Source: Labia minor (lineage: Eukaryota > Arthropoda > Insecta > Dermaptera > Spongiphoridae). From it: a DNA stretch of 64,000 bases. Shown one piece after another: positions 1 through 64,000 of this stretch. A program made the position numbers and the translations under genes. Within the stretch, counting starts at the first letter, position 1. Every line of letters begins with the position of its first letter. The notes under the pieces were generated by a model. It saw nothing but the letters and a program-made list of their open reading frames with translations. It was not told the DNA's origin and ran no database searches. The stretch spans positions 57,191,564 to 57,255,563 of the forward strand of contig OY720348.1 in NCBI GenBank assembly GCA_963082975.1, given 5' to 3'.

Positions 1-1027
1 TTTATTCCAATTTCGTCACTACAATGAAGAAAATGGATCAAAAAAATGTTTTAGTAATCCATTAGGCATTGACTAATAGAAACAATTGAAATAAATAATG
101 ATTTCATTTGTAGTTATTCAAGGTAGTTATTTTATTTAAAATAAATTATCAAATGAAAGATAAAAAAAAATAACTAAAACAAATAAAATAAATAAATATA
201 TAATACAATATAAAATAAAAGTTTTTTTTTTATTTTTATTAAATTGATGTCTAAATTAATATTTTGAGTATCTGGTTCATCGAGTAACTGTTATATATAA
301 TTAATAAAAACATGATATATATATATGGCAAACTCACTAGTGTGTGTATAACACTCATAACTTTGAACTTCAATTTCTGACTTCCTTTCCAGCTTTCAGT
401 TTTTATTTTCTTATTCTTAAAAGCCTTCAATAATCGTGATAGTTGGCAGAGAATTCTTGCTTGATTTTATGGCACACAAAATACCAAAACTATATGAGAG
501 CTCTATATAGGAGGGATTTTTCACCAATTGCCATACACCACCTTCTCTCTCTTTCTCTCTTTTTCTCTTTATAAATATATATATATATATAAGTTACAGA
601 CTCAGATTCATGACTTCATGAATTCTGCACGCTCATTCCAAAACTGATTATAAAACTGATAATCAGTTCTTTGTTAACTAATTCTGCTGGCTTAACCAGG
701 GATTCTTTGAATCACCTGCATTTGTTATCAATTCACATATAATCGTTATATTGAGACACAAAATCATACATTTAATTTGAATTACTACCAGCGATCTCTT
801 TGCTTTAATCTGCTGCTTAACTGTGTTAATTACCACAATTTCTTATTAAATATTTGTATAGTCAATTTGTATAATAAATACAATTAATAAAATAAAAAAC
901 TATTTCATTGAGTTTTAAACTTTAACTTGCGCTGTCGGTAGGACATCTCACTACCGTTAACTGGAGTGAAATACTTTTTTAAAAACTGTTTCATTGAGTT
1001 TGAAACTTTAACTTATATATAGATAGG
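1..1027. other. AT-rich spacer with simple repeats
   Basis: I see no gene here. There are CT-rich and AT microsatellites around 541-590. A 29-bp direct repeat (TTTCATTGAGTTT core) occurs at 900-928 and again at 986-1014, with a short GC-richer stretch between. It may be the end of an unrecognised mobile element. Confidence 0.5.
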
Positions 1028-1320
1028 GAAAGGTTGCTGTCCACTCATCTCCTAAATGGGCTTTATTAATTTCTTAGTAGATGGACGTGGATCGTGTACC
1101 ACACGAACATTCCTGAACAAAATGTAGTAGGCAAGTCGTTAGACGAGGCCAGATAGACGGATCAGTTATTGGATACATTGTCGAGTCAAGTCGAGCAGAA
1201 GACTGTGCTGGATCGCGATCGTTGTTGAGGAACTTTTGATTGATCAGGACCTGGAAGATAGGTAGGATCACATTACATAATCTTCTTTCAAGAAAAAATA
1301 AAAAAGTAGACATTAATCGT
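1028..1320. other. Unassigned island of balanced base composition
   Basis: The base composition is clearly less AT-rich than the flanks. The reverse strand stays open for 79 codons (1313 to 1074), but I recognise no domain, and no splice sites tie it to another exon. It could be a 5' exon, a promoter or a transposon remnant. Confidence 0.3.
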
Positions 1321-2085
1321 ATTCTAGTGATTTATAAGTGTACCCCGTGTCAAAGGATAGCCATTTTGGTTTTGACTTGTTTCAATTAAACAGAAAGAAA
1401 CTGTGAAAGTAAGATTTTACCTTCTTTCTTCTAATTCATTAATTGTAATGAATGAAACGTTTCAGCAAGATCTTAATATTGTTTGAATTTATGCAGGCAA
1501 TATTTTAAAATGCTATTTTAATTTTGTCATATTCAGAATATAAATTTAGTGAGGGAAAACTGAGACTAGTTCTTGCTAAGTAATGCCGTACTTGTTTCCT
1601 TAAATGAACCACTGTTTTTTTTTGAACTACTGACAATGAGTTTTGTAGCAAACAAATTAAAAAGAAACAAGCGAATAATAATAATAATAGTCTGAATAAA
1701 TATAATTAAGAATTACTTAGTTTACTAACATTTAAAGTATAATAATTAAATAAACAATTAAATTAATGGTAATTAACTCATTCACTATTTAATTATATAA
1801 TACTTTAATATAATAGAGTGTTAATTATAAATTAATATTATATAGACAAGTTCAGACCTTAGGATCTTATTTGTTAAATATATATATTTCCAATATCTAT
1901 AGATTTTTTAACAAATTTTCTAAAAGCGGCACATCGAAAACAACCTACCCCAAAATATATATTAATAAAGAAATATTTAATTAAAAATTCATAAAATATT
2001 AAAATTTTATGGGTAACGGGTAGATTCTTTTCCAATATCTCAATTGAAAAGATTTCTACTTCAGGGAGTAGCGTCCCTGCCCTCA
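1321..2085. other. AT-rich spacer
   Basis: Nothing recognisable. Open frames here are short and of AT-rich composition. Confidence 0.4.
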
Positions 2086-3540
2086 CGTGAGCTCATGATT
2101 TTTTCCACCCTCCTTATGTGGAGAAAACATGCCCTTGACCCTTGGACTCAATTTTCTTAATATTTCCATTCTCTGACCACTTATCCCACGAAAAATATGT
2201 TTTTTTTATGAAGGAGAATAACTATCATAGATTCTATAAAAAAATCAACTAAATTAATATTCACTCTTATAAGGAGGGTCAGTGATTCAGGAGGGGTGAT
2301 TTGAAGGCCTGAATAATCACCTGTTCCTGAATAATCGGCCATTAGTCTCTAAGAGGTCTCCATCTCTCTTATATTTCTTATTAATAGAGTATTTGGAATT
2401 CCTATATATATATATTCTTATTAGACTTGCAAAAATTGTATATATATTGAATATTTTTTAATTAATTTATTAATTAACCGCTCGAAGTATTTTTTTAAAT
2501 TCACACCATAGATGCATAGATAATACTTATAAAGACAAATCGATCTGTATTGGTTTCAGCCTAGAGAAAAATCATCTTCATTAGTTTTTGCTGAATTTAA
2601 ATTTATATGACGTCATCCATATTTGCTTTTTGCCATTCTTTTTTAATTGTAAATGTAATTATTAATATTTTTTTATATTTAAAATATTTTAAAATTGTAT
2701 ATTTAATTTCGAAATAAATTTAAAAATATTTATTTTAATAATATTTTAGAATCAAATTACGAAATATATTTATTAATCTTTCACCAAAAAAAAATCTAAA
2801 AGTTATCTTTATTTGTCTTGCAAACATTGTAAGTTTATTTAAAATATTTTAAAAACAATTTTTCAATCTGTTTTGTTGCTTAATTTTTTGTTAATTCTTA
2901 TAAATTTTAGATGTTTTTTTTCTATTTTTGCGTTTATTTTTTATTAAATTACTAATTTATATTTATTTATTCATTGTTTTTTTTATTAATTAATTTTTAG
3001 AAAGTTTTATAATTTTTAATATTTTTTCACTAAAATATTATTTATTATTTTTGAGGACCCCAAGTTCCATTCATTTTAGTCAGATTGATGCAATGATGTA
3101 ACATTTAATAATTGTAATAAATAATTAAAGAATTGTATATCAATATTTTTTAAAGGATCGAGCGATAGCTCATTGTTCCAGGTACTCATATTATATTCTT
3201 AGAAATTTCGAAAAATAACCTCTCTTTGATTTTGTTTTATATATATCTATATATATCATTCGACATAATTTTCATCATATTTTCAATAAAATAGATCGAA
3301 AATCAATTAATGATAGTGAAATATTTTTTTTTTTATTTTTTTTGGTCTATTTTAATTTTTACTTTAAAAACCGTAACCTGTGATAAGAATAGTTAAAACG
3401 TATAACAAACGATTCTTTAAAAAATGTATAGAAAAACTTTTACTAATATTATATAATTTTATATTACTTTTTATTATTTATTGAATTTTGACGGTTAAAT
3501 GTTATATGCGATGATGGTTAAAGATTATAGTTCTTTCCTT
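2086..3540. repeat. Diverged copy of the right-half repeat found in the zinc-finger units, with a Helitron-like insert
   Basis: The left part (2090-2400) aligns by eye with 22,090-22,410 of unit A, sharing a CCACCCTC block, a GTGGA block and a TTGGACTC block. The right part (3265-3535) aligns with 22,505-22,705. Between them, 2405-3195 resembles interior pieces of the Helitron at 34,792-39,257 (its 37,170-37,740 and 38,560-38,690 segments), including a TCAGATTGATGCAATGATG block. This is an old repeat interrupted by Helitron-family DNA. Confidence 0.5.
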
Positions 3541-3701
3541 CACTAATATTAAATCATCTTTTTCTTATTCCATCATTTCTCCTAGATTCTAAATCATTTT
3601 TAATCTTATTTTATTATTTATAACTTTTCTCATTATAATCTCGCTAAAATTTATAATAGGTACTGCAGCGCCGCTCTAGCATTTCCGCCGCACCAGATAA
3701 T

Positions 3702-4139
3702 AAAAAAAATCTGGAGTGTCTCCACTAGACTATCTCTCAATATGAATTGGATTAAATAGCATATATTATATAAAAATTAAATTTAATTAATTAAATTATA
3801 AATTAAAATTAATAATTAATATTTATTAAACCAGCCCGTGTTTGGCTCTTTAACTACGAATTTTGAATAATGCCCGTGTACCAATTTTCATTATTCTAGC
3901 TCAAACCGTTTTTGGGTAATCTTGTCCACACACACACACACATAGACATTTTTCTCAACCTTAGTGAAAATGTGACTCAGGGACCTTCAAATCATATAAA
4001 AGCATCAAAATCTAAATTTTATTTATTCATTTTAATTTATAATTTATAATTAATTTAATTTAATTTCAATATAATATATGTTATTTAAGCCAATTCAAAT
4101 TTGCGCGATAGGTGAGTGGAGACACTCCACATTTTTTTG
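3702..4139. mobile_element. MITE with long terminal inverted repeats (TGGAGTGTCTCCACT family)
   Basis: The left end at 3702-3770 and the right end at 4070-4139 are inverted copies over about 65 bp, with the core TGGAGTGTCTCCACT followed by a GAATTGG block. There is no coding capacity. A (CA)n run sits at about 3930. The left end of the same family opens each of the four zinc-finger units (17,125; 26,149; 40,747; 49,565), and a 55-bp fragment lies inside each unit (for example 22,035-22,090). The target-site duplication is not clear. Confidence 0.75.
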
Positions 4140-4253
4140 TAATCTGCCTTGTGCAGATTTTTATTTTTTTTTTATTTTTATGTATGCAGTTTTGTGTGGT
4201 TTTGGATATTAAAAAATTAAAAAACAAAAACGATCTCTTTTGTTGATAAATTC

Positions 4254-4590
4254 TTATTTAAGATTGACATTTGTTGGTTGCGCTAATCTTTCGACTGTTG
4301 TCTGTGTGGAATCCATGACATAGAGTTGGGTGTATTTTGTTGAATCTCCGTCTTGTGGGTTTAAATGTGAAGTTCTGTGATATATATACTTGACCATGTA
4401 CTTTGAAAACGTAAGGACCATTTCCTGGGGACTCAACCAGTTTTGCACCCATCGACGAGAATGAAACACAACTGTTATAAGCACTTATATTTTCTCTAAA
4501 ATTTTTATAATTTTTATTCAATGGATTTGACAATTCCGTATAGTATATTTTAAATTTTATTAATTGCAATTTTTTCAAATCCTCCCAGGC
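4254..4590 (-). pseudogene. Helitron Rep/helicase N-terminal domain fragment, broken
   Basis: Two overlapping reverse-strand frames together resemble the Helitron_like_N domain. One frame gives AYNSCVSFSSMGAKLV, a PGNGPYVFKVHGQVY block, and the shifted frame continues with YHRTSHLNP, a QLYVMD block and ERLAQPTN. The order and spacing match the conserved start of Helitron transposases, where a PPGxGPxxFxIHGQIYH motif is followed by QLYxxD. A frameshift lies near 4380, and the Rep HUH motifs and helicase are absent. This is a dead 5' fragment of an autonomous Helitron, possibly related to the non-autonomous Helitrons in units B and D. Confidence 0.7.
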
Positions 4591-5137
4591 GCCATCTTAT
4601 AGTAGGAAGTTAAATCAACAGTGGCTAATTTGCTAGAAAAAGTTTTTTCATCTCGGGAACACAGAGCATCCTTAACAGAGGCGTCCACTCAATGCTATTT
4701 TTGCCAGCAAAAGCATGCAGGGCGGGCATGTGTGAGCGTTTTTACCGACCGACGATAGTTGAATGAATATTGGGAATTTAAAAATTATTTATTGAGATAT
4801 AAAATTAGCATTACAGAAATCAAATATGCTTTTTTCAAAAATATTAGTTTTATATCGAAATAAATAATTTTTAAATTAACAGAAAACTCCACCATCTTTT
4901 ATGTAATTTACATAAAGAAAATAAACGAATAATCTGCTTGTTAATATTTAATATGTATGGATGTGGAAAGTCAATATTTGAAACGAGAGAAACACATACG
5001 AATTGATCTTAGCGAGAAGGAAATTTATAAATAAATAAATAAATAATCATTTCTATTTCCATAAATATATTATTTATAAAGGTCACAAGAAATCCTTTAA
5101 TCATTGATTAACTAAGAATAATTAATCCAACACATTT
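4591..5137. other. AT-rich spacer with a short ACCG-repeat end
   Basis: A 16-bp piece at about 4742-4757 (ACCGACCGACGATAG) is the terminus of the repeat family annotated in full at 7266-7919. A GCGCCATCTTA motif lies near 4590. I see nothing else. Confidence 0.4.
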
Positions 5138-5395
5138 TTATGGGTTTGTTTCGAATATTATATATACGGATGGTATGTGGGTGTCGAGTTTGATATTCAA
5201 ATAATTGCAGGGAATTCGGAAGGCCTGTGGGAGAGGGTGATCTGCGGTCATTTTTTTGCGGTGCCATCTATTGGGCGCCTGAAGAATCAACCGTTTTCGC
5301 CTGCAACACCATCTGGCTTTCGAGTTCACCCGTCCCCCCGTGACCCCCTGCTCGGGAAAGATAATAAAACATTCTTTTGAACTGTGCGTTAATCA
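5138..5395. other. GC-richer island upstream of the FKAKPMP gene; possible promoter or 5' exon
   Basis: About 200 bp of balanced composition stands out from AT-rich flanks, 140 bp before the first recognised exon of the downstream gene. It contains a good acceptor (TAATTGCAG, ending about 5212) and open frames on both strands (67 codons forward, 63 reverse), but no phase-compatible GT donor links it to exon 5536. It holds the motif GGTGCCATCTATTGGGCGCC. It is most likely a promoter or untranslated first exon. Its coding status is unproven. Confidence 0.35.
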
Positions 5396-5535
5396 TTATT
5401 AGAATTTTGTTAGTTACTTAAATTTTTAAACATCACAATCAAATTAGAAAAATTTTAGAAATGTCAAATATCGGTATTTATTTTTTGATATTTCATTTTT
5501 AGAATAAATATAAAAATTATTTAAAAATGTTTTAG

Positions 5536-6433
5536 GTAAAGGACCAGATCTCATTCCCTCAGCGACCGGTAAAGAGAAAAATCTTCCATTTGATTTGATT
5601 CAAACAGGTATTTACATTCAATCCAGAGTATATTACTAAATATATTTAAAATTATTTTATTCATTAAATTCAATATGTTTAATACATTAAAAGATTTATC
5701 ATTAAGTTAAATTTTAATTTTGTATTAATAAAAATATTCTTAGAAAATATTATTCAAAAATTGAAAAGTGTAATTTATTAATAATTTGTATTTTATAATT
5801 ATTATTTTTTTTTTTTAATTTTATTTCTAATAAATAATTTGAATTTTTTTCAGTTTATTATCGAAGAATAAATAACCAAAGGTATATAAATATATTATTT
5901 ATATGATTAGAAATTAAAATAAAATCTGAAATTTCATTTAAATATTATTTATTTAATCTTTCTTTATCATACGATCATAACTACCATTTATTGATCTCTT
6001 ACAACAACTAAAATGTGTTTATAGTATAGTTTATGTCATTTTATTCTTCATCATTTATTATTTGATATGAGCATTCATATCGTATCAGTAAGGCACTTCT
6101 TACACTAATAATACATTTCCAATAGAATAGTCAATATAAGACAATTTTCTATATTTTTCATAAAGCATGTTATAATTATAATTGGAATATCAATAAATAA
6201 GAAACTGTTTCAGGACTGACCATTTTTCTGATCTATATGAAGAATCAAAATTAAGGGCTAAAAGAAAAGAAGAAAAACGAAATGTAATATTACAAGACGA
6301 TAAGAGTGCACGTGATTTTAAAGCTAAACCAATGCCCGTTTATAGAGAATTTCATATTAAACCATCGGATAAACCTTTGACGGTTCCACGAAGCCCCAAA
6401 TCATCAAGATCGAATCCTGGACGATCTCATTAG
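5536..6433 (+). CDS. 3' end of a spliced host gene with FKAKPMP motif (TPX2/FAM161-like C-terminus)
   Basis: Three exons are visible: 5536-5607 (after TTTTAG, before GTATTT), 5854-5881 (after TTTTTTTCAG, before GTATAT) and 6214-6433 (after TGTTTCAG). All phases fit: 72 nt, 28 nt, then 220 nt ending in TAG at 6431-6433. The joined frame encodes about 107 residues: GKGPDLIPSATGKEKNLPF, then YYRRINNQR, a highly charged KLRAKRKEEKR helix, and FKAKPMPVYREF followed by KPSDKPLTVPRSPKSSR. An FKAxPxP motif followed by a proline/serine basic tail is typical of microtubule-binding proteins of the TPX2 and FAM161 families. A role in spindle or cilium microtubules is inferred. A polyadenylation signal AATAAA lies at 6456-6461. 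The 5' exons were not found, so the start is missing. Confidence 0.7.
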
Positions 6434-7265
6434 AAAAAATGAACTGAAATCTAAAAATAAAAAATGTTTTGTTATTTTCCCAGTGATCTTTTTAAAAAAA
6501 TGAAATTATGTATATATATATATTTATTTATTTATATTGAGAGAGAAATATTATATCTTTATAAAATAAATTTCAAACAATAATTTAATAACAAAAAAAT
6601 ATATAAATAAATTGTTCTATTCAAATAAAATATAAATAAAATAATTAGATAATTTTTCATAATCATAGTGATTTTATTTATTCTTTTTTTATATCAAAAT
6701 TATATCAATATCGTACTAACCACTAAACCACTAAAGAATCGTTTCAGTTTATAATTTCAATTTTTTTATTAACTATTTATTTTATACCAAATAATTATAA
6801 ATAAATAATCAATTGATAATTATCCTTGGGAAAAAGAAAAAATAATGAAAGTATTGGGATATATTTGATTTCCTTCGATCACATTAGATATATACACAAA
6901 TAATTCTATAAATAAATAAATAAATATATAATTACATTGCTTTGTTAATATTTATTCAGCCATTTATTATTTAATTATTTTCATTTTATTTTTGAAACTG
7001 AATGATCATCCTATTTGTATGGTCGAGAGTGCTTGATTTTAAATATAACAATGATTTATTTAATTTTCAAATTATAGTTTCTTTAGATTTATTCAGCCAA
7101 GGAGCATTCTTCTACAGTAAATAGAGTATGACAGGGATGGCACGTGCTATGGGCGCCAACTAAAAGAGGAGCGCGAAAAAGCGACTAACGCCAAAATATT
7201 TTTATATATATATATATAAATTTGACTATTAAAAAAACTACTAAAAGAGGCATTACGAGAAATGA
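6434..7265. other. AT-rich spacer
   Basis: This is the 3' flank of the preceding gene with AT microsatellites. A short GC-rich patch at 7130-7195 (containing GGGCGCC) is unassigned. Confidence 0.4.
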
Positions 7266-7919
7266 AATAAGTTGACCTGTGGCCAGGTCCGAACCGACCG
7301 ACGGTTTGAAGTAAATTAATTTCCAGCTACAGAAACAATTTCAAATAATTTTAATATATCTATTAATGTAATAAAAAACAGATAGGCATATAACATAAAT
7401 ATTTTTAATTTTATTTTATTTATAATATATATGTAAGACCAGGCTATGACGTCATATAATTTTAAATCAAGAAAAAACAATACCTCCCTTACTATCGTCG
7501 GTCGGTAACTAATAAATATGATTTTCCCGAGGATAAAACCAATACAAAGTGCATGATTCGTGGTGATATATAAAAAAATCTCCTCATGTGAAATTAGGTG
7601 TGAAAATAACCCTTCCCTTCCTATCGTCGATCGCTAATACTACCACTTCCGGTTTCCGGATTTGCACCAAAAGTTGATCAATTCATCCCACTGATGCATT
7701 AAGTAAATATACCAAATTTCATCAAAATCCGTTAAGCCGTTCAGGCTGTACACATCTATACGGACGGACAGACGGACAGACGGACAGACGGACGGACAGA
7801 CATCATGCTAAAAATACTTTTTTCTGTTAAGAAAATGCATGATTCGTGGAGATATGTAAAAATCTCCACATCTGAAATTTGGTGTGAAAACAATACCTCC
7901 CTTACTATCGTCGGTCGGT
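7266..7919 (-). repeat. ACCG-family dispersed repeat, copy 1
   Basis: On the reverse strand it begins ACCGACCGACGATAG and ends near GGTCAACTTATT. It is a modular element: the first ~100 bp (ACCGACCGACGATAG, a CACACCAAAT block, a CACGAATCATGCA block) recur about 300 bp inside in diverged form. Between the modules lies a (GTCTGTCCGTCC)n run and a CAGCCTGAACGG block. No protein is encoded. This copy has an extra internal partial module. The insertion allele in unit B, compared with unit C, shows the exact ends. Confidence 0.75.
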
Positions 7920-8033
7920 AAAAATACAAGATGAAATATCTTATACCAAAAAAATATCATATCTCTGAGAGGCAAAAGATCAGTTTTTGGTTTAGGCTTC
8001 ATTTAACTTAAAAACGTCTCTGTTCTTCTAATT

Positions 8034-8343
8034 CACTGCTTCCCAAAGTGGGGGCTTCCCAGGTGGGTACTGTAATCAGCCAAGGCCACAGGTGCATTTG
8101 AGTAAAATGATATTACCTTTCTATTCTGAGTTCAATAAATGGTTTAATAATTTCAAACAACTATGTTTTAAATTAACACCTTTCTTTAAAGTACTAAATT
8201 TACGAGAAACATGAATGATTCATTTATTCATTTTGTTAATTTGCTATTAAAATTTATAAAATAAAATTAATTTCCAAGTGGAGCAGAGTAATATTTTTTC
8301 TGAAAAATGACCAACAAGACTTAAATAATTTTGGGAATCACTG
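8034..8343. mobile_element. hAT-type MITE with perfect 8-bp target-site duplication
   Basis: The ends are CACTGCTTCCCAAAG at the left and TTTTGGGAATCACTG at the right. They form an imperfect terminal inverted repeat of the CAGTGNTTCCCAA type. The flanks are identical 8-bp copies of TTCTAATT (8026-8033 and 8344-8351), as expected for hAT insertion. There is no transposase. Confidence 0.85.
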
Positions 8344-8351
8344 TTCTAATT

Positions 8352-8965
8352 TATATCATTACTATTATATTAGTTTTCCAATAAATAGTTTTAATAATTG
8401 GAATCTTGCGTTGTAAAAATTTGATTGGTTTACACTAGAGAGCTTCAAAACCCCAAAAAAACTCATAAAATTTATTTTGTTTTGTTTATATTTTGTTTGA
8501 AGTTGATTCGGTTTGTTTGAATTTACGTCAAAGATAAACATCATTTAAAAGAAAATACACTTTATTTTATAGTTTTTTAACCTTGTGACGTAAATTAAAT
8601 AATATTAACTTTGTATATAAAATACATACCTACGATTTAATTTGAATGTGTTGTAAGTCATTGTTTTAAAGAAATATGTTAGTGTCTATTTTATGTTTAA
8701 TTTAATGGGAAGTTTTTATTTTCAACTAATTTATATTTAATATAGTAATATATATCGCATAAACGAACAAAATGAATATCCGTAAATTATATACAATCTT
8801 CTAAAATATTAAATTAAGTTTGACTTCAAAAAATTCCCAGAGGGATGAGTGATCAAGACCATACTAACCCTATGGGCTGTTGGAACTATAGTTTAGGGGC
8901 GCCGTAACTTAGGGACCGACACCAATGTAAAGATGAGGAATTTTTAAATATGTGTTTAAACTAAA
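8352..8965. other. AT-rich spacer
   Basis: No gene or named repeat is recognised. A short GC-richer patch at 8870-8930 contains GGGGCGCCGTAAC. Confidence 0.35.
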
Positions 8966-9588
8966 AATAAGTTGACCTGTGGCCAGGTCCGAACCGACCG
9001 ACGGTTTGAAGTAAATTAATTTCCAGCTACAGAAATAATTTCAAATAATTTTAATATATCTATTAATGTAATAAAAAACAGATATGGATACATAAATAAT
9101 AAATATAAACATATTTAATTTTATTTTATTTATAATATATATGCAAGACAAGGCTGTGACGTCATGAATGGCTGAATGACGTCATATAATTTTAAATCAA
9201 GCAAAAACTAATAAATATGATTTTTCTCGAGGATAAAACCAATACAAAGTGCATGATTCGTGGTGATATATAAAAAAATCTCCTTTGGTGTGAAAATAAC
9301 CCTTTCCTTCCTATCGTCGATCGCTAATACTACCACTTCCGGTTTCCGGAATTGCACCAAAAGTTGATCAATTGATCCCACTGATGCATTAGGGAAATAT
9401 ACCAAATCTCATCAAAATCGGTTGAGCCGTTCAGGCTGTACACATCTATACGGACGGACAGACGGACAGACTTCATGCTAAAAATACTTTTTTCTGTTTA
9501 GAAAATGCATGATTCGTGGAGATATGTAAAAATCTCCCATGTGAATTTTGGTGTGAAAACAATACCTCCCTTACTATCGTCGGTCGGT
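8966..9588 (-). repeat. ACCG-family dispersed repeat, copy 2
   Basis: It has the same ends and module order as the copy at 7266-7919 and the same orientation, but a shorter GGACGGACAGAC run and small internal deletions. It contains a CATGAATGGCTGAATGACGTC piece not present in copy 1, so it was not simply duplicated from that copy. Confidence 0.75.
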
Positions 9589-10690
9589 AAAAAAGGACAA
9601 AAAGGCGTCCTTCCCCAGTTTAAGAAAGGATAAGAACAATAAGGTGTTAAACAAAGGACTGTCCTTCCCAAAAAAGATCAATTGGCAACCTCCTAGGGCG
9701 TTGATTGGTTTATAGCCCACGGCGCCAAAATTGATAAGAATGGCTCTCTAAATGATTCACATGATATATAATTCTACTGAAAAATTAACAAAACGAAACA
9801 AATGATAAAATAGTTTCTTTGATGATCAAATCAAAACTAATAGTTATTGTATTGTTTATTTATTATGAATTTATTTATTTAAAAATAAATTCATGATATG
9901 AGAATTTAATGTTTTTAAGTTTGTTTGTTTATTCAGGCAATTGGAAATTCTATATTCTCGTTCTTTCTATCTCTATCTCCCTTATTCTAACACTGTTATC
10001 AACATAATGAAAGCAATTAATTCAAATGATAAAAAGCGATTGACTGTTAATTCGATCAGATTGTAATTTATCTTTTCATATAACAATTTTCAATTATTGA
10101 TGTTTATTATTAAATATTAATTATATTAAATTCATATACAGAGATGGAAAACCATTTAACCTGAAACTGTATTTATATCTCTCTTACACTGCCCAATAGT
10201 CATTGTCTATGCTATTTTAATTTAACGATACTTTTTAAGTCGTTTTAGTTATTTAATGATTTATGCATTTGGAAAATTAGAAATGAATCGTTTGAACTAA
10301 GAGATTAATTGTTTATATTTTTATTTTCATGAAAACTAGTGCGTTAACAATTTACTGTTTAAATTCGTTATGTGAACATTAAGAGCATTAAATGAGTAGT
10401 TCAGCTTGAATCGTTGCCTGATGCAGCAAACCACGCTCGGATTAGATTCATAGTCGGACACCATTCAAACCATGAAAGAGCTTCAAGGGATTCGATTCCT
10501 TTATATATACATATATAATGACAATTAAAAAAGCTACTTCATAGGATTGGTATTAGGCAGGAGCTCTTTTAAGCTCTATATTCATAATTTCCAAAAAACA
10601 AACAAAAAAAAAGATTTTGTTATTACGTTGTTTTAGATGAATTTAGCCATGAGTAATCGTTGGTTATAATATTATATAATTTAATAATAA
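9589..10690. other. AT-rich spacer
   Basis: No gene is recognised. GC-richer patches at 9680-9750 and 10,410-10,500 match no family I know. Confidence 0.35.
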
Positions 10691-10692
10691 TA

Positions 10693-11040
10693 CGAGGTCT
10701 GTTCATAAGAAAAGATGAATTTTGAACTTTCGTGATCATGCCTCAACCACCGTATTCACCAGATTTGACTCCCTGCAACGTAATCTTATTCCTAAAGCTG
10801 AAGAGGCCAATGAACGTAAAGGGTTTTGCCACAATTGATGAGATAAAGTCGGAATCAAAGAACGAGCTGATAGCCATACCGAAAAGCACATTTCAGAAGT
10901 GCTTCGACGATTGGGAGAAGCGCTGGCATAGGTGCATTGTATTTGAGGGGAATTACTTCGAAGGGAACAAAATGGATATTGAATAAATAAATACTTTTCG
11001 AAATAATTCAAATTTCGCCTTTTATTTTGAACAAACCTCG
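10693..11040 (+). pseudogene. Internally deleted mariner with C-terminal transposase remnant
   Basis: TA dinucleotides at 10,691-10,692 and 11,041-11,042 flank inverted ends (CGAGGTCTGTTCATAAG and, reversed, CGAGGTTTGTTCAAAAT). The reading frame from about 10,738 to 10,986 encodes MPQPPYSPDLTPC, then LKRPMNVKGFATIDEIK, FQKCFDDWEKRWHRC and ends MDIE. This is the mariner C-terminus, with the third catalytic Asp in YSPDL. All upstream transposase sequence is deleted, so it can only be mobilised in trans, if at all. A longer relative lies at 14,056-14,923. Confidence 0.9.
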
Positions 11041-11089
11041 TATATAATTTAATAATTAAGTTTTATCCAGTATATTGTCATTAATACGA

Positions 11090-11165
11090 CGCTACGTCCC
11101 CTGGGGGCAATACGCTTGACTTTTAACCTCGTGGTTCCGGGTTCAAGTCTCAAGCCTGACATGGT
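11090..11165 (+). repeat. tRNA-like sequence, probable SINE head
   Basis: A B-box-like GGGTTCAAGTCTC follows a plausible anticodon-arm region. The acceptor stem does not pair, so it is not a functional tRNA gene. It may be a truncated tRNA-derived SINE. Confidence 0.35.
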
Positions 11166-11545
11166 AATTTCTCTCTAACTTAGTTCAATACAAATCACCT
11201 AACTTAAATGTTAAATAGAAAATAAAAAGTTGCGGCCTCCAAAATATCAAGATATCGGTTGAGAAAATTCTCTGTACCAATCATACTACACATTTAACCG
11301 AATTGATAGACGCTTTCATAGAATTTTAAAAATCCAGAGGTTTTTTTTATTAACAGTAATTTTAACAGAAAATATTTTTTGTATTGTAAGGATTAAATTA
11401 TTTTAATATTTAATTTTAAAGAATTTATATAAAATATTTACTATTTCAAAATAATATTTTCGTTTGATATTATACTATACAATTATTTTATTTTATATTT
11501 TTATGTGAAAACTCAATTGAAATTTGTCGATGTATTGCATTTTTT
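11166..11545. other. AT-rich spacer
   Basis: Nothing recognisable. Confidence 0.35.
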
Positions 11546-12043
11546 ATCGACCGACGATAGAAAGGGAAGGTATTGTATTCACACCAAATTTCACATGTGG
11601 AGATTTTTATATATCTCCTCGAATCATGCATTTTGTTAAAAGAAAAAAGTATTTTTAGCATGATGTCTGTCCGTCTGTCCATTGTGTGTCCATATAGATG
11701 TGTTTTGCTTGAAAAGCTCAACAGATTTTGATAAAATATGATATATTCACTTACTGCATCAGTTGCATGAATTCATCAACTTTTGGTGTATAACCAGAAA
11801 CCGGAAGTGGAAGTTTACAAAGTATTAATTTTAGATTCATTGTCGGAAATTTTTCATTTAAAATATAGTAGTAATTAATAATTAAGTAATTAAACTAAAA
11901 ATAAAAAACAAGATAATATAATTTAGTCATTTTAATTCAAGTTTTAAAAATATTTTTTTTATACATATATATATAAAATGTTGTTTGTAAATTAATTAAT
12001 TTCACATCCTCGGTCGGTTCTGTGCCTGGCCACAGCTAATTTT
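11546..12043 (+). repeat. ACCG-family dispersed repeat, copy 3 (shortened)
   Basis: It starts ATCGACCGACGATAG and carries the CACACCAAATTTCACATG block, the ATGATGTCTGTCCGTC run and, near the end, TCGGTCGGTTCTG with CTGGCCACAG. The second internal module is deleted and the simple repeat is short. Orientation is opposite to the copies at 7266 and 8966. Confidence 0.7.
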
Positions 12044-12248
12044 TTAATACAAATGTTGAATTTATCTGAAAACTCGTTAAAGAAAAAATATATATAATAA
12101 AATAATTATAAAGTAGCCACGAATTATGATGATGGATTGATTTTTATGTTGATTTCCAATTTCATCTAACAAAAGTATATTTTTTTTATCATATTCTCTA
12201 AGAAATGGTTATTTTATTTTATATTTTTTTTTTTCATAATGTATGCAG

Positions 12249-12516
12249 ATATCCTTGCGTGCCTGATTGGGAGTCAGATAGACAATTCGGGCATTATCCT
12301 GCTCTGTATTTTTCTTTCCTTCCACTCGAAAATGATATTCTCTTTATCATTTTATTATATCATCTTTCATGGGATACGGAGATGTTATCTGATCCTTGTC
12401 AAAGATTTCAATTTATTACTCCCCTCAAGATTATTAGTATTATCTCTGGATTGTCTTTTTTCAACATTTGCTTATAGTACACTCGATGCAAAGCCATATC
12501 ATCTATCGATGCTTTA
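12249..12516 (+). other. Possible exon after a strong splice acceptor, function unknown
   Basis: A polypyrimidine tract and ATGTATGCAG at 12,239-12,248 form a convincing acceptor, followed by 260 bp of less AT-rich sequence. Two frames are open. One encodes YPCVPDWESDRQFGHYPAL, ending in TAG at about 12,477. The other is hydrophobic (ILLCIFLSFH, FYYIIFHGIRRCYLILV) and ends with TAA at 12,517. No upstream exon was found and I recognise no family. Confidence 0.25.
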
Positions 12517-12654
12517 AAAAATCAATCGCTTGTCGTTTATATTTAAGTGAAACACTTATTTATTATACGTATGTACAGAAAAGAATTAATTTTATCCATA
12601 TTTAATAATATTAAAGGTGTAACAAATATAAATGGACACTTTGACCATGGGTTT

Positions 12655-13205
12655 TTAATTGTTTTGATAATTTGGTAATTATTCAGGTAAACTCATTTTC
12701 ATGAATTTGGGTAATACTTTACCAGTAGGTTTCTTTTGTATTCCAAATATAAAATTTTCTTATGAAATTTTCTCCGGCATCTTATAGTTTTCGAGATAAA
12801 AATTATTAAAATTTGCATATAAATTGATATTCTATTTAGTTACCATGTTTAATCAATTGACCGTGAGAGCGCGCCACTAATTTTCTGTATTTTATAAGTT
12901 CGGGTTGGATTTAATCCAAACCGAACTTATAAAAACCGAAAATTAGTGAATAAGTGAATAATTAGTGAATTAGTCAATAAAACATTTCTTAATGGCACAT
13001 TTCGACGTTCATATTACTAATCTGTCAAATTTAAAAAAACTTTATTTTAATATTTTTTATCTCGAAATCTATAAGATCCTGGGAAAAATTTCATTAGAAA
13101 AGTTTATTTGGAATGCAAAAGGAACCCACTGGTAAAGTATTATTCAAATCCACAAAAATGTGTTTATCTGAATAATTACCGAAAATTTTTTCTCTCCATG
13201 TGACT
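12655..13205. repeat. Foldback-type inverted repeat with nested hairpin
   Basis: The left arm (12,655-12,810) and right arm (13,040-13,200) are inverted copies. Shared blocks are GGTAATTATTCAG, TACTTTACCAGT, CTTATAG and TCGAGATAAAAA. A second, tighter palindrome at 12,875-12,949 is centred on GGTTGGATTTAATCCAAACC. A related single arm lies in intron 1 of every zinc-finger gene (for example 18,515-18,630), so this is a dispersed family. Confidence 0.65.
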
Positions 13206-13465
13206 ACTTTATTGTCACCTTATAAGACAGATCTGTTTCTCATGTAAAATTTTCAATGAATATTATTAATCAATAAAGGTCTAATAGAAATATATTTTAA
13301 ATTTGTTCCACCTTATACATATGTTATCTGATTTATTGATCCTGTTTTAAGAAAATAATCATATCTAAATTTATTATTGTTATCGTCATTTAAATCAGGT
13401 TATCAGAAGATTGATAATGAAGTGTTTAAATAGGTGCAGGGTATCTTTCTCTAGGGTGGTTAATT
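13206..13465. other. AT-rich spacer
   Basis: Nothing recognisable. Confidence 0.35.
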
Positions 13466-13740
13466 TAATCTCAGGTAGATTTTGAAAAAAGCATTCTTAG
13501 GTTAGACTTAATTTTCAATGCAACATTGATTCGAATTCGAGAGCTGTCGATGGGAGGTCGACTAAAGCAAAGCCGATAGCACGTGGAGAAATAAAGGGCA
13601 GCGATGAACATGGATTTGACATTCCGACATACACATTCGAGCCGTCGACACTCCACCATCCAAGTCACAAAGCAATTAGGCTTTTCTGCCCCTCGATTAT
13701 TATTTCGCCATTTGGGCTCCATCCAATTTCATATAACTCA
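13466..13740. other. Unassigned balanced-composition island
   Basis: Balanced composition, with both strands open: reverse 83 codons starting MEPKWRNNNRGAEKPN, forward 63 codons starting MNMDLTFRHTHSSRRH. A reverse-strand GT (after CTCGAATGT) could serve as donor. There is no homology I can name. It is a candidate 5' exon. Confidence 0.3.
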
Positions 13741-14055
13741 TTATATATATATAAACAGTCCAAAGTTATTAACTATACCAAAATATAACGAATGAAATTA
13801 ATTAAATAATAAATGTTTTGTTTAAATTAAATTAAAATTATTAAATAATTTATTATCATTATTAGTAATATTATAAGGGTGTAAAGTTCAATAAATGTAA
13901 AAATTAAATAAAATTAAAATATTTTAATTAATAATTAATGTTAATGAAGAAACTATATTAGGCAAGATTGATATTGATATAATTTTGCATTATATAGCAA
14001 GATATTATTAGTATTTGCAGTAGATTTGCAATTTATTAAAATTATCTGAAAGATA

Positions 14056-14923
14056 TTAGGCTTGTTCAAAAGAAAATGTGAATTTTGAATTCCCTCGGAC
14101 TGTGTACATTTGATTATCGACATATTAATGTTATGTTGGTACACATATATGTTTCTCATATGTTGAGATTATCAGCCATTTTGGATTAGTAGTTTGTTTT
14201 TGACAACTAAAAAAGTTATTCACATTTTTGTGTGTTCTTCGATTATTTAAAGAATCTGTATTATAAATTTTGCGTTAAAAATGGAATAAAGTGCTCCAAC
14301 GAACTTAAAATGTTGACTTGCATTCGGCGAGTCTACTTTGTCTCAAAAAAATGTTTATAAGTGGTACAAGCGCTTTAAAAAAAGTAAAGTTCGAACAAAT
14401 GTGAAAATTTTGCTCACTGTTTTCTTCGATTACAATGGCGTGGTGCATCATGAGTTTTTGCCAACATGTCGTACTTTTAATAAGAAATATTATAAGAAAG
14501 TTATGCAACGTATACGTGAAGCAAACGATCGGAATTGTAGAAAAACAAATAATTGATTCTTCATCACGATAATGCACCAGCTTACACATCATTGCTTGTT
14601 CGTGTTTTTATGGCCAAAAACAACACCATAATCATGCCTCAACCACCGTATTCACCAGATTAGTCTCCCTGCGACTTTTCGCTATTCCCAAAGCTGAAGA
14701 GACCAATGAAAGGAAAGCGTTTTGCCACAATTGATGAGATAAAGTCGGAATCGAAGAAAGAGCTGATGACTATAACGAAAAGCTCATTTCAAAAGTGCTT
14801 CGATGATTGAAAAAAGCGCTGGCATCTGAGGGGACTTACTTTGAAGTGGACAAAATGGATATTGAATAAATAAATAATTTTCGAAATAATTCAAAATTCG
14901 CCTTTTCTTTTGAATAAACATCG
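14056..14923 (+). pseudogene. Dead mariner transposase copy
   Basis: TA-flanked, with 30-bp inverted ends (TTGTTCAAAAGAAAATG and, reversed, TTATTCAAAAGAAAAGG). Blocks of a mariner transposase appear in order: KNVYKWYKRFKK, then after an internal deletion VFFDYNGVVHHEFLPT (first catalytic Asp), FHHDNAPAYTS in another frame (second Asp), IMPQPPYSPD (third Asp, directly followed by TAG) and LKRPMKGKRFATIDEIK. A full mariner is about 1.3 kb, so roughly a third is missing. It shares its C-terminal region with the element at 10,693-11,040. Confidence 0.9.
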
Positions 14924-15518
14924 TATCTTATAAGATATATTTTATATCTTGAGTCTTGTTTATATATTTTATATATGTAGATCATCTTTTTTGAGTTCAC
15001 CAATTCTACTAAGAATCCAATTTTCAATTATCTTAACATTATTCTCGTTCTCTATACTCATAATGCACACCACACGTCCAAATAATCGATTAATATAACA
15101 TTTTTTAGATTTTTTTTTAGATATTTTTCGAAAATAATCATGATAATACAATCTCTTAAAAAGAGTATAGTAACCGATGTTACCCAATTACAATAATATA
15201 AATTCTTTCATATATGTTTTAGAAAAAAAGAGAAAATAATATAAATTAGAAATATATATTTATTTTATTATTATTTATAATATACCTGGAAAACCATATT
15301 TTTATAAAAAAATGATTAGATTAGAAATATTATTATTTATTTGTGATTTATTTATTATATAATAGGATTACGAAATCCCACAATACCAATTTATTTATAT
15401 TCAAAAAAAAATATAAAAAATTTGAAATTGATGTGTTTAATAGATATGAAATAATAATCTTATATAATCGAATTGAAGGAAATATCGAGCTTCTTGAATT
15501 GTCTTCTTTTGGGAGTTT
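14924..15518. other. AT-rich spacer
   Basis: No gene or named repeat is recognised. Confidence 0.35.
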
Positions 15519-15731
15519 TCAATGACGAACACCCTGTTGGCAGGTACCAGGTGTTAGGATGCTGCCGTTAAGCACGGTCCATTCATCACCGGCGGCTTCT
15601 CTGCGGTCGTCAACACGATTAGCGAAACCGCACGCCCCCGCTCGTTTTTCATAGCTGATTATACTTGAGTTGCACGCTCTCTTTTGCTCCCATCGACCCA
15701 ATATCATCTCCAAATGACCCATTATCGTCAC
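15519..15731 (-). other. GC-rich island with a 70-codon open frame, possible first exon
   Basis: This is the most GC-rich non-repeat stretch of the left part. The reverse strand reads ATG (in GATAATGGGTC) at 15,731 to a stop at 15,519 and encodes MTIMGHLEMILGRWEQKR, ending TPGTCQQGVRH. No domain is recognised. Composition and Kozak-like context favour a real exon or a promoter, but neither splice links nor homologs can be shown. Confidence 0.3.
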
Positions 15732-16051
15732 AAGGGACTATGCCTAAAATTTATCACAGTATGAAGTTTTTTAATATTGAATAAGCAAATCAAAATAATG
15801 AATAAATACATTGACATTCAATCGATATATAAAGTAGTTTAAATATATTGGTTTCTATTGGTTATTCTCTTTCTAAATAAACTGATGTGCAAAATTAACT
15901 TATAACTCTATTAATTTTATTAAAATATGAAATAAATAAACTTTGTATTACAAAATATTACAAAATAATTACAAAATAATAATAAAATACTCAAATAACA
16001 AAAATAAATTAAATTAAATGTTATCTTTTATTGAAATAAAATCCTTTAAAC
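15732..16051. other. AT-rich spacer
   Basis: Nothing recognisable. Confidence 0.35.
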
Positions 16052-16366
16052 CAAAGATGTCCAACACGCGGCCCGCGGGCCGCATTGCGGCCCACTCAAA
16101 GTTTTGATGCCGCCCACTATCGACTCATTTTGGAGTTAAATTTTAAAGAATTCACAGTCCGGCAAGCGACCTATAACTTCGAGGCTATAAAAAAAGGTTG
16201 TGTGTGTGCAACATTCAAAAACAAAAAACCACCTCTATCCCCAAAAATCTCCATAAGTTTTGAGACATTCACTAGCTAGGTTTAACATATTCTGGTAATT
16301 TTGCGGCCCAGTTAAATATTTAAGTTTGCGATGTGGCCCATTAAATTAAAAGGTTGGACATCCCTG
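16052..16366. mobile_element. hAT-type MITE (GATGTCCAAC/GTTGGACATC ends)
   Basis: The left end CAAAGATGTCCAAC and right end GTTGGACATCCCTG are inverted repeats. Just inside both ends lies GCGGCCC-rich sequence (CGCGGCCCGCGGGCCGC at the left), a hallmark of a widespread hAT non-autonomous group. Flanks CTTTAAAC and CTTAAACT are a near-match to an 8-bp target-site duplication. There is no transposase. Confidence 0.8.
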
Positions 16367-16504
16367 CTTAAACTAATCAGTTCTCTAAAGTTTATTTTAA
16401 GCATAATTTTAAAAACAATACTTTTTCTTCAAAAATTTTTGTTTTCATTATCAATTACTTTAATTTTCATAAAATAATCACATATTCATTTCTATTAAAT
16501 AAAA

Positions 16505-17095
16505 ATGAATCGAAATTACCAATTATTGGAACATGACTCTGTTAGGATTATAACATTATCTGAAGAAGGGAGGAGCCTAATGGAAATTGCAAGACGCCTA
16601 GAAATTAATCAATCAACTGTATCCAGAGTTCTTCAAAGATTTAGACAGACAGAAAATCATTCAAGAAGACCAGGTCAAGGCCGACCAAGAAGTGCAATTC
16701 AGTGGGATGACCGATTTATTCATCTTGTTGCTCTAAGAAATCGCTTTTTCTCAAGCAGCCAGATGAGTGACATGTTGTGAAATGCTCGGAAAACTAAAAT
16801 TTCTGGTTCCACAGTAAGAAGACATCTGAATGAAGGTGGCTTGAAATCAAGGAGAGCAGCAACAGGCCCTCTTTTAACCAGGGCTCATCGAATTCCGAGA
16901 CTGATATTTGCTCAACAACATGCAAATTGGACATTGAATGATTGTAGGCGAGTTTTGTTTTCAGATTAGTCTAGGTTTGTCCTACACTCTCCTGATGAAA
17001 GGTAAAGAGTATGTACAAGACCAACAGAAAGATATGCAGAGTTCAACATATCGCCAAGAGTTAGGTTTGGGTTCATTAGTAAAATTAATAGTGAT
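16505..17095 (+). pseudogene. Tc1-like transposase pseudogene, 3' truncated at the array border
   Basis: The frame begins MNRNYQLLEHDSVRIITL and continues through a helix-turn-helix (EIARRLEINQSTVSRVLQ), a GRPR AT-hook-like motif (RRPGQGRPRS), a second DNA-binding part (STVRRHLNEGGLKSRRA) and RVLFSD, where the first catalytic Asp lies. There are stop codons at 16,778 (TGA), right after FSD (TAG) and after SPDER (TAA). Everything after the first catalytic residue region, including the second Asp and the last acidic residue, is missing. The truncation point lies about 20 bp before unit A begins, so the array or its bordering MITE replaced the 3' half. Confidence 0.9.
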
Positions 17096-17112
17096 TCGAT
17101 AATTTTGCATAG

Positions 17113-18391
17113 CAGTTTATATTTAAAAAAAAAAAATCTGGAGTGTCTCCACTCGACTTTCTCGCAAATTTGAATTGAATTAATTAACATATAGTATATT
17201 TAAATTAAATTTAATTAATTAAATTGTATATTAAGTATAATTAAATTGGATAAATTAATTAATTGATTAAAAAAAATTACTGTATATTATTGTTCTTCAA
17301 TAACATTAATTAATTAACATATATTAATTTTAAATTTAAAACCTTCACCCTCATTTTTAAGTCGAAATTTAAAAATTAAAAAATCAATTCAACCAAGCTG
17401 AAATTCTATATATAGCAGTTTTATATAATTTTTAATTATGTGAAAAACCATCAAACATCCACTTTATTTTTACGGTCAGTTTAGAGGAAAAAAAATGAAA
17501 ACGTGGTAGATAATGGTTCTCTTCCTAATGAGCTACATTTTTCAAAATTTGAATAATGCCCCTGTACCAAATCTCTTTATTCTAGCTCAAACCGTTTTTG
17601 CGTAATCTTGTCTACATATTCAAACAGACATTTTTCTCAACCTTAGTGAAAATGATTCGGAAACCTTCAAAACGTATAAAATCATCAAAATCTCGACAAC
17701 GAAAATTTTCATGATCGCAATACTATCTCTGGAGAGATAGTAAAAATGTTTCAACCACTAAAATAATAAAATGTTTTTTAAAAAAATATTAAAATTAATT
17801 AATTTTTCAAAAATTGAAAAAACAATATTTTTAAAATAGACTAAAATAAAACATATTATTTATTAAAGAGGACTTTGACAGCCGTTGATAAAAAATTGTT
17901 ACATGGTATAAAATTAATTGAAAAAGAAAAATCGAGTGAACCAGTGGTTCTCAACCTTTTTTTAAAGCGGCCCACAAAGACACAGATAAGTATAAAGGAT
18001 TGAAAGTCGAAAATGTTGTTTAAGGGCCTCTTTACATTCACTGACTTAATTAATTTTTTTTAAATAACATTTTTTCTTGGATATGCTCGCGCCCCCCTCG
18101 GATATGTATGGGGGTGGTCTGTGGCTAAGGACTTCCCTTCCAATTATGCTGGCGCCTGCGGTGCGATCTCTCGAACTGCAGAGTTAATCTTGCCTGTAGC
18201 GCCATCTCTTGCCGCATGTATACCAATCTTTCATTTGAATAACCCCCCGCCCACACACACACACACTGATGAACCAACATTTTTATTTTGAACCTGAATC
18301 GTTGCTATCTTAAAGATTGTAAATTAAAAAAGTTTATATGACTATTACCTAGTAAATATTTTATAATTGTTAATACATTAATTAATTAAAA
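17113..18391 (+). promoter_or_regulatory. 5' flank of zinc-finger gene A, with truncated MITE, hAT end and CTCF-like motif
   Basis: 17,125-17,740 is the left part of the MITE family seen whole at 3702-4139; the right end is lost and it stops near a CTATCTCTGGAGAGATAG palindrome. 17,942-18,045 is an hAT-type fragment starting CAGTGGTTCTCAACC. 18,085-18,260 is GC-richer, as expected for a promoter, and contains TAGCGCCATCTCTTGCCGC (18,197-18,215), which resembles the insulator-protein CTCF core on the reverse strand. The motif is kept in all units. No TATA box can be assigned with confidence. Confidence 0.4.
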
Positions 18392-20867
18392 ATGGATCTT
18401 TATTCACAAGAAGAGAGAAAATATCCAATATACATAGGTACTTATTATTTCTATGTTTTTTTCGTCGAAAGTAATGTTAATTGTCACTAAAATGGTAATT
18501 ATATATAAAAGATAATCCAACATGGATTTGGATAAAACTTTGCCAGTGGGTTCCTTTTTATTATTTTAATAAACTTTTCTTATGAAAATTTTGCGGGACG
18601 CTCCTAGTTTACGGGATAAAAACTATTAATAGTAAATCTGTGGCGTCGGTTAAAATTAAATTATTTTCTAAAAAAACTAAATATATTTGTTTAATAAAAA
18701 TTAAATTAAATATTATATTAAATAAAAAATATTATTTTAAGTAAAATTAAATATTATTTTTAATGGGATTAAATATTACTTGAATAAAAATAAAATATTT
18801 TTATAGCTAAAATTAAATATATTATTTAATGAAAATTAATTTTATTTTTATAATTAGAATTAAAAATTTTATTTAAAAATATTAATATAATATTGATCAA
18901 GTGTCCCTATAAGCAGGTTATGCTTCTTGAGTAGGCTGACCAGAAATGTAGTCTGTCAAAATGGGACAAAACCCGTTTATTTTCAATATATGATTTTTGT
19001 ATAAATTTATTATAAAAATAAATAAATATTATAAAAATATGCAAAAGTATAATTAAATAACAATTTCACTTAACAAAAGAAACAAATATATAGGTGTAAA
19101 TAACAATATTTTATAAATAGATAATATTAATATGAAAACATCGAACAAATATATGCTTTATTGCAAATTATAAGATTAATAGCAATAATATTAGCAGAAT
19201 ATAGAAAATATTTAATAAATAACTTATTTACATATATAATATATGTGTATTGTATATAATAAATAATAGCAAGTAAGACTAGAAATAAAAAATACCATAA
19301 CTGTAAATGTAAAATGGTAATAGAAAACTATCATTTTATTTAATTTTTTTAATAATATTTTAACTAATAGGAGTACTTATTTAAATACGATTATGACTTA
19401 TCAGTTGTACTATTGTACTTCTCTGATGACATAATTTTATTTAATATACGAGGTTCTTTTGAAATATTTTGAAAAATTGTTCTCATGCGAAATTACAATT
19501 TTGACTAGCAATTAAAATTAAATTGAAAATCATTCAAATTCGTATATTTCAAGAAGACGACGGTACTGTTAAAACCAAATCCTTGTTGGAAACAGTTTTT
19601 TGTATAATTACCAGAAATATAATGATTTAAAATAACGAAAACAATTCTTTTTATAGGTCCTGTATATTCTTGTGAATATTGTCATACAAATTTTATAAGT
19701 GTGGAATTTTTATCGAAACATTTAAAAAAATGTTTTCATCAAGAAATATTTTCAATTTTCAAAAATGGTGTAAAACTCAAAAAAGATACAGAGAAATATT
19801 TAGACGAAAAAATTCAAGAAGATACCAATTCAAACCATACAGAGGACAAGCGTATTCAATGTAATTATTGTGAAAAGAAATTTAATTATAAATCATATTT
19901 AAATAGACATTTATTGATTCATACAGGAGAAAAACCTCTTGAATGTAATTATTGTGAAAAGAAATTTAATCAGAAATCAGCTTTAAAAACACATTTATTA
20001 ATTCACACAGGAGAAAAACCTTTTGAATGTAATTATTGTGAAAAGAAATTTAATCAGAAATCACATTTAAACACACATTTATTAATTCATACAGGAGAAA
20101 AACCATTTGAATGTAATTATTGTAAAAAGAAATTTAATCGGAAATCAGCTTTAAAAACACATTTATTAATTCACACAGGAGAAAAACCTTTTGTATGTAA
20201 TTATTGTGAAAAGAAATTTATTGGAAAATCATATTTAGATAAACATTTATTAATTCATACAGGGGAAAATCCTTTTGTATGTAATTATTGTGAAAAGAAA
20301 TTTATTGGAAAATCATATTTAGATAAACATTTGTTAATTCATACAGGAGAAAAACCTTTTGAATGTAATTATTGTAAAAAGAAATTTATTGAAAAATCAA
20401 ATTTAAATAGACATTTATTAATTCATACAGGAGAAAAACCTTTTGAATGTAATTATTGTAAAAAGAAATTTAATCGGAAATTAGCTTTAAAAACACATTT
20501 ATTAATTCATACAGGAGAAAATCCTTTTGTATGTAATTATTGTGAAAAGAAATTTATTGGAAAATCATATTTAGATAAACATTTATTAATTCATACAGGA
20601 GAAAATCCTTTTGTATGTAATTATTGTGAAAAGAAATTTATTGGAAAATCATATTTAGATAAACATTTATTAATTCATACAGGAGAAAAACCTATTGAAT
20701 GTAATTATTGTAAAAAGAAATTTAATCAGAAATCACATTTAAACACACATTTATTAATTCATACAGGAGAAAAACCTTTTGAATGTAATTATTGTAAAAA
20801 GAAATTTAATCGGAAATCAGCTTTAAAAACACATTTATTAATTCACATAGGAGAAAACTCATTTTGA
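18392..20867 (+). CDS. C2H2 zinc-finger protein A, 12 fingers, two exons
   Basis: Exon 1 (18,392-18,437) encodes MDLYSQEERKYPIYI plus one base, then donor GTACTTATT. The intron is 1,219 bp and ends TTCTTTTTATAG. Exon 2 (19,657-20,867) continues in frame, giving 418 residues in total. Exon 2 opens with a C2HC-like finger (CEYC, then HLKKCFH) and a charged linker of about 40 residues. Twelve C2H2 fingers follow (C-x2-C-x12-H-x3-H, 28 codons each) with TGEKP or TGENP linkers. Such arrays bind DNA in the nucleus; target and role are unknown. Varying residues sit at helix positions -1, 3 and 6, with Ser constant at 2 in nearly all fingers. Relative to B, one extra base in the codons after the last GEN linker shifts the frame, so the protein ends IGENSF and loses the next finger. 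Start choice rests on the conserved ATG, donor and phase in all four copies. Confidence 0.88.
18515..18630. repeat. Intronic arm of the foldback repeat (unit A)
   Basis: Contains TTTGCCAGTGGGTTCC, a CTTTTCTTATGAAA block and a GGGATAAAAA block, matching the arms of the foldback at 12,655-13,205. Its position in the intron is kept in all units. Confidence 0.55.
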
Positions 20868-21042
20868 ATATATTTATTGTAATAATAAATTTAATCAGAA
20901 ATCAGCTTTAAAATCACATTTATTAATTCACACAGGAGAAAAACATTTTTAATGTATTAATTGTAAAAATAAATTTATTGGAAAATCATATTTAAAAAGA
21001 CATTTACTAATTCATTCCTTTTTATTTTATGTATTTCATTAA
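20868..21042 (+). pseudogene. Relic fingers after the stop of gene A
   Basis: After the frameshift stop, the other frame still spells a finger (KFNQKSALKSHLLIHTGEKHF). It is followed by TAA and then one more complete finger (CINC, FIGKSYLKRHLLIHS), ending at TAA 21,040-21,042. The terminal finger behind TAA occurs in all four copies. Confidence 0.75.
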
Positions 21043-21894
21043 TTATTTTTATTTTTTACCTTGAATAGTGATATTTGTATTGTGTTTTCTAATATGAATA
21101 TTATCTATTATTATCGATAATTTGATAGAAAATAATGAAAAGAAGAGAGAGAATGAGTGACAAATTAAAAAAAGACTTCCATTGTTATGATGCTTTAAAT
21201 CAGTGTTTCCCAACGTGGAGCTCTCGCCCCACAGGGATAGATTCGACACGAGTTTAACCCTTTTTAATATAAAAAATTATATGTATATGTTAAGAGGGCA
21301 TAAGAATTTTAATTTTTAATTTATCTCCTTTAAAATAGAGAATTATTTTCTCTTTGTGAAATGATTACTATGATGAATATAATTTATATTATCTATTATA
21401 TATACTGTAATGAAATGAAATGAATATTCATTAAATGAAAAAAAAATATATTGAATATTCCTATAAACAGCAGCAATAATTTATGTGTAGAAACCCAGAA
21501 AGTTTTAATTTATCATAAAAATAATTTGGTAGTTTTTATTTTCTAAATTTTTTTTTTCTATATAATAATTATATTAATCAAAATATATAAACTTAAGGGA
21601 TTAATAATTTATTTTTCGTAAAAATAATTTTAATTCAAATTCGAATTAATATTAAAAACTGTTAGGAAATGTGATTATCACCTAACTTACAAAGATATAC
21701 TTAAATTTGATTTTCAATCTGATTAAATCTTAACAGCAATAATAAAATTATTGGTTGAATTTATTTGTAATTTCCTTTACACTCGATCCCTCGAGCTTTT
21801 ACTCTCTTTTACTTTATTTTACTCTTAATACACTTCTGATATTAAATGATATATATATATTTATTATTATTTTATTTTTAACTTCTCTCATGCA

Positions 21895-21995
21895 ATTCCA
21901 TGTTAAGCAGTCTCTGCCACTCCACGGTGACCTCACCTTTCTTTGGCCCATCAATGCTCAGAAGAATCCTATTCTCAAATACTCTAAATCTATAC
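21895..21995 (-). repeat. LINE reverse-transcriptase C-terminal fragment (unit A)
   Basis: The reverse strand reads FRVFENRILLSIDGPKKGEV and WQRLLNMELHE. It aligns with the LINE inside the Helitron of unit B (FRVFENRILPCIYWPKKDEV, then EWGRLHNKKLHG). It is in frame here, whereas B, C and D have four extra bases. Confidence 0.8.
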
Positions 21996-22034
21996 ATTAT
22001 ACTAGGAGCTATAACTATGGACAACCCTTCACTT

Positions 22035-22090
22035 AAAAAAATCTAGAGTGTCTCCACTAGACTATCTCGCACAAATTTGAATTGGATTAA
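22035..22090. repeat. MITE end fragment (unit A)
   Basis: A solo left end of the TGGAGTGTCTCCACT family (here TAGAGTGTCTCCACT), abutting the LINE fragment and the older repeat that also occurs at 2086-3540. Confidence 0.6.
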
Positions 22091-22707
22091 TTTTTTTTCT
22101 ACCCTCCTCTTACGTGGAAGAATCATGTCCTTTTTCTTTGGACTCCTTTCAATTCATTTTCTTACTTACCCCCTCCCTGATCCCAAAAAAATCAATTTTA
22201 TTTGGATGAGGGAGAATATCTAGCATAGCTTCATTAAAAGAAAAAAAATTAAAAATTTGACTCTTATAAGAGACTCCTTAATAGTTCATATATGCTGATT
22301 ACCTGCATTTTTCAACCAGCACAACCTCACATGTGAGACATGCTATAAGTTCCTCTGAGAGGACCCACCTCTCCAAGCTTCTTACTAGTAGAAAACTTGG
22401 AACTCCTATTTTGGAGAATTAGAAAAACCAATCTAATCACTGTTTTTCCCTTTATATAAAATTTTGACAAAGTATTTTAAAATTCTAATCAAAGCCAATG
22501 ATTCAACATAATTTTCACCACATTCTAAATAAAATAAATTTTTATTTCATTGAACAGAGAAATTAAGGTTAATTTTTATTTGGTACCATATTTACACTTG
22601 AAATAACTTTTCCTGATAAGAATAATTAAAACGTTTACTATATTATTTGTTATGAATGTAGATTCATTTTCACTAGTATTATATAATTTTACGTTGCTTT
22701 CTTAATT

Positions 22708-22932
22708 CAGTGATTCTCAACCACTGTGTCTCGAGTTTTTAAAAGAGGGTCTTAAACTTTTTTTTCTAATTTTTTAATTTGGTTCTCAAAAAAAAAAAGC
22801 TAAACCGTTTTTGGGACCATTTTTTTCAATATTTTTTCAATTATTAGTACACTTATCTTTTTCTTTGTGTGCCGCCAAATTTTTAAAACGTTAACAGTGT
22901 GCCGGGGTAAAAAAAATGGTTGAGAATCACTG
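22708..22932. mobile_element. hAT-type MITE (CAGTGATTCTCAACC), unit A
   Basis: Ends CAGTGATTCTCAACC and GGTTGAGAATCACTG are perfect 15-bp inverted repeats. Flanks TCTTAATT and CCTTAATT are a near-perfect 8-bp target-site duplication. It is 225 bp and non-coding. Confidence 0.85.
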
Positions 22933-22974
22933 CCTTAATTAATTATTAATTATTGAATTTTGATAGCTGGCAAA

Positions 22975-23365
22975 GGAATATTCGCCGCCATGTTGATTGG
23001 CGGGCACTTCCAATGCTTTTCTTATCCGTGAAGGGGACAGCATAGCTATCTCTTGCTTACCCCCAATGGATGAGATTCAACTGACTTTGGACTTATTTCC
23101 TTAATACACTAATGACACTAATACAAAATTATGACGACAAAATGGAACCCGAAATGTCGAAACTCAAATTTCAAAAAAACACATGAAAATAAGCCTTTAC
23201 TAACTTGACATCATTGGTCGCTACTGCACGGTCGACTCTTGTAGCAAATTTCTTGGCCATGGAGAACAAAAGGTTTGTCATCCCTTGGACTGGCCTGACG
23301 CAATTATATCAGAATAAATTGCACATGAAACTTGTCTTTGTCTTTACTGATTTATCCTTGATATT
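22975..23365 (-). other. Promoter-like island with short open frame (unit A)
   Basis: Balanced-composition segment kept in all units. On the reverse strand a CCAAT box sits next to an ATGGCGGC (GCCAATCAACATGGCGGC), the arrangement of CCAAT and YY1-like elements at many animal promoters. Also on the reverse strand, 23,260-23,171 encodes the 29-residue MAKKFATRVDRAVATNDV peptide, rich in basic residues, with a possible donor GTTAGT after GATGTCAA. It may be the captured 5' end of a host gene. No downstream exon was found. Confidence 0.3.
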
Positions 23366-23940
23366 CCATTTTTATTAATTATTGTATTTTTTGTAGTTTT
23401 TAATATATATATGTAATTATAAATATATATATAATAGTGTTAAAGCATGTTTGAATGAAGGAACGTTAGAGACGCTGGATTAACTTTATAATTTAAATCA
23501 ATTAATTTGATTGTTTTTATTGTTAATTATTTATGTTTTATCGTTCTCGATATAATGGTTTAAAATAACTTGTAATTTAATTTATTCGTTTAGGTCAGTG
23601 GTTTCCATCCTTTCTGAACTGGCGTCCCCTTTTTTTAAAAACAAATTCTTGCACCTCCCTTAATTTTTGTAATTATCTAAATTCATGAATACTCACATAA
23701 TATAGTAACCATATTGAAAAAAATTGAAAAAAAAATCGAAAATGTTTAAGATCGAAAAAACATTTTACCTTTTTCTTTATTTTTTTATAACCATATTGAA
23801 AATATTCGAAAAAATCGAAAAATTGTGGGCACTTAGAATTAAATAAATTCTTGTATTTTAAAAACAGACTTAAATACATATATATAAAGTTATTAATTAA
23901 TTAAATTTTTATAATAACTCCAACATATCTATCTTCTTAA

Positions 23941-24199
23941 GGCGCCGTCTCCCTTCGGAGTTTGGTCATCATCATGACTAGGATAGCCTTAGAAGCCATG
24001 ATGATTTTTCTTGGTAATGTTAATGGAGTGGTTTCCCGTTGCCTTCCGCATGTATAGAACTACGAACTAACAGTTCCTGGAACCGGATGCAGCTGATGTT
24101 AAATTGAATTAATTAGAAAAATTTGATTTTAGTTAGAATCGAACACCGACTTCTTGTGTAGAAAATTCCACGCTACACTCACGGCTAACCTGCCTCCTA
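23941..24199 (-). mobile_element. tRNA-derived SINE (unit A)
   Basis: Reverse strand: a tRNA-like head beginning GGAGGCAGGTTAGCC with B box GTTCGATTC, then the central block GGCAACGGGAAACCACTCC, common to many arthropod tRNA SINEs, then an ATCATCATGG-type tail. Confidence 0.8.
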
Positions 24200-26136
24200 T
24201 ATCCTATATCTATAAAAAATGATATTATTTATTATTTGATGAATAAATTGATAAAATCTATTATTTCTACATTTAAGTTTGAATAAACTTGAAAATATTG
24301 ATAGTATTCAAATCATTTTATTTTTTTTAAATATGATATATATTTATATGTTCACTCTAATGTGAGCATAAAAAATAAATAAATAATCACTTTTGATTGA
24401 TTGCACTATTAACGGGCTATGTTAGTAGTTTGAGCTTCTTTTTTAAATATGAATTTCCTTAAATTGACAAAGTATCCCACCTTTTAAAACCTACTCTAAT
24501 TAGCCTAAATAAAGCATATACTTAGCTCACTTTTTTCTGCTTTGGACATTAATAAAGTAAAGACTAACATTTTTGGATAGATAAAACAACATTCAAACCC
24601 CCCCTCTCTCTCTCTTAATAAAATCATCTCAAATATCAACACAGATTCTTTTATTTAGATATAAAAATGAAAAATATTACTATATAATACAATAATATAT
24701 ACCTCGTATTTTAAAAAGTAGAATTTACCATAATAAATATATATAAAAAAATCATTTTTTGCAATGAAAATGCCCGATATTAATCGAACTATGAAAGATA
24801 TCTTAAATATATAAAGGGATTCTTATTTAGATTGAAAAATGAAATAAATTTATATACAGGGTCATTGTAAAAGGTGGATGATATTTTTTTGCACAACTAT
24901 TCGATAAATCAACACTTTTCATCAACTAATCCATCTATTTCTAATTCTTGATTTGAATGGATAGAAAAAATTGGAAGTGAAAGATCATATGATAATTTTA
25001 TTTAATTTCTATATTGAGAAAATTTAATTATGTAGTCTAGGAAGGTAAATAATAATATATATTTTCTATCAATTTCTATATTTCTGTATTTTTCATCTAA
25101 TTTCAACCTAATTTTATATTTCTATATTTTTAAATACCATTCTACCTTTATCCTATTTCACTATTAGAACAGTTCAATATTCTTAATAGAATAATTTTTT
25201 TAAAAAACCTAGTCTTATTTGAAACTTTCTTCTGTTAATATTATTTATTTTCTTTTTTTTTTTTTTTTTGAAACTTTTATCAATTTAAATATCTATGAAA
25301 TAATAAAAATGCAAATCTCATCTTTCATTTTTAATAATTTTTTAATTTTTCTTCATATTGTTTTTATACTACATGGTATATATATATATACATACTTTTT
25401 ACCTATATTTATATTCTAACTGTTTATTTCTCTTTCAATATATAGTTAATTTATTAGATTACCAATAATTTATTATTATGATATTTTATATGTGTATCTA
25501 TTTTCTTTATTTTAATTTTATTTGTTCTAATTTTTATTGGTATATATTTATAAATAACTAAATAAATATCTATATATAGATTGATGACTATTAATATAAA
25601 AGGAAAGGACAGGAATTTTAACTTCAAATTAAAACTTCATAATTATTTACATTTGGTTGTTTTATTATTAGTAGTAATTCAAAAATTACAGAAAAAGTTA
25701 CATATGATAAGTATAAATAAATAAATAAAAATTCGTTAATATTTCTTGAAAGAACTCATCTTCCCCTTCTTTTTCTTCATTCTTTTTTCTCATTATATAA
25801 TGTATGAAGTTATCTTTCTGAAAAACCAATAATTCAGATTAGTCCAATTTTATTATTAAATATATAAATTTTTAGAAAATATAAAAAAAATAACTAAAAA
25901 AATAATTATTATGATAATAAAATATTTTGATATTTCATTGAAATAATAAATAAATAAATTAAATAATATGAAAAAACTTAAGGGAAAAAATTCATAAAAA
26001 ATATAACATTTTAATAAAAATTCAAAAATATTCGTTATGAAAAACTTACTTTTAGTTGGTAGAAAATTGAAAATTATTAGGATTTTCCAAATTCATAATT
26101 TAACATCTAAAGTATTTTTGTATTGATCCAGCACTG
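24200..26136. other. AT-rich tail of unit A
   Basis: No gene. It contains a C7(CT)n run near 24,600, poly-T tracts and a transposon-like TACAGGGTCATTGTAAAA end near 24,856. The same tail closes all units, and in B and D a Helitron sits inside it. Confidence 0.5.
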
Positions 26137-26319
26137 CAGTTTAAATTTAAAAAAAAATCTGGAGTGTCTCCACTCGACCCTCTCGCATATTCGAATTGGA
26201 TTAATTAACATATATTATATATTTAAATTAAATTTAATTAATTAAATTATATCTTAAGTATAATTAAATTGGAAATCGAAATTTAAAAATTAAAAAAACA
26301 ATTCACGTGTTTGGTTTTT

Positions 26320-26984
26320 ACCGACCGACGATAGTAAGGGAGGTATTGTTTTCACACCAAATTTCACATGTGGAGATTTTTACATATCTCCACGAATCAT
26401 GCATTTTCTAAACAGAAAAAAGTATTTTTAGCATGATGTCTGTCCGTCCGTCTGTCCGTCCGTCTGTCCGTCCGTCTGTCCGTCCGTCTGTCCGTCCGTA
26501 TAGATGTGTACAGCCTGAACGGCTCAACCGATTTTGATGAAATTTAGTATATTTACTTAATGCATCAGTGGGATGAATTGATCAACTTTTGGTGCAAATC
26601 CGTGAACCGGAAGTGGTAGTATTAGCGATCGACGATAGGAAGGAAAGGGTTATTTTCACACCAAAGGAGATTTTTGTATATATCACCACGAATCATGCAC
26701 TTTGTATTGGTTTTATCCTCGGGAAAATCATATTTATTAGTTTTTTCTTGATTTAAAATTATATGACGTCATCCAGCCAATCATGACGTCACAGCCTGGT
26801 CTTACATATAAATATATACATATATTATAAATAAAATAAAATTAAAAATATTTATGTTATATGCCTATATGTTTTTTATTACATTAATAGATATATTAAA
26901 ATTATTTGAAATTGTTTCTGTAGCTGGAAATTAATTTACTTCAAACCGTCGGTCGGTTCGGACCTGGCCACAGGTCAACTTATT
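26320..26984 (+). repeat. ACCG-family dispersed repeat in unit B, ends defined by empty site
   Basis: Starts ACCGACCGACGATAG and ends GGTCAACTTATT. Unit C lacks it and joins GTGTTTGGTTTTTT to GTTGTTGACACC, so at most two bases of target were duplicated. The first ~100 bp recur in diverged form at 26,628-26,720. (GTCTGTCCGTCC)n occupies about 26,440-26,500. The terminal motif recurs inverted near the other end (CCGTCGGTCGGTT). Confidence 0.8.
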
Positions 26985-28063
26985 TGTTGTTGACACCACG
27001 TCACGTGCTGGCGCGTTTAAAAAAATTTAAAAAATTAATTCCGGTACTTTTCGCGATTCAATCAAGCTGAAATTTTATATATAGCAGTTTTATACAATTT
27101 TTAATTATGTGATAAACTATTAAACATCCACTTTATTTTTACGGTCAGTTTAGAGGAAAAAAAATGAAAACGTGGTAGATAATGGTTCTCTTCCTAATGA
27201 GCTACATTTTTCAAAATTTGATAGAAAACTACAAATTTTGAATAATGCCCCTGTACCAAATCTCTTTATTCTAGCTCAAACCGTTTTTGCGTAATCTTGT
27301 TAACATGTTCACACAGACATTTTTCTCAACCTTAGTGAAAATGGTTCAGAAACCTTCAAAACGTATAAAATCATCAAAATCTCGACATCGAAAATTTTCA
27401 TGATCGCAATACTATCTCTGGAGAGATAGTAAAAATGTGTCAACCACTAAAATAATAAAATGTTTTTAAAATAAATATTAAAATTAATTAAATTTTCAAA
27501 AATTGAAAAAACAATATTTTTAAAATAGACTAAAATAAAACATATATTATTTATTAAAGAGGACTTTGACAGCCGTTGATAAAAAATTGTTACATGGTAT
27601 AAAATTAATTGAAAAAGAAAAATCGAGTGAGCCAGTGGTTCTCAACCTTTTTTTAAATCGGCCCACAAAGACACAGATAAGTGTAAAGAATTGAAAGTCG
27701 AAAATGTTGTTTAAGGGCCTCTTTACATTCACTGACTTAATCAATTTTTTTTAAATAACATTTTTTCTTGGATATGCTCGCGCCCCCCGGATATGTATGG
27801 GGATGGTGGATAAGGACTTCCCTTCCAATTATGCTTGCGCCTGCGGTGCGATCTCTCGAACGCCTGCAGAGTTAATATTGCCTGTAGCGCCATCTCTTGC
27901 CGCATGTATACCAAACTCGGGTTAAACTCCCCCCTTCACACACGCACTGATAAACCAACATTTTTATTTGGAAACTGAATCGTTGCTATCTTAAATCAAA
28001 AAAGTTTATATTACTATTGCCTAGTAAATATTTTATAATAGTTAATACATTAATCAATTAAAA
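26985..28063 (+). promoter_or_regulatory. 5' flank of zinc-finger gene B
   Basis: Continuation of the truncated MITE to about 27,435, an hAT fragment from 27,633, then the GC-richer region 27,775-27,950 with TAGCGCCATCTCTTGCCGC at 27,885-27,903, about 160 bp before the ATG. Confidence 0.4.
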
Positions 28064-31000
28064 ATGGATCTTTATTCACAAGAAGAGAGAAAATATCCAA
28101 TATATATAGGTACTTATTATTTCTGTTATTTTCATCGAAAGTAATGTTAATTGTCACTAAAATGATAATTATATATAAAAGATAATCCAACATGGATTTG
28201 GATAAACCTTTGCCAGTGGGTTCCTTTTTATTCTTTTAATAAACTTTTCTTATGAAAATTTTGCGGGACGCTCCTAGTTTACGAGATAAAAACTATTAAT
28301 AGTAAATCTGTGGCGTCGGTTAAATTTAAATTATTTTCTAAAAAAACTAAATATATTTGTTTAATAAAAATTGAATTAAATATTATATTAAATAAAAAAT
28401 ATTATTTTAAGTAAAATTAAATATTATTTTTAATGGGATTAAATATTACTTGAATAAAAATAAAATATTTTTATAGCTAAAATTAAATATATTATTTAAT
28501 GAAAATTAATTATTTTTATAATTAGAATTAAATATTTTATTTAAAAATATTAATATAATATTGATCAAGTGTCCCTATAAGCAGGTTATGCTTCTTGAGC
28601 AGGCTGACCAGAAATGTAGTCTGTCAAAACGGGACAAAACCCGTTTATCTTCAATATTAGATTTTTGCATAAATTTATTATAAAAATAAATAAATATTAT
28701 AAAATATGCAAAAGAATAATTAAATAACAATTTCACTTATAAAAAGAAACAAATATATAGGTGTAAATAACAATATTTTATAAATAGATACAGGGCCGCC
28801 CTAAGATTTTCGGCGCCCGTGTGCTCCTACAATTTTGCGCCCCCTTTCATAAGAAATTACACAGAATGGTTAGTAAAAATATATTAACTAATAAAAAATG
28901 CCGCCCAAAGAAGGCTTGCGCCCTAGTACTATAGCCCAATTAGCCCTGTGGTTAGGGCGGCCCTGAATAGATAATATTAATATGAAAACATCGAACAAAT
29001 ATATGCTTTATTGCAAATTATAAGATTAATAGCAATAATACTAGAAGAATATAGAAAATATTTAATAAATAACTTATTTACATATATAATATATGTGTAT
29101 TGTATATAATAAATAAAATAGCAAGTAAGAATTTAGAAACAAAAAAATACCATAACTGAAATGTAAAATGGAAATAGAAAACCATAATTTTATTTAATTT
29201 TTTTAATAATATTTTAAACTAATAGGAGTACTTATTTAAATACGATTATGACTTATCAGTTGTACTATTGTACTTCTCTGATGACATAATTTTATTTAAT
29301 ATACGAGGTTCTTTTGAAATATTTTGAAAAATTTTTCGCATGCGAAATTACAATTTTGTCTAGCAATTAAAATTAAATTGATAATCATTCAAATTCGTAT
29401 ATTTCAAGAAGACGACGGTACTGTTAAAACCAAATCCTTGTTGGAAACAGTTTTTTGTATAATTACCAGAAATATAATGATTTAAAATAACGAAAACAAT
29501 TCTTTTTATAGGTCCTCTATATTCTTGTGTATATTGTCATACCAATTTTATAAGTGAGGAATTTTTATCGAAACATTTAAAAAAATGTTTTCATCAAGAA
29601 ATATTTTCAATTTTCAAAAATGGTGTAAAACTCAAAAAAGATACAGAGAAATATTTAGACGAAAAATTTAAAGAAGATACTAATTCAAACCATACAGAGG
29701 ACAAGCGTTTTCAATGTAATTATTGTGAAAAAAAATTTAATTATAAATCACATTTAAATAGACATTTATTGATTCATACAGGAGAAAAACCTTTTGTATG
29801 TAATTATTGTGATAAGAGATTTAATCTGAAATCAAATTTAAAAACACATTTATTAATTCATACAGGAGAAAAACCTTTTGTATGTAATTATTGTAAAAAG
29901 AAATTTATTGGAAAATCATATTTAGATAAACATTTATTAATTCATACAGGAGAAAAACCTTTTGAATGTAATTATTGTAAAAAGAAATTTAATCGGAAAT
30001 CAACTTTAAAAACACATTTATTAATTCACACATGTGAAAAACATTTTGAATGTAATTATTGTGAAAAGAAATTCAATCAGAAATCACATTTAAAAACACA
30101 TTTATTAATTCACACAGGAGAAAAACCTTTTGTATGTAATCATTGTGATAAGAAATTTAATCAGAAATCAGCTTTAAAATCACATTTATTAATTCATACA
30201 GGAGAAAAACCTTTTGAATGTAATTATTGTAAAAAGAAATTTAATCAGAAATCAGCAATAAAAACACATTTATTAATTCACACAGGAGAAAAACCTTTTA
30301 AATGTAATTATTGTGAAAAGAAATTTAATCACAAATCAGCTTTAAAATCACATTTATTAATTCACACAGGAGAAAAACCTTTTGTATGTAATTATTGTGA
30401 AAAGAAATTTATTGGAAAATCATATTTAGATAAACATTTATTAATTCATACAGGAGAAAAACCTTTTGTATGTAATTATTATGAAAAGAAATTTAATAAT
30501 AAATCACATTTAAATAGACATTTATTGATTCATACAGGAGAAAAACCTTTTGTATGTAATTATTGTGAAAAGAAATTTATTGGAAAATCATATTTAGATA
30601 AACATTTATTAATTCACACAGGAGAAAAACCTTTTGTATGTAATTATTGTGATAAGAGATTTAATCTGAAATCAAATTTAAAAACACATTTATTAATTCA
30701 CACAGGAGAAAAACCTTTTGAATGTAATTATTGTAAAAAGAAATTTAATCGGAAATTAGCTTTAAAAACACATTTATTAATTCATACAGGAGAAAATCCT
30801 TTTGTATGTAATTATTGTGAAAAGAAATTTATTGGAAAATCATATTTAGATAAACATTTATTAATTCATTCAGGAGAAAATCCTTTTGTATGTAATTATT
30901 GTGAAAAGAAATTTATTGGAAAATCATATTTAGATAAACATTTATTAATTCATACAGGAGAAAAACCTTTTGAATGTAATTATTGTGATAAGAAATTTAA

Positions 31001-31226
31001 TCGGAAATCAAATTTAAAAACACATTTATTAATTCACACAGGAGAAAAACCTTTTGAATGTAATTATTGTGAAAAGAAATTTAATCAGAAATCAAATTTA
31101 GAGAAACATTTATTAATTCACACAGGAGAAAAACATTTTGAATGTATTTATTGTAATAATAAATTTAATCAGAAATCAGCTTTAAAAACACATTTATTAA
31201 TTCATACAGGAGAAAAACATTTTTAA
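28064..31226 (+). CDS. C2H2 zinc-finger protein B, 18 fingers, two exons
   Basis: Exon 1 is 28,064-28,109 and encodes the same MDLYSQEERKYPIYI peptide as A, with one synonymous change. The 1,402-bp intron contains the hAT MITE and ends TTTTTATAG. Exon 2 (29,512-31,226) joins in frame, giving 586 residues, the longest copy. The C2HC-like N-terminal finger reads CVYC and HLKKCFH, then EDKRFQC begins 18 tandem fingers with TGEKP-type linkers. Finger 10 reads CNYY, so its second zinc-binding Cys is Tyr and it probably does not fold. One linker reads TCEKH. Contact triplets (-1,3,6) differ among fingers, for example LNT, GYK, RTT, QHT, HAS and NHR. The protein ends TGEKHF at TAA 31,224-31,226. It is probably a nuclear DNA-binding factor of unknown target, and the most complete copy in the array. 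Confidence 0.9.
28185..28300. repeat. Intronic arm of the foldback repeat (unit B)
   Basis: Homologous to 18,515-18,630 and to the foldback arms at 12,655-13,205. Confidence 0.55.
28791..28965. mobile_element. 175-bp hAT MITE in intron 1 of gene B
   Basis: Terminal inverted repeats are CAGGGCCGCCCTAA and TTAGGGCGGCCCTG, with 8-bp duplication AATAGATA on both sides (28,783-28,790 and 28,966-28,973). Unit A has a single AATAGATA at the same place, the uninserted site. Confidence 0.95.
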
Positions 31227-31316
31227 TGTATTAATTGTAAAATTAAATTTATTGGAAAATCATATTTAAAAAGACATTTACTAATTCATTCCTTTTTATT
31301 TTATGTATTTCATTAA
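31227..31316 (+). pseudogene. Relic terminal finger behind the stop of gene B
   Basis: In frame after TAA there are 29 codons: CINCKIKF, IGKSYLKRHLLIHS, then FLFYVFH and TAA. All zinc ligands are present. The position occupied by Glu in other fingers (FEC) is the stop. Confidence 0.7.
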
Positions 31317-32144
31317 TTATTTTTATTTTTTACCTTGAATAGTGATATTTGTATTGTGTTTTCTAATATGAATATTATCTATTATTATCGATAATTTGAT
31401 AGAAAATAATGAAAAGAAGAGAGAGAATGAGTGACAAATTAAAAAAAGACTTCCATTGTTATGTTTCTTTAAATCAGTGTTTCCCAACGTGGAGCTCTCG
31501 CCCCACAGGGATAGATTCGACACGAGTTTAACCCTTTTTAATATCAAAAATTATATGTATATGTTAAGAGGGCATAAGAATTTTAATTTTTAATTTATCT
31601 CCTTTAAAATAGAGAATGATTTTCTCTTTGTGAAATGATTACTTTGATGAATATAATTTATATTATCTATTATATATACTGTAATGAAATGAAATGAATA
31701 TTCATTAAATGAAAAAAAAATATATTGAATATTCCGATAAACAGCAGCAATAATTTATGTGTAGCAACCCAGAAAGTTTTAATTTATCATAAAAATAATT
31801 TGGCAGTTTTTTTTTCTATATAATAATTATATTAATCAATATATATAAACTATAAGGCATTAATAATTTATTTTTCATAAAATTATCTCTAATTCAAATT
31901 CGAATTAATATTAAAAACTGTTAGGAAATGTGATTATCACCTAACTTACAGAGATATACTTAAATTTGATTTTCAATCTGATTAAATCTTAACAGCAATA
32001 ATAAAATTATTGGTTGAATTTATTTGTAATTTCCTTTACAATCGATCCCTCGAGCTTTTACTCTCTTTTACTTTATTTTACTCTTAATACACTTCTGATA
32101 TTAAATGATATATATATATTTATTATTATTTTATTTTTAACTTC

Positions 32145-32258
32145 TCTCATGCAATTCCATGTTAAGCAGTCACTGCCACTCCACGGTTACCTCACCTTTC
32201 TTTGGCCCATCAATGCTCAGAAGAATCCTATTCTCAAAAAAATACTCTAAATCTATAC
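32145..32258 (-). repeat. LINE reverse-transcriptase C-terminal fragment (unit B)
   Basis: Same fragment as 21,895-21,995, with a four-base insertion in an A run. Confidence 0.75.
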
Positions 32259-32296
32259 ATTATACTAGGAACTATAACTATGGACAACCCTTCATT

Positions 32297-32351
32297 TAAA
32301 AAAATCTGGAGTGTCTCCACTAGACTATCTCGCACAAATTTGAATTGGTTT
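32297..32351. repeat. MITE end fragment (unit B)
   Basis: TGGAGTGTCTCCACT left end, as at 22,035. Confidence 0.55.
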
Positions 32352-32967
32352 AATTTTTTTGCCACCCTCTTATGTGGAAGAATCATGTCTTTTACCTTTG
32401 GACTCCTTTCAATTCATTTTCTTACTTACCCCCTCCCTGATCCCCAAAAAAATCAATTTTATTTGGATGAGGGAGAATATCTAGCATAGCTTCATTAAAA
32501 GAAAAAAAATTAAAAATTTGACTCTTATAAGAGACTCCTTAATAGTTCATATATGCTGATTACCTGCATTTTTCAACCAGCACAACCTCACATGTGAGAC
32601 ATGCTATAAGTGCCTCTGAGAGGACCCACCTCTCCAAGCTTCTTACTAGTAGAAAACTTGGAACTCCTATTTTGGAGAATTAGAAAAACCAATCTAATCA
32701 CTGTTTTTCCCTTTATATAAAATTTTGACAAAGTATTTTAAAATTCTAATCAAAGCCAATGATTCAACATAATTTTCACCACATTCTAAATAAAATAAAT
32801 TTTTTTTCATTGAACAGACAAATTAAGATTAATTTTTATTTTGTACCATATTTACACTTGAAATAACATTTCCTGATAAGAATAATTAAAACGTATACTA
32901 TATTATTTGTTATGAATGTAGATTCATTTTCACTAGTATTATATAATTTTACGTTGCTTTCTTAATT

Positions 32968-33193
32968 CAGTGATTCTCAACCACTGTGTCTCGAGTTTTT
33001 AAAAGAGGGTCTTAAACTTTTTTTTCTAATTTTTTAATTTGGTTCTCAAAAAAAAAAAAGCTAAACCGTTTTTGGGACCAATTTTTTCAATATTTTTTCA
33101 ATTATTAGTACACTTATCTTTTTCTTTGTGTGCCGCCAAATTTTTAAAACGTTAACAGTGTGCCGGGGTAAAAAAAAAGGTTGAGAATCACTG
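32968..33193. mobile_element. hAT-type MITE (CAGTGATTCTCAACC), unit B
   Basis: Same insertion as 22,708-22,932, so it predates the unit duplication. One A longer in its internal A run. Confidence 0.85.
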
Positions 33194-33235
33194 CCTTAAT
33201 TAATTATTAATTATTGAATTTTGATAACTGGAAAA

Positions 33236-33626
33236 GGAATATTCGCCGCCATGTTGATTGGCGGGCACTTCCAATGCTTTGCTTATCCGTGAAGGGGACA
33301 GCATAGCTATCTCTTGCTTACCCCCAATGGATGAGATTCAACTGACTTTGGACTTATTTCCTTAATACACTAATGACACTAATACAAAATTATGACGACA
33401 AAATGGAACCCGAAATGACGAAACTCAAATTTCAAAAAAACACATGAAAATAAGCCTTTACTAACTTGACATCATTGGTCGCTACTGCACGGTCGACTCT
33501 TGTAGCAAATTTCTTGGCCATGGAGAACAAAAGGTTTGTCATCCCTTGGACTGGCCTGACGCAATTATATCAGAATAAATTGCACATGAAACTTGTCTTT
33601 GTCTTTACTGATTTATCCTTGATATT
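33236..33626 (-). other. Promoter-like island with short open frame (unit B)
   Basis: Copy of the island at 22,975-23,365. The reverse-strand MAKKFATRV open frame is intact. Confidence 0.3.
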
Positions 33627-34068
33627 CCATTTTTATTAATTATTGTATTTTTTGTAGTTTTTAATATATATATGTAATTATAAATATATATATAATAGTG
33701 TTAAAGCTTGTTTGGATGAAGGAACAATAGAGACGCTGGATTAACTTTATAATTTAAATCAATTAATTTGATTGTTTTTATTGTTAATTATTTATGTTTT
33801 ATCGTTCTCGATATAATGGTTTAAAATAACTTGTAATTTAATTTATTCGTTTAGGTCAGTGGTTTCCAACCTTACTGAACTGGCGTCCCCTTTTTTTAAA
33901 AACAAATTCTTGCGCCTCCCTTAGTTTTTGTAATTATCTAAATTCATGAATACTCACATAATATAGTAAGCATATATTAAATACATATATATATTATTAA
34001 ATACATATATATAAAGTTATTAATTAATTAAATTTTTATAATAACTCCAACATGTCTATCCTCTTAAG

Positions 34069-34326
34069 GCGCCGTCTCCCTTCGGAGTTTGGTCATCATC
34101 ATGACTAGGATAGCCTTAGAAGCCATGATGATTTTTCTTGGTAATGTTAATGCAGTGGTTTCCCGTTGCCTTCCGCATGTATAAAACCACGAACTAACAG
34201 TTCCTGGAGCCGGAGGCAGCTGATGTTAAATTTAATTTATTAGAAAAATTTGATTTTAGTTGGACTCGAACACCGATTTCTTATGTAGAAAATTCCACGC
34301 TACACTCACGGCTAACCTGCCTCCTT
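34069..34326 (-). mobile_element. tRNA-derived SINE (unit B)
   Basis: Orthologous to 23,941-24,199. The tRNA-like head has substitutions relative to A, with B box now GTTCGAGTC. Confidence 0.8.
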
Positions 34327-35019
34327 TATCCTATATCTATAAAAAATGATATTATTTATTATTTAATGAATAAATTGATAAAATCTATTATTTCTACATT
34401 TAAGTTTGAATAAACTTGAAAATATTGATAGTATTCAAATCATTTTATTTTTTTTAAATATGATATATATTTATATGTTCACTCTAATGTGAGCATAAAT
34501 AATAAATAAATAATCACTTTTGATTGATTGCACTATTAACGGGCTATGTTAGTAGTTTGAGCTTCTTTTTTAAATGTGAATTTCCTTAAATTGACAAAGT
34601 ATCCCACCTTTTAAAACCTACTCTAATTAGCCTAAATAAAGCATATACTTACCTCACTTTTTTCTGCTTTGGACATTAATAAAGTATGGACTAACATTTT
34701 TGGATAGATAAAACAACATTCAAACCCCCCCCTCTCTCTCTCTCTTAATAAAATCATCTCAAATATCAACACAGATTCTTTTATTTAGATACTAGCTGCT
34801 CAGAGCGCCTTCGGCGCTCTTCACACCTAGACGGGGGCTCCGCCCCCTGTACCCCCGAGTGGTACATAGTATTTGGTGGTTGAAAGTAGTAAAAGGTTTT
34901 CATCTATTTTGTTTCAATCAGTATATTACATAAAACATTCATTTCTTTTTGTGTTCTTATTTAAAAAATATATTTTAATTTAATCACTATATTAATTATA
35001 TATATTATTATTGTATATG

Positions 35020-35815
35020 TTATATCTATCTACCTATGTGGCTCAAAGATACTCTAAAGTTCTTAGCCGCAACAACCACATTTCTCCAAGTGTCCCTATC
35101 CTGAGCCCTTGTTCCAGCTCTCTTACGTCCCTTCCTACGCGTCATTGGTTTTCCAAGCGGACGTTTTCCAATCGGTCTTCCCACCAATATCTTTTTCCTC
35201 TCCCATTCTAGCCACGTGCCCTGCCTATCGCTTTTATAACCCTAACTATTTCTGAAGATGCAGAGAGGCCATGCAATTTCTTGTTATGCAGTCTCCCCCA
35301 TTCCCCGGTGACCTCATCTTTCTTTGGCCAATAAATGCAGGGAAGAATCCTATTCTCAAACACTCTGAATCTACTCTCATCTCCCAGGGTCATAGACCAT
35401 GCCTCCCACCCATATAATGCAACAGGCAAAATAATTTTTTTATATATTCCCTTTGATAATAATTTTGAAGAGATAAGCCTCTTTATTGCAAGATAACAGG
35501 CGTTTCCCGATTGCAACCCCGATTTAAATTCTTCTCAAATATTATTATCCTTCGTGATTACATTCAATTTTTCTACATTTTCAAATTCTACATTTTGTAT
35601 CTTAAGATTTTGTATGTTAATACTCTTCCTCTTTGTTACTAAATATTTTTTCTTATCACTATTAATTTCAAACCTCCATTAATTTTTCCTCGCTATCTGC
35701 AATTGCAATTTCCTAATCTCCTATTATATTTAAGTCGTCTGGGTAACCTAACATTTTACAATTGATTTCCGCATCTTATTCTTTCTTTACTACCTTCAAG
35801 ACAAATTTGAAGATC
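35020..35815 (-). pseudogene. LINE reverse-transcriptase 3' part inside the Helitron
   Basis: Reading from 35,815 down, the reverse strand gives LGYPDDLNIIGD (variant of the catalytic YADD motif, about 35,748-35,730). A SGLQSGNACYLAIKRL block (after a stop) follows, then YKKIILPVALYGWEAWS, FRVFENRILPCIYWPKKDEV and HNKKLHGL. Further down, in other frames, come GHVARM and a basic tail with TRAQDRDTWRNVVVAAK. This order matches the palm/thumb and C-terminus of non-LTR retrotransposon polyproteins common in insects. The 102-codon frame 35,516-35,208 is its longest open part. The 5' two thirds are missing, and stops and frameshifts make it dead. It was either captured by or inserted into the Helitron. 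Confidence 0.88.
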
Positions 35816-36279
35816 AAAATTTGAAAAAGTTTATGCTGATCTATATTGAGTCATGTGTATGTTTTACTAAAGTCTACAAATAATTAGTAAACAGAAATAT
35901 TGAATTCGCGGTTTTTTCCTAATATCTGTCATAATGAAAATATCTTAATTAATGTTGATCGATTTGGCCTGAACCCGCAATGATATCTCATAATATTTCC
36001 TCCGCCTATGGTTCTTAAGTATTTTCTATGTTATAATATTTCTTGATCATTACATTTTGGTATTTTATTTTCATTGCTAGATTATTATTGAATATTTTTA
36101 ATTATAATGAAACTTGAGAAAATGCAAAAATAGAGACTTGAGACAATTTATAAAAATTAACGGTATAAAACTATAGATAAATTATCAATATATACATTCA
36201 TTAATAGTATTAATTTAAATTAATTGATTTATTTGTTTTTTTATTATTAAGTTCATTTATTAATTTTTTTAGATCATAG

Positions 36280-36430
36280 TTATTTTCCTTAAAAGAACTT
36301 AAATTCTGTGGTCCTAGGGGATTTGAAAATTATTCGTCACAATATGAAGATTTCGCTTACAGTTTCTGTCATGTCCGACCTCCATCCAACAGTTATTTTC
36401 TGTCAAGTTTTTTGCTTCTCTTAATCATGT
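36280..36430 (+). other. Coding-like stretch in the Helitron, possible captured exon
   Basis: Behind an acceptor-like TTTTTTTAGATCATAG, one forward frame reads LFSLKELKFCGPRGFENYS, then SQYEDFAYSFCHVRPPSN. Composition is more balanced than its flanks. I do not recognise the protein, and the evidence is only an open frame. Confidence 0.25.
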
Positions 36431-37427
36431 GATCTATATATTTAATTTTTTTTGATTCATTATAATAAAATTTAAACAAATAAAAATTTTAATTTGTTAA
36501 TTTATATAAATTTCAATATAAACTGATTGTGAGTGATACGCTTAGCCAATACTCTGAATAATTTGTGTACAAAAATATTGAATGTTCTTAGCGAGATTTG
36601 ATATAATGTTGTACGATTTGTCCTAAATCTGAATTAGAAGAAAATTATAAATTGCATTAAAATGAGACCTTTTAGAATAAATTATTTAATTGAAATGATA
36701 TTTAAATATAAGAATTTAAAAAAATATTATATTCTTTGTTTGGCAATTGTTATTTAATTATGTGCAACATGATTCGACTTGCACAGAGCATCGTTATTTT
36801 TTATTAATATCACATAATAAAAATGAATCTTTTAAACATAATAAATAAAAAAGACATTTTAATAAATTTAAAAAATATACCCAATTTAAAAATGTCAAAA
36901 ATTTAAAACAACTTTATATCATCATATTTTAATTTTTATATAATATATATATATATTTAGTAATTAATAATAGAGTAATTAAATTAAAATAAAAAACAAA
37001 GATAATATAATTCAGTCATTTTAATTCAGGTTAAATAATATTTTTTTTTATTATTCAATGATAAAATTTATATATTATTATATATATATTATAGAAAAGA
37101 AGAAATATTCAATTAAATAAAAAATAATTTAAGATAAAAATATGATCTAATAAATATCTTATCTTATTATGCTAGCTAAAATTGTATATATCTATCTATC
37201 TATCTATAGCCATTGGTTCTCAAAAACCGCTCTAACGATTTTTTTCAAATTCACACTAGATATAGTATTTATAAAGAAAAATTAAGTTTTATTGATGATA
37301 TCTCTTGAAACATACAGCTTCATTATTAATTTCTTAATTGAAAATTATATATTATATGGAAAACGTCAAAATTTTTAATACTGCCTGCTAAGACAGTAAA
37401 AAAATGACAATTTTTTATCTAAATACA

Positions 37428-37490
37428 TATAGTCCAGCGGTTGGACTGATGTTTTAACGAGTGGATTTCGTCGGTTCGAAACTCGCCGGG
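37428..37490 (+). repeat. tRNA-like SINE head inside the Helitron
   Basis: A-box-like TAGTCCAGCGGTTGG and B-box-like GGTTCGAAACT are correctly spaced. The acceptor stem is not paired, so this is SINE-derived and not a tRNA gene. Confidence 0.5.
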
Positions 37491-38033
37491 TGAATCGTTA
37501 TTTAAAAATGAAAATAATGATTTTGTTATTTTTTTTTCTTTTTATCTATTGTTTACTTTTTAATAAATTACTATTCTATATTTATTTATTCATTGTTCTT
37601 TTATTAATAAAGTTTTAGATAGTTTTATAAGTTTTAATATTTTTTCAATAAAATATTATTCAATATATTTATTAATATTATTTTATTTATTATTATTGAG
37701 TACCCGAAGTTCCATTCATTTTAATCAGATTGATGCAATGATGCAACAGTTAATAATTGTAATATTGTAATAAATTTCTATCTTGAAAATTGTTACATAT
37801 TATTCAGGATATTTTAAAAACTATTTCTTTCTTTAATTAATATTCATTTTTTCTATAAGTCAGATATATTTCCAAATATTAAATAATTTTTGAAGTGAAA
37901 ACTTCTTTAGCGGCGTTGAGCACTTTTGCGGGATGGGGAAAAAGTATAGAACTCGCGTGATCGTGACCAACACCATGAAACCATCTGCTTTCAAATTTCT
38001 TATAACAGAGCGCGAAATTTGAATTGTCATTAG

Positions 38034-38182
38034 AACTGTTTTATAAATTATCTCTAACATATAAATATATATTTATTATGTAAAGTTCATTTCATATATA
38101 CATATATAATCAAAATTATACGAAATGAACTTCACATAATAAATATATATTTTATGTTAGAGATAAGAATTATAAAACAGTT
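38034..38182. repeat. Inverted repeat in the Helitron (arms about 65 bp)
   Basis: The left arm starts AACTGTTTTATAAATTATC and the right arm ends GATAAGAATTATAAAACAG. The loop is about 20 bp. It may be a nested MITE. Confidence 0.7.
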
Positions 38183-39257
38183 CGTATTGCAATATTTTAA
38201 ACAAAGTTGTGTATTTATATATATATAAATATAAGTTACAAATTTGTTTAAAATATATGTTTAAAATAATATATAAGTTATATATATATACATGCATATG
38301 AAATTCATCTTTCTCGTGAAATAGCGCGAATTTCGTCTGTTTTAAAATTTCTTACGCAGAAGTTTTCACTTCTGTCGGCCAGTCCCACGACTGCCAATTT
38401 TGCTTTTTTAATTCCGAAAAGCTGCAAAGCACGTTTTTTTGTCTTTAGTTTGTTTTATAACCACTTGGGGCGCTAAACAGTTTTTCAAAAAAACACTATA
38501 GAAAAAAAATATATGTACCTATATATTATATATTTATGTATTATTGAGGAGCACAAGTTCATTAATTTTAATCAGATTGATGCAAATGTGTAACATTTAA
38601 TAATTGTAATAAATAATTAAAGAATTGTGTATCAATATTTTTTAAAGGGTAGAGCGAGAGCTCGGTGTCCCAGGTATTAATATTACCAGCCAAATCAAAT
38701 AATAATGAATCATTTTTTTTAACTTAAGTACCGAGCCGAGGCTCGGGGTCCCGGTACTTTTAATTAAATTGAGAACTTTTAGAATAAATTATTTTATTGA
38801 ATTGATATTTGTATATTAGAATTTAAAATAAAGTGAAATATTATAATAATTCTTTGATTGGGAATAGCTATGATAATTCATTGTTTGAAATGATTCCGCT
38901 AGGCCGGCAGTGAGCCGCGAGCTGCTCTTGAATGAACAACACGGAGAATTATATAAACTTTAAAAAATTAATTTCTGCGGTTATTGATAAGATATTAATA
39001 AAATTTATAGCCTATGTTACTCTAGAGGTATATAAGAATATTGTGATGTAATTTCAAAGAAATCGGTTCAGCCAATTCTGAGTCTATAAAATAGTAATTT
39101 TCCGGACAGACAGACCGACAGACAGACAGACAGACAGACAGACGTGAAAAATTCTAAAGTCACTTTTGGATTCTAGAGGTCATGAAACGCGAAGATATGC
39201 AAAAATTTTTAAATTCTGAGCAATGTGCAGACAAAAACCTTTTTTTATATATATAGA

Positions 39258-40734
39258 TAAAAATGAAAAATATTACTATATAATACAATAATATATACCT
39301 CGTATTTTAAAAAGTAGAATTTACCATAATAAATATATATAAAAAAATCATTTTTTGCAATGAAAATGCCCGATATTAATCGAACTATGAAAGATATCTT
39401 AAATATATAAAGGGATTCTTATTTAGATTGAAAAATGAAATAAATTTATATACAGGGTCATTGTAAAAGGTGGATGATATTTTTTTGCACAACTATTCGA
39501 TAAATCAACACTTTTCATCAACTAATCCATCTATTTCTAATTCTTGATTTGAATGGATAGAAAAAATTGGAAGTGAAAGATCATATGATAATTTTATTTA
39601 ATTTCTATATTGAGAAAATTTAATTATGTAGTCTAGGAAGGTAAATAATAATATATATTTTCTATCAATTTCTATATTTCTGTATTTTTCATCTAATTTC
39701 AACCTAATTTTATATTTCTATATTTTTAAATACCATTCTACCTTTATCCTATTTCACTATTAGAACAGTTCAATATTCTTAATAGAATAATTTTTTTAAA
39801 AAACCTAGTCTTATTTGAAACTTTCTTCTGTTAATATTATTTATTTTCTTTTTTTTTTTTTTTTTGAAACTTTTATCAATTTAAATATCTATGAAATAAT
39901 AAAAATGCAAATCTCATCTTTCATTTTTAATAATTTTTTAATTTTTCTTCATATTGTTTTTATACTACATGGTATATATATATATATACATACTTTTTAC
40001 CTATATTTATATTCTAACTGTTTATTTCTCTTTCAATATATAGTTAATTTATTAGATTACCAATAATTTATTATTATGATATTTTATATGTGTATCTATT
40101 TTCTTTATTTTAATTTTATTTGTTCTAATTTTTATTGGTATATATTTATAAATAACTAAATAAATATCTATATATAGATTGATGACTATTAATATAAAAG
40201 GAAAGGACAGGAATTTTAACTTCAAATTAAAACTTCATAATTATTTACATTTGGTTGTTTTATTATTAGTAGTAATTCAAAAATTACAGAAAAAGTTACA
40301 TATGATAAGTATAAATAAATAAATAAAAATTCGTTAATATTTCTTGAAAGAACTCATCTTCCCCTTCTTTTTCTTCATTCTTTTTTCTCATTATATAATG
40401 TATGAAGTTATCTTTCTGAAAAACCAATAATTCAGATTAGTCCAATTTTATTATTAAATATATAAATTTTTAGAAAATATAAAAAAAATAACTAAAAAAA
40501 TAATTATTATGATAATAAAATATTTTGATATTTCATTGAAATAATAAATAAATAAATTAAATAATATGAAAAAACTTAAGGGAAAAAATTCATAAAAAAT
40601 ATAACATTTTAATAAAAATTCAAAAATATTCGTTATGAAAAACTTACTTTTAGTTGGTAGAAAATTGAAAATTATTAGGATTTTCCAAATTCATAATTTA
40701 ACATCTAAAGTATTTTTGTATTGATCCAGCACTG
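39258..40734. other. AT-rich tail of unit B
   Basis: Same sequence as 24,672-26,136. No gene. Confidence 0.5.
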
Positions 40735-41996
40735 CAGTTTAAATTTAAAAAAAAATCTGGAGTGTCTCCACTCGACCCTCTCGCATATTCGAATTGGATT
40801 AATTAACATATATTATATATTTAAATTAAATTTAATTAATTAAATTATATCTTAAGTATAATTAAATTGGAAATCGAAATTTAAAAATTAAAAAAACAAT
40901 TCACGTGTTTGGTTTTTTGTTGTTGACACCACGTCACGTGCTGGCGCGTTTAAAAAAATTTAAAAAATTAATTCCGGTACTTTTCGCGATTCAATCAAGC
41001 TGAAATTTTATATATAGCAGTTTTATACAATTTTTAATTATGTGATAAACTATTAAACATCCACTTTATTTTTACGGTCAGTTTAGAGGAAAAAAAATGA
41101 AAACGTGGTAGATAATGGTTCTCTTCCTAATGAGCTACATTTTTCAAAATTTGATAGAAAACTACAAATTTTGAATAATGCCCCTGTACCAAATCTCTTT
41201 ATTCTAGCTCAAACCGTTTTTGCGTAATCTTGTTAACATGTTCACACAGACATTTTTCTCAACCTTAGTGAAAATGGTTCAGAAACCTTCAAAACGTATA
41301 AAATCATCAAAATCTCGACATCGAAAATTTTCATGATCGCAATACTATCTCTGGAGAGATAGTAAAAATGTGTCAACCACTAAAATAATAAAATGTTTTT
41401 AAAATAAATATTAAAATTAATTAAATTTTCAAAAATTGAAAAAACAATATTTTTAAAATAGACTAAAATAAAACATATATTATTTATTAAAGAGGACTTT
41501 GACAGCCGTTGATAAAAAATTGTTACATGGTATAAAATTAATTGAAAAAGAAAAATCGAGTGAGCCAGTGGTTCTCAACCTTTTTTTAAATCGGCCCACA
41601 AAGACACAGATAAGTGTAAAGAATTGAAAGTCGAAAATGTTGTTTAAGGGCCTCTTTACATTCACTGACTTAATCAATTTTTTTTAAATAACATTTTTTC
41701 TTGGATATGCTCGCGCCCCCCGGATATGTATGGGGATGGTGGCTAAGAACTTCCCTTCCAATTATGCTTGCGCCTGCGGTGCGATCTCTCGAACGCCTGC
41801 AGAGTTAATATTGCCTGTAGCGCCATCTCTTGCCGCATGTATACCAAACTCGGGTTAAACTCCCCCCTCCACACACGCACTGATAAACCAACATTTTTAT
41901 TTGGAAACTGAATCGTTGCTATCTTAAATCAAAAAAGTTTATATTACTATTACCTAGTAAATATTTTATAATTGTTAATACATTAATTAATTAAAA
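40735..41996 (+). promoter_or_regulatory. 5' flank of zinc-finger gene C
   Basis: Truncated MITE from 40,747, uninterrupted at the site where B and D carry the ACCG repeat, hAT fragment from 41,576, GC-richer region with TAGCGCCATCTCTTGCCGC at 41,818-41,836. Confidence 0.4.
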
Positions 41997-44393
41997 ATGG
42001 ATCTTTATTCACAAGAAGAGAGAAAATATCCAATATATATAGGTACTTATTATTTCTATGTTTTTTTCATCGAAAGTAATGTTAATTGTCACTAAAATGG
42101 TAATTATATATAAAAGATAATCCAACATGGATTTGGATAAAACTTTGCCAGTGGGTTCCTTTTTATTATTTTAATAAACTTTTCTTATGAAAATTTTGCG
42201 GGACGCTCCTAGTTTACGAGATAAAAACTATTAATAGTAAATCTGTCGCGTCGGTTAAATTTAAATTATTTTCTAAAAAAACTAAATATATTTGTTTAAA
42301 ATTGAATTAAATATTATATTAAATAAAAAATATTATTTTAAGTTAAATTAAATATTATTTTTAATGGGATTAAATATTACTTGAATAAAAATAAAATATT
42401 TTTATAGCTAAAATTAAATATATTATTTAATGAAAATTAATTATTTTTATAATTAGAATTAAATATTTTATTTAAAAATATTAATATAATATTGATCAAG
42501 TGTCCCTATAAGCAGGTTATGCTTCTTGAGTAGGCTGACCAGAAATGTAATCTGTCAAAACGGGACAAAACCCGTTTATCTTCAATATATGATTTTTGCA
42601 TAAATTTATTATAAAAATAAATAAATATTATAAAATATGCAAAAGAATAATTAAATAACAATTTCACTTAACAAAAGAAACAAATATATAGGTGTAAATA
42701 ACAATATTGTATAAATAGATACAGGGCCGCCTTAAGATTTTTGAAAACATCGAACAAATATATGCTTTATTGCAAATTATAAGATTAATAGCAATAATAC
42801 TAGAAGAATATAGAAAATATTTAATAAATAACTTATTTACATATATAATATATGTGTATTGTATATAATAAATAATAGCAAGTAAGACTAGAAATAAAAC
42901 ATACCATAACTGTAAATGTAAAATGGTAATAGAAAACTATCATTTTATTTAATTTTTTTAATAATATTTTAAACTAATAGGAGTACTTATTTAAATACGA
43001 TTATCACTTATCAGTTGTACTATTGTACTTCTCTGATGACATAATTTTATTTAATATACGAGGTTCTTTTGAAATATTTTGAAAAATTGTTCGCATGCGA
43101 AATTACAATTTTGACTAGCAATTAAAATTAAATTGAAAATCATTCAAATTCGTATATTTCAAGAAGACGACGGTACTGTTAAAACCAAATCCTTGTTGGA
43201 AACAGTTTTTTGTATAATTACCAGAAATATAATGATTTAAAATAACGAAAACAATTCTTTTTATAGGTCCTCTATATTCTTGTGTATATTGTCATACCAA
43301 TTTTATAAGTGAGGAATTTTTATCGAAACATTTAAAAAAATGTTTTCATCAAGAAATATTTTCAATTTTCAAAAATGGTGTAAAACTCAAAAAAGATACA
43401 GAGAAATATATAGACGAAAAATTTAAAGAAGATACTAATTCAAACCATACAGAGGACAGGCGTTTTCAATGTAATTATTGTGAAAAGAAATTTAATTATA
43501 AATCACATTTAAATAGACATTTATTGATTCATACAGGAGAAAAACCTTTTGTATGTAATTATTGTGATAAGAAATTTAATCACAAATCAAACTTAAAAAA
43601 ACATTTATTAATTCACACAGGAGAAAAACCTTTTGAATGTAATTATTGTGAAAAGAAATTTAATCAGAAATCAGCTTTAATATCACATTTATTAATTCAC
43701 ACAGGAGAAAAACCTTTTGTATGTAATTATTGTGAAAAGAAATTTATTGGAAAATCATATTTAGATAAACATTTATTAATTCATACAGGAGAAAAACCTT
43801 TTGTATGTAATTATTGTGATAAGCGATTTAATCGGAAATCAAATTTAAAAACACATTTATTAATTCACACAGGAGAAAAACCTTTTGTATGTAATTATTG
43901 TGATAAGAGATTTAATCTGAAATCAAATTTAAAAACACATTTATTAATTCATACAGGAGAAAAACCTTTTGTATGTAATTATTGTGATAAGAAATTTAAT
44001 CTGAAATCAAACTTAAAAACACATTTATTAATTCATACAGGAGAAAAACATTTTGAATGTAATTATTGTGAAAATAAATTTAATCAGAAATCAAATTTAA
44101 AAGCACATTTATTAATTCACACAGGAGAAAAACTTTTTGTATGTAATTATTGTGAAAAGAAATTTAATTTGAAATCAAATTTAAAAACACATTTATTAAT
44201 TCATACAGGAGAAAAACTTTTTGTATGTAATTATTGTGAAAAGAAATTTAATTTGAAATCAAATTTAAAAACACATTTATTAATTCATACAGGAGAAAAA
44301 CATTTTGCATGTAATTATTGTGATAAGAAATTTAATCTGAAATCAAACTTAAAAACACATTTATTAATTCATACAGGAGAAAAACATTTTTAA
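41997..44393 (+). CDS. C2H2 zinc-finger protein C, 11 fingers, two exons
   Basis: Exon 1 is 41,997-42,042 (same peptide as A and B), the intron is 1,224 bp, and exon 2 is 43,267-44,393, in frame, giving 390 residues. The N-terminal C2HC-like finger and linker match B except for two changes (YIDEKF, EDRRFQC). The array is shorter and more homogeneous: five of the last seven fingers carry the LNT contact triplet (LKSNLKT helix), which suggests recent finger duplication. Linkers vary at the final residue (GEKP, GEKL, GEKH). Every finger has all four zinc ligands. The protein ends TGEKHF at TAA 44,391-44,393, the same point as B. It is expected to be a nuclear DNA-binding protein with a specificity different from B. 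Confidence 0.88.
42119..42235. repeat. Intronic arm of the foldback repeat (unit C)
   Basis: Homologous to 18,515-18,630. Confidence 0.55.
42722..42741. mobile_element. Stub of the 175-bp hAT MITE in unit C
   Basis: Only CAGGGCCGCCTTAAGATT and a few bases remain before the sequence jumps to GAAAACATCG. The rest of the MITE and about 20 bp of flank are deleted, so the C lineage once had the insertion. Confidence 0.8.
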
Positions 44394-44483
44394 TGCATTA
44401 ATTGTAAAAATAAATTTATTGGAAAATCATATTTAAAAAGACATTTACTAATTCATTCCTTTTTATTTTATGTATTTCATTAA
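44394..44483 (+). pseudogene. Relic terminal finger behind the stop of gene C
   Basis: In frame after TAA: CINCKNKF, IGKSYLKRHLLIHS. It differs from B by a synonymous TGC and an Asn for Ile. Confidence 0.7.
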
Positions 44484-45298
44484 TTATTTTTATTTTTTAA
44501 CTTGAATAGTGATATTTGTATTGTGTTTTCTAATATGAATATTATCTATTATTATCGATAATTTGATAGAAAATAATGAAAAGAATAGAGAGAATGAGTG
44601 ACAAATTAACAAAAGACTTCCATTGTTATGATGCTTTAAATCAGTGTTTTCCAACGTGGAGCTCTCGCCCCACAGGGATAGATTTGACACGAATTTAACC
44701 CTTTTTAATATAAAAAATTATATGTATATGTTAAGAGGGCATAAGAATTTTAATTTTTAATTTATCTCCTTTAAAATATATAGAGAATGATTTTCTCTTT
44801 GTGAAATGATTACTATGACGAATATAATTTATATTATCTATTATATACTATTAAATATTAATTGAATATTCCTATAAACAGCAGCAATAATTTATGTGTA
44901 GAAACCCAGAAAGTTTTAATTTATCATAAAAATAATTTGGTAGTTTTTATTTTCTATATTTTTTTTTCTATATAATAATTATATTAATCAAAATATATAA
45001 ACTATAAGGGGGATTAATAATTTATTTTTCATAAAAATAACTCTAATTCAAATTCGAATTAATATTGAAAACTGTTAGGAAATGTGATTATCACCTAACT
45101 TACATAGATATACTTAAATTTGATTTTCAATCTGATTAAATCTTAACAGCAATAATAAAATTATTGGTTGAATTTATTTGTAATTTCCTTTACAATCGAT
45201 CCCTCGAGCTTTTACTCTCTTTTACTTTATTTTACTCTAAATACACTTCTGATATTAAATGATATATATATATTTATTATTATTTTATTTTTAACTTC

Positions 45299-45411
45299 TC
45301 TCATGCAATTCCATGTTAAGCAGTCACTGCCACTCCACGGTGACCTCAACTTTCTTTGGCCCATCAATGCTCAAAAGAATCCTATTCTCAAAAAAATACT
45401 CTAAATCTATA
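45299..45411 (-). repeat. LINE reverse-transcriptase C-terminal fragment (unit C)
   Basis: Same fragment as in A and B, with the four-base A-run insertion. Confidence 0.75.
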
Positions 45412-45451
45412 CATTATACTAGGAGCTATAACTATGGACAACCCTTCATTT

Positions 45452-45507
45452 AAAAAAATATGGAGTGTCTCCACTAGACTATCTCGCACAAATTTGAATT
45501 GGATTAA
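45452..45507. repeat. MITE end fragment (unit C)
   Basis: TGGAGTGTCTCCACT left end, as at 22,035. Confidence 0.55.
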
Positions 45508-46123
45508 TTTTTTTTCCACCCTCCTCTTACGTGGAAGAATCATGTCCTTTTTCTTTGGACTCCTTTCAATTCATTTTCTTACTTACCCCCTCCCTGATCC
45601 CAAAAAAATCAATTTTATTTGGATGAGGGAGAATATCTAGCATAGCTTCATTAAAAGAAAAAAAATTAAAAATTTGACTCTTATAAGAGACTCCTTAATA
45701 GTTCATATATGATGATTACCTGCATTTTTCAACCAGCACAACCTCACATGTGAGACATGCTATAAGTTCCTCTGAGAGGACCCACCTCTCCAAGCTTCTT
45801 ACTAGTAGAAAACTTGGAACTCCTATTTTGGAGAATTAGAAAAACCAATCTAATCACTGTTTTTCCCTTTATATAAAATTTTGACAAAGTATTTTAAAAT
45901 TCTAATCAAAGCCAATGATTCAACATAATTTTCACCACATTCTAAATAAAATAAATTTTTTTTCATTGAACAGACAAATTAAGATTAATTTTTATTTTGT
46001 ACCATATTTACACTTGAAATAACATTTCCTGATAAGAATAATTAAAACGTATACTATATTATTTGTTATGAATGTAGATTCATTTTCACTAGTATTATAT
46101 AATTTTACGTTGCTTTCTTAATT

Positions 46124-46348
46124 CAGTGATTCTCAACCACTGTGTCTCGAGTTTTTAAAAGAGGGTCTTAAACTTTTTTTTCTAATTTTTTAATTTGGTT
46201 CTCAAAAAAAAAAAGCTAAACCGTTTTTGGGACCATTTTTTTCAATATTTTTTCAATTATTAGTACACTTATCTTTTTCTTTGTGTGCCGCCAAATTTTT
46301 AAAACGTTAACAGTGTGCCGGGGTAAAAAAAATGGTTGAGAATCACTG
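46124..46348. mobile_element. hAT-type MITE (CAGTGATTCTCAACC), unit C
   Basis: Identical to 22,708-22,932, including the 11-A run that distinguishes A from B. Confidence 0.85.
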
Positions 46349-46390
46349 CCTTAATTAATTATTAATTATTGAATTTTGATAGCTGGCAAA

Positions 46391-46781
46391 GGAATATTCG
46401 CCGCCATGTTGATTGGCGGGCACTTCCAATGCTTTTCTTATCCGTGAAGGGGACAGCATAGCTATCTCTTGCTTACCCCCAATGGATGAGATTCAACTGA
46501 CTTTGGACTTATTTCCTTAATACACTAATGACACTAATACAAAATTATGACGACAAAATGGAACCCGAAATGTCGAAACTCAAATTTCAAAAAAACACAT
46601 GAAAATAAGCCTTTACTAACTTGACATCATTGGTCGCTACTGCACGGTCGACTCTTGTAGCAAATTTCTTGGCCATGGAGAACAAAAGGTTTGTCATCCC
46701 TTGGACTGGCCTGACGCAATTATATCAGAATAAATTGCACATGAAACTTGTCTTTGTCTTTACTGATTTATCCTTGATATT
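46391..46781 (-). other. Promoter-like island with short open frame (unit C)
   Basis: Identical copy of 22,975-23,365. Confidence 0.3.
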
Positions 46782-47356
46782 CCATTTTTATTAATTATTG
46801 TATTTTTTGTAGTTTTTAATATATATATGTAATTATAAATATATATATAATAGTGTTAAAGCATGTTTGAATGAAGGAACGTTAGAGACGCTGGATTAAC
46901 TTTATAATTTAAATCAATTAATTTGATTGTTTTTATTGTTAATTATTTATGTTTTATCGTTCTCGATATAATGGTTTAAAATAACTTGTAATTTAATTTA
47001 TTCGTTTAGGTCAGTGGTTTCCATCCTTTCTGAACTGGCGTCCCCTTTTTTTAAAAACAAATTCTTGCACCTCCCTTAATTTTTGTAATTATCTAAATTC
47101 ATGAATACTCACATAATATAGTAACCATATTGAAAAAAATTGAAAAAAAAATCGAAAATGTTTAAGATCGAAAAAACATTTTACCTTTTTCTTTATTTTT
47201 TTATAACCATATTGAAAATATTCGAAAAAATCGAAAAATTGTGGGCACTTAGAATTAAATAAATTCTTGTATTTTAAAAACAGACTTAAATACATATATA
47301 TAAAGTTATTAATTAATTAAATTTTTATAATAACTCCAACATATCTATCTTCTTAA

Positions 47357-47615
47357 GGCGCCGTCTCCCTTCGGAGTTTGGTCATCATCATGACTAGGAT
47401 AGCCTTAGAAGCCATGATGATTTTTCTTGGTAATGTTAATGGAGTGGTTTCCCGTTGCCTTCCGCATGTATAGAACTACGAACTAACAGTTCCTGGAACC
47501 GGATGCAGCTGATGTTAAATTGAATTAATTAGAAAAATTTGATTTTAGTTAGAATCGAACACCGACTTCTTGTGTAGAAAATTCCACGCTACACTCACGG
47601 CTAACCTGCCTCCTA
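47357..47615 (-). mobile_element. tRNA-derived SINE (unit C)
   Basis: Identical copy of 23,941-24,199. Confidence 0.8.
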
Positions 47616-49552
47616 TATCCTATATCTATAAAAAATGATATTATTTATTATTTGATGAATAAATTGATAAAATCTATTATTTCTACATTTAAGTTTGAAT
47701 AAACTTGAAAATATTGATAGTATTCAAATCATTTTATTTTTTTTAAATATGATATATATTTATATGTTCACTCTAATGTGAGCATAAAAAATAAATAAAT
47801 AATCACTTTTGATTGATTGCACTATTAACGGGCTATGTTAGTAGTTTGAGCTTCTTTTTTAAATATGAATTTCCTTAAATTGACAAAGTATCCCACCTTT
47901 TAAAACCTACTCTAATTAGCCTAAATAAAGCATATACTTAGCTCACTTTTTTCTGCTTTGGACATTAATAAAGTAAAGACTAACATTTTTGGATAGATAA
48001 AACAACATTCAAACCCCCCCTCTCTCTCTCTTAATAAAATCATCTCAAATATCAACACAGATTCTTTTATTTAGATATAAAAATGAAAAATATTACTATA
48101 TAATACAATAATATATACCTCGTATTTTAAAAAGTAGAATTTACCATAATAAATATATATAAAAAAATCATTTTTTGCAATGAAAATGCCCGATATTAAT
48201 CGAACTATGAAAGATATCTTAAATATATAAAGGGATTCTTATTTAGATTGAAAAATGAAATAAATTTATATACAGGGTCATTGTAAAAGGTGGATGATAT
48301 TTTTTTGCACAACTATTCGATAAATCAACACTTTTCATCAACTAATCCATCTATTTCTAATTCTTGATTTGAATGGATAGAAAAAATTGGAAGTGAAAGA
48401 TCATATGATAATTTTATTTAATTTCTATATTGAGAAAATTTAATTATGTAGTCTAGGAAGGTAAATAATAATATATATTTTCTATCAATTTCTATATTTC
48501 TGTATTTTTCATCTAATTTCAACCTAATTTTATATTTCTATATTTTTAAATACCATTCTACCTTTATCCTATTTCACTATTAGAACAGTTCAATATTCTT
48601 AATAGAATAATTTTTTTAAAAAACCTAGTCTTATTTGAAACTTTCTTCTGTTAATATTATTTATTTTCTTTTTTTTTTTTTTTTTGAAACTTTTATCAAT
48701 TTAAATATCTATGAAATAATAAAAATGCAAATCTCATCTTTCATTTTTAATAATTTTTTAATTTTTCTTCATATTGTTTTTATACTACATGGTATATATA
48801 TATATACATACTTTTTACCTATATTTATATTCTAACTGTTTATTTCTCTTTCAATATATAGTTAATTTATTAGATTACCAATAATTTATTATTATGATAT
48901 TTTATATGTGTATCTATTTTCTTTATTTTAATTTTATTTGTTCTAATTTTTATTGGTATATATTTATAAATAACTAAATAAATATCTATATATAGATTGA
49001 TGACTATTAATATAAAAGGAAAGGACAGGAATTTTAACTTCAAATTAAAACTTCATAATTATTTACATTTGGTTGTTTTATTATTAGTAGTAATTCAAAA
49101 ATTACAGAAAAAGTTACATATGATAAGTATAAATAAATAAATAAAAATTCGTTAATATTTCTTGAAAGAACTCATCTTCCCCTTCTTTTTCTTCATTCTT
49201 TTTTCTCATTATATAATGTATGAAGTTATCTTTCTGAAAAACCAATAATTCAGATTAGTCCAATTTTATTATTAAATATATAAATTTTTAGAAAATATAA
49301 AAAAAATAACTAAAAAAATAATTATTATGATAATAAAATATTTTGATATTTCATTGAAATAATAAATAAATAAATTAAATAATATGAAAAAACTTAAGGG
49401 AAAAAATTCATAAAAAATATAACATTTTAATAAAAATTCAAAAATATTCGTTATGAAAAACTTACTTTTAGTTGGTAGAAAATTGAAAATTATTAGGATT
49501 TTCCAAATTCATAATTTAACATCTAAAGTATTTTTGTATTGATCCAGCACTG
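47616..49552. other. AT-rich tail of unit C
   Basis: Copy of 24,200-26,136 with an intact, Helitron-free site near 48,088. Confidence 0.5.
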
Positions 49553-49735
49553 CAGTTTAAATTTAAAAAAAAATCTGGAGTGTCTCCACTCGACCCTCTC
49601 GCATATTCGAATTGGATTAATTAACATATATTATATATTTAAATTAAATTTAATTAATTAAATTATATCTTAAGTATAATTAAATTGGAAATCGAAATTT
49701 AAAAATTAAAAAAACAATTCACGTGTTTGGTTTTT

Positions 49736-50400
49736 ACCGACCGACGATAGTAAGGGAGGTATTGTTTTCACACCAAATTTCACATGTGGAGATTTTTACA
49801 TATCTCCACGAATCATGCATTTTCTAAACAGAAAAAAGTATTTTTAGCATGATGTCTGTCCGTCCGTCTGTCCGTCCGTCTGTCCGTCCGTCTGTCCGTC
49901 CGTCTGTCCGTCCGTATAGATGTGTACAGCCTGAACGGCTCAACCGATTTTGATGAAATTTAGTATATTTACTTAATGCATCAGTGGGATGAATTGATCA
50001 ACTTTTGGTGCAAATCCGTGAACCGGAAGTGGTAGTATTAGCGATCGACGATAGGAAGGAAAGGGTTATTTTCACACCAAAGGAGATTTTTGTATATATC
50101 ACCACGAATCATGCACTTTGTATTGGTTTTATCCTCGGGAAAATCATATTTATTAGTTTTTTTTTGATTTAAAATTATATGACGTCATCCAGCCAATCAT
50201 GACGTCACAGCCTGGTCTTACATATAAATATATACATATATTATAAATAAAATAAAATTAAAAATATTTATGTTATATGCCTATATGTTTTTTATTACAT
50301 TAATAGATATATTAAAATTATTTGAAATTGTTTCTGTAGCTGGAAATTAATTTACTTCAAACCGTCGGTCGGTTCGGACCTGGCCACAGGTCAACTTATT
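49736..50400 (+). repeat. ACCG-family dispersed repeat (unit D)
   Basis: Copy of 26,320-26,984 with one substitution in a T run. Confidence 0.8.
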
Positions 50401-51479
50401 TGTTGTTGACACCACGTCACGTGCTGGCGCGTTTAAAAAAATTTAAAAAATTAATTCCGGTACTTTTCGCGATTCAATCAAGCTGAAATTTTATATATAG
50501 CAGTTTTATACAATTTTTAATTATGTGATAAACTATTAAACATCCACTTTATTTTTACGGTCAGTTTAGAGGAAAAAAAATGAAAACGTGGTAGATAATG
50601 GTTCTCTTCCTAATGAGCTACATTTTTCAAAATTTGATAGAAAACTACAAATTTTGAATAATGCCCCTGTACCAAATCTCTTTATTCTAGCTCAAACCGT
50701 TTTTGCGTAATCTTGTTAACATGTTCACACAGACATTTTTCTCAACCTTAGTGAAAATGGTTCAGAAACCTTCAAAACGTATAAAATCATCAAAATCTCG
50801 ACATCGAAAATTTTCATGATCGCAATACTATCTCTGGAGAGATAGTAAAAATGTGTCAACCACTAAAATAATAAAATGTTTTTAAAATAAATATTAAAAT
50901 TAATTAAATTTTCAAAAATTGAAAAAACAATATTTTTAAAATAGACTAAAATAAAACATATATTATTTATTAAAGAGGACTTTGACAGCCGTTGATAAAA
51001 AATTGTTACATGGTATAAAATTAATTGAAAAAGAAAAATCGAGTGAGCCAGTGGTTCTCAACCTTTTTTTAAATCGGCCCACAAAGACACAGATAAGTGT
51101 AAAGAATTGAAAGTCGAAAATGTTGTTTAAGGGCCTCTTTACATTCACTGACTTAATCAATTTTTTTTAAATAACATTTTTTCTTGGATATGCTCGCGCC
51201 CCCCGGATATGTATGGGGATGGTGGATAAGGACTTCCCTTCCAATTATGCTTGCGCCTGCGGTGCGATCTCTCGAACGCCTGCAGAGTTAATATTGCCTG
51301 TAGCGCCATCTCTTGCCGCATGTATACCAAACTCGGGTTAAACTCCCCCCTTCACACACGCACTGATAAACCAACATTTTTATTTGGAAACTGAATCGTT
51401 GCTATCTTAAATCAAAAAAGTTTATATTACTATTGCCTAGTAAATATTTTATAATAGTTAATACATTAATCAATTAAAA
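50401..51479 (+). promoter_or_regulatory. 5' flank of zinc-finger gene D
   Basis: Copy of the B flank, with TAGCGCCATCTCTTGCCGC at 51,301-51,319. Confidence 0.4.
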
Positions 51480-54400
51480 ATGGATCTTTATTCACAAGAA
51501 GAGAGAAAATATCCAATATATATAGGTACTTATTATTTCTGTTATTTTCATCGAAAGTAATGTTAATTGTCACTAAAATGATAATTATATATAAAAGATA
51601 ATCCAACATGGATTTGGATAAACCTTTGCCAGTGGGTTCCTTTTTATTCTTTTAATAAACTTTTCTTATGAAAATTTTGCGGGACGCTCCTAGTTTACGA
51701 GATAAAAACTATTAATAGTAAATCTGTGGCGTCGGTTAAATTTAAATTATTTTCTAAAAAAACTAAATATATTTGTTTAATAAAAATTGAATTAAATATT
51801 ATATTAAATAAAAAATATTATTTTAAGTAAAATTAAATATTATTTTTAATGGGATTAAATATTACTTGAATAAAAATAAAATATTTTTATAGCTAAAATT
51901 AAATATATTATTTAATGAAAATTAATTATTTTTATAATTAGAATTAAATATTTTATTTAAAAATATTAATATAATATTGATCAAGTGTCCCTATAAGCAG
52001 GTTATGCTTCTTGAGCAGGCTGACCAGAAATGTAGTCTGTCAAAACGGGACAAAACCCGTTTATCTTCAATATTAGATTTTTGCATAAATTTATTATAAA
52101 AATAAATAAATATTATAAAATATGCAAAAGAATAATTAAATAACAATTTCACTTATAAAAAGAAACAAATATATAGGTGTAAATAACAATATTTTATAAA
52201 TAGATACAGGGCCGCCCTAAGATTTTCGGCGCCCGTGTGCTCCTACAATTTTGCGCCCCCTTTCATAAGAAATTACACAGAATGGTTAGTAAAAATATAT
52301 TAACTAATAAAAAATGCCGCCCAAAGAAGGCTTGCGCCCTAGTACTATAGCCCAATTAGCCCTGTGGTTAGGGCGGCCCTGAATAGATAATATTAATATG
52401 AAAACATCGAACAAATATATGCTTTATTGCAAATTATAAGATTAATAGCAATAATACTAGAAGAATATAGAAAATATTTAATAAATAACTTATTTACATA
52501 TATAATATATGTGTATTGTATATAATAAATAAAATAGCAAGTAAGAATTTAGAAACAAAAAAATACCATAACTGAAATGTAAAATGGAAATAGAAAACCA
52601 TAATTTTATTTAATTTTTTTAATAATATTTTAAACTAATAGGAGTACTTATTTAAATACGATTATGACTTATCAGTTGTACTATTGTACTTCTCTGATGA
52701 CATAATTTTATTTAATATACGAGGTTCTTTTGAAATATTTTGAAAAATTTTTCGCATGCGAAATTACAATTTTGTCTAGCAATTAAAATTAAATTGATAA
52801 TCATTCAAATTCGTATATTTCAAGAAGACGACGGTACTGTTAAAACCAAATCCTTGTTGGAAACAGTTTTTTGTATAATTACCAGAAATATAATGATTTA
52901 AAATAACGAAAACAATTCTTTTTATAGGTCCTCTATATTCTTGTGTATATTGTCATACCAATTTTATAAGTGAGGAATTTTTATCGAAACATTTAAAAAA
53001 ATGTTTTCATCAAGAAATATTTTCAATTTTCAAAAATGGTGTAAAACTCAAAAAAGATACAGAGAAATATTTAGACGAAAAATTTAAAGAAGATACTAAT
53101 TCAAACCATACAGAGGACAAGCGTTTTCAATGTAATTATTGTGAAAAAAAATTTAATTATAAATCACATTTAAATAGACATTTATTGATTCATACAGGAG
53201 AAAAACCTTTTGTATGTAATTATTGTGATAAGAGATTTAATCTGAAATCAAATTTAAAAACACATTTATTAATTCATACAGGAGAAAAACCTTTTGTATG
53301 TAATTATTGTAAAAAGAAATTTATTGGAAAATCATATTTAGATAAACATTTATTAATTCATACAGGAGAAAAACCTTTTGAATGTAATTATTGTAAAAAG
53401 AAATTTAATCGGAAATCAACTTTAAAAACACATTTATTAATTCACACATGTGAAAAACATTTTGAATGTAATTATTGTGAAAAGAAATTCAATCAGAAAT
53501 CACATTTAAAAACACATTTATTAATTCACACAGGAGAAAAACCTTTTGTATGTAATCATTGTGATAAGAAATTTAATCAGAAATCAGCTTTAAAATCACA
53601 TTTATTAATTCATACAGGAGAAAAACCTTTTGAATGTAATTATTGTAAAAAGAAATTTAATCAGAAATCAGCAATAAAAACACATTTATTAATTCACACA
53701 GGAGAAAAACCTTTTAAATGTAATTATTGTGAAAAGAAATTTAATCACAAATCAGCTTTAAAATCACATTTATTAATTCACACAGGAGAAAAACCTTTTG
53801 TATGTAATTATTGTGAAAAGAAATTTATTGGAAAATCATATTTAGATAAACATTTATTAATTCATACAGGAGAAAAACCTTTTGTATGTAATTATTATGA
53901 AAAGAAATTTAATAATAAATCACATTTAAATAGACATTTATTGATTCATACAGGAGAAAAACCTTTTGTATGTAATTATTGTGAAAAGAAATTTATTGGA
54001 AAATCATATTTAGATAAACATTTATTAATTCACACAGGAGAAAAACCTTTTGTATGTAATTATTGTGATAAGAGATTTAATCTGAAATCAAATTTAAAAA
54101 CACATTTATTAATTCACACAGGAGAAAAACCTTTTGAATGTAATTATTGTAAAAAGAAATTTAATCGGAAATTAGCTTTAAAAACACATTTATTAATTCA
54201 TACAGGAGAAAATCCTTTTGTATGTAATTATTGTGAAAAGAAATTTATTGGAAAATCATATTTAGATAAACATTTATTAATTCATTCAGGAGAAAATCCT
54301 TTTGTATGTAATTATTGTGAAAAGAAATTTATTGGAAAATCATATTTAGATAAACATTTATTAATTCATACAGGAGAAAAACCTTTTGAATGTAATTATT

Positions 54401-54567
54401 GTGATAAGAAATTTAATCGGAAATCAAATTTAAAAACACATTTATTAATTCACACAGGAGAAAAACCTTTTGAATGTAATTATTGTGAAAAGAAATTTAA
54501 TCAGAAATCAAATTTAGAGAAACATTTATTAATTCACACAGGAGAAAAACATTTTGAATGTATTTAG
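51480..54567 (+). CDS. C2H2 zinc-finger protein D, 17 fingers, shortened by a nonsense change
   Basis: Exon 1 is 51,480-51,525, the intron is 1,402 bp with the same hAT MITE, and exon 2 is 52,928-54,567, in frame, giving 561 residues. It is identical to B through finger 17, including the defective CNYY finger 10. In the 18th finger the B codon TAT (after FECI) is TAG, so the protein ends FECI and loses that finger. The change is one of very few in the 17.9 kb shared with the left copy. The remaining 16 intact fingers could still bind DNA, so this may be a functional, slightly shorter paralog, a decaying copy, or an allelic difference placed in tandem by the assembly. Confidence 0.88.
51601..51716. 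repeat. Intronic arm of the foldback repeat (unit D)
   Basis: Copy of 28,185-28,300. Confidence 0.55.
52207..52381. mobile_element. 175-bp hAT MITE in intron 1 of gene D
   Basis: Copy of 28,791-28,965 with the same AATAGATA duplication. Confidence 0.95.
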
Positions 54568-54732
54568 TGTAATAATAAATTTAATCAGAAATCAGCTTTA
54601 AAAACACATTTATTAATTCATACAGGAGAAAAACATTTTTAATGTATTAATTGTAAAATTAAATTTATTGGAAAATCATATTTAAAAAGACATTTACTAA
54701 TTCATTCCTTTTTATTTTATGTATTTCATTAA
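54568..54732 (+). pseudogene. Relic fingers after the stop of gene D
   Basis: The rest of finger 18 (CNNKF, QKSALKTHLLIHTGEKHF) follows in frame, then TAA and the CINCKIKF terminal finger as in B. Confidence 0.75.
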
Positions 54733-55560
54733 TTATTTTTATTTTTTACCTTGAATAGTGATATTTGTATTGTGTTTTCTAATATGAATATTATCTATTA
54801 TTATCGATAATTTGATAGAAAATAATGAAAAGAAGAGAGAGAATGAGTGACAAATTAAAAAAAGACTTCCATTGTTATGTTTCTTTAAATCAGTGTTTCC
54901 CAACGTGGAGCTCTCGCCCCACAGGGATAGATTCGACACGAGTTTAACCCTTTTTCATATCAAAAATTATATGTATATGTTAAGAGGGCATAAGAATTTT
55001 AATTTTTAATTTATCTCCTTTAAAATAGAGAATGATTTTCTCTTTGTGAAATGATTACTTTGATGAATATAATTTATATTATCTATTATATATACTGTAA
55101 TGAAATGAAATGAATATTCATTAAATGAAAAAAAAATATATTGAATATTCCGATAAACAGCAGCAATAATTTATGTGTAGCAACCCAGAAAGTTTTAATT
55201 TATCATAAAAATAATTTGGCAGTTTTTTTTTCTATATAATAATTATATTAATCAATATATATAAACTATAAGGCATTAATAATTTATTTTTCATAAAATT
55301 ATCTCTAATTCAAATTCGAATTAATATTAAAAACTGTTAGGAAATGTGATTATCACCTAACTTACAGAGATATACTTAAATTTGATTTTCAATCTGATTA
55401 AATCTTAACAGCAATAATAAAATTATTGGTTGAATTTATTTGTAATTTCCTTTACAATCGATCCCTCGAGCTTTTACTCTCTTTTACTTTATTTTACTCT
55501 TAATACACTTCTGATATTAAATGATATATATATATTTATTATTATTTTATTTTTAACTTC

Positions 55561-55674
55561 TCTCATGCAATTCCATGTTAAGCAGTCACTGCCACTCCAC
55601 GGTTACCTCACCTTTCTTTGGCCCATCAATGCTCAGAAGAATCCTATTCTCAAAAAAATACTCTAAATCTATAC
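55561..55674 (-). repeat. LINE reverse-transcriptase C-terminal fragment (unit D)
   Basis: Copy of 32,145-32,258. Confidence 0.75.
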
Positions 55675-55712
55675 ATTATACTAGGAACTATAACTATGGA
55701 CAACCCTTCATT

Positions 55713-55767
55713 TAAAAAAATCTGGAGTGTCTCCACTAGACTATCTCGCACAAATTTGAATTGGTTT
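55713..55767. repeat. MITE end fragment (unit D)
   Basis: Copy of 32,297-32,351. Confidence 0.55.
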
Positions 55768-56383
55768 AATTTTTTTGCCACCCTCTTATGTGGAAGAATC
55801 ATGTCTTTTACCTTTGGACTCCTTTCAATTCATTTTCTTACTTACCCCCTCCCTGATCCCCAAAAAAATCAATTTTATTTGGATGAGGGAGAATATCTAG
55901 CATAGCTTCATTAAAAGAAAAAAAATTAAAAATTTGACTCTTATAAGAGACTCCTTAATAGTTCATATATGCTGATTACCTGCATTTTTCAACCAGCACA
56001 ACCTCACATGTGAGACATGCTATAAGTGCCTCTGAGAGGACCCACCTCTCCAAGCTTCTTACTAGTAGAAAACTTGGAACTCCTATTTTGGAGAATTAGA
56101 AAAACCAATCTAATCACTGTTTTTCCCTTTATATAAAATTTTGACAAAGTATTTTAAAATTCTAATCAAAGCCAATGATTCAACATAATTTTCACCACAT
56201 TCTAAATAAAATAAATTTTTTTTCATTGAACAGACAAATTAAGATTAATTTTTATTTTGTACCATATTTACACTTGAAATAACATTTCCTGATAAGAATA
56301 ATTAAAACGTATACTATATTATTTGTTATGAATGTAGATTCATTTTCACTAGTATTATATAATTTTACGTTGCTTTCTTAATT

Positions 56384-56609
56384 CAGTGATTCTCAACCAC
56401 TGTGTCTCGAGTTTTTAAAAGAGGGTCTTAAACTTTTTTTTCTAATTTTTTAATTTGGTTCTCAAAAAAAAAAAAGCTAAACCGTTTTTGGGACCAATTT
56501 TTTCAATATTTTTTCAATTATTAGTACACTTATCTTTTTCTTTGTGTGCCGCCAAATTTTTAAAACGTTAACAGTGTGCCGGGGTAAAAAAAAAGGTTGA
56601 GAATCACTG
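56384..56609. mobile_element. hAT-type MITE (CAGTGATTCTCAACC), unit D
   Basis: Copy of 32,968-33,193. Confidence 0.85.
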
Positions 56610-56651
56610 CCTTAATTAATTATTAATTATTGAATTTTGATAACTGGAAAA

Positions 56652-57042
56652 GGAATATTCGCCGCCATGTTGATTGGCGGGCACTTCCAATGCTTTGCTT
56701 ATCCGTGAAGGGGACAGCATAGCTATCTCTTGCTTACCCCCAATGGATGAGATTCAACTGACTTTGGACTTATTTCCTTAATACACTAATGACACTAATA
56801 CAAAATTATGACGACAAAATGGAACCCGAAATGACGAAACTCAAATTTCAAAAAAACACATGAAAATAAGCCTTTACTAACTTGACATCATTGGTCGCTA
56901 CTGCACGGTCGACTCTTGTAGCAAATTTCTTGGCCATGGAGAACAAAAGGTTTGTCATCCCTTGGACTGGCCTGACGCAATTATATCAGAATAAATTGCA
57001 CATGAAACTTGTCTTTGTCTTTACTGATTTATCCTTGATATT
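56652..57042 (-). other. Promoter-like island with short open frame (unit D)
   Basis: Copy of 33,236-33,626. Confidence 0.3.
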
Positions 57043-57484
57043 CCATTTTTATTAATTATTGTATTTTTTGTAGTTTTTAATATATATATGTAATTATAAA
57101 TATATATATAATAGTGTTAAAGCTTGTTTGGATGAAGGAACAATAGAGACGCTGGATTAACTTTATAATTTAAATCAATTAATTTGATTGTTTTTATTGT
57201 TAATTATTTATGTTTTATCGTTCTCGATATAATGGTTTAAAATAACTTGTAATTTAATTTATTCGTTTAGGTCAGTGGTTTCCAACCTTACTGAACTGGC
57301 GTCCCCTTTTTTTAAAAACAAATTCTTGCGCCTCCCTTAGTTTTTGTAATTATCTAAATTCATGAATACTCACATAATATAGTAAGCATATATTAAATAC
57401 ATATATATATTATTAAATACATATATATAAAGTTATTAATTAATTAAATTTTTATAATAACTCCAACATGTCTATCCTCTTAAG

Positions 57485-57742
57485 GCGCCGTCTCCCTTCG
57501 GAGTTTGGTCATCATCATGACTAGGATAGCCTTAGAAGCCATGATGATTTTTCTTGGTAATGTTAATGCAGTGGTTTCCCGTTGCCTTCCGCATGTATAA
57601 AACCACGAACTAACAGTTCCTGGAGCCGGAGGCAGCTGATGTTAAATTTAATTTATTAGAAAAATTTGATTTTAGTTGGACTCGAACACCGATTTCTTAT
57701 GTAGAAAATTCCACGCTACACTCACGGCTAACCTGCCTCCTT
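57485..57742 (-). mobile_element. tRNA-derived SINE (unit D)
   Basis: Copy of 34,069-34,326. Confidence 0.8.
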
Positions 57743-58207
57743 TATCCTATATCTATAAAAAATGATATTATTTATTATTTAATGAATAAATTGATAAAAT
57801 CTATTATTTCTACATTTAAGTTTGAATAAACTTGAAAATATTGATAGTATTCAAATCATTTTATTTTTTTTAAATATGATATATATTTATATGTTCACTC
57901 TAATGTGAGCATAAATAATAAATAAATAATCACTTTTGATTGATTGCACTATTAACGGGCTATGTTAGTAGTTTGAGCTTCTTTTTTAAATGTGAATTTC
58001 CTTAAATTGACAAAGTATCCCACCTTTTAAAACCTACTCTAATTAGCCTAAATAAAGCATATACTTACCTCACTTTTTTCTGCTTTGGACATTAATAAAG
58101 TATGGACTAACATTTTTGGATAGATAAAACAACATTCAAACCCCCCCCTCTCTCTCTCTCTTAATAAAATCATCTCAAATATCAACACAGATTCTTTTAT
58201 TTAGATA

Positions 58208-61200
58208 CTAGCTGCTCAGAGCGCCTTCGGCGCTCTTCACACCTAGACGGGGGCTCCGCCCCCTGTACCCCCGAGTGGTACATAGTATTTGGTGGTTGAA
58301 AGTAGTAAAAGGTTTTCATCTATTTTGTTTCAATCAGTATATTACATAAAACATTCATTTCTTTTTGTGTTCTTATTTAAAAAATATATTTTAATTTAAT
58401 CACTATATTAATTATATATATTATTATTGTATATGTTATATCTATCTACCTATGTGGCTCAAAGATACTCTAAAGTTCTTAGCCGCAACAACCACATTTC
58501 TCCAAGTGTCCCTATCCTGAGCCCTTGTTCCAGCTCTCTTACGTCCCTTCCTACGCGTCATTGGTTTTCCAAGCGGACGTTTTCCAATCGGTCTTCCCAC
58601 CAATATCTTTTTCCTCTCCCATTCTAGCCACGTGCCCTGCCTATCGCTTTTATAACCCTAACTATTTCTGAAGATGCAGAGAGGCCATGCAATTTCTTGT
58701 TATGCAGTCTCCCCCATTCCCCGGTGACCTCATCTTTCTTTGGCCAATAAATGCAGGGAAGAATCCTATTCTCAAACACTCTGAATCTACTCTCATCTCC
58801 CAGGGTCATAGACCATGCCTCCCACCCATATAATGCAACAGGCAAAATAATTTTTTTATATATTCCCTTTGATAATAATTTTGAAGAGATAAGCCTCTTT
58901 ATTGCAAGATAACAGGCGTTTCCCGATTGCAACCCCGATTTAAATTCTTCTCAAATATTATTATCCTTCGTGATTACATTCAATTTTTCTACATTTTCAA
59001 ATTCTACATTTTGTATCTTAAGATTTTGTATGTTAATACTCTTCCTCTTTGTTACTAAATATTTTTTCTTATCACTATTAATTTCAAACCTCCATTAATT
59101 TTTCCTCGCTATCTGCAATTGCAATTTCCTAATCTCCTATTATATTTAAGTCGTCTGGGTAACCTAACATTTTACAATTGATTTCCGCATCTTATTCTTT
59201 CTTTACTACCTTCAAGACAAATTTGAAGATCAAAATTTGAAAAAGTTTATGCTGATCTATATTGAGTCATGTGTATGTTTTACTAAAGTCTACAAATAAT
59301 TAGTAAACAGAAATATTGAATTCGCGGTTTTTTCCTAATATCTGTCATAATGAAAATATCTTAATTAATGTTGATCGATTTGGCCTGAACCCGCAATGAT
59401 ATCTCATAATATTTCCTCCGCCTATGGTTCTTAAGTATTTTCTATGTTATAATATTTCTTGATCATTACATTTTGGTATTTTATTTTCATTGCTAGATTA
59501 TTATTGAATATTTTTAATTATAATGAAACTTGAGAAAATGCAAAAATAGAGACTTGAGACAATTTATAAAAATTAACGGTATAAAACTATAGATAAATTA
59601 TCAATATATACATTCATTAATAGTATTAATTTAAATTAATTGATTTATTTGTTTTTTTATTATTAAGTTCATTTATTAATTTTTTTAGATCATAGTTATT
59701 TTCCTTAAAAGAACTTAAATTCTGTGGTCCTAGGGGATTTGAAAATTATTCGTCACAATATGAAGATTTCGCTTACAGTTTCTGTCATGTCCGACCTCCA
59801 TCCAACAGTTATTTTCTGTCAAGTTTTTTGCTTCTCTTAATCATGTGATCTATATATTTAATTTTTTTTGATTCATTATAATAAAATTTAAACAAATAAA
59901 AATTTTAATTTGTTAATTTATATAAATTTCAATATAAACTGATTGTGAGTGATACGCTTAGCCAATACTCTGAATAATTTGTGTACAAAAATATTGAATG
60001 TTCTTAGCGAGATTTGATATAATGTTGTACGATTTGTCCTAAATCTGAATTAGAAGAAAATTATAAATTGCATTAAAATGAGACCTTTTAGAATAAATTA
60101 TTTAATTGAAATGATATTTAAATATAAGAATTTAAAAAAATATTATATTCTTTGTTTGGCAATTGTTATTTAATTATGTGCAACATGATTCGACTTGCAC
60201 AGAGCATCGTTATTTTTTATTAATATCACATAATAAAAATGAATCTTTTAAACATAATAAATAAAAAAGACATTTTAATAAATTTAAAAAATATACCCAA
60301 TTTAAAAATGTCAAAAATTTAAAACAACTTTATATCATCATATTTTAATTTTTATATAATATATATATATATTTAGTAATTAATAATAGAGTAATTAAAT
60401 TAAAATAAAAAACAAAGATAATATAATTCAGTCATTTTAATTCAGGTTAAATAATATTTTTTTTTATTATTCAATGATAAAATTTATATATTATTATATA
60501 TATATTATAGAAAAGAAGAAATATTCAATTAAATAAAAAATAATTTAAGATAAAAATATGATCTAATAAATATCTTATCTTATTATGCTAGCTAAAATTG
60601 TATATATCTATCTATCTATCTATAGCCATTGGTTCTCAAAAACCGCTCTAACGATTTTTTTCAAATTCACACTAGATATAGTATTTATAAAGAAAAATTA
60701 AGTTTTATTGATGATATCTCTTGAAACATACAGCTTCATTATTAATTTCTTAATTGAAAATTATATATTATATGGAAAACGTCAAAATTTTTAATACTGC
60801 CTGCTAAGACAGTAAAAAAATGACAATTTTTTATCTAAATACATATAGTCCAGCGGTTGGACTGATGTTTTAACGAGTGGATTTCGTCGGTTCGAAACTC
60901 GCCGGGTGAATCGTTATTTAAAAATGAAAATAATGATTTTGTTATTTTTTTTTCTTTTTATCTATTGTTTACTTTTTAATAAATTACTATTCTATATTTA
61001 TTTATTCATTGTTCTTTTATTAATAAAGTTTTAGATAGTTTTATAAGTTTTAATATTTTTTCAATAAAATATTATTCAATATATTTATTAATATTATTTT
61101 ATTTATTATTATTGAGTACCCGAAGTTCCATTCATTTTAATCAGATTGATGCAATGATGCAACAGTTAATAATTGTAATATTGTAATAAATTTCTATCTT

Positions 61201-62673
61201 GAAAATTGTTACATATTATTCAGGATATTTTAAAAACTATTTCTTTCTTTAATTAATATTCATTTTTTCTATAAGTCAGATATATTTCCAAATATTAAAT
61301 AATTTTTGAAGTGAAAACTTCTTTAGCGGCGTTGAGCACTTTTGCGGGATGGGGAAAAAGTATAGAACTCGCGTGATCGTGACCAACACCATGAAACCAT
61401 CTGCTTTCAAATTTCTTATAACAGAGCGCGAAATTTGAATTGTCATTAGAACTGTTTTATAAATTATCTCTAACATATAAATATATATTTATTATGTAAA
61501 GTTCATTTCATATATACATATATAATCAAAATTATACGAAATGAACTTCACATAATAAATATATATTTTATGTTAGAGATAAGAATTATAAAACAGTTCG
61601 TATTGCAATATTTTAAACAAAGTTGTGTATTTATATATATATAAATATAAGTTACAAATTTGTTTAAAATATATGTTTAAAATAATATATAAGTTATATA
61701 TATATACATGCATATGAAATTCATCTTTCTCGTGAAATAGCGCGAATTTCGTCTGTTTTAAAATTTCTTACGCAGAAGTTTTCACTTCTGTCGGCCAGTC
61801 CCACGACTGCCAATTTTGCTTTTTTAATTCCGAAAAGCTGCAAAGCACGTTTTTTTGTCTTTAGTTTGTTTTATAACCACTTGGGGCGCTAAACAGTTTT
61901 TCAAAAAAACACTATAGAAAAAAAATATATGTACCTATATATTATATATTTATGTATTATTGAGGAGCACAAGTTCATTAATTTTAATCAGATTGATGCA
62001 AATGTGTAACATTTAATAATTGTAATAAATAATTAAAGAATTGTGTATCAATATTTTTTAAAGGGTAGAGCGAGAGCTCGGTGTCCCAGGTATTAATATT
62101 ACCAGCCAAATCAAATAATAATGAATCATTTTTTTTAACTTAAGTACCGAGCCGAGGCTCGGGGTCCCGGTACTTTTAATTAAATTGAGAACTTTTAGAA
62201 TAAATTATTTTATTGAATTGATATTTGTATATTAGAATTTAAAATAAAGTGAAATATTATAATAATTCTTTGATTGGGAATAGCTATGATAATTCATTGT
62301 TTGAAATGATTCCGCTAGGCCGGCAGTGAGCCGCGAGCTGCTCTTGAATGAACAACACGGAGAATTATATAAACTTTAAAAAATTAATTTCTGCGGTTAT
62401 TGATAAGATATTAATAAAATTTATAGCCTATGTTACTCTAGAGGTATATAAGAATATTGTGATGTAATTTCAAAGAAATCGGTTCAGCCAATTCTGAGTC
62501 TATAAAATAGTAATTTTCCGGACAGACAGACCGACAGACAGACAGACAGACAGACAGACGTGAAAAATTCTAAAGTCACTTTTGGATTCTAGAGGTCATG
62601 AAACGCGAAGATATGCAAAAATTTTTAAATTCTGAGCAATGTGCAGACAAAAACCTTTTTTTATATATATAGA
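58208..62673 (-). mobile_element. Non-autonomous Helitron (unit D)
   Basis: Copy of 34,792-39,257 with the same ends (reverse-strand TC start, GC hairpin, CTAG end), carried along by the 23.4-kb duplication and not a separate insertion. It includes the tRNA-like head at 60,844-60,906 and the inverted repeat at 61,450-61,598. Confidence 0.93.
58436..59231 (-). pseudogene. LINE reverse-transcriptase 3' part inside the Helitron (unit D)
   Basis: Copy of 35,020-35,815. Longest open part 58,932-58,624. Confidence 0.88.
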
Positions 62674-64000
62674 TAAAAATGAAAAATATTACTATATAAT
62701 ACAATAATATATACCTCGTATTTTAAAAAGTAGAATTTACCCTAAAAATATATATAAAAAATTCATTTTTTGCAATGAAAATGCCCGATATTAATCGAAC
62801 TATGAAAGATATCTTAAATATATAAAGGGATTCTTATTTAGATTGAAAAATGAAATAAATTTATATACAGGGTCATTGTAAAAGGTGGATGATATTTTTT
62901 TGCACAACTATTCGATAAATCAACACTTTTCATCAACTAATCCATCTATTTCTAATTCTTGATTTGAATGGATAGAAAAAATTGGAAGTGAAAGATCATA
63001 TGATAATTTTATTTAATTTCTATATTGAGAAAATTTAATTATGTAGTCTAGGAAGGTAAATAATAATATATATTTTCTATCAATTTCTATATTTCTGTAT
63101 TTTTCATCTAATTTCAACCTAATTTTATATTTCTATATTTTTAAATACCATTCTACCTTTATCCTATTTCACTATTAGAACAGTTCAATATTCTTAATAG
63201 AATAATTTTTTTAAAAAACCTAGTCTTATTTGAAACTTTCTTCTGTTAATATTATTTATTTTCTTTTTTTTTTTTTTTTTGAAACTTTTATCAATTTAAA
63301 TATCTATGAAATAATAAAAATGCAAATCTCATCTTTCATTTTTAATAATTTTTTAATTTTTCTTCATATTGTTTTTATACTACATGGTATATATATATAT
63401 ACATACTTTTTACCTATATTTATATTCTAACTGTTTATTTCTCTTTCAATATATAGTTAATTTATTAGATTACCAATAATTTATTATTATGATATTTTAT
63501 ATGTGTATCTATTTTCTTTATTTTAATTTTATTTGTTCTAATTTTTATTGGTATATATTTATAAATAACTAAATAAATATCTATATATAGATTGATGACT
63601 ATTAATATAAAAGGAAAGGACAGGAATTTTAACTTCAAATTAAAACTTCATAATTATTTACATTTGGTTGTTTTATTATTAGTAGTAATTCAAAAATTAC
63701 AGAAAAAGTTACATATGATAAGTATAAATAAATAAATAAAAATTCGTTAATATTTCTTGAAAGAACTCATCTTCCCCTTCTTTTTCTTCATTCTTTTTTC
63801 TCATTATATAATGTATGAAGTTATCTTTCTGAAAAACCAATAATTCAGATTAGTCCAATTTTATTATTAAATATATAAATTTTTAGAAAATATAAAAAAA
63901 ATAACTAAAAAAATAATTATTATGATAATAAAATATTTTGATATTTCATTGAAATAATAAATAAATAAATTAAATAATATGAAAAAACTTAAGGGAAAAA
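62674..64000. other. AT-rich tail of unit D
   Basis: Copy of 39,258-40,585. The window ends about 150 bp before the expected next unit border. Confidence 0.5.

Follow-up and report, generated by a model that had tools for sequence, protein, structure and literature searches.

The window (viz. the whole 64-kb stretch of DNA that was analysed, with a G+C content of ~26%) contains four long finger-coding frames, each on the + strand, and these belong to a tandem array of four head-to-tail C2H2 zinc-finger genes (Table 1). This array is real. The ATGs of units 1-4 are located on the + strand at positions 18,392, 28,064, 41,997 and 51,480, corresponding to unit-to-unit spacings of 9.7, 13.9 and 9.5 kb; the left edge of the array is at ~17,112, and its right side runs past the end of the window. 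A 46-base exon 1, an N-terminal module of 83 codons and the splice sites are common to all four units. The peptide encoded by exon 1 is the same in each of them (MDLYSQEERKYPIYI, followed by a split Gly codon), as are the splice donor TAG/GTACTT and the splice acceptor TTTTTATAG/GT (the slash marks the junction), and the identity of splice sites and exon-1 peptide that was originally predicted is thus seen in 4/4 gene models. The spliced proteins of units 1-4 are 418, 586, 390 and 561 residues long, and their finger arrays differ, as was also predicted, comprising 12, 18, 11 and 17 fingers, respectively (units 2 and 4 being one gene present twice, as discussed below). Each of the four genes exhibits the features by which tandem C2H2 zinc-finger genes are recognised, viz. 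at least five canonical fingers and linkers of the TGEKP type, and exon 2 additionally encodes a charged linker of 39 residues. The proteins from units 1 and 2, which were scanned against Pfam, matched zf-C2H2 with E=1.5e-64 and 2.6e-89, respectively. When the whole window was searched by tblastn with the unit 2 protein (E<=1), the only matches outside the four array regions, each extended by at most 500 bases of 3' margin, were to the four exon 1 copies. One copy of AATAAA is present in each unit ~0.7 kb 3' of the finger array, and an Rfam scan at gathering thresholds gave no matches.

Table 1. Coordinates of the gene models, the near-identical block and the mobile elements in the window.
Feature	Positions	Strand	Remarks
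Unit 1 exon 1	18392..18437	+	gene model, shared splice context
Unit 1 exon 2	19657..20867	+	N-terminal module and 12 fingers; end frame-shifted, remnants to ~21,015
Unit 2 exon 1	28064..28109	+	gene model, shared splice context
Unit 2 exon 2	29512..31226	+	18 fingers, TAA, one more in-frame finger to ~31,289
Unit 3 exon 1	41997..42042	+	gene model, shared splice context
Unit 3 exon 2	43267..44393	+	11 fingers, TAA, one more in-frame finger to ~44,456
Unit 4 exon 1 (unit 2 copy)	51480..51525	+	gene model, shared splice context
Unit 4 exon 2	52928..54567	+	17 fingers; nonsense change one finger ahead of unit 2 end
Near-identical block, copy 1	22636..40588		unit 1 3' flank, whole of unit 2, spacer
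Near-identical block, copy 2	46052..64000		cut by window end
MITE of 175 bp in unit 2 intron	28791..28965		copied at 52,207-52,381
Dispersed repeat of ~660 bp, unit 1/2 spacer	26325..26984		copied at 49,741-50,400

None of the four exon-2 reading frames contains a methionine, and therefore a start provided by an upstream exon is needed. If phase-keeping ATG-donor pairs located up to 3.5 kb upstream are considered, then four such pairs agree exactly in context and length across the four units, and the donor of the proposed exon 1 scores best among these four and is the sole one with a positive score. When ranked within single units, this donor is 10th of 40 in unit 1, and 4th of 40, 4th of 27 and 4th of 40 in units 2-4, respectively. 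The start codon may also lie in a further upstream exon, because the non-coding DNA of the units is approximately as conserved as the N-terminal module.

The N-terminal part of exon 2 carries a divergent finger-like motif, C-x2-C-x12-H-x3-C-x-H. The C2HC-like domain predicted at this place is present in all units as a finger-like motif, but its class is ambiguous, as two readings are compatible with the motif, viz. C2HC and a C2H2 type in which the last spacing is wide. The module is the same in units 2 and 4 and differs by 2 residues in unit 3. Among the three distinct genes, 8 nonsynonymous and 3 synonymous changes have occurred in it (ratio ~0.56, p=0.41); a dN/dS value below 1 for the non-finger part, which had been proposed as a mark of real genes, is thus observed, but on 11 substitutions it is not different from 1, and the module does not reject neutrality. 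Pfam gave no match above the cut-off for the unit 1 and unit 2 modules, nor any known effector domain, and in these 83-residue modules neither KRAB nor zf-AD (ZAD) was found at E<=10; likewise, there was no match to SET, the domain looked for in a PRDM9-like gene. Any of these could be carried by an unseen exon, which in the case of SET would be an upstream one. A relationship to INSM1, which was the best of 25 PDB sequence matches, was rejected, since its E value of 0.0021 applies to the whole sequence but the better single stretch has E=0.82, and the module appears to be without a convincing relative in the PDB. An AlphaFold model made for the N-terminal part of exon 2 was also discarded (mean pLDDT 37.8). 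When the module and two fingers were scanned against a viral collection, none of the 9 pattern matches was confirmed. A scan of prokaryotes gave 71 pattern matches, of which 31 were confirmed, in bacterial records, and none of these 31 begins before query residue 14: in 20 of them the start is at residue 64 or later, so that nothing but fingers is covered, and in the other 11 it is at residue 14, 19 or 24, the best segments of these being 33-51% identical. The latter 11 matches are probably also of finger against finger.

The units have exchanged sequences more than once, and they carry different sets of mobile elements. The 5' flank of unit 3 differs by 0.6% from that of unit 2 and by 4.4% from that of unit 1, but its intron is 2.2% different from unit 2 and 1.8% from unit 1. 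Judging from these distances, unit 3 is a mosaic, which is nearest to unit 2 in its 5' flank but not in its intron. A piece of 1.68 kb in the spacer after unit 1 (24,646-26,319) is 99.6% identical to positions 39,240-40,917 after unit 2, and exchanges besides the block duplication described below have, on this evidence, occurred within the array. The MITE in the intron of unit 2 has 14-bp terminal inverted repeats and an 8-bp target duplication (AATAGATA); its site is empty in unit 1 and is occupied in unit 3 by a 20-base remnant (42,722-42,741). For the dispersed repeat of ~660 bp, the ends of which were set by eye, an empty site is found ahead of unit 3, near position 40,913. Remnants of mariner- and Tc1-type transposases are present in the window as well, and one Tc1-type remnant (16,499-16,966) is close to the left edge of unit 1. 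Despite the closeness of this remnant, the explanation that the finger gene was carried by a transposon is tentatively set aside, as the insertions in the spacers differ from unit to unit. Taken together, the transposase remnants and the finger genes fit an animal as host, and resemblances of retroelements may point to an arthropod.

Finger variability was determined for units 1-3 (41 fingers in all), whereas unit 4, with 17 fingers that are copies, was left out. In canonical fingers, the contacts to bases are made by positions -1, 3 and 6, and these are the top three of the 28 positions in variability (1/3276 triples does as well), with entropies over the 41 fingers of 2.61, 2.07 and 1.80 bits, respectively; next to these are helix position 5 (1.68 bits) and finger residue 5 (1.57 bits). 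Substitutions were placed on a tree of 38 of the 41 fingers, from which three terminal ones ending in a stop were dropped. On this tree the contact positions show 23 nonsynonymous and 5 synonymous changes, versus 2 and 7 for the zinc/core positions (Fisher p=0.002), a comparison in which, as in all of the finger statistics, the samples are not independent because fingers copy one another. The N:S ratio relative to expectation is 1.25 for contact positions, 1.62 for other helix positions, 1.47 for the remaining positions, 0.59 for the linker, 0.04 for the core and 0.69 overall. The zinc/core positions of the fingers are under constraint. However, these N:S comparisons do not show an excess indicative of positive selection at the contact positions, because the values for the latter are not above those for other helix or remaining positions, and contact positions versus all others gave p=0.42. 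The fingers look coding also from their indels: the non-coding DNA of units 1 and 2 differs by 21 indels per 109 substitutions, and at this rate ~16 frame-breaking indels are expected in the fingers, whereas 1 is observed, in the last linker of unit 1 (by our own arithmetic from the non-coding rate, the probability of at most 1 is ~2e-6). A test based on stop codons (P=0.02) was set aside, as the stop-bearing terminal fingers had been dropped beforehand and both of its stops were steps of the ancestral reconstruction.

In the original prediction the reading frame was kept in all four units. This holds true up to the last fingers, but unit 1 is frame-shifted beyond finger 12, and in unit 4 a nonsense change leads to a stop one finger early. 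An older stop is common to all four units and is followed by one more finger with its four zinc ligands intact; units 2 and 3 end at this stop. Further, one zinc Cys has been lost from finger 10 in both unit 2 and unit 4 (CNYY). The C-terminal end of these genes is, as we read these changes, eroding, with the bulk of the array kept. If instead the whole cluster were dying or consisted of pseudogenes, with frames that are open merely through the youth of the copies, then the frame shift in unit 1, the nonsense change in unit 4, the shared stop ahead of the last finger, the zinc Cys gone from units 2 and 4 and an N-terminal module without demonstrable constraint would all be in accordance with it. 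However, the frame breaks are confined to the 3' end, the core residues show 2N:7S and there are almost no indels across 41 fingers, and we regard a pseudogene cluster as very unlikely.

The sequence from 22,636 to 40,588 recurs almost unchanged at 46,052-64,000 (the right end of the first copy being the point where the window cuts the second), and thus units 2 and 4 are, from this comparison, one gene present twice, and the array consists of three distinct genes and a fresh copy. The four-unit array of the original prediction is therefore correct in terms of four head-to-tail genes, but these are not four independent units. Between the two block copies (~17.95 kb) there are 5 substitutions and 2 indels (of 1 and 2 bases), and over the stretch that begins with exon 2 and finishes with the finger array, units 2 and 4 differ at 1 base in 1,778. 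Gaps of 84 bases that appeared in the unit 2/4 array in a first global alignment were alignment artefacts, and the ungapped comparison gives the one difference. The edge of the block is sharp at 22,636/46,052 and lies inside the homologous 3' flanks of units 1 and 3, which to the left of this edge differ at 10 of ~635 positions; the larger pieces of units 1 and 3 that were compared are 1.8-4.9% different. A crossover between misaligned chromosomes, involving unit 1 and unit 3, would give rise to such a near-identical block with a period of 23.4 kb. If the assembly is right, then the duplication of this block is apparently very recent, and the expansion of the cluster that was predicted earlier is supported. 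The mutation rate in insects is near 3e-9 per site per generation and, when this rate is applied to the few differences seen, the duplication would by a rough estimate date back some tens of thousands of generations.

However, near-identical copies with a junction inside older homology would also result from an assembly loop. In this case, positions 46,052-64,000 would be an artefact, in which a 23.4-kb loop was walked twice by the assembler owing to the near identity of the unit 1 and unit 3 flanks, and the true locus would have three genes, a result that is compatible with their being coding. The small number of differences (5 substitutions and 2 indels over ~17.95 kb) agrees with such a loop, as do the bunching of 3 of the 7 differences at 39,326-39,347, the location of one difference beside a TA-rich repeat and the placement of the join in sequence that is ~98% alike between units 1 and 3. 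Against it, isolated substitutions are present (e.g. at 54,567, where the nonsense change lies, and at 26,747/50,163, a C/T difference), and other recent exchanges are seen in the array, for example that of the 1.68-kb spacer pieces after units 1 and 2. An assembly loop is in our view unlikely, and the near-identical second half of the array should be taken as a warning that reads are needed to verify how many copies are present.

In its organisation, the array resembles in kind some of the cluster types that are already described. FiNZ and KRAB genes, as outlined in the relevant passages of PMC10547256, have one short exon followed by one array exon, and in the species that the passages cover, the contact residues are among the most variable, with the fly as a possible exception. 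The FiNZ genes of cyprinid fish and the present array share a short N-terminal coding exon upstream of the finger-array exon, and both consist of clustered, recently duplicated genes with contact residues among the most variable. However, FiNZ is described there as a 28-residue glutamate-enriched domain encoded by the first exon, whereas exon 1 encodes 15 whole residues here and, unlike in FiNZ, the rest of the module is in exon 2 with its finger-like motif, as far as descriptions of the layout permit comparison (PMC10547256). The ZF271-like/APEZ genes of the milkweed bug and pea aphid, from the portions of PMC6444547 that describe them, are similar to this array in having C2H2 fingers with a penta-peptide linker, in forming tandem clusters with some disrupted copies and in the absence of any other recognised domain; in the milkweed bug, such clusters are of 4-8 genes. 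They vary in exon number and size, whereas the four genes here are of one layout, again as compared by description (PMC6444547). Lastly, the sections of a preprint (PMC11952569) on young mouse KRAB zinc-finger clusters indicate that these grow by segmental duplication of blocks together with their transposons, and the near-identical gene block here, if it is a true duplication, would likewise have carried transposons along; in comparison to the mouse clusters, this array is far smaller, and the scan of the unit 1 and unit 2 modules gave no KRAB.

Based on these results, the locus is probably a tandem cluster of young age, in which C2H2 zinc-finger genes with two exons each encode DNA-binding proteins. 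The variable contact positions, the frozen core and the small number of frame breaks support the original view of young, expanding, protein-coding genes, and a coding function with diversified DNA specificity is probable. Whole genes would be gained in such a cluster by unequal exchange between homologous units, and fingers would be gained or lost as 84-bp units, with amino-acid variety being greatest at the base-contacting residues. The proteins would then bind distinct DNA sites and would most likely act as sequence-specific repressors. The best-documented target class of zinc-finger clusters is transposable elements, and silencing of repeats may be the main role of these genes, although we put this at somewhat less than an even chance. 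It is also possible, but on the whole not likely, that they are real DNA-binding regulators which, instead of silencing transposons, take part in ordinary regulation of genes, in the organisation of heterochromatin or in the control of meiosis, and this too is compatible with their being coding. Such other roles are favoured by the statement, in the passages of PMC10547256 on flies, that fly ZAD zinc-finger genes do not target transposons specifically for silencing, and by the lack of correlation between repeat content and the ZF271-like expansion within Hemiptera, as given in the pertinent part of PMC6444547. On the other hand, the numbers of zinc-finger genes and retroelements are stated in the corresponding passages of PMC10547256 to correlate across animals, though not in dipterans, and at the one locus analysed here several transposon remnants are present.

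The cluster is real and young, is partly decaying and was apparently re-duplicated very recently, and in kind it fits the cluster types already described. A more specific proposal, that exon 1 together with the divergent-finger module marks a lineage-specific subfamily of transposon-directed repressors, which is convergent with KRAB/FiNZ and has been caught in the midst of a duplication that may be no more than tens of thousands of generations old, is quite unlikely to hold in full. Both scales at which zinc-finger genes evolve can be seen in this locus as a compact example from nature, viz. that of genes by unequal exchange and that of fingers by steps of 84 bp, with variety at the contact residues. 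In addition, if its host is an invertebrate, the locus could be used to ask whether clusters of this type target transposons by way of an N-terminal module that is not KRAB.

A second recent exchange or conversion in the array, as judged from sequence likeness, is that between the spacers which follow the zinc-finger genes of units 1 and 2, where the pieces 24646-26319 and 39240-40917 are 99.6% identical and are closer to each other than are the genes adjoining them. Other features of the window are listed in the table below. In at least some copies of the dispersed repeat short tandem runs of the GTCC/ACGG type are present. The retrotransposon-like frame resembles the 3' end of the reverse transcriptase of a non-LTR retrotransposon, and a Pfam search of this frame with E values up to 1 gave no match.

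Features in and around the zinc-finger array
Feature	Position	Strand	Basis
Dispersed repeat (about 660 bp), whole or partial copies	7266-7914, 8966-9583, 11551-11814, 26325-26984, 49741-50400		
Tc1-type transposase remnant	16499-16966		HTH_Tnp_Tc3_2, E=1.6e-11
Mariner-type transposase remnant	14317-14553		Transposase_1, E=1e-8
Retrotransposon-like frame	35211-35534	-	sequence resemblance
Post-stop finger	31227-31289 (unit 2), 44394-44456 (unit 3), equivalents in units 1 and 4		gene models
TPX2-like frame (78 residues)	6197-6430	+	weak Pfam domain match

The TPX2-like frame, whose match (E=0.00028, 21.2 bits) is under Pfam's cut-off of 25, may be an exon of an adjoining gene.

In the finger located 3' of the stop codon (CINCK.KFIGKSYLKRHLLIHS), the zinc ligands are intact, and the stop codon preceding it is common to all four units. 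An old truncation is the more likely interpretation of this stop, and readthrough is less likely.

The prokaryote scan also revealed C2H2-finger-like frames (L001-L031) in records from Endozoicomonas, Kistimonas, Endonucleobacter, Sansalvadorimonas, Babeliales and TM6, and these represent either the use of eukaryote-like fingers by bacteria or host contamination of the assembled genomes.
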